Shown piece after piece: positions 1 to 64,000 of a stretch of 64,000 bases of DNA (position 1 is the first letter of the stretch; each line of letters opens with the position of its first letter). The position numbers and the translations under genes were made by a program. Origin of the DNA: Pegea sp. RAD2-039 (taxonomy: Eukaryota; Chordata; Thaliacea; Salpida; Salpidae). The DNA lies in contig JAQGEQ010000123.1 of assembly GCA_034620365.1 (NCBI GenBank), positions 305,024-369,023 on the forward strand, written 5' to 3'. A model generated the notes under the pieces. The model saw nothing but the letters and a program-made list of their open reading frames with translations, ran no database searches and was not told the origin of the DNA.

Positions 1-251
1 TCCTGATCCTCATCTTCATTTCCTCTTCATCTTCATCAGCTCTTCATTTTTACCTGATCCTCATCTTCACCACATCCTAACCTGATCTTCTTCTTCATTT
101 AATCTTCACCTGATCTTTATGTGATCTTCATCTTCGTCTGATACTTATCTTTATTCGATCTTTATCTTCACCTGATCCTAATCTCACCTAATCTTCATTT
201 GTTCCTTATTACTTCAGCACCGGATCTTCATCTTCTAATCTTCATCTTCAG
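1..251. repeat. Pyrimidine-rich degenerate CTTCAT/CCTGAT repeat
   Basis: The stretch is built from loosely repeated CCTGAT, CTTCAT and ATCTTCACC words with no open frame. It ends in a pyrimidine-rich run followed by CAG at 249-251, exactly where GLYR1-like coding similarity begins, so it may be the end of an intron containing simple-sequence repeat. Confidence 0.6.
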
Positions 252-407
252 ATGGTCATCAGCAAGGGCGGCAAGTTTCTCGACTGTCCCTTCTTTGGAG
301 GACTGAAAGAGGCGAAAACGGCTTCTGTGGTGTTCTGCATGAGCGGCGATCGCTCTTTATACCTCGATCTCACTCCCTGCTTCCAGTTACTCGGAAAGCT
401 TCTTTAA
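252..407 (+). pseudogene. GLYR1/NP60-like dehydrogenase fragment, part 1
   Basis: This 51-codon open frame begins directly after a 3' splice-like CAG and reads VISKGGKFLDCPFFGG, then SGDRSLYLDL and CFQLLGK. From family knowledge this matches the NAD-binding beta-hydroxyacid-dehydrogenase-like domain of GLYR1/NP60 (a nucleosome-binding cofactor in animals), where the equivalent segments are a GG-R-FLEAPVSG motif, an AAGDRGLY-like segment and CFQ-GK. The family APVSG segment is CPFFG here, so the usual serine is replaced. The frame stops at TAA just after the GK position, with no convincing GT donor. The block is clearly richer in G+C than the following DNA. The assignment rests on motif order recalled from the family and no search was run. 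Confidence 0.55.
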
Positions 408-450
408 TTTATATCTTCAATTTCATCTCTTCATCTTCCTCGTCATTAAA

Positions 451-570
451 ACGATCTTTAAAGATGTTGTGGGGTCCAGATCCTCCCTAAAGACGACTTT
501 CAATATGATCTCCCTGAACGACACTGAGTACAGTAACAAACTGCCTACCGGGATCCAACTCCATCTGTAA
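451..570 (+). pseudogene. GLYR1/NP60-like dehydrogenase fragment, part 2
   Basis: An open frame reads TIFKDVVGSRSSLKTTFNMI and continues for 19 residues to a TAA at 568-570. In GLYR1-like proteins the CFQ-GK segment is followed by F-LGEVGNAAKM-VNM, and this frame supplies VG, a following basic/Leu stretch and FNM in the same order, so it looks like the next piece of the same gene. It lies 43 bp after the stop of part 1. The C-terminal hundred or so residues of the family are missing. An AATAAA at 628-633 could be the old polyadenylation signal. It is weaker than part 1 and is probably a decayed 3' end. Confidence 0.35.
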
Positions 571-639
571 GATTTGAATTCTGCATCTTAAAGAACCAAG
601 ACTGCGGGCGGCGCTTTTCAGGCCCTTAATAAATCTTTT

Positions 640-3600
640 TAGTGTTTCAAATTTCTGCAATCGACTGTGATGAAGTTTCTTACAATAAACTAATCAGAAA
701 AGATTTTTAAACCCGGAATCATAATATAGTTTTCTGTTGAAACATATTTACAGTTAATATTCATGGAAGACATTTAGTTTATTCAAAAAATTGTAAAATC
801 CTGTAGTGTGCTTGTTGGTAGCTATATCCAGAAAAAGAATTAATTTCAAACGATTATCATAATGACAGCTTAAAAGCTATGATTTTTTTAAGTAATGAAA
901 TTTCGTACAAACATTTTTTTTTATGTTGTTTTCATTTTCATTAATTTTAAAATATTACTTAAAAATTTATATTTTCTATTGAACTTTTCCATTATAATTT
1001 GTCGACAAAGATATCAAAATAATTGATTCAAACTTAAAAAATAATAATAATAGAATTTGTTTACTTCAGATAAACACAATTTTGTGCAGATATATGCGTT
1101 TTAACTTTTATCAAGTGAAACATTAATCAATTTCCTAATACTGTGATTATTAATATGAAAAAACCTTTGAATTACATAAAATTTTAAAAACTCAGTTTTT
1201 TGAATTTTATAATTAAAAATTTTTTTGTCTTATTTATGAATCAACCGCAAATGCTTTTTTAAAGATTTTAAAATAAAATCAACAACAAAGTTATTTTAGT
1301 ATTAAAGTACATTAAAATTTAATGACAGAAATATAAATAAAATTTTAATTTTATTGGTCGACCAATAAGACTGGAAAAACTCATTTCCTTTAATTACTGG
1401 TATTGAGAAAGATTTACTCAAAAAAAGATTTATTGTAAATGAAATTCAATCAAATCAATATTTATCTTAAACCACAGCTATTTTTACTTGTCCGGCAATA
1501 CAGAAGTTATTGATAATTATATCTGATAAATTTATCTGTTTATGATCTACTGTTGATAAATTATTTCTTTGAATTATCAGTAATCTTTGAATCTATGTTT
1601 AATTGACGATGCCGTTATACAAGAACCTACGTCAACTTAATGATAATATATTCAAGTAAATGACGTCAACTTCAGTGAAACTAGATTGACTTAAAGATTA
1701 CTTGGTAAAAATTAAAAAGTAAAACAGATTGGAATTAACAAGAAAGCTAAAAGTGCCTTTGAGGTTCCAGAGGTTATTGTTTACCCTTAGGACAAACCAG
1801 ATAAACCATTATAAATACCAACCTATATTAATAGTATAAGATGATCTCCATTTACTTATTTCTAATGACGTCATTAAGTCTAAAAGGTAAAAAAATAATA
1901 TCATAGTGAAATGAGAGGATAATTAAGATATCCAAAATAATTAAAGTCGTTTGAAAATTTAAAACATTTGTTATGATTTTTATTTTTGTTTTCGAACTAC
2001 ACTGGTTAAGTATTAGATTCCAAATTGTAAACTTAAATAATTATCTTTTAACATTTTATATATATTTAACATTATATGAATAAACTTTTATAATTTTAAA
2101 CTGTTTCAAAACTAATTTTCAATTTGAAGAAATAGTACTATTATGTAAACATTGAATCTACAAATGTCTTATCAGTTTTAACAACTGGATGTTTGGACAT
2201 CTAATAATAACGTTGTTGTTCCGGTTGAAAGGCCTTGAAAATTCTGCTGCAAGCTTAAAGCACAATCTATTAAACGGAAGATTAAAAAAAACAAACATTT
2301 AAATTAAATGTTTACCTAAAACAAAGTCTTGTTGACTCAAAAATAAACTTTAAACAGGACTTTAATTAAAAAATAATTATCACAAATGTTAATTACATTT
2401 AAAAGTAATTTTAAAATGTATTTTATAATAAGGTTTCCAACATTTTTCAGTAAACTCAACAACGTATCAGCCGATAAATTGCTAAAATTAAAAAGTCCCA
2501 TGTTTATTTCATCAATATTGTTAAACTCATTTTAAAATTAACTAATAGAAGTAAACTTTCAAATTACGTATAAAAAAACTTCTAATCAAAAGGTTCCATC
2601 CGTTGCTAAACAGGAATAAGAGTGGAAAGTAACTTGTTAATTTAAATTGAGTTGGATTAATTTTAGATTCATATTTAGAAGATATATTTAGCTTTCATAA
2701 GTTATACTGTCCGTGACCAGTCATGCAGAACAACATTTTGATTTTCAAACTTAAACTAAATTTGGCCGTGTCAGCTTAAAGATTGGTTTAACATAAAATT
2801 AATCAATTCTAAAATGTTCACTTTCAAATGGATTAATATTTATAAGCAATCCACAACTTTTATTTGAGTAGTGCCGAGAAAAACCAACTTTTTAAACAGT
2901 TATGGAATGGTTTCTTAAAAATATACTTTTGTTTATCTTTATTCCTTTTTGACATTTTTAAATTAAGTTTAGATTGAAGTATGCAATTTCAAAAGCAATA
3001 GTTCAAAAACTTCTAAGAGCATAACTATAAATGAAATTTTAACGGTTTTGATTAGAATAATTTCAAATCAGTAATTTTAAAACAGTTTTTGTTATTTATC
3101 ATATATAACTATCTTTTATTATCTTAAAGAAACTTAAAGAGCAATTTTAAAATTACTGTGGCAAAAAATAACTAAGTTTCGTAACTGGTGTATTTTTAAA
3201 TTACTACTAAGCATTAGCTAATCTTAAAAACTAATCTTGTATCTTAAACATTTTTTTTTAAAGCTTCAATAGATGTATATGCTGTCTGCTTCTTGTTTGT
3301 CGTCCTCAGTTGACCTCTATAATAGTTTCAATAATTATTTTATAACTAACTGGAAGAAGTTAACCTCTTTATTTGGTTTGTTTTTTTTTCAAATTTAAGA
3401 ATTGTTTAATATGAGCTTTTGAAACATTGAAATGGGCCATTGTAGGTAATGAATTTATTTCATAGAGTTTTATTACTCAAAGGTTATTCAAAATAGGCTA
3501 ATTTAAATAAACCTAGAATTCTAACTAACCAAAAATCTGTTAAAAAGCAATTTTCTTTTGTGGATTTTATGACTCTCCTTATTGATTATATAAAAATATA

Positions 3601-3720
3601 AATAGATCAAACTGATACGTTTCATTGATTTTATTCATGATAAATTTTATTAAAGCAAAGCTATCTGAATAAATTAACGAAACACAACTTTTGATATTTC
3701 AAAAAGAGTTCATCTTTTAA
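640..3720. other. Gene-free A+T-rich stretch with an old copy of the array spacer
   Basis: I see no open frame worth calling. From about 2300 to 2980 the sequence resembles 46.9-47.5 kb and its mirror at 22.2-22.9 kb. Shared words include TGTTTATTTCATCA and TTTCATAAGTTATACTGTC, followed by a similar AACAACATTT segment. So part of this flank descends from the same spacer DNA that sits between the gene copies inside the palindrome. Confidence 0.5.
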
Positions 3721-4215
3721 TCAAATCATCAAATGTTTCTCGATGATTAATTTACAATCGAATAGGAGGTCGATATTTGCATCGACTTCCAATGCAGTTA
3801 CCGCCAGTTTCTTGATCAAGTCCTTCTTCTTGTTTTGGTAATTGATCAAAACTTCAGCCATATCAGTGGGTAATTGTAGAATTACCTCTTCACAACATAT
3901 ATAGAATAAATCTAGTAAGTATTCACATGCTACATAACCACTTGGATCACAATCGGTAGAATCTTCGACCTGACATCCATCTGCTGACTTCCGAAAGTCA
4001 GCAAAAATCTCTTCCAACACCTGCCGAGGTTTTATACCACAATTGGGAGATCTTGCGTTATCGATTTCTTCTATTATGTGGATTCCCTCTGTTTTGAGGA
4101 ATTCAATCCACATCTTCCTTACAAAATAGAAATGTTTAAGGTCCTGATCAATTTTCTGTTTTTCTTTATTCAAAGAAGCCAACATTTCTGAAAAATATTT
4201 TTGTCTATTATCCAT
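3721..4215 (-). CDS. Unknown 164-residue intronless protein
   Basis: This is one uninterrupted frame from the ATG at 4215 to the TGA at 3721. I start it at MDNRQKYFSEML rather than at the upstream in-frame ATG, because that extension is A+T-rich and crosses a textbook 3' splice site (TTTTTCAG ending at 4232). This leaves a 16-nt 5'UTR. Residues about 1-35 look helical and charged (LNKEKQKIDQDLKHF), the middle carries several cysteines (CQVEDSTDCDPSGYVACEY, then ICCEE), and the C-terminal third is Lys/Leu-rich and probably helical. I see no signal peptide or membrane segment. AATAAA on the minus strand at 3646-3651 and 3630-3635 could serve as polyadenylation signals. Codon use and Cys/Trp content are far from random A+T-rich DNA. 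I recognise no family, and it shares no obvious motif with the neighbouring ten-copy family. Confidence 0.75.
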   Translation of the reverse strand: MDNRQKYFSEMLASLNKEKQKIDQDLKHFYFVRKMWIEFLKTEGIHIIEEIDNARSPNCGIKPRQVLEEIFADFRKSADGCQVEDSTDCDPSGYVACEYLLDLFYICCEEVILQLPTDMAEVLINYQNKKKDLIKKLAVTALEVDANIDLLFDCKLIIEKHLMI

Positions 4216-4240
4216 TATATATCCTTGCAACCTGAAAAAC
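4216..4240 (-). promoter_or_regulatory. 3' splice (trans- or cis-) acceptor before the 3721-4215 gene
   Basis: Read on the minus strand, a T-rich tract ends in TTTTTCAG, with the exon beginning at 4231, 16 nt before the ATG. The very short leader is typical of spliced-leader acceptors, but a 5'UTR intron would look the same. Confidence 0.45.
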
Positions 4241-4601
4241 AACAATTTTTGAATATTTTTTAAAATAAATTGAATCAAAATTGTTTTCTATTTAGCCATT
4301 GGTTAGAGTCAGTACTTTAGTTTGATAAACTCAATCAAAAAACAAACATTCAGAAGAAAGCTTTCTTGAAAATAAACCCTGAAAAATAAAATACTGAAAT
4401 ATCAATGTTTTTGAGAGATGTCTGGGGTAATGGCAATTACTTTGAAATAAAACTGGTTGACTAAATTCGAGAGAAAATACCCTTTTTTGTTAAAACACTT
4501 TTTGTGACTTACTAATTTTCTCTCGAAAAGATTTTAATATTGATTTTCTAATTTTAAAACACTTTATTAGTTTATTTAATAAAAAAGTCTTTATAATTAA
4601 C

Positions 4602-4975
4602 AATAAACTTTAAAAATTAGATAAAGCTACATTAAAACAATCTATTTTGAAAACTTTTCTCTTGCATTTGTTAAAATAACTTTCAGGGGTTAACTATTTC
4701 TGTATTCAGTGTTCGCATAAAAAGTAATTATTGATTTTAGGTTGTAACTTAAAACATTTTATCAAAATATTATACTTAAAAGTGAATAAAAGTAAAAATA
4801 AATTTAGATAAATAAATAAATCTACATTAAACAACTTACTTTCCAAACTTATTATTAGCAATTTTTATTATAAAATTGAGGAGTTAAAAATTTCTGAAAT
4901 CAGTTCTTGCGTCAAAGTTAGTTACTGAGATAGCCTAGAAACTTAAAGTAAAATAATCATGTTTCACTATGATTA
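4602..4975. repeat. Degenerate tandem duplication, period about 185-190 bp
   Basis: Two adjacent copies (about 4602-4785 and 4786-4975) share a sequence of landmarks: AGATAAA, CTACATTAAA-CAA, a TTTTCTC/CCAAACTTATT region, then GGGGTTAACTATTTCTG versus GAGGAGTTAAAAATTTCTG, and TCAGTGTTCGC versus TCAGTTCTTGCG. They contain no coding frame. Confidence 0.5.
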
Positions 4976-5827
4976 AAAAGAACAAACAAAATGAGCTATA
5001 TTAAAATGTGAAAATGCTAATGATCTATCTATCTACTTAATGAGCTTGAATCTAACAATAAAAACATTAAAAATAATATCTAGCTAAAAAACTTAGTTTA
5101 ATTATACAAAGCTGCTAACTGCATTTCACTATTTCTATTTGCCATTAAATTAAAATTAAAATTGTTTTCCAGATTTACTAAATTTTTGTTTATCTTAGCT
5201 TCTACTCGCACCCTTTTTAATCACTATATTTACATAATTAAAGAGCCCAAGTTACCTGAGTTATGACTGACAAGCTCTCTAGATTCTGAGAAACAAATCT
5301 ACTGACGTCAACTTGATATATTTTTATCAAACAAAATTTATCAACAATTACAAAAAAATAATATTTTAATACATTATTCAGTTTCATTAACTTTAAATCA
5401 GAAAGTGAAGAAACCCAGTAATGAACATTATTGAAAAGGATTTCAGTTGATGAAGAGTTCCAATAAAATTAATGGTTACTGTTTATTTAGCAATTTTGTA
5501 CTTTCCAACTATATTATTTCCATTGGGTTACTTTATAATGTTTATTATAAATCTCAGTTATTTTCAAAAGCTCTTTCCATTTATAAATGTTTGAAAGTTA
5601 TATTTATTTTCAAAAAAATAGATAACATCATGTAATCAGAGAATCATCAATAGTTTTATCAGTTGATTCAATCATCTGTATCATCAGCTATGGATAACCA
5701 GCCTGTTCAAGTGGAACAGTTTTGAAAACTCTAATGCAAAAATATGAGACCTCTAGAATCTACCTAATTGAATTTTTTAAACAGATGAAAATGTCAATTA
5801 GCTTACTACTCACAAAGAAATCTAATT
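4976..5827. other. Gene-free flank, diverged copy of palindrome spacer
   Basis: No gene is seen. About 5035-5260 matches 47.57-47.8 kb (AATGAGCTTGAAT, then AATTATAC-AAGCTGCT). About 5390-5480 matches 38.38-38.46 kb (ACTTTAAATCA-AAAGTGAA, ATTATTGAAAAGGATTT). About 5690-5730 matches 48.2 kb (CCTGTTCAAGT-GAACAGTT). These matches continue the old spacer copy that starts near 2300. Confidence 0.45.
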
Positions 5828-7333
5828 GTTAGAAGAAAACCTAAAAATTATTTATTTTCATCGGGAAAAAGACTTATAATTGTTAAAACAAAATCCTGTA
5901 AATCAAGTTTTAATGCTAGGCATATTCAATAAAGTTGAATTAAATTTTGATAAATGATTTATTAAAACTTGTTTAAAAGTTTAATATGTGTTTCAATTCA
6001 GGAAAAATAAAGCAAAGAATAAGTTGTTATTTTTTTTAAAGTAGATAACAAAGAAAGTAACTCCATCAGTTGATTAAACTGTTTTTAGATTAAAACCAAG
6101 TTTTGTGATGATAAGTAACTGTAATCACGATTTTAAAGCAAAACAAATAATCCAATATATTTTATATAATTGATGAATCTTTTTCTAAAGAGTTTTTCTA
6201 TATGATAATTCACAATCTTTTTCTTTAAAAGTTTTTAGAAATATAAATTAACAAAGAATAAATTTTTTTTTAACAATTTTGTTTATTTATAAATATTTTA
6301 TCAAAATTTTTTAAGATGATTTTATAAATACTTTAATTTTCAATTTAATTTCTTAAAAAAAAGTTATTAATTTTGTTGCTATGGTAACCATCAGTTAACC
6401 AAGTGACTTTCATTTATTAAAGTAGTAGCTTACTGGAGCTATTTTTAGGTCTGTGAGTATTCATGCATAACAGCATTTAATAGTTCAAACTTAAAACTAC
6501 TTTCATTTGTGTAAGTAGAGATACAAAATGAATTTGAAATAGATTTAAACAAACAAAAAAACAAATAAATAAAGATATATTTGAATAAAAATTTTATCAA
6601 AACAATATTTTTTATCTTCTAAATTATTTCTTTGTAATAACATTTTCTAAAGGTCTTTTAATTGCTATATTTGATAAGCCTATAGGCATAAACTACCTTG
6701 GGTGCCGACTGGTAAGTAGGTTTTTAAGTTTCTGATAAACAAGACAGACATCAATTTAATCTATTTTTAACAAAATAAAATTACAATATAAATAACTTTA
6801 CATAAATCATTACCATTGTTAAAGGTTCACCAACTTTTAATCATTAAGAATAAATTTCATACAATTATCATGATTTTATAATTGAGATTCAGGTTTAGTT
6901 TAAGTTTTGTTCAATTTTATATTCTAATTAATATTAATTGTTACAACTCTAGCATATTCAACAGGTTGGTTGTTTGTCTTTAATATATTTTAAGCGATAG
7001 CTACTGATTCAATGGTATACCTTAATTCTCACTTACTCATTAAAATAAAGCTTTTATTTTAAATAAATCGTTATCAATGAAATTATTTCAGAGTTTCAAT
7101 TTAAGTTGTCGACATTTTTTGTAAAGCTAAGGAAATTTCGTTATTCTTGGTTTTAAAATTTGCTTAGTGACTGATAAAAGGTTGAAATCTACACCAAAAA
7201 TAATTTTAATAAACGTATTTTGTATATGAAAGCTTTTCTTATAACAGATAGTATTAGAAAAATCGAATCTTAGTCCAATTTAATAACGAAATCTGACTAT
7301 TTAAAGTTAAAAAGAAGTTCGTAAAATCAGTAA

Positions 7334-7468
7334 ATGAAGACATTGTCATCAAGGCAACGTCGACAAATTAAAAATTGGTTAGCTGCTGTAATTACTATGT
7401 GAAAGAAGAAGAAATATCTTACTGACGAAGAAGCAGCTAGTAAAGGAGTTTTGCTAGTTATCAGTTAA
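7334..7468 (+). pseudogene. Short coding-like segment with internal stop (left copy)
   Basis: From the ATG the frame reads SSRQRRQIKNWLAAVITM, then TGA at 7400-7402, then KKKKYLTDEEAASKG and on to TAA. The non-random residue content (Trp, charged clusters, DEEAAS) on both sides of the stop suggests former or spliced coding sequence. ACTAT followed by GTGAAAG could act as a 5' splice site at the stop. The product is not recognised. A shorter, degenerate version of the 3' part is visible in the short-form units (near 38.46 kb). Confidence 0.35.
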
Positions 7469-7928
7469 AACCTTATTTCTTTCAAAATTTTAAAATCTTC
7501 AATTTTTATTTTTCAAACATATCAACCAGGGTGACTAAATAATTATGAAACTAGTTATAGACTATTTTTATTTTTCAGTATTGTGATTGCATGGTTTTGT
7601 ATCTCTAGGGTTAGCCGGCAGTTTCTACCAATTTCAAAACCTTTAAACATAAAAATTGTTTTATATATGCTTTCTAAAAGATAAATATTAAAATTACTTT
7701 TGGTTAGCTCAGAAACGATTTTGTTTGAAAAATGAGAACAACTATCATCTAATTAATTTAATTGAATAAAAAAGATACTCAATTTTAAAATTCTAAAACT
7801 TTTTTTACAGGTAAAAAACCAGCAAGAAGTGCAGTGATAAATTCAATTTTTCCAATTTGAACTTTTCATTATTTTTGCAAAATTGTCTAAGGTGTTTCCT
7901 CACGCCTAAAAATTAATGATTTTTTTAG

Positions 7929-7940
7929 CGCTTAAGCAAG
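7929..7940 (+). other. Candidate 12-nt micro-exon upstream of gene A
   Basis: CGCTTAAGCAAG is framed by TTTTTTTAG on the left and GTAAATGATA on the right, a good acceptor and a fair donor. It lies about 500 bp before the LFAAIK block on the same strand. It is conserved in J and, with one base changed, in the short-form units. Confidence 0.35.
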
Positions 7941-8441
7941 GTAAATGATAAAAAGACGATTGAAAAGTAAAATGCTGTTTCAAGTAAATATTCTAAAAAT
8001 TTTGATGTATTAAGCTTCAACAAATTTAATTATACTTTTTTAAAGATATCATAAATTTTTGGTATTTAAGATTTTTGTACTATTATATTGAATTTAAAAC
8101 AACCTGAATTGCAAATATTTCGTTTTCAACTATATTAATAATATTTTATTTTTGTATTTCAATGATATCAATCTTGTCAGAAATTTTTACAAATGAGAAA
8201 AGGTTGACTTTTCAAAAAGTATAATTTCCTACTTCTTTGTTCTATGCTTCTTTTCTATACGTAATAAGGTTAAGTTTTTTCTCACATTCACTAGAAAAAA
8301 TACTTTATAGAAATGTTAGATTTCGTAACTTCTTAAAAAATATCTATAATCTATTAAATCTGATAAACCTCCCTATCAAATTTATGTTCTTAATTTTTCA
8401 AATCTTAAATTTAATTGTAATCATAAATTTTGCTTTATCAG

Positions 8442-8530
8442 GTTATTTGCTGCAATAAAAATTGTTCGTGAAACATCTGACAATGACATCCACTTGAAAA
8501 TACATCAAAAACCTTCAGGTGTAGGTGACG
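8442..8530 (+). other. Conserved exon-like LFAAIK block upstream of gene A
   Basis: It is framed by TTTATCAG and a consensus GTATGT donor. A second good donor (GAT followed by GTAAGA) lies 14 nt further on. In frame it reads LFAAIKIVRETSDND, then KPSGVGDG. This copy has a 9-nt in-frame insertion relative to the other seven. LF-N/A-A-V/I-type segments occur near the C-terminus of RRP15-family ribosome-biogenesis proteins, a weak resemblance recalled without any search. It may be a 5' exon of the downstream gene or a relic of another gene. Confidence 0.45.
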
Positions 8531-8670
8531 GTATGTCTAAGGATGTAAGATGCTTTACTAGTTTGTGTTATTGTTGTTTTTTAATTTCTACCTCTATCTG
8601 TTATCTTGGCGAAAGTATCAGGGCTGACAATGAATTAACAGGTTCAATATTAGCTTGTATGTGTTGAACT
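8531..8670 (+). other. Strongly conserved block just after the LFAAIK donor
   Basis: About 130 bp after the GTATGT donor, from TCTAAGGATGTAAGATGC to GGTTCAATATTAGCTTGT, is nearly unchanged between the A/J units and the short-form units, although sequence on both sides has drifted heavily. It has no long frame of its own. In the short-form units it is followed by a small hairpin, TTAGAG-loop-CTCTAA (for example 35305-35324). It may be further exonic, regulatory or structural-RNA sequence. Confidence 0.35.
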
Positions 8671-8999
8671 TGATAACTAATCATTTACTAGGTTGAACCT
8701 TTTAAAGTTTTGTATCTAGTAATTTATAGATCTTCTATAGACAATTATTTATGTTGAAATACATTTAAACACAATATATCTGCTTAAGACCAATTAAAAT
8801 TGTTAGAACCTAAAAAAAGGTTTGATTTTTCTTGTGAAAGCAAAGTTTATATGTTGAGCCTTTTAAAGACTATTTATCCTAAAGAATTAAAGTATCCATT
8901 TCAACTGACTCCTAAAAATAACTCACTTATCAACAACATTGACTAAAATAGACAAAACACAAAAGAAATTATTTAAATCAAAAATTTAATCCCGAATTT

Positions 9000-9260
9000 T
9001 CGTATCACTACATAAGAAATATAATTGCTCAAATAATCAATTATCAGCCATGTGACAAAGATTTTAGACAATTTATTGTCCAATAATTTGTTATGTAGAT
9101 AACTCCTTAGTAGAGCAAGATATCTAATAGTTTTAATTTCGCAGACAAAGTAAATGGAATAACACTACTTGTTTATATAAAAAGGAAGTTGTAATAATAT
9201 GTACTTAATTGAATCACATTTATGTATGACGTAAAATGAATCTTCACTTATTTTAAAATA
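9000..9260 (+). promoter_or_regulatory. Conserved 5'-flank block with TATA-like box, gene A
   Basis: This block is better conserved than its surroundings among A/J and B/I. It includes GACAATTTATTGTCC, ATAACTCCTTAGTAGAGC and a TATA-like TATATAAAAAGG at 9174-9185. A shorter relative (GATAACTCTTTAATAAAGC) occurs in each short-form unit. It lies 1.8 kb before the coding start, so if it is a promoter it implies a 5' intron. No start site can be seen directly. Confidence 0.3.
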
Positions 9261-9860
9261 TACAAATCTATTTACTTTTAAGTCAAAATTCATTCAAGTT
9301 TTCTATTTAATTAAGGCTTTGCGTTTTTTGTTTCTATTAGTTTCTAAATTTTTGAAATATTTATTAAAAAATTAGCCAAAAAGAATTTGTTATTTTTTAC
9401 ATCAATCATGAAATATCTACACTTACTGTTAAATGGTGCACTCAACCATCAATATGTATATTTCATTAGTGTAAAACATTTTAACTTGTAGTTGTTCAAC
9501 AATTTATAAGTAATTTAATTAAATGAGTTTTTATTTTGTCATACATTGTATTATAATCAGGTTTTCTACTATGTTTTGTTGCTTTTTTGAAACAATATAT
9601 TACTATTATTAGCTTGATGTTTGCAGATATAATTTTTGATGTCCACTCTATTATAGATTAAAATTTAATTGTAATGAATTTCAAATATTTTTCTAAGCTT
9701 TTGTCAAGAGCTTATTATTTTTTGAAGCCGTTTAGGCCCTTAAATTTGTAAATATTCTTATTAAACTTTTGAAAAATCTTTCTCATGAAATAAAGGTGAA
9801 AAATATAAATTCTTTTCAGAAAAATTCCTTTTATTCTTAATCGATACATACATTTAAAAG

Positions 9861-9916
9861 AATTAGAATTTTAGAATTAGAATTAATTAATTAATTAATT
9901 AAATAGAATTAGAATA
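9861..9916. repeat. AATTAGA/AATT simple repeat
   Basis: Repeats of GAATTAG and TTAA units. Its inverse is at 59912-59970. Confidence 0.8.
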
Positions 9917-10133
9917 ACACCCTTGTATGAATTCTAAAGTAAATTGAAATTATTGCTTTCTTCAAGTTTTAATTATAAGCAACAAATTTATTGTTATGTA
10001 GCTTTATAAATTTGACAAAACTTTTCTAGATCAAATTATGTGATAAAAGTTGTAATAATTATTAGTTTAGAAAATAGTAAGCATTAAGATTGATATAAAC
10101 CTCGCTTGTGTTCACATATATCCATTTGTAATC

Positions 10134-10179
10134 ATATAATGCATATATATATTTATATATATATATTTATATAATTATG
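10134..10179. repeat. AT-dinucleotide tract
   Basis: Runs of TATATAT broken by TTTAT. The mirror copy is at 59650-59696. Confidence 0.8.
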
Positions 10180-10949
10180 CTTTTATTAATTGGTTTTTAG
10201 TAATATTTTCAATTCTGAAAACAAAACTTCTGCATAACATAAATATTATTGGTTAAATTAAGTAATAACAAATTTATTTATATAAACTGAGTTTATGTTA
10301 ACTACAAGTCTTAAGTTCCATTCTAGAATTATGATATGTACTCAAAAGGCTATTCATAAAAAGTAAATTTAAATTAATTTGTAAGGAAGCTGAACTCTAT
10401 GAGAATTTTAGTCTAGTCAAATAGTATTTATTTTAAAATGTTTTAAAAAATATTTTCTTTCTTTTTTGATCAATTTAGTATTAAATCATCACTTGATCTA
10501 ATTTTATGTTGATTTAAGTTTTTCAGAATTTTGTTTCTTTTGAATAAGTTTTCTAAAATAGCTTTTAATACTTATTTCAAGTTTATAACAATGTGATTCT
10601 TTAAGAAGAAGCATTGGATTATAGCTTCTCTTAAAATATTTATTTTTATTAGTTTAACTGCTTTGCAAATATATAAGCTTTCACTAAATTTAATAAGTTA
10701 TAAAATCATTATTTTTATCTTATAAATGTTTTCGTTCTTTAAATAATTAAAGATATAGTAGTTCAAGTTTTGGTAGTACTTTATTTTTTCAGCTGCAGTT
10801 TTTTTGTTAAAATTAACAAAGTACAATTTTAAAACCTAAGTTGATTTTGCAACCAAACAAAAAAAAGCTTACAATTTTATTCACATTAGTTAAAGTTTTT
10901 TAAATGTATTTAAGCTAGTTTTGGCTTAGTTAGTAAAAATAAAAAGCAT

Positions 10950-10994
10950 TTTAAAACAATATTTCAGATTTAGACTGAATTTTTTTTTCTTATT
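10950..10994 (+). promoter_or_regulatory. 3' splice acceptor and short leader before gene A
   Basis: ATATTTCAG ends at 10967 and ATTTAGACT begins a 27-nt leader with a T-run before the ATG at 10995. The same CAG-ATTTAGACT-AAG arrangement precedes the short-form genes (for example the acceptor at 36254 and ATG at 36282). B and I have CAG-ATATACACTAAG. It is either a spliced-leader acceptor or the end of a 5'UTR intron. Confidence 0.5.
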
Positions 10995-13478
10995 ATGAAT
11001 TCAAAGTCAACAGGTTCTTCTAAGGAAGAAGAACCTGAATTAGATGAAGACTTAAGAGCATTTTTGGCTGAAACTGTAAGTCACTTTATATAATCTTTTC
11101 TTTCGTCAAATCTCAGAAGTTTTTGAAGAAAATAAAAAATTGTTAATTATTTTTTAAATAGTTATAAATGGCTCTTAACAGTCAATTTCAAAAAATAAAA
11201 TTGTAAGAAAATTTAATTTATTGAAAATTTTAGGACGAAGCTGCAGATTTTATTGAAGGAAGTTATCCTCATTGTATAGAAAACATAGTAAGTCCTCATT
11301 TTTGCTTAAGATCTTAAATATTGTTAAGAAAGTAAATGGTATAACTGCCTTAGATTTGATGTTTTTAAAAAGCTTACTAATATAAAAAACTCAAAATAAT
11401 TTAAAACTAACAAACAAATGTTTTGTCAATTCTTAGATAAAATCATTAGGAGGTCAAAGTACATCAAGCTTGTTTGAGATGGTAAGTTAAAAAGTTATAT
11501 AAAGACAACAAATTATCAATTGTTTTTTTTCAGGATATGCTGGTAATGAAAACATTGAATACTACTCTTATTTCATTTTTTATTCAAAAATTAAAGCCAA
11601 GATTAAGTAACATTATTGGTTGCAATTTCTTTTTTAAATTACTTTATTATGTTTAGTTCAAAATTAAAAATATACTTCACACCTGTAATTTTTATATTTA
11701 CATTTTTAATCCAATTTGTTTCTTTTTAAATGTAATTTCTATTTTTTGAGTGTTTAATTAAAAAATAAAAAATATTTAGAATAAAATAAATGTAGTATGA
11801 ACGTAGTAACAAGAAGTAGTAATCCATTTGGGTTTAAAATTACTTTTCTTTAGTCTCTAGAAGGTATTTCGACGGATGAAAACTTGGATCAGTGTGCAGT
11901 TGAAAAAAAGTCAAGAAAAAAAAGTAAAGATGAAACTCATTATTTTAGAGATAATTTTGTTACTAAGCCCAGCGGATCTGATTACAAAAAGAAACTTCAA
12001 AGTGATCAAACATTTAAGCAATGACTTATTGTATAAAACTCTTCAGGATTTTTACCAAAAGAATATAATATTGTTTTATTATTTTAGTTATTTAATTACT
12101 TTTTAAATAATTATTTTTTAGTTTTGAATTTTTTTGATAATCATTTTGGTTTTGATGAAGTGAAGGATATATCAATTGAAAATAATCCTATTAAGTAATT
12201 TGATAAAGATTCTTCAATTATGTAATTGTTTTATTTCAGCAGTTTGATGACGATTTGAACCTTCAGTTCTATGAAAATTCTTTTTCTACTAAAATTAAAA
12301 TTAAGTTTATTTTAGTATTGGAAAAACTAAAATTTGAAATTTCAGAGCTAAATGTTGGTAGTCATAAACCAATTTGGCAAGCAGCTGAAAGTTTCTATGA
12401 AAACTCATCAGGGTTTATTTCAAAAGATATAGCGCTTGGAAAACATGCATTCGCTGATAAAAATGAATACACAAACAAAACTAATACTAAAATTAATTCA
12501 TAAACTTGTTCTTTAAATATCTTAATTTTGAAATTAATCTTTTTCAGATATTCTACAGAAAGATGCTAAAAAAACCGGAGTTGTTAAAAAGTCTTCAAAT
12601 TCTAAAGGTAGAAATTGGAAATTTATTTCAAAAAGCAAAATTGATTTTGACTTTTAGGTAGAAAACTGAATGTTAAACTTGAAAAGATACTTTGGCAATC
12701 ATCTTCTGGATTTTTAACAAATGACTCAACTGTAAACTCACTTGGTGTTGATGAACAAAAAGAATCATCAAGCAAAAATAATTTCTCTAAAAGTAAATTT
12801 TCTAATTAATATTTGAAAGATTATTTGAAAAAGTAATTTTTTTACAGACAACGAAATTAAATATACAAAATATCCAAAATTTAACAAAAATTTAACAATT
12901 AGTAAAGGTAACATGTAGAAACTTTATTAGTAAATTTAGTAATGTAGCTATTTATTAGTGAGAAAGTAAAACTAGTTTTTAACTTTTATAGCAATAAAAC
13001 TGAGAGAAGAAAATACTGAAAAAATTGGACAAGGACCTGATTTTCCTTATGGAGAATCTTCGGCAAATTTGTCAAAAGATTTGTTGGTAGAACTTTGTGG
13101 ATTTGATGAAAAGATGAAGATATATAACGAACGTGAGTTTTCTAAAACTAATCTAAAAGTTGTTAACAAATTCTTGAAAAATTAATTGTTTTATTGTTAG
13201 AGCTGTAACTAAAGATACTAATGAGGTTGCATCTGCTTAAAAATTGTGAAATAATAAAGTTCAAAACCAAGTTGATTCACTGTTATAGTAAAGCTTTGAT
13301 TGTTACAGCGACTAAACTGAAGGAAGATAATGATATGGCTTGTCAGCAGGATGCTGGTTGTTCTTATGAAAAATCCTTGGAGCCTTTATCAAATAAAAAG
13401 GTTTTTAAGGAGAAAAAGGGGAAATGCAAGCGTAAGGCAAGAAAAACTAACAAATCAAACCAAACTAGAAAAAAATGA
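10995..13478 (+). pseudogene. Family copy A: decayed long-form gene
   Basis: Exons 1-4 are intact: 10995-11075, 11234-11287, 11437-11481 and 11534-11542, the last a 9-nt exon encoding DML. Exons 8-12 are also intact: 12548-12607, 12658-12792, 12848-12907, 12992-13132 and 13309-13478. The middle is broken. Exon 5 (from 11854) has lost 5 nt relative to B/I and hits TGA at 12022. The exon 5 donor GAAAGT has become GAAAAT, exon 6 (from 12240) has a second 5-nt loss, and the exon 7 (12346-12480) donor AAAAGTAAA has become AAAACTAAT. About 65 bp of extra A+T-rich DNA lies near 12065-12130. A weak alternative donor at 12002 in exon 5 would join exon 8 in frame and skip the damage, so a shortened product is conceivable. 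Polyadenylation signals AATAAA are at 13727 and 13764. The start is the ATG shared by all ten copies. Confidence 0.7.
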
Positions 13479-13800
13479 AAAATTTAAGACTATTTACGTT
13501 TTGGTACTGTTCAGAAATGAATCCATTTGATTTAAAGTAGCAAAACTTTTAGTCTCTTCTTTATAAAAAGATAATTCTATGTTGTAATAGAGAAATTTAA
13601 TTCACAAATCTCACTTTTTTCAGTTCTTTATTTTTTTGAGATTTACTGTTTCTACAAATTTCAAATTGAAATCTTGCAATATAAGTAATTTTTTCGTTCT
13701 CAAGAATTTCAAGCTCAAATAGAAACAATAAATTTACTACTTTTGTCTTTTATTATTTTTAGTAATAAACTTGTAAGTATTTTGGTAATTTTTTCTGGAA
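13479..13800 (+). other. Conserved 3' flank / 3'UTR, gene A
   Basis: The region after the stop is as conserved among family copies as the exons and more conserved than the introns. It includes TTACGTTTTGGTACTGTTCA, TAGTCTCTTCTTTA and TTTCAAATTGAAATCTTGCA. It ends near AATAAA signals at 13727-13732 and 13764-13769 followed by GT/T-rich DNA. It is probably a long 3'UTR. Homologous flanks follow every copy, but B and I lack the first AATAAA. Confidence 0.5.
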
Positions 13801-15850
13801 TGTTTTTTGTTAATGAATCTCAATCATTGCTCAGTTTTCAGAAAAACTGAAGAGATATTGTTAGTCTATCTAGCATATGGGGTAAATCTGTATTAAATTA
13901 CATTTGTCATTTATAAACAAATTTAAAAACGATGAATATACTTTGCACTGTGGTACATTGTTTACCAACTCATTCAATCATATCAATAGAGTTTTAAGAA
14001 GCTATTAATTCATTAGAACCAAGGGGTAGCAAAAAATTATTTTAAATCTGAGAGCTCTCTATTTTTTCTACAAAGTACTTGTACAAAATATACAAGTTTG
14101 TGAAATGTCCACTTTTTGTGATATTTTTCCAGATTATCAGTTTATTTTTGTTTCCCCTGTATTCACTTTTTTGTAAGCTTAGAAGTAAAGTTCCACTGAC
14201 TTTTTCTCTTGTTTGTTACAGATTGCAATATTCCAGCTTTCTCATTTTTATATACAACTCTTATACGGAACATTACGTAACATCATCACGTGACAGTTAA
14301 AAACTTTATCTTAAGTTTGTTATAGAGCTGTAGATTTAATATTAATGTGTTAAATTATTGATCTTAGAAAATATTAAGACTAAGAAAAATTAAAAGAACA
14401 TTGAAACGTGTTTTATTTAGAAATAATTTTAAACAAGTGTCGAGTTACTTAATAATTTGTGTTAACCACAGAAAATTTTGTTTTAATCTTTACTAGTTAT
14501 TCCTAAATTATTAATTAAAATAATTTATTTTGCATTAAGTTGTAATATTATTAATTATTTTATTATTAATTAGTGAAAGTGATGAAAATAGATAACTTGA
14601 GTTTTCTGATAATTGTTGCGACCATCTATCTTATTTAACTTATAACTTTCTTGCACGAATTTTTAAAAAGTAACTAAAACAGGACATAATTGAAGCTAAA
14701 ATTTTAAGATATAATGGTTTAAAAGAATAAGCAAAATCTAAAATTATTTGAGCAAAAGATGTCTCAAGGGGATTTCTTAAATTATTTCTATTCCTAACAC
14801 AAAGTTGAAGCAACCCATTTTTTTCGACATCAGAATACTGCCGTGTTTAAAAGTGACAACCTTATAAAAATGTTATTCCTTTTTTCAAAATTTAAGCAAT
14901 ATTTTTTTAAATTAAGGTTATAGGTCTTGTAGGTTTAAAATAAAAATGTCAGAACCTAGCTTAAGTGATTTTATTTAAGTGATTTATGTTACTGAATACA
15001 AATGAAATATAAATTAAGAACTTTGTCTCTTCCACATGATATACAATTATTTTTTAAATAATTTTTACATAAATCAAACGTGTACCTCCTATAGAGGCTT
15101 TGACTAAGACTTCATGAGCATTGGTAAAAAGAAGACATAAAAAAGGAATAATTTTTTGTTGAAAGTGTTTTATATATTAGAGCTGATTTCAGAAGTTTTA
15201 AAGAAGCACGGCTTACAGTTCTCACCCGTTCTTAAATAAGTTGCAATGATTTACTTTATAGGTTGGTTACTAAACAAAGAAAAAGTAAGTTTTTTAAACT
15301 CAAACGAAATATTTGTGTAATAAAAGGTTACAAATAAACTATATACTTTTATCATATACTGGCCTCTACTTAACCAATTATAGTGAAAAGCTACAAATTT
15401 TTGAAATTATTGTATCTTCACAAAGATAATAAATGTATAAGCTGATAATCTATAAAAATTTCAAACTATGTGGCTATCTTACAAACTTCTATATTTCTTA
15501 AAGGTATTTTATAATAACATAGAGAGATCTGAGATTTATAATCATTTTTAGCTACTACTTGGTTTTTATTTATATGATTTATTAGCTTTCTAAAACTCTA
15601 CTGATACACTTAAATGAGTTGAGAAGCATACTACCACAGTTTAAAGCATTTTCAGCGTTGGTAATAATGTTTATAAATGACTAAATGTAATTTGATACAG
15701 ATTTAACCTATATACTAGATGGAATAACAATATCTCTTCAGGTTATCTTAAAACTGAGTAATGAATGAGATTTAACACTAAAAAAATAACTAAACAAATT
15801 TCTTATAAAATAATCAAAATAATAACACTCACAGATTTCTATTAAAAATA
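13801..15850. other. Convergent spacer between genes A and B
   Basis: A and B point at each other here. The outer edges are 3'-flank sequence of each gene. The middle (about 14300-15500) is single-copy within the arm and recurs almost unchanged at 54.3-55.5 kb. A 73-codon frame at 14079-14300 is hydrophobic, A+T-driven and lacks coding signs. No gene is called. Confidence 0.5.
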
Positions 15851-16115
15851 TAAAACTAGCAGTAGCCGAGTAAATGTTTCAATTTGAGCTTAAAGTTTTT
15901 GATAACGAAAAAATTACTTATATTGCAAGATCTAAATTTGAAATTTGTAGCAACAGTTAATCTTAAAAAAATAAAGAACTAAACAGAATGAGATTTGTGA
16001 ATTAAATTTCTCTATTACAACACAAAATTATCTTTTTATAAAGAAGAGACTAAACGTTTTGCTACAAATGGGTTCATTTCTGAACAGTACCAAAACGTAA
16101 ATAGTCTTAAATTTT

Positions 16116-18579
16116 TTATTTTCTTCCAGTTTGCATTGATTTGTTGGTTTTTTTTGCCTTACGCTTGCATTTCCCCTTTTTTTCCTTAAAAACCATTTTA
16201 TTTGATGAAGGCTCCAAAGATTTTTCATAAGAACAACCAGCATCCTGCTTACAAGCCATATCATTACCTTCTTTCAGTTTCGTCGCTGTAAAAATCAAAG
16301 CTTTACTAAAACAGTTAATCAACTTTTTTTTTTAATTTATTAAAACTTTTTTTCAACAAACTATAAGAAAATCCAGCCTCATTAATATCTTCAGCTTTTA
16401 CAATAAAACAATTAAGTTTTCAAGAAATTTTTAACAATTTTTAGATTACTTCTAGAAAACTCACGTTCGTTAAATATCTTCATCTTTTCATCAAATCCAC
16501 AAAGCTCTGCCGACAAATCTTTTGACAAATTTCCCGAAGATTTTCCATACAGAAAATCAAGTCCTTGTCCAATTTTTTCAGCATTTTCTTCTCTCAGTTT
16601 TATCGCTAGAAAAGTTAAATACTAGTATTACTTAAACAGAAACAAACTTACCACATTTTACCTTTAGTAATAGTTAGTTTTTTGCTAGCTCTTGGATATT
16701 TTCTATATTTATTCTCGTTGTCTGTAAAAAAATTACGTTTACAAATAATCTTTCAAAAATTATATAGAAAATTTACTTTTAGAGAAATTATTTTTGCTTG
16801 ATGATTCTTTTTGTTCATCAAAACCAAGTGAAGTTACAGTTGAGTCGTTTGTTAAAATTCCAGAAGATGTAGGTCGAAGTGTCTCATCAAGTTTAACATT
16901 CAGTTTTCTGGCTATAAGTCCAAATTAAATTTGTTTTTTGAAATAAAATTCTCATTTTTACCTTTAGAATTTGAAGACTTTTCAACAACTCCGGTTTTCT
17001 TACCATCTTTCTGTAGAATATCTGAAAAAAATTATTTTTAAAATTAAGAAGTTAATAACAATTAGTTTATGAATTAATCTTAGTTTTACTTTTGTTTGTT
17101 GATTCATTTTTATCAGCAAATGCATCCTTTCCAAGCGCTTCATCTTTTGAAATAAACCCTGATGAGTTTTCATAGAAACTGTCAGCTGCTTGCCAAATTG
17201 GTTTATGATTACCAACATTTAGCTCTGAAATTTCAAATCTTAGTTTTGCTAATACTAAAATAAAGTTAATTATTTTTTTACTTTTAGAAGAATCTTCAAA
17301 GAACTGAAGTTTCAAATCCTCATCACTTGAAGCTGCTGAAATAAAACAATTACATAATTGAAGAATCTTCATTAAATTACTGAATAGGATTACTTTCACT
17401 TGATATATCCTTCACTCCATCAAAACCAAAATGATTATTGGTTAAATCTTTTGATAAGAATCCAGATGAGTTTTCATACAATAAGTCAGTAGTTTGCCAA
17501 AATGTATTATCACTTGGAAGTTTCTTTTTGTCATCAGATCCACTTGGTTTGTTAACCATATTTTCTCTAATTTTAGAAATTTCATCTTTATTAGGTTTTC
17601 TTGGCGTTTTTCCTTTTTTCACAGCAGGCTGATCCACGTTTTCATCCGTCAAAATATCTCCTAGCGACTAAATGAAATTTTAATTAAATAAATACTAAAT
17701 CTAAAATAACTACTGTTTATGTTTTAACTTTTTGCTAAATTTAATTTAAACAGTTCATATTTTTTAATTAAAGACTAAAAAAACTAAAAACAAACAAGCA
17801 ACAGAAATAAAAAGAAATAAATTGAATTAAAAATATGAGAATGAAAATGATAACTGTAAATTTTATTTTACATTTTGTAATCATTTATTTCCAAGTAATA
17901 TAAAAAAGATAATGCAACCAATAAAATTACTTAATCTTTTGTTTAGTTTTCAAGCTAAAGAAATAAAATAAGTAAAAATATAATAATAATAAAAATATAA
18001 TAATATTATTATTCATTGTTTTCATTACCAACATATCCTGAATAAAAACAATTGATAAGTTGCTGTTTTATTATAGCTTTTTAACTTACCATCTCAAGCA
18101 AGCTTGATGTACTTTGATCTCCTAATGATCTTATCTAATAATTGATGAAACATTTATTTGTTAGTTTTAGTTTATTTGGTGTCTCTTATATAATTTTGTT
18201 TTAAAACTTTCTTTAATCAAATCTAAGGCAGTTAAACATTTTACTTAATTAAAGAAATTTAATATATCAAGCAAAATGAAATCTTACTATGCTTTCTATA
18301 CAATTAGGATAACTCTCTTCTATAAAATTTGCCACTTCTTCCTGAAATTTCAAATAAATTAAAATTCTTAAAACATTATCTTTCGATATTAACTTGTAAA
18401 AGCCATTTATAAATGCTTAAAATCATTAAAAACTACTTTTTATTTTTTCGAAAACTTCTGTGGTGTGACGAAAGAAAAAAATATATAAAGTGACTTACAG
18501 TTTCAGCCAAAAAAGCTCTTAAGTCTGCATCTAATTCAGGTTCTTCTTCCTTGGAAGAACCTTTTGACTTTGGTTTCAT
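16116..18579 (-). CDS. Family copy B: intact 12-exon long form, 405 residues
   Basis: Exons in coding order are 18499-18579, 18288-18341, 18090-18134, 18029-18037 (9 nt), 17394-17667, 17282-17335, 17090-17224, 16962-17021, 16777-16911, 16662-16721, 16465-16605 and 16116-16285. All join in frame with GT-AG introns, some only about 57 nt long. Residues 1-27 are acidic (SSKEEEPELDADLRAFLAET). Exons 5, 7, 9 and 11 carry four copies of a module with cores ENSSGFLSKD, ENSSGFISKD, TSSGILTND and KSSGNLSKD. The two 60-nt exons alternate with the modules. The last exon gives QDAGCSYEKSLE and a Lys/Arg-rich tail, a possible nuclear localisation signal. No signal peptide or membrane segment is seen. It ends at TAA, whereas its mirror copy I uses TGA at the same codon. 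It differs from I by about three residues, all in exon 5. Family and function are not recognised. Confidence 0.8.
17973..18014. repeat. AATAAT/TATTAT simple tract inside gene B intron 4
   Basis: Short run of AATAAT and TATTAT units next to the 9-nt exon. The mirror copy is in gene I at 51811-51857. Confidence 0.7.
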
Positions 18580-18599
18580 TTTAAGTTGAAAAAAAACTT

Positions 18600-21500
18600 A
18601 GTGTATATCTGAAATTTTTTTACTGATTTTAGCTAAACTAAAACTAGTTAAAATACATTTAATAACTTTAACAAAGTTGTTTAATAAAACAACTGAAACT
18701 GAATAAAAGTATAGTACCACCAAAACGTGAACTGCTATATCTTTAATTATTAAACAAATAGTAGTAGCAAAAGTTAAACTTCTTTATCTTTTTGTGTTAA
18801 AAGAATTAAAACACTTTCTAAAAAAAGAATGTTGATTTTAGAATTTAATAAATTTAGTGAAAACTTTAATAATTCTAAAGGTTTTAAACGACTAAAATAA
18901 ATATATAAGTAGAAGCTATAACCGAATGTTTCTTCTTAAGAAATCATATTGCTATAAGCCTGGCCAAAGTATTAAAAACTACTTCAAAAAACGTATTCAC
19001 AAGAAACAAAAATCTGAAAATTGTTAAATCAAAATAAAACAAAATTAAGTGATAATCTAATACTAATTTGATCAAAAAAAAAATTTATTTAGTGAAACAT
19101 TTTAAACATTATTTGCAAAATCGACCTAAAAGTTTTTTAAAGTTCAGCTTTCTTACAAACTAATTTAAATTTACTCTTTTTGAATAGCCTTATCAGTAGA
19201 AATCATAATTCTATAATGGAACTTAAAACTTGTAGATATCATTAACTTAGTTTACTAAAATAATTATGTTATTACTTAATAAAACCAATAATATTTATGT
19301 TACGCAGAAGTTTTGTCTTCAGAATTGAAAATATTACTGCAGACCAATAATAAAAGCATATTTATATGATCGTTGAAAGGATATGTTTGATAACAACTAA
19401 AGTTTATATCGATCTTAATATTTAATTTTTTTCCAAAAAAATAAGAACTTATATAACTTTTATTACAAAATATGATCTAGAAAAGTTTTGTTAAATTTTT
19501 ATAACATTAAATTTGTTGCTTACAATTAGAACTTAAAAAATAGGTGTTCTCGAAGTTCAAGTTACTTCAGAATTCATACAAATGTAATATTTTATAAGAT
19601 ATCTTTAAAATAGAGAAAATTCTTTTAAAAGTATGAAAATATTGAGAATTACAGTTGGGAAACAAAGCACATCTCAGACTTTTTTAAACAAAAATCATTT
19701 CCAATTTAACAAAATATTTATGTAAACTTTAATAAAAATAAAGGTCTAAAATTCTTTAAAATTTAACTTTGACAAAAAATCACCAATAAAGTTTCATTTT
19801 GTTGTAAAGTTACACTGCAGTAGACTTTAAGGATAAGTCTGTAAACATCAAGCTAATAAACTTAATAAATTGTTTCAGAAAGTCAACAAAATTCAGTAAC
19901 AAAAGCTGACTAAAATGCCATGTATGACAAAATTAGAACTCAAATTACTAATAAATTGTTGAATAACTACAAGTTTAAATTTTAGACACTAATGAAATAA
20001 ATCTATTGATGGTTGAGTGCACAATTTAACAGTAAGCGTTGATTGATGAAAACAAAAACAACTGCTTTCTGGTTATTTTTTCTATAAAGAAAATCACAAA
20101 TTTAGAAACTTATAGAACCAAAAAAAAAACACAAAGCCTTAAATAAATAGAAAAAAATAAATAGATTTTGACTTAAAGGTAGATTCTTATATTATGGTAA
20201 AAGTGAAGATTCATTTTACGTCATACATAAAAGTGATTTAATTTAGTTCATATTATTACAACTTCTTTTTTATATACTAAAGTAATGTTATTCCATTTAC
20301 ATTGTCTGCGATTTTTAAACCATTAGATATCTTGCTCTATTAAAGAGTTATCTACATAACAAATTAATGAACAACAAATTGTCTAAAATCTTTGTCACAT
20401 TGCTGATAATTGATTATTTGAGCGATTATATTTCTTATTTAGTGATAAGAAAATTCGAGATTATCTTTTTTATTTAAATAATTCGATTGATGTTTTCTAC
20501 ATTTTAGTCAATGTTGTTGATAAGTGAGTTACTCTTAGGAGTCAGTTGAAAATGATACTAAAATAGTAGGTTTATTCTTTGAGATTTACAAACAAGAAAA
20601 GAGATCATTAGCAAAGCAATTTACAACTTTTTAAAAAGCAAGTTGATTGATTTTTGAATGGGATGAATTTAAGACTGGTTTTCATCAAAATTGTTGTCTA
20701 TTATTTTAATTTTAGCGATTAATACTGTCAAATATGAGTTTAAACAAAAAAAATTTGTTTCTGACTTAATTTCCTTATAAATAAAGTATTTCAATGTTAA
20801 ACTTTAATTTCACAAGAAAAATCAAATTAGTTTTAATGTTTTAGCGGTTTTAAATGGTCATAAGCAGATATAATATATTTGAATCTAATTTAACATAATT
20901 AGTTATTGATAAAGTGTCTATAGATTACTAGATGCAAAAGTTTAAAAGGAAATTCAACTGATAGCTAGATTTGCTTTTTCAATTTATGTTAAATAGTTTT
21001 TATAAAACAACTATAATTAAACAAGTTGATAAAAGACATTATTTCACTGTTGATTTAACCATGTAGCCACTTTTAAGAAAAAAATTTTGTGACAAATCTG
21101 ATCGAAAACAATTTTGAAGATGATTCTTTAAATGCATAGAGTGTTTTGGATTTTTATTTTGTTTTAAAAACGAAAGGATAGTAATTTATCATTACAAGCT
21201 TATTTTTATTTAAAAATACTCTGATAAATTAATGAGCTGCTTCTGCTTTAAAATGTTTTAAATAAAATAACAAATTTTCTTGTTTGAAACACATCTTAAC
21301 CTTTTACAACATTTTTAGAACATAATTTTTCAAAATTTATTTAAATGTATTAACTCTACTTATCGTTATAAAAAATTTTTCAACGGATTTTGTTTTAATC
21401 ATTGTAATAACTTTGTCTGATGAAACATTTTACTTTAAACAGAACGTAGGTTGTAGGTTTTTTTATATCAATTAAAACTCTGTATAAGAAGTAAAATGAA

Positions 21501-22944
21501 TTACTTTTTCCTCGGTTTTATGTAGTCATTTTGTAGAAACTTAACGTCTAATAGATTTCCAAAAGGGTTGTTACAACTGTTCTACTTGAACAGGAAGGTT
21601 ATTCTTACTTGAAGATAAAAACAATTAGTTCAAAACAATTTCGATGATATAATCTATTTTTCGAGAATATTGTTAATTTTCACAAAACCAAAATTATAAA
21701 AGTATTTTGATTGTAATTTAGCATTAAATTTTGAATATCTAAACTATACCAGTAGAAATATTATAATTAGAAATTAAAAAATTGCTTAAAAAGCAGTAAC
21801 ATATGTTATTATGTTGGAATTCTTCATCCTCTTCTCCCTTCACATTCATATTTGTTGCAAGATTTCTTGATGATTTAAAGTTGATGAATATAAAGATTTT
21901 CAGAATATTATAGTGATGTTTGTTTGTTGTTCAGTTTTATTTGATAAAAGTAAATTTAAGTTGACAAAAACTCCTTACATTTCTAATCAAGTTCCTTAAT
22001 TTTATAAATTTAGTGATTACAAAGTGCACCTGTAATAGCATAGAATTTAACATAAACAAAAAGTTACAAAGTCTTGACAACAGTTAAAATTGGATATAAT
22101 GACTTATAGAAACATCAAAAGGAAGTTAGCAGCTTGGTATAATTAAATTTAATTTATTAGCTTTTTATTATTTATATAATTTTTGTGGTTACATTCAAGT
22201 TCATTAACACTTTTTATAAACTAAAACTCGGTTTGAAACTTGTTCTTTTCAATCAAAGTTGAACAACTGTCTTCTGTCTTTAAAAAACTAAATTTTTTAG
22301 ACTAAAATAAATAAATATTTTGAATACATTCTTCAATGTAAACTTAATTTAAAATATTTTAATAAGGAATAAAGATAAACAAAATTATTTTTTTAGGAAA
22401 ATACTCCGTAACTCTATAAAAGGTTGGTTTTTCTCGGCATTAGCACTCGAACAAAAATTAATGGTCGTTTATAAAAATAGATCCATTTTAAAATGATAAG
22501 TTTTAGTATTGGTTAATATTATGTTAAACTAATATTTAAGCTGCTAATGCCAAATTTAGTTTAAATTTTAAAAATTCAAATGTTGTTCTTCATGACTAGT
22601 TGCAGACAGTATAACTTATGAAAGCTTAGTATATCTTCTAAATATAACCATAAGTTAATCCGACTCGATCTACGTTGTTAAATTGCTTTCCAAACTTTTC
22701 CAAGTTAAGAAAGGGAAAGAATTTTTTTGTTACAAAAGTTATTACAAGTAAATTCCAAAATTACATCTCTTAATAATTTTAGAAAATCGTTAAAGTTGTT
22801 TGATGAAATAAACACAAGATTTTTCAATAATGTTGCTACATTCACAGAAAAATATTATTATATTTTAAATTATCTAAAAAAACTCTTGAAAATGATTCAT
22901 ATTGTGTAATTAATATTCCTGATAATTTGTTTTCTATCAGAGTC
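18600..22944. other. Spacer upstream of gene B
   Basis: No gene is called. 18600-20500 resembles the 5' flank of gene A (10.98 down to 9.0 kb), including the GACAATTTGTTG/TTATCTACATAACAAAT block near 20.35 kb. From about 20.9 to 22.9 kb the DNA is shared with its mirror at 46.9-48.9 kb and, more distantly, with 2.3-5.7 kb. The LF(N/A)AIK block found upstream of the other copies is absent. Confidence 0.5.
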
Positions 22945-23551
22945 GTGTTTTATTTTTAATCAATAAGAATATGTTGTGGGTAGTCATTTGAATTAAATGT
23001 TTATTTGTTTTAGATATTCCATATAAAAGATTCTTAAAACTCTATTGATATGGTTGAATGAGTTGGTAAACAATGTACCACAGTGCAAAGTATATTCATC
23101 GTTTATAAATTTGTTTATAAATTACAAAATGTAATTTAATACAGATTTACCCCATATGCTAGATAGACTAACAATATCTCTTCAGTTTTTCTGAATACTG
23201 AGCAATGATTGAGATTCATTAACAAAAAACATTCCAGAAAAAATTACCAAAATACTTACAAGTTTATTACTAAAAATAATAAAAGACAAAAGTAGTAAAT
23301 TTATTGTTTCTATTTGAACTTGAAATTCCTGAGAACGAAATAATTACTTATATTGCAAGATTTCAATTTGAAATTTGTAGAAACAGTAAATCTCAAAAAA
23401 TAAAGAACTGAAAAAAGTGAAATCTGTAAATTAAATTTCTTAATTACAACATAAAATTATCTTTTTATAAAGAAGAGACTAAAAGTTTTGATACTATAAA
23501 TCAAATGGATTCATTTCTGAACAGTACCAAAACGTAAATAGTCTTAAATTT

Positions 23552-24822
23552 TCATTTTCTTCCAGTTTGCATTGATTTGTTTGGTTTTTGCGGCTTACGC
23601 TTGCCTTTAAACTTTTTTTCTTTCAAAACTTTTATACTTGATAAAGACTCTAAAGATTTTTCATAAAAACAACCGGCTTCCTGTCGATATGCATTATCTT
23701 TATCTTCTTTTAGTTTCTTTGCTATAAAAATAAATTTATCATTTAAATGTATCAGATATTAGCTTTACTAAAACAATTAATCAAATTATTCATTAGTTTT
23801 ACTTTTAACAACACTTTCAACATCTCCAACAGATCCGCTTGGTTTGTTAACAAAATTATCTCCAGATTTAGCAGCTTCATTCATATTAAATTTTTCCGAC
23901 TTTTTTGCTTTTTTAACTGCAGACTGATCCAAGTTTTCATCCGTCAAAATATCATCCATAGACTTAAAAAAAGGTTTGTTTTGTTGAATGACAACTTTTT
24001 ATTATTCTATTTTTAATATTTTTTAATTTATTTTAAATTCAGTATAATCTTTTATAAAATGCTGAAGCAAAATCAGAAAAGTAAATATAACAAAAATAAG
24101 TAAATAATAGAAAGTAAAATAAATTAATAGGATTCAAAATTTGAAGATAAAAATGTTACGTATGACTTATATTCAAAGTTTTGCAATCAAATATTTTCCA
24201 GTAATTCATAAAATATAATGCAACCAAATGTTTGCTTTCATTTTTGAACTAAAAAAATGAAATATTTTTATGATTCATTATTTTCATTACCATCATATCC
24301 TGAATAAAACAATTGATAAGTTGTTGTTTTATTATAGCTGTTTAACTTACCATCTCAAACAAGCTTGGTATACTTTGATCTCCTAATGATTTTATCTAAT
24401 AATTGACGAAACATTTGGTTGTTAGTTTTAGTTTATTTGGTGTCTCTTATAATTTTGTTTTAAAACTTTCTTTAATCAAATCTAACGCAGTTAAACATTT
24501 TACTTATTTTAAGAAGTTTAGTATATCGAGAAAAAATGAGATCTTACTATGTCTTCTATACAATGAGGAAAATTTTCTTCAATAAAGTCTGCAGCTTCGT
24601 CCTGAAATTTTCAATAAAAAGAAGTTTTTACAATTTTATTTTTTGAAATTAAATGAAAAGAGCCATAGTTAGTTTAAATATTTATTTATTTCGAAAACTT
24701 CTGAGATATGACGAAAGAAAAGATTATATAAAGTGACTTACAGTTTCAGCCAAAAATGCTCTTAAGTCTGCATCTAAATCAGGTTCTTCTTCCTTAGAAG
24801 AATCTGTTGACTTTGGTTTCAT
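23552..24822 (-). CDS. Family copy C: intact 6-exon short form, 172 residues
   Basis: Exons in coding order are 24742-24822, 24548-24601, 24351-24395, 24291-24299 (9 nt, DMM), 23803-23962 and 23552-23721, all in frame. The N-terminus is acidic (SSKEEEPDLDADLRAFLAET). Exon 5 has TDENLDQSAVKKAKKSEKF and ends GDVESVVK. Exon 6 gives QEAGCFYEKSLE and the basic tail KRKPQKPNKSMQTGRK. Compared with the long form, exon 5 is 160 instead of 274 nt, and the whole block of repeat modules (exons 6-11) is absent. Exon 5 joins straight to the last exon in phase 1. The 3' flank has AATAAA (minus strand) at 23300-23305. It pairs with H in the palindrome. Function is unknown. Confidence 0.78.
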
Positions 24823-25948
24823 TATGAGAAAAAAAAACTTAGTCTAAATCTGAAACGTTATGTTAACTATTATGTTAATTTTTTTAGCTAAATTAGAAAA
24901 ATAGTGTGAATAAAAAATGCAAGGTTTTGTTTGTTTGGTTGTAAACTTGACTTCTTTTAAAAGAACTTCTTTTTAAACTTCTTTTAGATTCTTTTACAAG
25001 TGTGTATCTATAAAAAATTACAATTGAAAAGCAAATTCAAATTTCTTAACATTTATGGATAAAAAACATTTCGCATTTGATAAAAGTTTTATTTAAACTT
25101 TTACAAATAAAATGGTCTAAAATGCTTTAATTTTGACAAAAAATAAAAAAAAAATATTTCAATTTCATTACAATCCATTTTTTAGCTATACTACAGTGGA
25201 TGTCAAAAATTGTATCTTCAAACATCTATAATAGTAATAAATTGTTTCAGAAAAGCAACAAAACCTAGTAAAAGACCTGATTAAAACGACATTTGTGAAA
25301 AAACAAAACTCTTTCAATTAAATTAATAATAAAATGTGGAACAAGCACAAGGTTAGACCTTAGACACCGATGAAATAAATCATTTAATGGTTGATTGAAA
25401 CACTTAATCGTCAGTGTAGAAGTTGCACTCTTAATGTTAACTAAAAGAACTCGGTTTTGGTTAATTTTTAAAAAAAGACTGTCACAAGATTAGAAACTAA
25501 TAGAAACAAGAAATATAGAGCATTCACTTGAAAAAACCTTACAAAATGTTGACTTTAAAGTAGAAAGATTTGTTTACTTTAATAAAAGTGAAAAGTAATT
25601 TTACCTCATATATAATGTGATTCAAATAAACACATGTTAATACAACTTCTTTAATACATGATAAATTTGACTTAGTTTAATTTTTAAACCATTAATGCTT
25701 TATTAAAGAGTTATCTACATAACACACAATTTGGCTATAATTAGTCTTAAATTTTTTTCACATTTACTGACAATCATATATTAGAGCAAAAATACTCTAA
25801 AGCATTACACATTACACATACAAGCTAATATTGAACCTGTTAATTCATTGCCAGGACTGATACTTTCGCCAAGATAACAGATAGAGGTAGAAATTAAAAA
25901 AACAACAATAACACAAACTAGTAAAGCATCTTACATCCTTAGACATAC

Positions 25949-26028
25949 CGTCACCTACACCTGAAGGTTTATAATGTATTTCCAAATTGTCAGATGTTTC
26001 ATGAAGCATTTTTATTGCATTAAATAAT
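25949..26028 (-). other. Conserved exon-like LFNAIK block, unit C
   Basis: 80 nt between TTTTTTAG and GTATGT. It reads LFNAIKMLHETSDNLEIHYK, then PSGVGDG, and is placed about 1.1 kb upstream of gene C on the same strand. Confidence 0.45.
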
Positions 26029-26497
26029 CTAAAAAAGCAAAATTTTTGATTAAATCTGTTTGAAAAAATTAGAAAAGCAAGATTAAGTTAAGAGTCTTAT
26101 AAGATTTAGTAGATTATATATATTTTTAAGAAGTTACGAAATCTAACATATCTATAAAGTAATTTTTCAAGTGATTATCAGAGATGCAGAAACCTTTATA
26201 TTATAGCATAGAAAAAAGTAGAAGCTAAATACGAAAAACTAAAATTATTTTAAATCAATTTCTAAACATTAGTAAATACTTCTTAGAAGATTAATAAAAT
26301 TTTATTTCAAAAATAAAAAAAGAATGATCTAGTTAAAAACGAAATATTTTCTATTCAAGTTGTTCTTGATTCAGCATAATAGTACAAAAATCTTAAACAC
26401 ATCTAGTGAACATATGTTTAGAAAATTCTATATAAACTTGTTGAAGCTTTATATAAGAAAACATATTACATTTTAATCTGATTTTTTAATCATTTAC

Positions 26498-26509
26498 CTT
26501 GCTTGAGCG
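26498..26509 (-). other. Candidate 12-nt micro-exon, unit C
   Basis: CGCTCAAGCAAG with TTGTTTAAG before it and GTAAATGATT after it. It sits within the conserved stretch that contains CCCGAACGCC. Confidence 0.3.
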
Positions 26510-27885
26510 CTTAAACAATCATTATTTTAGGCGTTCGGGAAAAACGTTAAAAAATTTCGACGAATAATCAAAAATTCAAATTGTAAAAAATTCAAGCTGC
26601 ATGTCTTGCTGGTTTTGTATTTGTAGAAAAATAGTTCTTAGAATTTTAAAATACAGTAATTTTTTTATTCATTTAAAGTAATTAGATACAAAATGTTCTA
26701 ATTTTTCAAACAAAATCGTTTTTGGCTAACCAAATGTAAATTTTGTATATACTTTTTAGAAAGCATTTATGAAACAATTATTAAGTTTAAAAGTTTTGAA
26801 ATTGCTAGAAACTTCTGGCTAGTCTTAGAAAGCCTAGACCAATTTCTAGTACTTTACAATACTACAAAATAAAATTAGTTTATAACTAGTTTAAACATAG
26901 TTCATATTACCTCAATGATATGTATGAAGAAAATAAGTTTATAATTGATAACTAGGCAAAAATTTTTTAATAGCTACTTTTATTAGTTCTAAGTTGGAAC
27001 TTTTCATCAACATAAATCCTTTTCAATAATATTCAAATCTGGATTTGTTCACTTTGTGATTTAAAGTTAAGGAAACTGAATAATGCGTTAAAATATTATT
27101 TATTTGACTTGTGGTTTATTTCAATCAATAAGAATATATTGTGGGTAGGAATTTGAATTAAATGTTAATTTGTTTTATATATTATATATAAAAGATTCTT
27201 GACTTACTTTAAATTTTTAGAAAATTTTCAAGACCTTTCAAAGCATACAAAACTTTAAGCATAACTTTTGAAATTACAAAAAGAGCAAAGTTATTAATTA
27301 TATTTGAGCTCTGAGATTTACAATAATTTTTAGCTACCTCTTGGTTTATATGATTAAATACCTTCTTAAAACTCTATTGATATGGTTGAATGAGTTGGTA
27401 AACAATGTACCGCAGTGAAAAGTATATTCATCGTTTATAAATTTGTTTATTAGTGACAAAATGTAATTTAATACATATTTACCTCATATGCTAGATAGAC
27501 TAACAATATCTCTTCAATTTTTCTGAAAACTGAGCAATGATTGAGAGTCATTAACAAAAAATATTTCAGAGAAAATTACAAAAATACTTACAAGTTTTCT
27601 TACTAAAAATAATAAAACACAAAAGAAGTAAATTTAATGTTTCTATTTGAGCTTGAAATTCTTGAGAACGAAAAAATTACTTATATTGCAAGATTTCAAT
27701 TTGAAATTTGTAGAAACAGTAAATCTTAAAAAAATAAAGAACTGAAAAAAGTGAGATTTGTGAATTAAATTTCTCTATTACAACATAAAATTATCTTTTT
27801 CTAAAGAAGAGACTAAAAGTTTTGATACTTTAAATCAAATGGATTCATTTCTGAACAGTACCAAAACGTAAACAGTCTTAAATTT

Positions 27886-29156
27886 TCATTTTCTCCCAGT
27901 TCCCATTGATTTGTCTGGTTTTTGCGGCTTACGGTTGCCTTTAAACTTTTTTTCTTTGAAAACTTTCTTACTTGATGAAGACTCCAAAGATTTTACATAA
28001 GAACAACCAGCTTCCTGTCGATATGCATTATCTTTATCTTCTTTTAGTTTCTTTGCTATAAAAATATATTTATCATTTAAATGTATCAGATATTAGCTTT
28101 ACTAAAACAATTAATCAAATTATTCATTAGTTTTACTTTTAACAACACTTTCAACATCTCCAACAGATCCGCTTGGTTTGTTAACAAAACTGTCTCCAGA
28201 CTTAGCAGCTTCATTCATATGAAATTTTTCCGACTTTTTTGCTTTTTTAACTGCAGACTGATCCAAGTTTTCATCCGTCAAAATATCATCCATAGACTTA
28301 AAAAAAGGTTTGTTTTGTTGAATGACTACTTTTTATTATTCTATTTTTAATATTTTTTAATTTATTTTAAATTCAGTATAATCTTTTATAAAATGCTGAA
28401 GCAAAATCAGAAAAGTAAATATAACAAAAATAAGTAAATAATAGAAAGTAAAATAAATTAATAGGATTCAAAATTTGAAGATAAAAATGTTACGTATGAC
28501 TTATGTTCAAAGTTTTGCAATCAAATATTTTCCAGTAATTCATAAAATATAATGTAACCAAATGTTTGCTTTAATTTTTGAACTAAAAAAATGAAATATT
28601 TTTATGATTCATTATTTTCATTACCATCATATCCTGAATAAAACAATTGATAAGTTGTTGTTTTATTATAGCTGTTTAACTTACCATCTCAAACAAGCTT
28701 GATGTACTTTGATCTCCTAATGATTTTATCTAATAATTGACGAAACATTTGGTTGTTAGTTTTAGTTTATTTGGTGTCTCTTCAAATTTTTTTTTTAAAC
28801 TCTCTTTAATCAAATCTAACGCAATTAAACATTTTACTTATTTTAAGAAGTTTAGTATATCGAGAAAAAATGAGATCTTACTATGGTTTCTATACAATGA
28901 GGAAAATTTTCTTCAATAAAGTCTGCAGCTTCGTCCAGAAATTTTCAATAAAAAAGAGTTTTTACAATTTTATTTTTTGAAATTAAATGAAAAGAGCCAT
29001 AGTTAGTTTAAATATTTATTTATTCCGAAAACTTCTGAGATATGAAGAAAGAAAAGATTATATAAAGTGACTTACAGTTTCAGCCAAAAATGCCCTTAAG
29101 TCTGCATCTAATTCAGGTTCTTCTTCCTTAGAAGAATCTGTTGACTTTGGTTTCAT
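27886..29156 (-). CDS. Family copy D: short form with exon 2 acceptor lost
   Basis: Exons are 29076-29156, 28882-28935, 28685-28729, 28625-28633, 28137-28296 and 27886-28055. The bases before exon 2 read TTTCTG instead of TTTCAG (the change lies at 28936-28937), so the normal acceptor is gone. Exon 2 is 54 nt in phase 0, so skipping it keeps the frame and would give 154 instead of 172 residues. The other exons are open. The tail reads NRKPQKPDKSMGTGRK, shared with G apart from N/K. The AATAAA of the other copies is ATTAAA here (27633-27638). The copy may be expressed in exon-skipped form or be a young pseudogene. Confidence 0.7.
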
Positions 29157-30276
29157 TATGAGAAAAAAAAACTTAGTCTAAATCTGAAACATTATGTTAA
29201 TTATTATGTTAATTTTTTAGTTAAATTAGAAAAATAGTGTGACTAAATAATACATGGTTTTGTTTGTTTGCTTATAAACTTGACTTCTTTTAAAAGAACT
29301 TCTTTTTAAACTTCTTTTAGATTCTTTTACAAGTGTGTATCTATAAAAAATTACAATTGAAAAGCAAATTCAAATTTCTTACCATTTATGGATAAAAAAC
29401 ATTTCGCATTTGATAAAAGTTTTATTAAATTTTACAAATATAACGGTCTAAAATGCTTTAATTTTGACAAAAAAAAAAAAAATATTTCAATTTCATTACA
29501 ATCCATTTTCTAGCTATACTACAGTGGATGTCAAAAATTGTATCTTCAAACATCTATAATAGTAATAAATTGTTTCAGGAAAGCAACAAAACCTAGTAAA
29601 AGACCTGATTAAAACAACATTTGTGAAAAAACAAAACTCTTTCAATTAAATTAACAATAAAATGTGAAACAAACACAAGGTTAGACCTTAGACACCGATG
29701 AAATAAATCATTTAATGGTTGATTGAAACACTTAATCGTCAGTGTAGAAGTTGCATCCATAATGTTAACTAAAAGAACTCGGTTTTGGTTAATTTTTAAA
29801 AAAAGACTGTCACAAGCTTAGAAACTAATAGAAACAAGAAATATAGAGCATTCACTTAAAAAAAACCTTACAAAATGTTGACTTTAAAGTAGAAAGATTT
29901 GTTTACTTTGATAAATGTGAAAAGTAATTTTACCTCATACATAATGTGCTTCAAATAAACACATGTTAATACAACTTCTTTAATACATGATAAATTTGAC
30001 TTAATTTAATTTTTAAACCATTAATGCTTTATTAAAGAGTTATCTACATAATAAACAATTTGGCTATATTAGTCTTAAATTTTTTTCACATTTACTGACA
30101 ATCATATATTAGAGCAAAAATACTCTAAAGCATTACACATTACACATACAAGCTAATATTGAACCTGTTAATTCATTGCCAGCCCTGATACTTTCGTCAA
30201 GATAACAGATAGAGGTAGAAATTAAAAAAACAAAAATAACACAAACTAGTAAAGCATCTTACATACTTAGACATAC

Positions 30277-30356
30277 CGTCACCTACACCTGAAGGTTTAT
30301 AATGTATTTCCAAATTGTCAGATGTTTTACAAAGCATTTTTATTGCATTAAATAAT
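30277..30356 (-). other. Conserved exon-like LFNAIK block, unit D
   Basis: 80 nt, same splice-like borders. One codon pair differs (MLCKTSDN instead of MLHETSDN). Confidence 0.45.
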
Positions 30357-30826
30357 CTAAAAAAGCAAAATTTTTGATTAAATCTGTTTGAAAAAATTAG
30401 AAAAGCAAGATTAAGTTAAGAGCCTTATAAGATTTAGTAGATTATAAATATTTTTTAGGAAGTTACGAAATCTAACATTTCTATAAAGTAATTTTTCAAG
30501 TGATTATCAGAGATGCAGAAACCTTTATATTATAGCATAGAAAAGAGTAGAAGCTAAATACGAAAAACTAAAATTATTTTAAATCAATTTCTAAACATTA
30601 GTAAATACTTCTTAGAAGATTAATAAAATTTTATTTCAAAAATAAAAAAATAATGATCTAGTTAAAAACGAAATATTTTCTATTCAAGTTGTTCTTGATT
30701 CAGCATAATAGTACAAAAATCTTAAACACATCTAGTGAACATAAGTTTAGAAAATTCTATATAAACCTGTTGAAGCTTTATATAAGAAAACATATTACAT
30801 TTTAATCTGATTTTTTAATCATTTAC

Positions 30827-30838
30827 CTTGCTTGAGCG
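30827..30838 (-). other. Candidate 12-nt micro-exon, unit D
   Basis: Same 12 bases and same splice-like flanks as unit C. Confidence 0.3.
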
Positions 30839-32213
30839 CTTAAACAATCATTATTTTAGGCGTTCGGGAAAAACGTTAAAAAATTTCTACGAATAATCAA
30901 AAATTCAAATTGTAAAAAATTCAAGCTGCATGTCTTGCTGGTTTTGTATTTGTAAAAAAATAGTTCTTAGAATTTTAAAATACAGTAATTTTTTTATTCA
31001 TTTAAAGTAAGTAGATAAAAAACGTTCTAATTTTTCAATCAAAATCGTTTTTAGCTAACGAAATGTAAATTTTGTATATACTTTTTAGAAAGCATTTATG
31101 AAACAATTATTAAGTTTAAAAGTTTTGAAATTGCTAGAAACTTCTGGCTAGTCTTAGAAAGCCTAGATCAATTTCTAGTACTTTACAATACTACAAAATA
31201 AAATTAGTTTAAAACTAGTTTAAACATAGTTCATATTACCTCAATGATATGTATGAAGAAAATAAGTTTATAATTGATAACTAGGCAAAAAATTTTTAAT
31301 TGCTATTTCTATTAGTATTAAGTTGGAACTTTTCATAACTTAAATCCTTTTCAATAATATTCAAATCTGGATTTGTTCACTTTGTGATTTAAAGTTAAGG
31401 AAACTGAATAATGCGTTAAAATATTATTTATTTGACTTGTGGTTTATTTTCAAACAATAAAAATATATTGTGGGTAGGAATTTAAATTAAATGTTTATTT
31501 GTTTTATATATTATATATAAAAGATTCTTGACTTACTTTAAATTTTTAGAAAATTTTCAAGACCTTTCAAAGCATACAAAGCTTTAAGCATAACTTTTGA
31601 AATTACAAAAACAGCAAAGTTATTAATTATATTTGAGCTCTGAGATTTACAATAATTTTTAACTACCTCTTGGTTTATATGATTAAACACCTTCTTAAAA
31701 CTCTATTGATATGGTTGAATGAGTTGGTAAACAATGTACCACAGTGCAAAGTATATCTATCGTTTTTAAATTTATTTATAAATGACAAAATGTAATTAAT
31801 TACAGATTTACCCCATATGCTAGATAGACTAACAAAATCTCTTCAATTTTTCTGAAAACTGAGCAATGATTAAGATTCATTAACAAAAAACATTCCAGAA
31901 AAAATTACAAAAATACTTACAAGATTATTACTAAAAATAATAAAACACAAAAGTAGTAAATTTATTGTTTCTATTTGAGCTTGAAATTCTTGAGAACGAA
32001 AAAATTACTTATATTGCAAGATTTCAATTTGAAATTTGTAGAAACAGTAAATCTTAAAAAAATAAAGAACTGAAAAAAGTGAGATTTGTAAATTAAATTT
32101 CTCTATTACAACATAGAATTATGTTTTTATAAAGAAGAGACTAAAAGTTTTGATACTTTAAATCAAATGGATTCATTTCTGAACAGTACCAAAACATAAA
32201 TAGTCTTAAATTT

Positions 32214-32774
32214 TCATTTTCTTCCAGTTCCCATTGATTTGTCTGGTTTTTGCGGCTTACGCTTGCCTTTAAACATTTTTTCTTTGAAAACTTTTTTACT
32301 TGATGAAGACTCTAAAGATTTTTTATAAGAACAACCAGCTTCCTGTCGATATGCATTATCTTTATCCTCTTTTAGTTTCTTTACTATAAAATTATATTTG
32401 TCATTAATATGTATCAGATATTAGCTTTACTAAAACAATTAATCAAATTATTCATTAGTTTTACTTTTAACAACACTTTCAACATCTCCAACATATCCGA
32501 TTGGTTTGTTAACAAAACTATCTCCAGATTTATCAGCTTCATTCATATTAAATTTTTCCGACTTTTTTGCTTTTTTAACTGCAGACTGATCCAAGTTTTC
32601 CTCCGTCAAAATATCATCCATAGACTTAAAAAAAGGTTTGTTAAGAAAACTTATAAAATTTGACGAAAGAAAAGATTATATTAATTGACTTACAGTTTCA
32701 GCCAAAAATGCTCTTAAGTCTGCATCTAATTCATGTTCTTCTTCCTTAGAAGAATCTGTTGACTTTGGTTTCAT
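32214..32774 (-). CDS. Family copy E: short form lacking exons 2-4, 136 residues
   Basis: Only three exons remain: 32694-32774, 32465-32624 and 32214-32383. A deletion of about 713 bp runs from intron 1 to intron 4 (junction near 32640) and removed exons 2, 3 and the 9-nt exon 4. All lost exons are phase 0, so exon 1 joins exon 5 in frame, with a remaining intron of 69 bp ending in TTTAAG. One residue in the acidic start is changed (EEEHELDAD). Exon 6 begins with T instead of C, giving I for T at the junction. The tail is PDKSMGTGRK as in D and G. AATAAA (minus strand) is at 31961-31966. The palindrome partner F is full length, so the deletion postdates the inversion or was not copied to the other arm. 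Confidence 0.7.
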
Positions 32775-33891
32775 TATGAGAAAAAAAAACTTAGTCTAAA
32801 TCTGAAATATTATGTTAATTATTATGTTAATTTTTTTAGCTAAACTAGAAAAATAGTTTGACTAAAAAATGCAAGGTTTTGTTTGTTTGGTTGTAAACTC
32901 AACTTCTTTTAAAAGAACTTCTTTTTAAACTTCTTTTAGATTCTTTTACAAGTGTGTATCTATAAAAAATTATAATTGGAAAGCAAATTCAAATTTCTTC
33001 CCATTTATGGATAAAAAACATTTCGCATTTGATAAAAGTTTTATTTAAACTTTTACAAATATAATAGTCTGAAATGCTTTAGTTTTGACAATAAATAAAA
33101 AAAAATTTCAATTTCATTACAATCCATTTTTAATCTATACTACAGTGGGCGTCAAAAATTGTATCTTCAAACATCTATAATAGTAATAAATTGTTTCAGA
33201 AAAGCAACAAAACCTAGTAAAAGACCTGATTTAAACGACATTTGTAAAAAAAACAAAACTCTTTCAATTAAATTAATAATAAAATGTGGAACAAACATAA
33301 GGTTAGATCTTAGACACCGATGAAATAAATCATTTAATGGTTGATTGAACCACTCAATCGTCAGTGTAGAAGTTGCATCCATAATGTTAACTAAAAGAAA
33401 TAGTTTTGGTTAATTTAAAAAACAAGACTGTCACAAGCTTAGAACATAATAGAAACAAGAAATTTAGAGCATTCACTTAAAAAAAACCTTACAAAATGTT
33501 GACTTTAAAGTAGAAAGATTTGTTTACTTTGATAAAAGTGAAAAGTAATTTTACCTCATACACAATGTGATTCAAATAAACACATGTTAATACAACTTCT
33601 TTAATACATGATAAATTTGACTTAATTTAATTTTTAAACCATTAATGCTTTATTAAAGAGTTATCTACATAACACACAATTTGGCTATAATTAGTCTTAA
33701 ATTTTTTTCACATTTACTGACAATCATATATTAGAGCAAAAATACTCTAAAGCATTACACATACAAGCTAATATTGAACCTGTTAAATCATTGCCAGCCC
33801 TGATACTTTCGCCAAGATAACAGATAGAGGTAGAAATTAAAAAAACAAAAATAACACAAACTAGTAAAACATCTTACATACTTAGACATAC

Positions 33892-33971
33892 TGTCACCTA
33901 CACCTGAAGGTTTATAATGTATTTCCAAATTGTCAGATGTTTCAGGAAGCATTTTTATTGCATTAAATAAT
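33892..33971 (-). other. Conserved exon-like LFNAIK block, unit E
   Basis: 80 nt, same borders. The last exon base before GTATGT is A instead of G. Confidence 0.45.
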
Positions 33972-34440
33972 CTAAAAAAGCAAAATTTTTGATTAAATCT
34001 GTTTGAAAAAATTAGAAAAGCAAGATTAAGTTAAGAGCCTTATAAGATTTAGTAGATTATATATATTTTTAAGAAGTTACGAAATGTAACATTTCTATAA
34101 AGTAATTTTTCAAGTAATTATGAGAGATGCAGAAACCTTTCTATTTAAGCATAGAAAAAAGTATAAGCTAAATACGAAAATATAAAATTATTTTAAATCA
34201 ATTTCTAAACATTAGTAAATACTTCTTAGAAGATTAATAAAATTTTACTTCAAAAATAAAAAAATAATGACCTAGTTAAAAACGAAATATTTTCTATTCA
34301 AGTTGTTCTTGATTCAGCATAATAGTACAAAAATCTTAAACACAACTAGTGAACATATGCTTAGAAAAGTATAAATAAACTTGTTGAAGCTTTATATAAG
34401 AGAACACATTTCATTTTAATCTGATTTTTTAATCATTTAC

Positions 34441-34452
34441 CTTGCTTGAGCG
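34441..34452 (-). other. Candidate 12-nt micro-exon, unit E
   Basis: Same 12 bases with GTAAATGATT after it, close to the palindrome centre. The partner unit F has lost it in the 257-bp deletion. Confidence 0.3.
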
Positions 34453-34575
34453 CTTAAACAATCATTATTTTAGGCGTTCGGGAAAAACGTTTAAAAATTT
34501 CTACGAATAATCAAAAATTCAAGCTGCATTTCTTGCTGGTTTTGTATCTGTTAAAAAATAGTTTTTAGAATTTTA

Positions 34576-34711
34576 AATAGAATAATTGTTTCATAAATGC
34601 TTTCTAAAAAGTATATACAAAATTTACATTTGGTTAGCCAAAAACGATTTTGTTTGAAAAATTAGAACGTTTTGTATCTAATTACTTTAAATGAATAAAA
34701 AATTACTGTAA
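34576..34711. other. Palindrome centre (spacer/loop, about 136 bp)
   Basis: Left-arm sequence ending in GTTTTTAGAATTTTAAA (34559-34575) meets its inverse TTTAAAATTTTAAGAACTAT from about 34711. The DNA between (ATTTACATTTGGTTAGCC and neighbours) occurs once here. The same segment is present in every tandem unit, for example near 38.70 kb and, inverted, near 31.07 kb. The centre is therefore a unit segment present in right-arm orientation only, not foreign DNA. Confidence 0.75.
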
Positions 34712-35076
34712 TTTAAAATTTTAAGAACTATTTTTTTACAAATACAACACCAGCAAGACATGCAGCTTGAATTTTTTACAATTTGAATTTTTGATTATTC
34801 GTCGAAATTTTATTAATCTTCTAAGAAGTATTTACTAATGTTTAGAAATTGATTTAAAATAATTTGTTTTTCGTATTTAGCTTCTACTTTTTTCTATGCT
34901 ATAATATAAAGGTTTCTGCATCTCTGATAATCACTTGAAAAATTACTTTATAGAAATGTTAGATTTCGTAACTTCTTAAAAATATATTTAATCTACTAAA
35001 TCTTATAAGGCTCGTAACTTAATCTTGGTTTTCTAATTTTTTCAAACAGATTTAATCATAAATTTTGCTTTTTCAG

Positions 35077-35156
35077 ATTATTTAATGCAATAAAAATGCT
35101 TCATGAAACATCTGACAATTTGGAAATACATTATAAACCTTCAGGTGTAGGTGACG
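35077..35156 (+). other. Conserved exon-like LFNAIK block, unit F
   Basis: 80 nt between TTTTTCAG and GTATGT. It reads LFNAIKMLHETSDN, then KPSGVGDG, 1.1 kb before gene F. Confidence 0.45.
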
Positions 35157-36281
35157 GTATGTCTAAGGATGTAAGATGCTTTACTAGTTTGTGTTATTGT
35201 TGTTTTTTTAATATCTACCTCTATTTGTTATCTTGGCGAAAGTATCAGTCCTGGCAATGAATTAACAGGTTCAATATTAGCTTGTATGTGTAATGTGTAA
35301 TGCTTTAGAGTATTTTTGCTCTAATATATGATTGTCAGTAAATGTGAAAAAAATTTAAGACTAATTATAGCCAAATTGTGTGTTATGAAGATAACTCTTT
35401 AATAAAGCATTAATGGTTTAAAAATTAAATTCAGTCAAATTTATCATGTATTAAAGAAGTTGTATTAACATGTGTTTATTTGAATCACATTATGTATGAG
35501 GTAAAATTACTTTTCACTTTTATCAAAGTAAACAAATCTTTCTACTTTAAAGTCAACATTTTGTATGGTTTTTTTAAGTGAATGCTCTATATTTCTTGTT
35601 TCAATTAGTTTCTAAGCTTGTGACAGTCTTTTTTTAAAAATTAACCAAAACCGAGTTCTTTTAGTTAACATTAAGAATGCAACTTCTACACTGACGATTA
35701 AGTGTTTCAATCAACCATTAAATGATTTATTTCATCGGTGTTTAAGTTCTAACCTTGTGTTTGTTTCACATTTTATTGTTAATTTAATTGAAAGAGTTTT
35801 GTTTTTTCACAAATGTCGTTTTAATCAGGTCTCTTACTAGGTTTTGTTGCTTTTCTAAAACAATCTATTACTATTATAGATGTTTGAAGGTACAATTTTA
35901 GACGTCCACTGTAGTATAGCTTAAAAATGGATTGTAATGAAATAGAAATATTTATTTTTTATTTTTTGTCAAAATTAAACCATTTTAGACCATTTTATTT
36001 GTACAAGTTTAAATAAAACCTTTATCAAATTCGAAATGTTTTTTATCCATAAATGGTAAGAAATTTGAATTTGCTTTCCAATTATAATTTTTTATAGATA
36101 CACACTTGTAAAAGAATCTAAAAAAAGTTTAAAAAGAAGTGCTTTTAAAAGAAGTTAAGTTTACAACCAAACAAACAAAACCTTGCATTTTTTATTCAAA
36201 CTATTTTTCTAATTTAGCTAAAAAATTAACATAATAATTAACATAATGTTTCAGATTTAGACTAAGTTTTTTTTTCTCATA

Positions 36282-37555
36282 ATGAAACCAAAGTCAACAG
36301 ATTCTTCTAAGGAAGAAGAACCTGAATTAGATGCAGACTTTAGGGCATTTTTGGCTGAAACTGTAAGTCATTTTATATATTCTGTTCTTTCGTCAAATCT
36401 CAGAAGTTTTCGAAATAAATAAATATTTAAACTTACTATGGCTCTTTTTAATTAATTTCAAAAATTAATTCTGTAAAAAAATTTTTTTTATTGAAAATTT
36501 CAGGACGAAGCTGCAGATTTTATTGAAGAGAGTTATTCTCATTGTATAGAAGACATAGTAAGATCTCATTTTTTCTGGATATATTAAATTTCTTAAAATA
36601 AGTAAAATGTTTAACTCCGTTAGATTTGACTAAAGAAAGTTTTAAAACAAAATTATATAAGAGACACCAAATAAACTAAAACTAACAAACAAATGTTTCG
36701 TCAATTATTAGATAAAATCATTAGGAGATCAAAGTTCATCAAGCTTGTTTGAGATGGTAAGTTAAACAGCTATAATATAACAACAACTTATCAATTGTTT
36801 TATTCAGGATATGATGGTAATGAAAATAATGAATCATAAAAATATTTCATTTTTTTAGTTTAAAATTGAAAGCAAACATTTGGTTGCATTATATTTTATG
36901 AATTACTGGAAAATATTTGATTGCAAAACTTTGAACATAAGTCATACGTAACATTTTTATCTTCAAATTTTGAATCCTATTAATTTATTTTACTTTCTAT
37001 TATTTATTTATTTTTGTTATATTTACTTTTCTGATTTTGCTTCAGCATTTTATAAAAGATTATACTGAATTTAAAATAAATTAAAAAATATTAAAAATAG
37101 AATAATAAAAAGTAGTCATTCAACAAAACAACCCTTTTTTTAAGTCTATGGATGATATTTTGACGGATGAAAACTTGGATAAGTCTGCAGTTAAAAAAGC
37201 AAAAAAGTCGGAAAAATTTAATATGAATGAAGCTGCTAAATCTGGAGATAATTTTGTTAACAAACCAAGCGGATCTGTTGGAGATGTTGAAAGTGTTGTT
37301 AAAAGTAAAACTAATGAATAATTTGATTAATTGTTTTAGTAAAGCTAATATCTGTTACATTTAAATGATAAATATATTTTTATAGCAAAGAAACTAAAAG
37401 AAAATAAAGATAATGCATATCGACAGGAAGCTGGTTGTTCTTATGAAAAATCTTTAGAGTCTTCATCACGTAAGAAAGTTTTCAAAGAAAAAAAGTTTAA
37501 AGGCAACCGTAAGCCGCAAAAACCAAACAAATCAATGCAAACTAGAAAAAAATGA
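36282..37555 (+). CDS. Family copy F: intact 6-exon short form, 172 residues
   Basis: Exons are 36282-36362, 36504-36557, 36712-36756, 36808-36816 (DMM), 37145-37304 and 37386-37555. The N-terminal exon reads DADFRAFLAET and exon 2 EESYSHCIED, both shared with G but not with its mirror partner E or with C, D and H. The last residues are MQTRKK, closer to A/J than to the other short forms, which suggests patchwork exchange. The leader acceptor is at 36254 and AATAAA at 37803-37808. The 5' flank lacks about 257 bp present in G and H, including the 12-nt exon-like site. No known domain is seen. Confidence 0.78.
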
Positions 37556-38931
37556 AAAATTCAAGACTATTTACGTTTTGGTACTGTTCAGAAATGAATC
37601 CATTTAATTTAAAGTATCAAAACATTTAGTCTCTTCTTTATAAAAAGATAATTCTATGTTGTAATAGAGAAATTTAATTCACAAATATCACTTATTTCAG
37701 TTCTGTATTTTTTTGAGATTTACTGTTTCTACAAATTTCAAATTGAAATCTTGCAATATAAGCAATTTTTTCGTTCTCAAAAATTTAAGCTCAAATAGAA
37801 ACAATAAATTTACTACTTTTGTCTTTTATTATTTTTAGTAATAAACTTGTAAGTATTTTGGTAATTTTTTCTGAAATATTTTTTGTTAATGAATCTCAAT
37901 CATTGCTCAGTTTTCAGAAAAATTGAAGAGATATTGTTAGTCTATCTAGCATATGGGGTAAATCTGTATTTAATTACATTTTGTCATTTATAAACAAATT
38001 TAAAAACGATAGATATACTTTGCACTGTGGTACATTGTTTACCAACTCATTCAACCAGATCAATAGAGTTTTAAGAAGCTATTAATTCATTAGAACCAAG
38101 AGGTAGCTAAAAGTTATTTTAAATCTCAGAGCTCAAATACAATTAACAACTTTGCTGTTTTTGTAATTTCAAAAGTTATGCTTAAAGCTTTGTATGCTTT
38201 GAAAGGTCTTGAAAATTTTCTAAAAATTTAAAGTAAGTCAAGAATCTTTTATATGGAATATCTAAAACAAATAAATATTTAATTCAAATGCCTACCCACA
38301 ATATATTCTTATTGATTGAAAATAAACCACAAGTCACATAAATAATATTTTAAGACATTATTCAGTTTCCTTAACTTTAAATCACAAAGTGAACAAATCC
38401 AGAGTTGAATATTATTGAAAAGGATTTATGTTGATGAAAAGTTCCAACTTAGAACTAATAAAAGTAGCTATTAAAAAATTTTTGCCTAGTTATCAATTAT
38501 AAACTTATTTTCTTCATACATATCATTGAGGTAATATGAACTATGTTCAAACTAGTTTTAAACTAATTTTATTTTGTAGCATTGTAAAGTACTAGAAATT
38601 GGTCCAGGCTTTCTAAGACTAGCCAGAAGTTTCTAGCAATTTCAAAACTTTTAAACTTAATAATTGTTTCATAAATGCTTTCTAAAAAGTATATACAAAA
38701 TTTACATTTGGTTAGCCAAAAACGATTTTGTTTGAAAAATTAGAACATTTTGTATCTAATTACTTTAAATGAATAAAAAAATTACTGTATTTTAAAATTT
38801 TAAGAACTATTTTTTTACAAATACAACACCAGCAAGACATGCAGCTTGAATTTTTTACAATTTGAATTTTTGATTATTCGTAGAAATTTTTTAACGTTTT
38901 TCCCGAACGCCTAAAATAATGATTGTTTAAG

Positions 38932-38943
38932 CGCTCAAGCAAG
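38932..38943 (+). other. 12-nt micro-exon relic, donor lost, unit G
   Basis: CGCTCAAGCAAG is followed by GAAAATTATT, so the GT of the left-arm copies is now GA and the site cannot act as a GT donor. Confidence 0.3.
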
Positions 38944-39412
38944 GAAAATTATTAAAAAATCAGATTAAAATGTAATATGTTTTCTTATATAAAGCTTCAA
39001 CAAGTTTATATAGAATTTTCTAAACATATGTTCACTAGTTGTGTTTAAGATTTTTGTACTATTATGCTGAATCAAGAACAACTTGAATAGAAAATATTTC
39101 GTTTTTAACTAGATCATTCTTTTTTTATTTTTGAAATAAAATTTTATTAATCTTCTAAGAAGTATTTACTAATGTTTAGAAATTGATTTAAAATAATTTT
39201 AGTTTTTCCTATTTAGCTTCTACTTTTTTCTATGCTATAATATAAAGGTTTCTGCATCTCTGATAATCACTTGAAAAATTACTTTATAGAAATGTTAGAT
39301 TTCGTAACTTCTTAAAAATATATATAATCTACTAAATCTTATAAGGCTCTTAACTTAATCTTGCTTTTCTAATTTTTTCAAACAGATTTAATCAAAAATT
39401 TTGCTTTTTTAG

Positions 39413-39492
39413 ATTATTTAATGCAATAAAAATGCTTCATGAAACATCTGACAATTTGGAAATACATTATAAACCTTCAGGTGTAGGTGACG
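39413..39492 (+). other. Conserved exon-like LFNAIK block, unit G
   Basis: 80 nt between TTTTTTAG and GTATGT, same reading as unit F. Confidence 0.45.
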
Positions 39493-40618
39493 GTATGTCT
39501 AAGGATGTAAGATGCTTTACTAGTTTGTGTTACTGTTGTTTTTTTTAATTTTTACCTCTATCTGTTATCTTGGCGAAAGTATCAGTCCTGGCAATGAATT
39601 AACAGGTTCAATATTAGCTTGTATGTGTAATGTGTAATGCTTTAGAGTATTTTTACTCTAATATATGATTGTCAGTAAATGTGAAAAAAATTTAAGACTA
39701 ATTATAGCCAAATTGTTTATTATGTAGATAACTCTTTAATAAAGCATTAATGGTTTAAAAATTATACTAAGTCAAATTTATCATGTATTAAAGAAGTTGT
39801 ATTAACATGTGTTTATTTGAATCACATTGTGTATGAGGTAAAATTACTTTTCACTTTTATCAAAGTAAACAAATCTTTCTACTTTAAAATCAACATTTTG
39901 TAAGGTTTTTTAAGTGAATGTTCTATATTTCTTGTTTCTATTAGTTTCTAAGCTTGTGAAAAACTTTTTTTTTTAATTAATCAAAAACTATTTCTTTTAG
40001 TTAACATTAAGGATGCAACTTCTACATTGATGATTAAGTGGTTCAATCAACCATTAAATAATTTATTTCATCGATGTCTAAGGTCTAACCTTGTGTTTGT
40101 TTTACTTTTTATTATTAATTTAATTGAAAGAGTTTTGTTTTTTCACAATGGCGTTTTAATCAGATCTCTTACTAGGTTTTGTTGCTTTTCTGAAACAATT
40201 TATTACTATTATAGATTTTTGAAGATACAATTTTAGACGTCCACTGTAGTATAGCTTAAAAATGGATTGTAATGAAATAGAAATATTTATTTTTTATTTT
40301 TTGTCAAAATTAAAGCATTTTAGACCATTTTATTTGTACAAGTTTAAATAAAACCTTTATCAAATTCGAAATGTTTTTTATCCATAAAAGGTAAGAAATC
40401 TGAATTTGCTTTCCAATTATAATTTTTTATAGATACACACTTGTAAAAGAATCTAAAAGAAGTTCAAAAAGAAGTGCTTTTAAAAGAAGTTAAGTTTACA
40501 ACCAAACAAACAAAACCATGCATTATTTAGTCACACTATTTTTCTAATTTAGCTAAAAAAATTAACATAATAATTAACATAATGTTTCAGATTTAGACTA
40601 AGTTTTTTTTTTCTCATA

Positions 40619-41892
40619 ATGAAACCAAAGTCAACAGATTCTTCTAAGGAAGAAGAACCTGAATTAGATGCAGACTTTAGGGCATTTTTGGCTGAAACTG
40701 TAAGTCATTTTATATATTCTGTTCTTTCGTCAAATCTCAGAAGTTTTCGAAATAAATAAATATTTAAACTTACTATGGCTCTTTTTAATTAATTTCAAAA
40801 ATTAATTTTGTAAAAAAATTTTTTTTATTGAAAATTTCAGGACGAAGCTGCAGATTTTATTGAAGAGAGTTATTCTCATTGTATAGAAGACATAGTAAGA
40901 TCTCATTTTTTCTCGATATATTAAATTTCTTAAAATAAGTAAAATGTTTAACTGCCTCAGATTTGATTAAAGAAAGTTTTAAAACAAAATTATATAAGAG
41001 ACACCGAATAAACTAAAACAAAAAACCAAATGTTTCGTCAATTATTAGATAAAATCATTAGGAGATCAAAGTTCATCAAGCTTGTTTGAGATGGTAAGTT
41101 AAACAGCTATAATAAAACAACAACTTATCAATTGTTTTATTCAGGATATGATGGTAATGAAAATAATGAATCATAATAATATTTCATTTTTTTAGTTTAA
41201 AAATTAAAGCAAACATTTGGTTGCATTATATTTTATGAATTACTGGAAGATATTTGAATGCAAAATTTAGAACATAAGTCATACGTAACATTTTTATCTT
41301 CAAATTTTGAATCCAATTAATTTATTTTACTTTCTATTATTTATTTATTTTTGTTATATTTATTTTTTTGATTTTTATTCAGCGTTTTATAAAAAATTAT
41401 ACTGAATTTAAAATAAATTAAAAAATATTAAAAATAAAATAATAAAAAGTTGTCATTCAACAAAACAAACCTTTTTTTAAGTCTATGGATGATATTTTGA
41501 CGGATGAAAACTTGGATCAGTCTGCAGTTAAAAAAGCAAAAAAGTCGGAAAAATTTAATATGAATGAAGCTGCTAAGTCTGGAGACAGTTTTGTTAACAA
41601 ACCAAGCGGATCTGTTGGAGGTGTTGAAAGTGTTGTTAAAAGTAAAACTAATGAATAATTTGATTAATTGTTTTAGTAAAGCTAATATCTGATACATTTA
41701 AATGATAAATTTATTTTTATAGCAAAGAAACTAAAAGAAGATAAAGATAATGCATATCGACAGGAAGCTGGTTGTTCTTATGTAAAATCTTTGGAGTCTT
41801 CATCAAGTAAGAAAGTTTTCAAAGAAAAAAAGTTTAAAGGCAAGCGTAAGCCGCAAAAACCAGACAAATCAATGGGAACTGGGAGAAAATGA
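40619..41892 (+). CDS. Family copy G: intact 6-exon short form, 172 residues
   Basis: Exons are 40619-40699, 40841-40894, 41049-41093, 41145-41153 (DMM), 41482-41641 and 41723-41892. All splice sites are GT-AG and the frame is open. The 5' half matches F (DFRAFLAET, EESYSHC, QSSSSLFEM). The 3' half matches D (SYVKSLESSSSKK, PDKSMGTGRK). The copy therefore looks like a mosaic of neighbouring and mirror units. AATAAA is at 42140-42145. Function is unknown. Confidence 0.78.
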
Positions 41893-43269
41893 AAATTTAA
41901 GACTGTTTACGTTTTGGTACTGTTCTGAAATGAATCCATTTGATTTAAAGTATCAAAACTTTTAGTCTCTTCTTTAGAAAAAGATAATTTTATGTTGTAA
42001 TAGAGAAATTTAATTCACAAATCTCACTTTTTTCAGTTCTTTATTTTTTTAAGATTTACTGTTTCTACAAATTTCAAATTGAAATCTTGCAATATAAGTA
42101 ATTTTTTCGTTCTCAAGAATTTCAAGCTCAAATAGAAACAATAAATTTACTTCTTTTGTGTTTTATTATTTTTAGTAAGAAAACTTGTAAGTATTTTTGT
42201 AATTTTCTCTGAAATATTTTTTGTTAATGACTCTCAATCATTGCTCAGTTTTCAGAAAAATTGAAGAGATTTTGTTAGTCTATCTAGCATATGGGGTAAA
42301 TCTGTATTTAATTACATTTTGTCATTTATAAACAAATTTAAAAACGATAGATATACTTTGCACTGTGGTACATTGTTTACCAACTCATTCAACCATATCA
42401 ATAGAGTTTTAAGAAGGTGTTTAATCATATAAACCAAGAGGTAGCTAAAAATTATTGTAAATCTCAGAGCTCAAATATAATTAATAACTTTGCTGTTTTT
42501 GTAATTTCAAAAGTTATGCTTAAAGTTTTGTATGCTTTGAAAGGTCTTGAAAATTTTCTAAAAATTTAAAGTAAGTCAAGAATCTTTTATATATAATATA
42601 TAAAACAAATAAACATTTAATTCAAATTCCTACCCACAATATATTTTTATTGTTTGAAAATAAACCACAAGTCAAATAAATAATATTTTAACGCATTATT
42701 CAGTTTCCTTAACTTTAAATCACAAAGTGAACAAATCCAGATTTGAATATTATTGGAAAGGATTTAAGTTGATGAAAAGTTCCAACTTAATACTAATAGA
42801 AATAGCAATTAAACAATTTTTGCTTAGTTATTAATTATAAACTTATTTTCTTCATACATATCATTGAGGTAATATGAACTATGTTCAAACTAGTTTTAAA
42901 CTAATTTTATTTTGTAGCATTGTAAAGTACTAGAAATTGGTCCAGGCTTTCTAAGACTAGCCAGAAGTTTCTAGCAATTTCAAAACTTTTAAACTTAATA
43001 ATTGTTTCATAAATGCTTTCTAAAAAGTATATACAAAATTTACATTTGGTTAGCCAAAAACGATTTTGTTAGAAAAATTAGAACATTTTGTATTTAATTA
43101 CTTTAAATGAATAAAAAAATTACTGTATTTTAAAATTCTAAGAACTATTGTTCTACAAATACAAAACCAGCAAGACATGCAGCTTGAATTTTTTACAATT
43201 TGAATTTTTGATTATTCGTCGAAATTTTTTAACGTTTTTCCCGAACGCCTAAAATAATGATTGTTTAAG

Positions 43270-43281
43270 CGCTCAAGCAAG
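43270..43281 (+). other. 12-nt micro-exon relic, donor lost, unit H
   Basis: Same change as unit G: GAAAATGATT follows the 12 bases. The loss is shared by the right-arm units and absent from the left-arm units. Confidence 0.3.
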
Positions 43282-43750
43282 GAAAATGATTAAAAAATCA
43301 GATTAAAATGTAATATGTTTTCTTATATAAAGCTTCAACAAGTTTATATCGAATTTTCTAAGCATATGTTCACTAGATGTGTTTAAGATTTTTGTACTAT
43401 TATGCTGAATCAAGAACAACTTGAATAGAAAATATTTCGTTTTTAACTAGATCATTCTTTTTTTATTTTTGAAATAAAATTTTATTAATCTTCTAAGAAG
43501 TATTTACTAATGTTTAGAAATTGATTTCAAACAATTTTAGTTTTTCGTATTTAGCTTCTACTTTTTTCTATGCTATAATATAAAGGTTTCTGCTTCTCTG
43601 ATAATCACTTGAAAAATTACTTTATAGAAATGTTAGATTTCGTAACTTCTTAAAAATATATATAATCTACTAAATCTTATAAGGCTCTTAACTTAATCTT
43701 GCTTTTCTAATTTTGTCAAACAGATTTAATCAAAAATTTTGCTTTTTTAG

Positions 43751-43830
43751 ATTATTTAATGCAATAAAAATGCTTCATGAAACATCTGACAATTTGGAAA
43801 TACATTATAAACCTTCAGGTGTAGGTGACG
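43751..43830 (+). other. Conserved exon-like LFNAIK block, unit H
   Basis: 80 nt between TTTTTTAG and GTATGT, same reading as unit F. The open frame happens to continue through the donor for about 30 more codons in this copy. Confidence 0.45.
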
Positions 43831-44953
43831 GTATGTCTAAGGATGTAAGATGCTTTACTAGTTTGTGTTATTGTTGTTTTTTTAATTTCTACCTCTATCT
43901 GTTATCTTGGCGAAAGTATCAGTCCTGGCAATGAATTAGCAGGTTCAATATTAGCTTGTATGTGTAATGTATAATGCTTTAGAGTATTTTTGCTCTAATA
44001 TGTGATTGTCAGTAAATGTGAAAAAAATTTAAGACTAATTATAGCCAAATTGTGTGTTATGTAGATAACTACTTAATAAAGCATTAATGGTTTAAAAATT
44101 AAATTAAGTCAAATTTATCATGTATTAAAGAAGTATTAACATGTGTTTATTTGAATCACATTATGTATGAGGTAAAATTACTTTTCACTTTTATTAAAGT
44201 AAACAAATCTTTCTACTTTAAAGTCAACATTTTGTAAGGTTTTTTTTAAGTGAATGCTCTATATTTCTTGTTTCAATTAGTTTCTAAGCTTGTGAAAAAC
44301 TTTTTTTTTAATTAATCAAAAACTATTTCTTTTAGTTAACATTAAGGATACAACTTCTACATTGATGATTAAGTGGTTCAATCTACCATTAAATGATTTA
44401 TTTCATCGGTGTCTAAGGTCTAACCTTGTGCTTGTTCCACATTTTATTATTAATTTAATTGAAAGAGTTTTGTTTTTTCACAAATGTCGTTTTAATCAGG
44501 TCTTTTACTAGGTTTTTTTGCTTTTCTGAAACAATTTATTACTATTATAGATGTTTGAAGATACAATTTTTGACATCCACTGTGTATAGCTAAAAAATGG
44601 ATTGTAATGAAATTGAAATATTTTTTTTTTATTTTTTGTCAAAATTAAAGCATTTTAGACCATTATATTTGTAAAAGTTTAAATAATACTTTTATCAAAT
44701 GCGAAATGTTTTTTACCCATAAATGGTAAGAAATTTGAATTTGCTTTCCAATTGTAATTTTTTATAGATACACACTTGTAAAAGAATCTAAAAGAAGTTT
44801 AAAAAGAAGTTCTTTTAAAAGAAGTCAAGTTTATAACCAAACAAACAAAACCATGCATTATTTAGTCACACTATTTTTCTAATTTAACTAAAAAAATTAA
44901 CATAATAATTAACATAATGTTTCAGATTTAGACTAAGTTTTTTTTTTCTCATA

Positions 44954-46209
44954 ATGAAACCAAAGTCAACAGATTCTTCTAAGGAAGAAGAACCTGAATT
45001 AGATGCAGACTTAAGAGCATTTTTGGCTGAAACTGTAAGTCACTTTATATAATCTTTTCTTTCGTCAAATCTCAGAAGTTTTCGAAATAAATAAATATTT
45101 AAACTAACTATGGCTCTTTTCAATTAATTTCAAAAATTAATTTTGTAAAAAATTTTTTTATTGAAATTTTCAGGACGAAGCTGCAGATTTTATTGAAGAA
45201 AATTTTCCTCATTGTATAGAAAACATAGTAAGATCTCATTTTTTCTCGATAAACTAAATTTCCTAAAATAAGTAATTTATTTAATTGCCTTAGATTTGAT
45301 TAAAGAAAGTTTTAAAACCAAATTATAAGAGACACCAAATAAACTAAAACTAACAACCAAATGTTTCGTCAATTATTAGATAAAATCATTAGGAGAACAA
45401 AGTACATCAAGCTTGTTTGAGATGGTAAGTTAGACAGCTATAATAAAACAACAACTTATCAATTGTTTTTTTCAGGATATGCTGGTAATGAAAATAATGA
45501 ATCATAAAAATATTTCATTTTTTTAGTTCAAAAATTAAAGCAAACATTTGGTTGCATTATATTTTATGAATTAATAGAAGATATTTGATAGCAAAATTTA
45601 AAACATAAGTCATACGTAACATTTTTATCTTCAAATTTTGAATTCAATTAATTTATTTTAATTTCTATTGTGTACTTATTATTGTTATATTTATTTTTCT
45701 AATTTTCATTCAGCGTTTAATAAAAAAATTATACTGAATTTAAAATAAATTAAAAATATTAAAAATAGAATAATAAAAAGTTGTCATTCAACAAAACAAA
45801 CCTTTTTTTAAGTCTATGGATGATATTTTGACGGATGAAAACTTGGATCAGTCTGCATTTAAAAAAGCAAAAAAGTCGGAAAAATTTAATATGAATGAAG
45901 CTGCTAAGTCTGGAGATAGTTTTGTTAACAAACCAAGCGGATATGTTGGAGATGTTGAAAGTGTTGTTAAAAGTAAAACTAATGAATAATTTGATTTATT
46001 GTTTTTAGTAAAGCTAATATCTGATACATTTAAATGATAAATTTATTTGTATAGCAAAGAAACTAAAAGAAGATAAAGATAATGCATATCGACAGGAAGC
46101 TGGTTGTTCTTATGTAAAATCTTTGGAGTCTTTATCAAGTATAAAAGTTTTGAAAGAAAAAAAGTTTAAAGGCAAGCGTAAGCCGCAAAAACCAAACAAA
46201 TCAATGTAA
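44954..46209 (+). CDS. Family copy H: short form with early stop, 167 residues
   Basis: Exons are 44954-45034, 45174-45227, 45380-45424, 45476-45484 (DML), 45813-45972 and 46055-46209. In the last exon a CAA codon is TAA (46207-46209), which removes the final five residues QTGRK relative to C. Most of the basic tail (KRKPQKPNKSM) is kept, so the product may still work. Exon 2 reads EENFPHCIEN as in C. The 9-nt exon encodes DML as in the long forms, whereas C, D, F and G have DMM. AATAAA is at 46472-46477. It pairs with C in the palindrome. Confidence 0.75.
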
Positions 46210-46830
46210 ACTGGAAGAAAATGAAAATTTAAGACTATTTACGTTTTGGTACTGTTCAGAAATGAATCCATTTGATTTAAAGTATCAAAACTTTTAGTCT
46301 CTTCTTTATAGAAAGATAATTCTATGTTGTAATTAAGAAATTTAATTTACAGATTTCACTTTTTTCAGTTCTTTATTTTTTTGAGATTTACTGTTTCTAC
46401 AAATTTCAAATTGAAATCTTGCAATATAAGTAATTATTTCGTTCTCAAGAATTTCAAGCTCAAATAGAAACAATAAATTTACTACTTATGTCTTTTATTA
46501 TTTTTAGTAATAAACTTGTAAGTATTTTGGTAATTTTTTCTGGAATGTTTTTTGTTAATGAATCTCAATCATTGCTCAGTTTTCAGAAAAACTGAAGAGA
46601 TATTGTTAGTCTATCTAGCATATGGGGTAAATCTGTATTAAATTATATTTTGTCATTTATAAACAAATTTAAAAACGATGAATATACTTTGCACTGTGGT
46701 ACATTGTTTACCAACTCATTCAACCATATCAATAGAGTTTTAAGAATCTTTTATATGGAATATCTAAAACAAATAAATATTTAATTCAAATGCCTACCCA
46801 CAACATATTCTTATTGATTGAAAATAAAAC

Positions 46831-49800
46831 ACGACTCTGATAGAAAACAAATTATCAGGAATATTAATTACACAATATGAATCATTTTCAAGAGTTTATT
46901 TAGAAACTTTATTGCTCATAATATTTTTCTGTGAATGTAGCAACATTATTGAAAAATCTTGTGTTTATTTCATCAAACAACTTTAACGATTTTCTAAAAT
47001 TATTAAGAGATGTAATTTTGGAATTTACTTGTAATAACTTTTGTAACAAAAAAATTCTTTCCCTTTCTTAACTGGGAAAAGTTTGGAAAGCAATTTAACA
47101 ACGTAGATCGAGTCGAATTAACTTATGTTTATATTTAGAAGATATACTAAGCTTTCATAAGTTATACTGTCTGCAACTAGTCATGAAGAACAACATTTGA
47201 ATTTTTAAAATTTAAACTAAATTTGGCATTAGCAGCTTAAATTTTAGTTTAACATAATATTAACCAATACTAAAACTTATTATTTTAAAATGGACCTATT
47301 TTTATAAACGACCATTAATTTTTGTTCGAGTGCTAATGCCGAGAAAAACCAACCTTTTATAGAGTAACGTAGTATTTTCCTAAAAAGATAATTTTGTGTA
47401 TCTTTATTCCTTATTAAAAGATTTTAAATTAAGTTTACATTAAATAATGTATTCAAAATATTTATTGATTTTAGTCTAGAAAATTTAATTTTGTAAAGAC
47501 AGAAGACAGTTGTTTAACTTTGATTGAAAAGAACAAGTTTCAAACCGAGTTTTAGTTTATGAAAAGTGTTAATGAGCTTGAATGTAACCACAAAAATTAA
47601 ATAAATAATAAAAAGCTAATAAATTAAATTTAATTATACCAAGCTGCTTACTTCCTTTGCTGTTTCTATAAGTCATTATATCCAATTTTAACTGTTGTCA
47701 AGACTTTTTAACTTTTTGTTTATGTTAAATTTTATGCTATTACAGGCGCACTTTGTAATCACTATAAATATAAAAGTAAAGAACCTGATTAGAAATGTAA
47801 GGAGTTGGTGTCAACCTAAATCTACTTTTATCAAATAAAACTGAACAACAAACAAACATCACTATAATATTCTGAAAATCTTTATATTCATCAACTTTAA
47901 ATCATCAAGAAATCTTGCAACAAATATGATTTGGAGGGAGAAGATGAAGAAAGATTCCAAAGAATAACATAAGTTACTGCTTTTTAAGCAATTTTTTCTG
48001 CTGTAATTTATTACTTTTAAAGTATTTTTGTAATTTCTAAATATAATATTTCTACTGGTAAAGTTTAGATATTCAAAATTTAAAGCTAAATTACAATCAA
48101 AATACTTTTATAATTTTGATTTTGTGAAAGTTAACATTATTCTCGAAAAATAGATAATATCATCAAATCATAGAAGTTGTTATCTTTTGAATTATTTGTT
48201 TTTATCTTCAAGTAAGAATAACCTACCTGTTCAAGTTGAACAGTTGTAGCAACTCTATTGAAAATCTATTAGACGTTAAGTTTCTACAAAATGACTACAT
48301 AAAACCGAGGAAAAAGTAAATCATTTTACTTCTTATAAAGAATTCTAATTGATATAAAAATACCTACACCCTACGTTCTGTTTAAAGTAAAATGTTTCAT
48401 CAGACAAAGTTATTACAATGATTAAAACAAAATCCGTTGAAAAAATTTTTATAATGATAAGTAGAGTTAATACATTTTAAATAAATTTTGAAATATTATG
48501 TTCTAAAAATGTTGTAAGAGGTTAAGATGTGTTTCAAACAAGAAAATTTGTTATTCCTATTTAAAACATTTTAAAGCAGAAGCAGCTCATTAATTTATTA
48601 GAGTATTTTTAAATAAAAATAAGCTTGTAATAATAAATTACTATCTTTTCGTTTTTTCTACAAAATAATAATCCAAAACACTCTATGTATTTAAAGAATC
48701 ATCTTCAAAATTGTTTTCGAGATTTATCGCAAAATTTTTCCTTACAAGTAGCTACATGGTTAAATCAACAGTGAAATAATGTCTTTTATCAACTTGTTTA
48801 TTTATAGTTGTTTTATAAAAACTATTTAACATATATTGAAAAAGCAAATCTAGCTATCAGTTGAAATTGTTACTTTTAAACTTTTGCATCTAGTAATCTA
48901 TGGACACTTTATCAATAACTAATCATGTTAAATTAGATTCAAATATATTATATCTGCTGATGACCATTTAAAACTGCTAAAACATTAAAACTAATTTGAT
49001 TTTTCTTGTGAAATTAAAGTTTAACATTTGAAATACTTTATTTATAAAGAAATTAAGTCAGAAACAAATTTTTTTGTTTAAACTCATATTTGATAGTATT
49101 AATCGCTAAAATTAAAATAATAGACAACAATTTTGATGAAAACCAGTCTTAAATTCATACCATTCAAAAATCAATCAACTTGCTTTTTAAAAAGTTATAA
49201 ACTGCTTTGCTATTGATCTCTTTTCTTTTATGTAAATCTCAAAGAATAAACCTACTATTTTAGTATCATTTTCAACTGACTCCTAAGAATATCTCACTTA
49301 TCAACAACATTGACTAAAATATACAAAACATCAAATGATTTATTTAGATGAAAAAGATAATCTCGAATTTTTTTATCACTACATAAGAAATATAATTGCT
49401 TAAATAAACAATTATCAGCCATCTGACAAAGATTTTAGACAATTTATTGTCCAATAATTCGTTATTTTGATAACTCCTTAGTAGAGCAAGATATCTAATG
49501 GTTTTAATTTCGCAGACAAAGTAAATGAAATAACACTACTTTTTTATATAAAAAGGAAGTTGTAATAATATGTACTTAAATGAAATACATTTATGTATGA
49601 CGTAAAATGAATCTTCACTTTTACCATAATATAAGAATCTACCTTTAAGTCAAAATCTATTTACATTTTTCTATTTATTTAAGGCTTTGTGTTTTTTTTT
49701 TGTTTCGATTAGTTTCTAAATTTGTGAATTTCTTTATAGAAAACATAACCAGAAAGCAGTTGTTTTTGTTTTCATCAATCAACGCTTACTGTTAAATTGT

Positions 49801-51217
49801 GCACTCAACCAGCAATAGATTTATTTCATTAGTGTCTAAAATTTAAACTTGTAGTTGTTCAACAATTTATTAGTAATTTCAGTTTTAATTTTGTCATACA
49901 TGGCATTAGAGTCAGCTTTTTTTTACTGAATTTTGTTGACTTTCTGAAATAATTTATTAAGTTTATTAGCTTGATGTTTACAGACAGATCCTTAAAGTCT
50001 ACTGCAGTGTAACTTTACAACGAAATGAAACTTTATTGGTGATTTTTTGTCAAAGTTAAATTTTGAAGAATTTTAGACCATTATTTTTATCAAAGTTTAC
50101 ATAAATGTTTTGTTAAATTGGAAATGACTTTTATTTAAAAAAGTCTTAACTGTGCTTTGTTTCCTAACTGTAATTCTCAATATTTTCATACTCTTAAAAG
50201 AACTGGAATTTTCTCTATTTTAATGATATCTTATAAAATATTACATTTGTATGAATTCTGAAGAAACTTGAACATCGAGAACACCTATTTTTAATGTTCT
50301 AATTGTATCTACAAATTTAATGTTATAAAAATTTAACAAAACTTTTCTAGATCATATTTTGTAATAAAAGTTATATAAGTTCTTATTTTTTTGGAAAAAA
50401 ATTAAATATTAAGATCGATATAAACTTTAGTTGTTATCAAACATATCCATTCAACGATCATATAAATATGCTTTTATTATTGGTCTGCAGTAATATTTTC
50501 AATTCTGAAGACAAAACTTCTGCGTAACATAAATATTATTGGTTTTATTAAGTAATAACATAATTATTTTAGTAAACTAAGTTAATGATATCTACAAGTT
50601 TTAAGTTCCATTATAGAATTATGATTTCTACTGATAAGGCTTGTCAAAAAGAGTAAATTTAAATTAGTTTGTAAGAAAGCTGAACTTTAAAAAACTTTTA
50701 GGTCGATTTTGCAAATAATGTTTAAAATGTTTCACAAAATAAATTTTTTTTTGATCAAATTAGTTTTAGATTATCACTTAATTTTATTTTATTTTGATTT
50801 AACAATTTTCAGATTTTTGTTTATTGTGAATAGGTTTTTTGAAGTAGTTTTTAATACTTTGGCCAGGCTTATAGCAATATGATTTCTTAAGAAGAAACAT
50901 TCGGTTATAGCTTCTACTTATATATTTATTTTAGTCGTTTAAAACCTTTAGAATTATTAAAGTTTTCACTAAATTTATTAAATTCTAAAATCAACATTCT
51001 TTTTTTAGAAAGTGTTTTAATTCTTTTTAACACAAAAAGATAAAGAAGTTTAACTTTTGCTACTACTATTTGTTTAATAATTAAAGACATAGCAGTTCAC
51101 GTTTTGGTGGTACTATACTTTTATTCAGTTTCAGTTGTTTTATTAAACAACTTTGTTAAAGTTATTAAATGTATTTTAACTAGTTTTAGTTTAGCTAAAA
51201 TCAGTAAAAAAATTTCA
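46831..51217. other. Spacer upstream of gene I
   Basis: Mirror of 18600-22944. No gene is called. It contains the TATA-like block at 49370-49630 and, at 46.9-48.3 kb, the sequence whose old copies flank the 3721-4215 gene. Confidence 0.5.
49370..49630 (+). promoter_or_regulatory. Conserved 5'-flank block with TATA-like box, gene I
   Basis: This is the counterpart of 9000-9260, with TATATAAAAAGG at 49545-49556. The B mirror lies near 20.2-20.46 kb and the J mirror near 60.57-60.83 kb. In B the TATA-like site has changed to TATATAAAAAGA. Confidence 0.3.
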
Positions 51218-51247
51218 GATATACACTAAGTTTTTTTTCAACTTAAA

Positions 51248-53714
51248 ATGAAACCAAAGTCAAAAGGTTCTTCCAAGGAAGAAGAACCTGAATTAGATGC
51301 AGACTTAAGAGCTTTTTTGGCTGAAACTGTAAGTCACTTTATATATTTTTTTCTTTCGTCACACCACAGAAGTTTTCGAAAAAATAAAAAGTAGTTTTTA
51401 ATGATTTTAAGCATTTATAAATGGCTCTTACAAGTTAATATCGAAAGATAATGTTTTAAGAATTTTAATTTATTTGAAATTTCAGGAAGAAGTGGCAAAT
51501 TTTATAGAAGAGAGTTATCCTAATTGTATAGAAAGCATAGTAAGATTTCATTTTGCTTGATATATTAAATTTCTTTAATTAAGTAAAATGTTTAACTGCC
51601 TTAGATTTGATTAAAGAAAGTTTTAAAACAAAATTATATAAGAGACACCAAATAAACTAAAACTAACAAACAAATGTTTCGTCAATTATTAGATAAGATC
51701 ATTAGGAGATCAAAGTACATCAAGCTTGCTTGAGATGGTAAGTTAAAAAGCTATAATAAAACAGCAACTTATCAATTGTTTTTATTCAGGATATGTTGGT
51801 AATGAAAACAATGAATAATAATATTATTATATTTTTATTATTATTATATTTTTACTTATTTTATTTCTTTAGCTTGAAAACTAAACAAAAGATTAAGTAA
51901 TTTTATTGGTTGCATTATCTTTTCTATATTACTTGGAAATAAATGATTACAAAATGTAAAATATAATTTACAGTTATCATTTTCATTCTCATATTTTTAA
52001 CTCAATTTATTTCTTTATATTTCTATTGCGTGTTTGTTTTTAGTTTTTTTTAGTCTTTAATTAAAAAATATGAACTGTTTAAATTAAATTTAGCAAAAAG
52101 TTAAAACATAAAGAGTAGTTATTTTAGATTTAGTATTTATTTTTTAATTAAAATTTTATTTAGTCGCTAGGAGATATTTTGACGGATGAAAACGTGGATC
52201 AGCCTGCTGAGAAAAAAGGAAAAACGCCAAGAAAACCTAATAAAGATGAAACTTCTAAAATTAGAGAAAATAGTGTTAACAAACCAAGTGGATCTGATGA
52301 CAAAAAGAAACTTCCAAGTGATAATACATTTTGGCAAACTACTGACTTATTGTATGAAAACTCATCTGGATTCTTATCAAAAGATTTAACCAATAATCAT
52401 TTTGGTTTTGATGGAGTGAAGGATATATCAAGTGAAAGTAATCCTATTCAGTAATTTAATGAAGATTCTTCAATTATGTAATTGTTTTATTTCAGCAGCT
52501 TCAAGTGATGAGGATTTGAAACTTCAGTTCTTTGAAGATTCTTCTAAAAGTAAAAAAATAATTAACTTTATTTTAGTATTAGCAAAACTAAGATTTGAAA
52601 TTTCAGAGCTAAATGTTGGTAATCATAAACCAATTTGGCAAGCAGCTGACAGTTTCTATGAAAACTCATCAGGGTTTATTTCAAAAGATGAAGCGCTTGG
52701 AAAGGATGCATTTGCTGATAAAAATGAATCAACAAACAAAAGTAAAACTAAGATTAATTCATAAACTAATTGTTATTAACTTCTTAATTTTAAAAATAAT
52801 TTTTTTCAGATATTCTACAGAAAGATGGTAAGAAAACCGGAGTTGTTGAAAAGTCTTCAAATTCTAAAGGTAAAAATGAGAATTTTATTTCAAAAAACAA
52901 ATTTAATTTGGACTTATAGCCAGAAAACTGAATGTTAAACTTGATGAGACACTTCGACCTACATCTTCTGGAATTTTAACAAACGACTCAACTGTAACTT
53001 CACTTGGTTTTGATGAACAAAAAGAATCATCAAGCAAAAATAATTTCTCTAAAAGTAAATTTTCTATATAATTTTTGAAAGATTATTTGTAAAGTAATTT
53101 TTTTACAGACAACGAGAATAAATATAGAAAATATCCAAGAGCTAGCAAAAAACTAACTATTACTAAAGGTAAAATGTGGTAAGTTTGTTTCTGTTTAAGT
53201 AATACTAGTATTTAACTTTTCTAGCGATAAAACTGAGAGAAGAAAATGCTGAAAAAATTGGACAAGGACTTGATTTTCTGTATGGAAAATCTTCGGGAAA
53301 TTTGTCAAAAGATTTGTCGGCAGAGCTTTGTGGATTTGATGAAAAGATGAAGATATTTAACGAACGTGAGTTTTCTAGAAGTAATCTAAAAGTTGTTAAA
53401 AATTTCTTGAAAATTTAATTGTTTTATTGTAAAAGCTGAAGATATTAATGAGGCTGGATTTTCTTATAGTTTGTTGAAAAAAAGTTTTAATAAATTAAAA
53501 AAAATAGTTGATTAACTGTTTTAGTAAAGCTTTGATTGTTACAGCAACGAAACTGAAAGAAGGTAATGATATGGCTTGTAAGCAGGATGCTGGTTGTTCT
53601 TATGAAAAATCTTTGGAGCCTTCATCAAATAAAATGGTTTTTAAGGAAAAAAAGGGGAAATGCAAGCGTAAGGCAAAAAAAACCAACAAATCAATGCAAA
53701 CTGGAAGAAAATGA
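51248..53714 (+). CDS. Family copy I: intact 12-exon long form, 405 residues
   Basis: Exons are 51248-51328, 51486-51539, 51693-51737, 51790-51798 (9 nt, DML), 52164-52437, 52496-52549, 52607-52741, 52810-52869, 52920-53054, 53109-53168, 53225-53365 and 53545-53714. The coding total is 1218 nt with no internal stop. The exon 6-7 junction is supported because it gives KLNVGNHKPIWQAAD, matching RKLNVKLDET at the start of the exon 9 module. Exons 8 and 10 are both 60 nt, exons 7 and 9 both 135 nt. This is a regular duplication of a linker-plus-module pair. Trp-Gln before the module core occurs in exons 5 and 7. The start follows a CAG acceptor at 51218 by 29 nt. Cysteines in PNCIE and DAGCSYEK are shared with most copies. 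The tail KGKCKRKAKKTNK is strongly basic. No known family is recognised. Acting in the nucleus is inference from composition only. Confidence 0.82.
51811..51857. repeat. AATAAT/TATTAT simple tract inside gene I intron 4
   Basis: Mirror of 17973-18014. Confidence 0.7.
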
Positions 53715-54049
53715 AAAATTTAAGACTATTTACGTTTTGGTACTGTTCAGAAATGAACCCATTTGTAGCAAAACGTTTAGTCTCTTCTTTATAAAAAGAT
53801 AATTTTGTGTTGTAATAGAGAAATTTAATTCACAAATCTCATTCTGTTTAGTTCTTTATTTTTTTAAGATTAACTGTTGCTACAAATTTCAAATTTAGAT
53901 CTTGCAATATAAGTAATTTTTTCGTTATCAAAAACTTTAAGCTCAAATTGAAACAGTTACTCGGCTACTGCTAGTTTTATATTTTTAATAGAAATCTGTG
54001 AGTGTTATTATTTTGATTATTTTATAAGAAATTTGTTTAGTTATTTTTT

Positions 54050-55850
54050 TAGTGTTAAATCTCATTCATTACTCAGTTTTAAGAGAACCTGAAGAGATAT
54101 TGTTATTCCATCTAGTATATAGGTTAAATCTGTATCAAATTACATTTAGTCATTTATAAACATTATTACCAACGCTAAAAATGCTTTAAACTGTGGTAGT
54201 ATGCTTCCCAACTCATTTAAGTGTATCAGTAGAGTTTTAGAAAGCTAATAAATCATATAAATAAAAACCAAGTAGTAGCTAAAAATGATTATAAATCTCA
54301 GATCTCTCTATGTTATTATAAAATACCTTTAAGAAATATAGAAGTTTGTAAGATAGCCACATAGTTTGAAATTTTTATAGATTATCAGCTATACATTTAT
54401 TATCTTTGTGAAGATACAATAATTTCAAAAATTTGTAGCTTTTCACTATAATTGGTTAAGTAGAGGCCAGTATATGATAAAAGTATATAGTTTATTTGTA
54501 ACCTTTTATTACTCAAATATTTCGTTTGAGTTTAAAAAACTTACTTTTTCTTTGTTTAGTAACCAACCTATAAAGTAAATCATTGCAACTTATTTAAGAA
54601 CGGGTGAGAACTGTAAGCCGTGCTTCTTTAAAACTTCTGAAATCAGCTCTAATATATAAAACACTTTCAACAAAAAATTATTCCTTTTTTATGTCTTCTT
54701 TTTACCAATGCTCATGAAGTCTTAGTCAAAGCCTCTATAGGAGGTACACGTTTGATTTATGTACATTATTTAAAAAATAATTGTATAGCATGTGGAAGAG
54801 ACAAAGTTCTTAATTTATATTTCATTTGTATTCAGTAACATAAATCACTTAAATAAAATCACTTAAGCTAGGTTCTGACATTTTTATTTTAAACCTACAA
54901 GACCTATAACCTTAATTTAAAAAAATATTGCTTAAATTTTGAAAAAAGGAATAACATTTTTATAAGGTTGTCACTTTTAAACACGGCAGTATTCTGATGT
55001 CGAAAAAAATGGGTTGCTTCAACTTTGTGTTAGGAATAGAAATAATTTAAGAAATCCCCTTGAGACATCTTTTGCTCAAATAAATTTAGATTTTGCTTAT
55101 TCTTTTAAACCATTATATCTTAAAATTTTAGCTTCAATTATGTCCTGTTTTAGTTACTTTTTAAAAATTCGTGCAAGAAAGTTATAAGTTAAATAAGATA
55201 GATGGTCGCAACAATTATCAGAAAACTCAAGTTATCTATTTTCATCACTTTCACTAATTAATAATAAAATAATTAATAATATTACAACTTAATGCAAAAT
55301 AAATTATTTTAATTAATAATTTAGGAATAACTAGTAAAGATTAAAACAAAATTTTCTGTGGTTAACACAAATTATTAAGTAACTCGACACTTGTTTAAAA
55401 TTATTTCTAAATAAAACACGTTTCAATGTTCTTTTAATTTTTCTTAGTCTTAATATTTTCTAAGATCAATAATTTAACACATTAATATTAAATCTACAGC
55501 TCTATAACAAACTTAAGATAAAGTTTTTAACTGTCACGTGATGATGTTACGTAATGTTCCGTATAAGAGTTGTATATAAAAATGAGAAAGCTGGAATATT
55601 GCAATCTGTAACAAACAAGAGAAAAAGTCAGTGGAACTTTACTTCTAAGCTTACAAAAAAGTGAATACAGGGGAAACAAAAATAAGCTGATAATCTGGAA
55701 AAATATCACAAAAAGTGGACATTTCACAAACTTGTATATTTTGTACAAGTACTTTGTAGAAAAAATAGAGAGCTCTCAGATTTAAAATAATTTTTTGCTA
55801 CCCCTTGGTTCTAATGAATTAATAGCTTCTTAAAACTCTATTGATATGAT
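54050..55850. other. Convergent spacer between genes I and J
   Basis: Nearly exact inverse of 13801-15850. No gene is called. Small differences include one base in the stretch near 54770 (GTACATTATTT against the mirror TTACATAAA region). Confidence 0.5.
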
Positions 55851-56349
55851 TGAATGAGTTGGTAAACAATGTACCACAGTGCAAAGTATATTCATCGTTT
55901 TTAAATTTGTTTATAAATGACAAAATGTAATTTAATACAGATTTACCCCATATGCTAGATAGACTAACAATATCTCTTCAGTTTTTCTGAAAACTGAGCA
56001 ATGATTGAGATTCATTAACAAAAAACATTCCAGAAAAAATTACCAAAATACTTACAAGTTGATTACTAAAAATAATAAAAGACAAAAGTAGTAAATTTAT
56101 TGTTTCTATTTGAGCTTGAAATTCTTGAGAACGAAAAAATTACTTATATTGCAAGATTTCAATTTGAAATTTGTAGAAACAGTAAATCTCAAAAAAATAA
56201 AGAACTGAAAAAAGTGAGATTTGTGAATTAAATTTCTCTATTACAACATAGAATTATCTTTTTATAAAGAAGAGACTAAAAGTTTTGCTACTTTAAATCA
56301 AATGGATTCATTTCTGAACAGTACCAAAACGTAAATAGTCTTAAATTTT

Positions 56350-58834
56350 TCATTTTTTTCTAGTTTGGTTTGATTTGTTAGTTTTTCTTGCCTTACGCTT
56401 GCATTTCCCCTTTTTCTCCTTAAAAACCTTTTTATTTGATAAAGGCTCCAAGGATTTTTCATAAGAACAACCAGCATCCTGCTGACAAGCCATATCATTA
56501 TCTTCCTTCAGTTTAGTCGCTGTAACAATCAAAGCTTTACTATAACAGTGAATCAACTTGGTTTTGAACTTTATTATTTCACAATTTTTAAGCAGATGCA
56601 ACCTCATTAGTATCTTTAGTTACAGCTCTAACAATAAAACAATTAATTTTTCAAGAATTTGTTAACAACTTTTAGATTAGTTTTAGAAAACTCACGTTCG
56701 TTATATATCTTCATCTTTTCATCAAATCCACAAAGTTCTACCAACAAATCTTTTGACAAATTTGCCGAAGATTCTCCATAAGGAAAATCAGGTCCTTGTC
56801 CAATTTTTTCAGTATTTTCTTCTCTCAGTTTTATTGCTATAAAAGTTAAAAACTAGTTTTACTTTCTCACTAATAAATAGCTACATTACTAAATTTACTA
56901 ATAAAGTTTCTACATGTTACCTTTACTAATTGTTAAATTTTTGTTAAATTTTGGATATTTTGTATATTTAATTTCGTTGTCTGTAAAAAAATTACTTTTT
57001 CAAATAATCTTTCAAATATTAATTAGAAAATTTACTTTTAGAGAAATTATTTTTGCTTGATGATTCTTTTTGTTCATCAACACCAAGTGAGTTTACAGTT
57101 GAGTCATTTGTTAAAAATCCAGAAGATGATTGCCAAAGTATCTTTTCAAGTTTAACATTCAGTTTTCTACCTAAAAGTCAAAATCAATTTTGCTTTTTGA
57201 AATAAATTTCCAATTTCTACCTTTAGAATTTGAAGACTTTTTAACAACTCCGGTTTTTTTAGCATCTTTCTGTAGAATATCTGAAAAAGATTAATTTCAA
57301 AATTAAGATATTTATAAAACAAGTTTATGAATTAATTTTAGTATTAGTTTTGTTTGTGTATTCATTTTTATCAGCGAATGCATGTTTTCCAAGCGCTATA
57401 TCTTTTGAAATAAACCCTGATGAGTTTTCATAGAAACTTTCAGCTGCTTGCCAAATTGGTTTATGACTACCAACATTTAGCTCTGAAATTTCAAATTTTA
57501 GTTTTTCCAATACTAAAATAAACTTAATTTTAATTTTAGTAGAAAAAGAATTTTCATAGAACTGAAGGTTCAAATCGTCATCAAACTGCTGAAATAAAAC
57601 AATTACATAATTGAAGAATCTTTATCAAATTACTTAATAGGATTATTTTCAATTGATATATCCTTCACTTCATCAAAACCAAAATGATTATCAAAAAAAT
57701 TCAAAACTAAAAAATAATTATTTAAAAAGTAATTAAATAACTAAAATAATAAAATAATATTATATTCTTTTGGTAAAAATCCTGAAGAGTTTTATACAAT
57801 AAGTCATTGCTTAAATGTTTGATCACTTTGAAGTTTCTTTTTGTAATCAGATCCGCTGGGCTTAGTAACAAAATTATCTCTAAAATAATGAGTTTCATCA
57901 TTACTTTTTTTTCTTGACTTTTTTTCAACTGCACACTGATCCAAGTTTTCATCCGTCGAAATACCTTCTAGAGACTAAAGAAAAGTAATTTTAAACCCAA
58001 ATGGATTACTACTTCTTGTTACTACGTTCATACTACATTTATTTTATTCTAAATATTTTTTATTTTTTAATTAAACACTCAAAAAATAGAAATTACATTT
58101 AAAAAGAAACAAATTGGATTAAAAATGTAAATATAAAAATTACAGGTGTGAAGTATATTTTTAATTTTGAACTAAACATAATAAAGTAATTTAAAAAAGA
58201 AATTGCAACCAATAATGTTACTTAATCTTGGCTTTAATTTTTGAATAAAAAATGAAATAAGAGTAGTATTCAATGTTTTCATTACCAGCATATCCTGAAA
58301 AAAAACAATTGATAATTTGTTGTCTTTATATAACTTTTTAACTTACCATCTCAAACAAGCTTGATGTACTTTGACCTCCTAATGATTTTATCTAAGAATT
58401 GACAAAACATTTGTTTGTTAGTTTTAAATTATTTTGAGTTTTTTATATTAGTAAGCTTTTTAAAAACATCAAATCTAAGGCAGTTATACCATTTACTTTC
58501 TTAACAATATTTAAGATCTTAAGCAAAAATGAGGACTTACTATGTTTTCTATACAATGAGGATAACTTCCTTCAATAAAATCTGCAGCTTCGTCCTAAAA
58601 TTTTCAATAAATTAAATTTTCTTACAAAATTTATTTTTTGAAATTGACTGTTAAGAGCCATTTATAACTATTTAAAAAATAATTAACAATTTTTTATTTT
58701 CTTCAAAAACTTCTGAGATTTGACGAAAGAAAAGATTATATAAAGTGACTTACAGTTTCAGCCAAAAATGCTCTTAAGTCTTCATCTAATTCAGGTTCTT
58801 CTTCCTTAGAAGAACCTGTTGACTTTGAATTCAT
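56350..58834 (-). pseudogene. Family copy J: decayed long-form gene, mirror of A
   Basis: Exon 1 is 58754-58834, exon 2 58541-58594, exon 11 56696-56836 and exon 12 56350-56519. The others mirror those of A. It shares every visible lesion with A: the stop inside exon 5, the lost donors after exons 5 and 7, and the 5-nt losses in exons 5 and 6. So the damage either came before the inverted duplication or was copied between arms. At least one missense difference from A remains in exon 5 (in SKD-type Lys-rich sequence, AAAG against ATGAT context). AATAAA (minus strand) near 56097 matches the conserved signal of A. Confidence 0.7.
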
Positions 58835-59649
58835 AATAAGAAAAAAAAATTCAGTCTAAATCTGAAATATTGTTTTAAAATGCTTTTTATTTTTACTAAC
58901 TAAGCCAAAACTAGCTTAAATACATTTAAAAAACTTTAACTAATGTGAATAAAATTGTAAGCTTTTTTTTGTTTGGTTGCAAAATCAACTTAGGTTTTAA
59001 AATTGTACTTTGTTAATTTTAACAAAAAAACTGCAGCTGAAAAAATAAAGTACTACCAAAACTTGAACTACTATATCTTTAATTATTTAAAGAACGAAAA
59101 CATTTATAAGATAAAAATAATGATTTTATAACTTATTAAATTTAGTGAAAGCTTATATATTTGCAAAGCAGTTAAACTAATAAAAATAAATATTTATGGA
59201 GAAGCTATAATCCAATGCTTCTTCTTAAAGAATCACATTGTTATAAACTTGAAATAAGTATTAAAAGCTATTTTAGAAAACTTATTCAAAAGAAACAAAA
59301 TTCTGAAAAACTTAAATCAACATAAAATTAGATCAAGTGATGATTTAATACTAAATTGATCAAAAAAGAAAGAAAATATTTTTTAAAACATTTTAAAATA
59401 AATACTATTTGACTAGACTAAAATTCTCATAGAGTTCAGCTTCCTTACAAATTAATTTAAATTTACTTTTTATGAATAGCCTTTTGAGTACATATCATAA
59501 TTCTAGAATGGAACTTAAGACTTGTAGTTAACATAAACTCAGTTTATATAAATAAATTTGTTATTACTTAATTTAACCAATAATATTTATGTTATGCAGA
59601 AGTTTTGTTTTCAGAATTGAAAATATTACTAAAAACCAATTAATAAAAG

Positions 59650-59696
59650 CATAATTATATAAATATATATATATAAATATATATATGCATTATATG
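59650..59696. repeat. AT-dinucleotide tract (mirror)
   Basis: Inverse of 10134-10179. Confidence 0.8.
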
Positions 59697-59911
59697 ATTA
59701 CAAATGGATATATGTGAACACAAGCGAGGTTTATATCAATCTTAATGCTTACTATTTTCTAAACTAATAATTATTACAACTTTTATCACATAATTTGATC
59801 TAGAAAAGTTTTGTCAAATTTATAAAGCTACATAACAATAAATTTGTTGCTTATAATTAAAACTTGAAGAAAGCAATAATTTCAATTTACTTTAGAATTC
59901 ATACAAGGGTG

Positions 59912-59970
59912 TTATTCTAATTCTATTTAATTAATTAATTAATTAATTCTAATTCTAAAATTCTAATTCT
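59912..59970. repeat. AATT/TTCTAA simple repeat (mirror)
   Basis: Inverse of 9861-9916. Confidence 0.8.
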
Positions 59971-61301
59971 TTTAAATGTATGTATCGATTAAGAATAAAA
60001 GGAATTTTTCTGAAAAGAATTTATATTTTTCACCTTTATTTCATGAGAAAGATTTTTCAAAAGTTTAATAAGAATATTTACAAATTTAAGGGCCTAAACG
60101 GCTTCAAAAAATAATAAGCTCTTGACAAAAGCTTAGAAAAATATTTGAAATTCATTACAATTAAATTTTAATCTATAATAGAGTGGACATCAAAAATTAT
60201 ATCTGCAAACATCAAGCTAATAATAGTAATATATTGTTTCAAAAAAGCAACAAAACATAGTAGAAAACCTGATTATAATACAATGTATGACAAAATAAAA
60301 ACTCATTTAATTAAATTACTTATAAATTGTTGAACAACTACAAGTTAAAATGTTTTACACTAATGAAATATACATATTGATGGTTGAGTGCACCATTTAA
60401 CAGTAAGTGTAGATATTTCATGATTGATGTAAAAAATAACAAATTCTTTTTGGCTAATTTTTTAATAAATATTTCAAAAATTTAGAAACTAATAGAAACA
60501 AAAAACGCAAAGCCTTAATTAAATAGAAAACTTGAATGAATTTTGACTTAAAAGTAAATAGATTTGTATATTTTAAAATAAGTGAAGATTCATTTTACGT
60601 CATACATAAATGTGATTCAATTAAGTACATATTATTACAACTTCCTTTTTATATAAACAAGTAGTGTTATTCCATTTACTTTGTCTGCGAAATTAAAACT
60701 ATTAGATATCTTGCTCTACTAAGGAGTTATCTACATAACAAATTATTGGACAATAAATTGTCTAAAATCTTTGTCACATGGCTGATAATTGATTATTTGA
60801 GCAATTATATTTCTTATGTAGTGATACGAAAATTCGAGATTAAATTTTTGATTTAAATAATTTGTTTTGTGTTTTGTATATTTTAGTCAATATTGTTGAT
60901 AAGTGAGTTATTTTTAGGAGTCAGTTGAAATGGATACATTAATTCTTTAGGATAAATAGTCTTTAAAAGGCTCAACATATTAAACTTTGCTTTCACAAGA
61001 AAAAACAAACCTTTTTTTAGGTTCTAACAATTTTAATTGGTCTTAAGCAGATATATTGTGTTTAAATGTATTTCAACATAAATAATTGTCTATAGAAGAT
61101 CTATAAATTACTAGATACAAAACTTTAAAAGATTCAACCTAGTAAATGATTAGTTATCAAGTTCAACACATACAAGCTAATATTGAATCTGTTATTTCAT
61201 CGCCAGCCCTGATACTTTCGCCAAGATAACAGATAGAGGTAGAAATTAAAAAAAACAACAATAACACAAACTAGTAAAGCATCTTACATCCTTAGACATA
61301 C

Positions 61302-61381
61302 CGTCACCTACACCTGAAGGTTTTTGATGTATTTCCAATTTGTCCGATATTTCACGAACAATTTTTATTGCAGCAAATAAC
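61302..61381 (-). other. Conserved exon-like LFAAIK block upstream of gene J
   Basis: 80 nt, reading LFAAIKIVREISDKLEIHQK, then PSGVGDG. It lacks the 9-nt insertion of its palindrome partner at 8442-8530 and differs from it at several nearby bases, so the two arms are independent sequences. Confidence 0.45.
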
Positions 61382-61882
61382 CTGATAAAGCAAAATTTAT
61401 GATTACAATTAAATTTAAGATTTGAAAAATTAAGAACATAAATTTGATAGGGAGGTTTATCAGATTTAATAGATTATAGATATTTTTTAAGAAGTTACGA
61501 AATCTAACATTTCTATAAAGTATTTTTTCTAGTGAATGTGAGAAAAAACTTAACCTTATTACGTATAGAAAAGAAGCATAGAACAAAGAAGTAGGAAATT
61601 ATACTTTTTGAAAAGTCAACCTTTTCTCATTTGTAAAAATTTCTGACAAGATTGATATCATTGAAATACAAAAATAAAATATTATTAATATAGTTGAAAA
61701 CGAAATATTTGCAATTCAGGTTGTTTTAAATTCAATATAATAGTACAAAAATCTTAAATACCAAAAATTTATGATATCTTTAAAAAAGTATAATTAAATT
61801 TGTTGAAGCTTAATACATCAAAATTTTTAGAATATTTACTTGAAACAGCATTTTACTTTTCAATCGTCTTTTTATCATTTAC

Positions 61883-61894
61883 CTTGCTTAAGCG
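61883..61894 (-). other. Candidate 12-nt micro-exon upstream of gene J
   Basis: Mirror of 7929-7940, with the same 12 bases and the same AG and GT neighbours. Confidence 0.35.
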
Positions 61895-62362
61895 CTAAAA
61901 AAATCATTAATTTTTAGGCGTGAGGAAACACCTTAGACAATTTTGCAAAAATAATGAAAAGTTCAAATTGGAAAAATTGAATTTATCACTGCACTTCTTG
62001 CTGGTTTTTTACCTGTAAAAAAAGTTTTAGAATTTTAAAATTGAGTATCTTTTTTATTTATTTAAAGTAATTAGATGATAGTTGTTCTCATTTTTCAAAC
62101 AAAATCGTTTCTGAGCTAACCAAAAGTAATTTTAATATTCATCTTTTAGAAAGCATTTATAAGACAATTATTATGTTTAAAGGTTTTGAAATTGGTAGAA
62201 ACTGCCGGCTAACCCTAGAGATACAAAACCATGCAATCACAATACTGAAAAATAAAAATAGTCTATAACTAATTTCATAATTATTTAGTCACCCTGGTTG
62301 ATATGTTTGAAAAATAAAAATTTAAGATTTTAAAATTTTGAAATTTTGAAAGAAATAAGGTT

Positions 62363-62497
62363 TTAACTGATAACTAGCAAAACTCCTTTACTAGCTGCTT
62401 CTTCGTCAGTAAGATATTTCTTCTTCTTTTACATAGTAATTACAGCAGCAAACCAATTTTTAATTTTTCGACGTTGCCTTGATGACAATGTCTTCAT
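62363..62497 (-). pseudogene. Short coding-like segment with internal stop (right copy)
   Basis: This is the mirror of 7334-7468. It reads SSRQRRKIKNWFAAVITM, then TAA, then the same KKKKYLTDEEAASKG. The stop is kept but its codon differs from the left copy (TAA versus TGA), and the few other changes are Q to K and L to F. After ACTAT the potential donor is GTAAAAG. Confidence 0.35.
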
Positions 62498-64000
62498 TTA
62501 CTGATTTTACAAACTTCTTTTTAATTTTAAACAGTCAGATTTCGTTATTAAATTGGACTGAGATTCGATTTTTCTAATATTATCTATTATAAGAAAAGCT
62601 TTCATATACAAAATACGTTTATTAAGATTATTTTTGGAGTAGATTTCAACCTTTTATCAGTCATTAAGCAAATTTTAAAACAAGGAATAACGAAATTTCC
62701 TTAGCTTTGCAAAAAACGTCGACAACTTAAATTGAAACTCTGAAATAATTTCATTGATAACGATTTATTTAAAATAAAAGCTTTATTTTAATGAGTAAGT
62801 GAGAATTAAGGTATAACATTGAATCAGTAGCTATCGCTTAAAATATATTAAAGACAAACAACCAACCTGTTGAATATGCTAGAGTTGTATCAATTAATAT
62901 TAATTAGAATGTAAAATTGAACAAAACTTAAACTAAACCTGAATCTCAATTATAAAATCATGATAATTGTATGAAATTTATTCTTAATGATTAAAAGTTG
63001 GTGAACCTTTAACAATGGTAATGACTTATGTAAAGTTATTTATATTGTAATTTTACTTTGTTAAAAATAGATTAAATTGATGTCTGTCTTGTTTATCAGA
63101 AACTTAAAAACCTACTTACCAGTGAGCACCCAATGTAGTTTATGCCTATAGGCCTATCAAATATAGCAATTAAAAGACCTTTAGAAAATGTTATTACAAA
63201 GAAATAATTTAGAAGATAAAAAATATTGTTTTGATAAAATTTTTATTCAGATATATATTTATTTATTTGTTTTTTTGTTTGTTTAAATCTATTTCAAATT
63301 CATTTTGTATCTCTACTGACACCAATGAAATTAGTTTTAAGTTTGAACTATTAAATGCTGTTATGCATGAATACTCACAGACCTAAAAATAGCTCCAGTA
63401 AGCTACTATTTTAATAAATGAAAGTCACTTGGTTAACTGATGGTTACCATGGCAACAAAATTAATAACTTTTTTTTAAGAAATTAAATTGAAAATTAAAG
63501 TATTTATAAAATCATCTTAAAAAATTTTGATAAAATATTTATAAATAAACAAAATTGTTAAAAAAAAGTTATTCTTTGTTAATTTATGTTTCTAAAAACT
63601 TTTAAAGAAAAAGATTGTGAATTATCATATAGAAACAATCTTTAGAAAAAGATTCATGAATTATATAAAATATATTGGATTATTTATTTTGCTTTTAAAT
63701 CGTGATTACAGTTACTTATCATCACAAAACTTGGTTTTAATTTAAAAACAGTTTAATTAATTGATGGAGTTACTTTCTTTGTTACTACTTTAACAAAAAT
63801 AACAACTTATTCTTTGTTTTATTTTTCTTGAATTGAAACACATATTAAACTTTTAAACAAGTTTTAAAAAATCATTTATCAAAATTTAATTCAACTTTGT
63901 TGAATATGCCTAGCATTAAAACTTGATTTATAGGATTTTGTTTTAACAATAATAAGTCTTTTTCCCGATGAAAATAAATAATTTTTAGGTTTTCTTCTAA
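62498..64000. other. Outer right arm, no gene seen
   Basis: Mirror of 5828-7333. It has scattered single-base differences from the left arm (for example TCATTAAGC against the left-arm TTAGTGACTGA region near 7170). No open frame is convincing. Confidence 0.5.

Follow-up and report, generated by a model that had tools for sequence, protein, structure and literature searches.

A ten-copy gene family with a 9-nt micro-exon, arranged as mirror pairs in an apparent palindrome

Introduction

The window, by which we mean the whole stretch of 64,000 nucleotides analysed here, carries ten related gene copies built around an exon of only 9 nt. This raises the question of what kind of family they form, how they are arranged and what keeps them alike. 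The best-documented palindromes that hold amplified gene families lie on vertebrate sex chromosomes, where mirrored copies on palindrome arms are chiefly known for genes that evolve under unusual pressure. The family described below was not found in the literature on micro-exon genes (MEG), on palindromes with amplified genes or on rotifer palindromes, among the matches listed. The reading we favor, with about even confidence, is that of an ampliconic family of charged, probably nuclear proteins that lies in a large palindrome, in an animal genome of low GC content, and is kept alike by palindromic gene conversion.

Results

An initial annotation of the window had listed ten gene starts and predicted proteins of 405 and 172 residues. 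We found an ATG and first exon at all ten positions, and splice models gave 405 aa for B and I and 172 aa for C, D, F and G (Table 1). The ten-copy family is genuine and its exon models could be reproduced; the copies are unequal, however, and both their pairing and the palindrome had been overlooked. In B, C, F, G and I all exons are open with GT-AG borders, whereas A, J, D and H are degraded. Copy A has a stop within exon 5 (119 aa), with exon remnants further downstream to about 13480, and has lost the donors of exons 5–7 (A being the copy examined of A and J). In D, TG replaces AG as the exon 2 acceptor, and H carries a premature stop in its last exon (155 nt). The modelled copies have 6 or 12 exons, one of 9 nt and the rest of 45–274 nt; six of the seven introns that follow exon 5 in B are 50–68 nt long.

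Table 1. Gene copies and palindrome elements (window coordinates).
Feature	Position	Strand	Details
Copy A	10995..12024	+	exons 10995-11075, 11234-11287, 11437-11481, 11534-11542 (micro-exon), 11854-12024
Copy B	16116..18579	-	12 exons, 405 aa; micro-exon 18037-18029
Copy C	23552..24822	-	6 exons, 172 aa; micro-exon 24299-24291
Copy D	27886..29156	-	6 exons, 172 aa if exon 2 is used; micro-exon 28633-28625
Copy E	32214..32774	-	exons 32774-32694, 32624-32465, 32383-32214; 136 aa predicted; without exons 2-4
Copy F	36282..37555	+	6 exons, 172 aa; micro-exon 36808-36816
Copy G	40619..41892	+	6 exons, 172 aa; micro-exon 41145-41153
Copy H	44954..46209	+	6 exons, 167 aa; micro-exon 45476-45484
Copy I	51248..53714	+	12 exons, 405 aa; micro-exon 51790-51798; mirrors B
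Copy J	57804..58834	-	five exons, 119 aa, stop early in exon 5; micro-exon 58294-58286; mirrors A
Left arm	5829..34245	+	blastn self-match and C190 alignment (outer end)
Spacer	34246..34804	.	about 560 bp; partly more sequence of the left tandem unit
Right arm	34805..64000	-	reaches the contig end; C190 continues to about C190:14380

Self-comparison of the window with blastn places the ten copies as five mirror pairs (A-J, B-I, C-H, D-G and E-F) in a single palindrome spanning 5829–64000. The arms align over 26.9 kb at 97% (5829–32642 against 64000–37127) and, next to a spacer of ~0.56 kb, at 93.7% (32637–34245 against 36419–34805). The gene order on the left is A and B followed by three tandem copies in units of 4.34 kb, and it is mirrored on the right; A and B converge, as do I and J. 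Alignment to contig C190 extends the left arm past the window, to about window position -900 (C122:304124). The locus has the make-up of an ampliconic palindrome family: copies of one family sit on two long, highly similar arms in inverted orientation around a short spacer.

Had the assembly joined two haplotypes, or two duplicated loci that are in fact separate, head to head, it would mimic this layout and leave a true number of about five copies per haploid genome; we consider such an artefact unlikely. It would fit the facts that the window ends precisely where the contig ends and that C190 overlaps the right arm yet is unmerged and diverges from that arm beyond ~2.5 kb. Artificial palindromes made by scaffolding are on record in the available portions of two reports (PMC7953838; PMC5916493). 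However, a deletion of ~0.7 kb separates E from F, and the two arms disagree at ~2.7% of aligned sites; a fold-back would therefore not be one molecule read twice. Where they overlap, C190 sides with the right arm and not with the left: over the last ~2 kb of the right arm it shows zero substitutions, with 58 left-only differences. Past the overlap it enters a flank unlike that of the left arm. This flank carries an mTOR gene, an exon of which reaches 103 bits with mTOR entries and 77 bits with TOR2 (presumably mammalian and yeast proteins, respectively) and so looks metazoan. Set against the 60 kb of left flank closest to the arm, the C190 flank matches 0.4 kb at 66% and short pieces beside the arm end, and nothing more. 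Because C190 matches the right arm without substitution and then enters a different flank, these alignments suggest that a fold-back artefact is unlikely. The differing flanks also argue against the haplotype form of the artefact, as two haplotypes of one locus are expected to share flanks. A variant in which two distinct duplicated loci were misjoined at the centre could still hold.

Taking the palindrome as real, its arms have diverged unevenly. The 771 mismatches comprise 58 in 5829–7820, 9 in 7821–8818, 46 in the block of about 10 kb that holds A and B (8819–18810, 0.46%) and 658 in the remaining 15.4 kb or so (18811–34245, about 4%). The mirror pairs of the 5' block differ by 0.3% (A-J) and 1.3% (B-I). 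Farther in, less separates C from D (2.3%) and F from G (3.0%) than separates the members of the mirror pairs C-H (4.7%) and D-G (5.0%); H, against this pattern, lies no nearer to its arm-mates (F, 5.9%; G, 4.8%) than to C. The uneven divergence suggests gene conversion between the arms, although haplotype switching within the assembly could also produce it. Patchy conversion, both arm to arm and unit to unit, would keep the copies alike.

The exon design is shared across the palindrome. The phase-0 series of 81-54-45-9 nt was recovered in nine of the ten copies, and E lacks precisely the 54-, 45- and 9-nt exons, both as annotated. All nine copies that retain the 9-nt exon have AG and GTAATG at its borders; this exon had been credited with two forms and in fact has three, GATATGCTG (A, H, J), GATATGATG (C, D, F, G) and GATATGTTG (B, I). 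Across seven copies (A, B, C, D, F, G and H, leaving out E, I and J), the micro-exon plus 12 flanking nt per side shows 4 variable columns of 33, a value reached by none of 645 overlapping intron-only windows (mean 17.2, minimum 5). The 54-, 45- and 9-nt exons are in phase 0 and the middle exons of 54/60 nt and 135/141 nt in phase 1, lengths that permit single exons to be dropped without a frameshift; E, without three such exons, is still open. Exon skipping would yield protein variants, and the micro-exon would add or remove Asp-Met-Leu/Met within the acidic, hydrophobic-rich N-terminal half.

The 105.7-Mb genome contains one further related locus, K, on contig C58. Its middle includes an array of two-exon units of the same kind as in the family. 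K has no micro-exon. In one conceivable scenario, genetic conflict (drive or suppression) has trapped the family, taken as lineage-specific and as coding for charged nuclear proteins, in a palindrome that converts itself; its splicing-tunable micro-exon, in whose place K would have an acceptor directly against a donor and so an exon of zero length, would have been born at a ratchet-like splice site. We give this elaborate scenario little credence. In size and low GC the genome resembles those of monogonont rotifers; a Brachionus manjavacas mlh3 site and an mmr-b primer each had 0 matches in it at up to 3 mismatches. Arthropod cuticle (PF00379) and nematode cuticle collagen (PF01484) were not detected, which says little because the control genomes gave no match for them either; COX1 likewise had no match, and an 18S fragment was present.

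Constraint on the coding sequence bears on whether the copies function as genes. Exons 1–4 are less divergent than introns (Fisher test: A-B, 2.5e-6; A-H, 4.2e-12; B-H, 3.0e-5), with a weak contrast against the distant locus K (A-K, 0.038; B-K, 0.10); these comparisons are not independent tests because the copies are related. By dN/dS, exons 1–4 give 0.45–0.64 in pairs with B and values above 1 for A-C, A-G and A-H that rest on 0.5–2 synonymous changes, with no clear signal alone. The last exon gives 0.28–0.52 in six computed pairs that have sequences in common, and its basic C-terminus would be held by purifying selection. For A-C (91.4% over 712 nt overall), 37 of the 165 coding sites of the last exon differ, and the sequence directly after that exon is more alike than the exon itself, so exchange of stretches blurs the inference of constraint. 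In six of seven pairs, exon 5 has a dN about equal to or greater than its dS, and differences fall nearly evenly across codon positions; the exon appears to evolve fast, a pattern that also fits relaxed constraint. The copies might instead be mostly decaying, non-coding duplicates in which the inverted array itself matters, perhaps by giving rise to double-stranded or small RNA. The damage in A, J, D, H and E, the lack of constraint on exon 5 and the facing gene pairs A/B (left arm) and I/J (right arm) speak for this possibility, but the five fully open copies, the conservation of exons 1–4 and the micro-exon above that of introns and the last-exon dN/dS speak against it, and we regard this reading as improbable.

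The predicted proteins are charged at both ends (net -18 in the first 75 residues and +12 in the last 50 for F; -13 and +10 for B). Hydropathy revealed no stretch resembling a signal peptide or a membrane segment; within the first 30 residues of B and F, no 8-residue stretch has a mean above 0.98 (simple hydropathy, no signal-peptide program). The composition score for an activation domain was matched by 4 of 1000 shuffles in F but by 160 of 1000 in B, a weak case for such a domain. The earlier statement that no known domain is recognised held in the searches made: the best Pfam matches fell below their cut-offs (G: COMM_HN, E 0.0046, 17.9 bits, cut-off 23; B: ICAP-1_inte_bdg, E 0.068, 13.6 bits, cut-off 25), the 405-aa protein of B had 0 PDB matches at E up to 1, and none of 4227 Rfam families reached its gathering score. 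We also considered and rejected a transposon or viral origin: exon 5 of B, the sole query, had no relative in viral contigs, none of 7 pattern-matching stretches was confirmed, and B and G had no Pfam match above cut-off.

Discussion

The micro-exon invites comparison with the secreted, variable proteins of flatworm-type MEG families. As in schistosome MEG, there is a very short exon, several exons have lengths divisible by three and the middle is variable; exon 5, moreover, evolves fast here. However, in the part of the source at hand (PMC10526429) MEG proteins carry a signal peptide and their genes have 10–20 very short exons, whereas in this family the N-terminus is not signal-peptide-like and a single 9-nt exon stands among much longer ones. 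In line with the initial annotation, which had set the family apart from secreted MEG for want of a signal peptide, membership is very improbable, a distinction drawn from the described features.

The closer likeness is to palindromes. As on the human Y, a multi-copy family is mirrored on long arms, and its divergence fits kilobase conversion tracts; inferred minimum tracts in human P6 reach up to 9,023 bp in the accessible text of one report (PMC3723533). Unlike human Y palindromes, whose arms are over 99.9% alike, the arms here are about 92–99.9% alike by stretch, and unlike the Y ampliconic families this one matches none in Pfam or PDB; the likeness is one of layout. As large inverted blocks of genes in invertebrate assemblies, the palindromes of Adineta vaga and Folsomia candida are comparable too, as an excerpt reports them (PMC7953838). 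In A. vaga they consist of homologous genes in mirrored blocks, questioned as a possible scaffolding error in the passages available (PMC5916493), whereas here one amplified family lies between two differing flanks.

The weakest step in the favored account of an ampliconic family concerns its product, which would be a small nuclear protein, disordered for the most part and possibly a germ-line transcription- or chromatin-binding factor. By analogy with sex-chromosome ampliconic genes, amplification would serve dosage or stem from genetic conflict. The family illustrates how such genes can escape automatic annotation. A clear case of this kind in an invertebrate with a small genome, involving genes without a known domain and with exons that can be dropped in frame, would offer a compact system for the study of palindromic gene conversion and micro-exon evolution.

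Ten gene copies within one inverted repeat

Self-comparison of the window revealed one inverted repeat, with matches of 26.9 kb at 97% and 1.6 kb at 93.7% identity, so that the ten genes of the micro-exon family (A–J) form five mirror pairs (A-J, B-I, C-H, D-G and E-F). The three inner genes of each arm lie in tandem at a unit spacing of ~4.33–4.34 kb, except that the E unit is shorter because ~0.7 kb, exons 2–4 included, has been lost. The shared first exon is present at all ten starts proposed in the initial annotation, and splice models reproduce its protein sizes of 405 and 172 residues. The 9-nt exon 4 (the micro-exon) is retained in nine of the ten copies, as had been claimed, but occurs in three forms rather than two. 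The middle of B and I is a two-exon unit, phase 1. Features of flatworm micro-exon genes (MEGs) are described in excerpts of PMC10526429.

Gene copies and other features (window coordinates unless stated; products from splice models)
Feature	Position	Strand	Exons (nt)	Product	Remarks
A	10995	+		119 aa	stop within exon 5; donors lost for exons 5–7; open frames still kept in exons 7–12
B	18579	-	81, 54, 45, 9, 274, 54, 135, 60, 135, 60, 141, 170	405 aa	
C	24822	-	81, 54, 45, 9, 160, 170	172 aa	
D	29156	-	as C	172 aa	exon-2 acceptor TG
E	32774	-		136 aa	exon 1 spliced to exon 5 in frame
F	36282	+	as C	172 aa	
G	40619	+	as C	172 aa	
H	44954	+	as C, last exon 155		
I	51248	+	as B	405 aa	
J	58834	-		119 aa	stop within exon 5
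Inverted repeat	5829 to window end				spacer ~560 bp
Open frame, left arm	3721–4287	-		188 aa	
Open frame, C190	near 9021 (L011)			188 aa	
18S matches	C278:10214–14683				five, 0–2 mismatches
Repeat on C1	L029 60–1110				~1 kb, ATCATCAACAAAATT-type

The outer part of both arms also carries a 188-residue open frame, which gave no Pfam match above the Pfam cut-off.

Proposed exchange between arms and between tandem units

Aligned over 29,239 columns, the arms show 771 mismatches, unevenly distributed, together with 865 gapped columns. The ~10 kb around A and B (8819–18810) contains 46 mismatches and the ~15.4 kb further in contains 658; 58 fall in 5829–7820 and 9 in the bin between 7820 and 8819. 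The outermost 6.9 kb is 92.3% identical between arms. In the 5' block, compared with E left out, tandem neighbours (C-D, 2.3%; F-G, 3.0%) are closer than mirror pairs (C-H, 4.7%; D-G, 5.0%); H, in contrast, lies at least as far from F (5.9%) and G (4.8%) as from C. Together, the uneven arm divergence and the 5'-block distances fit exchange both from arm to arm and from unit to unit. Excerpts of PMC3723533 describe gene conversion in the human P6 palindrome.

Probable continuation of the right arm

Palindromes are reported in parthenogenetic animals, and artificial palindromes are a risk (excerpts of PMC7953838 and PMC5916493). The window end coincides with the contig end (C122:369023). A second contig, C190 (51.7 kb), matches the end of the right arm at 98.8%. 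Its match to the left arm, the outer part of that arm included, is at 95.4% and stops at window position -900. In a three-way alignment of both arms and C190 (7,457 ungapped columns), 7,334 columns are identical and the odd one out is the left arm in 60, C190 in 42 and the right arm in 21. On the contig-end side of this alignment, no substitution separates C190 from the right arm in the first 2,000 columns, against 58 at which the left arm alone differs, so C190 most likely extends the right arm. Towards the interior the two arms become nearly identical, and there it is C190 that more often stands apart, as would be expected of an allele.

Beyond the arm, C190 contains other sequence, an mTOR gene among it. 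This flank and the nearest 60 kb of the left flank of C122 (~305 kb) have in common only 0.4 kb at 66% identity and short pieces adjoining the arm end. A 5.5-kb part of the C190 flank has no near-identical site elsewhere in the genome, the best match being 78% on contig C32. The structure is best read as a genuine palindrome whose two flanks differ and whose arms span ~35–36 kb, its central join being predicted.

Relatives of the family

The family was located only on C122, C190 and C58 in a genome search that scored just the best candidates and may miss short or distant exons. The C58 locus (K) has counterparts of exons 1, 2, 3 and 5. Its middle exons number at least eight small and at least nine large, two of the latter being broken, and its exon 1 appears disturbed in frame. 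At the place of the micro-exon (L015 4650–4710), where the alignment is ambiguous, TTTTATAG is followed directly by GTAAAA, like an acceptor abutting a donor around a zero-length exon.

Pfam returned no family above cut-off for proteins B and G, a PDB sequence search no match for protein B, and viral contigs no relative of exon 5 of B. No description of the family was found among the matches listed when the literature was searched for MEG genes, for palindromes carrying amplified genes and for palindromes of rotifers.

Elsewhere in the assembly, the matches on C278 are to a conserved 18S stretch and lie ~0.8–1.7 kb apart, which suggests broken ribosomal copies in tandem; on C1, the ATCATCAACAAAATT-type repeat precedes a ribosomal unit and seems to cut 18S.

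Conservation and predicted protein

Among A, B and H, exons 1–4, too short for a dN/dS reading, are less divergent than introns. Across seven copies, the window around the micro-exon varies least (none of 645 overlapping intron windows is as low). The last exon gives dN/dS of 0.28–0.52 (six overlapping pairs); in exon 5, dN is close to dS or exceeds it in six of the seven pairs, and A-B gives 0.79. Compared with K, exons are barely less different than introns. The stretch 3' of the last exon is more alike between A and C (13480–14007 and 23024–23552) than the coding last exon itself, as if exchanged between copies, and such exchange confuses the picture of selection. From sequence, a coding function of the intact copies is likely rather than proven.

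Protein F has an acidic N-terminus (charge -18 across 75 residues) and a basic C-terminus (+12 across 50 residues), and simple hydropathy shows neither a signal nor a membrane stretch in it. Its micro-exon residues are flanked by SLFEM and SMDDILTDEN, within a region that is acidic, contains bulky hydrophobic residues and may resemble acidic activation domains. A composition test was mixed, its score being reached by 4 of 1,000 shuffles for F and 160 of 1,000 for B. We infer that the protein may have a nuclear role.
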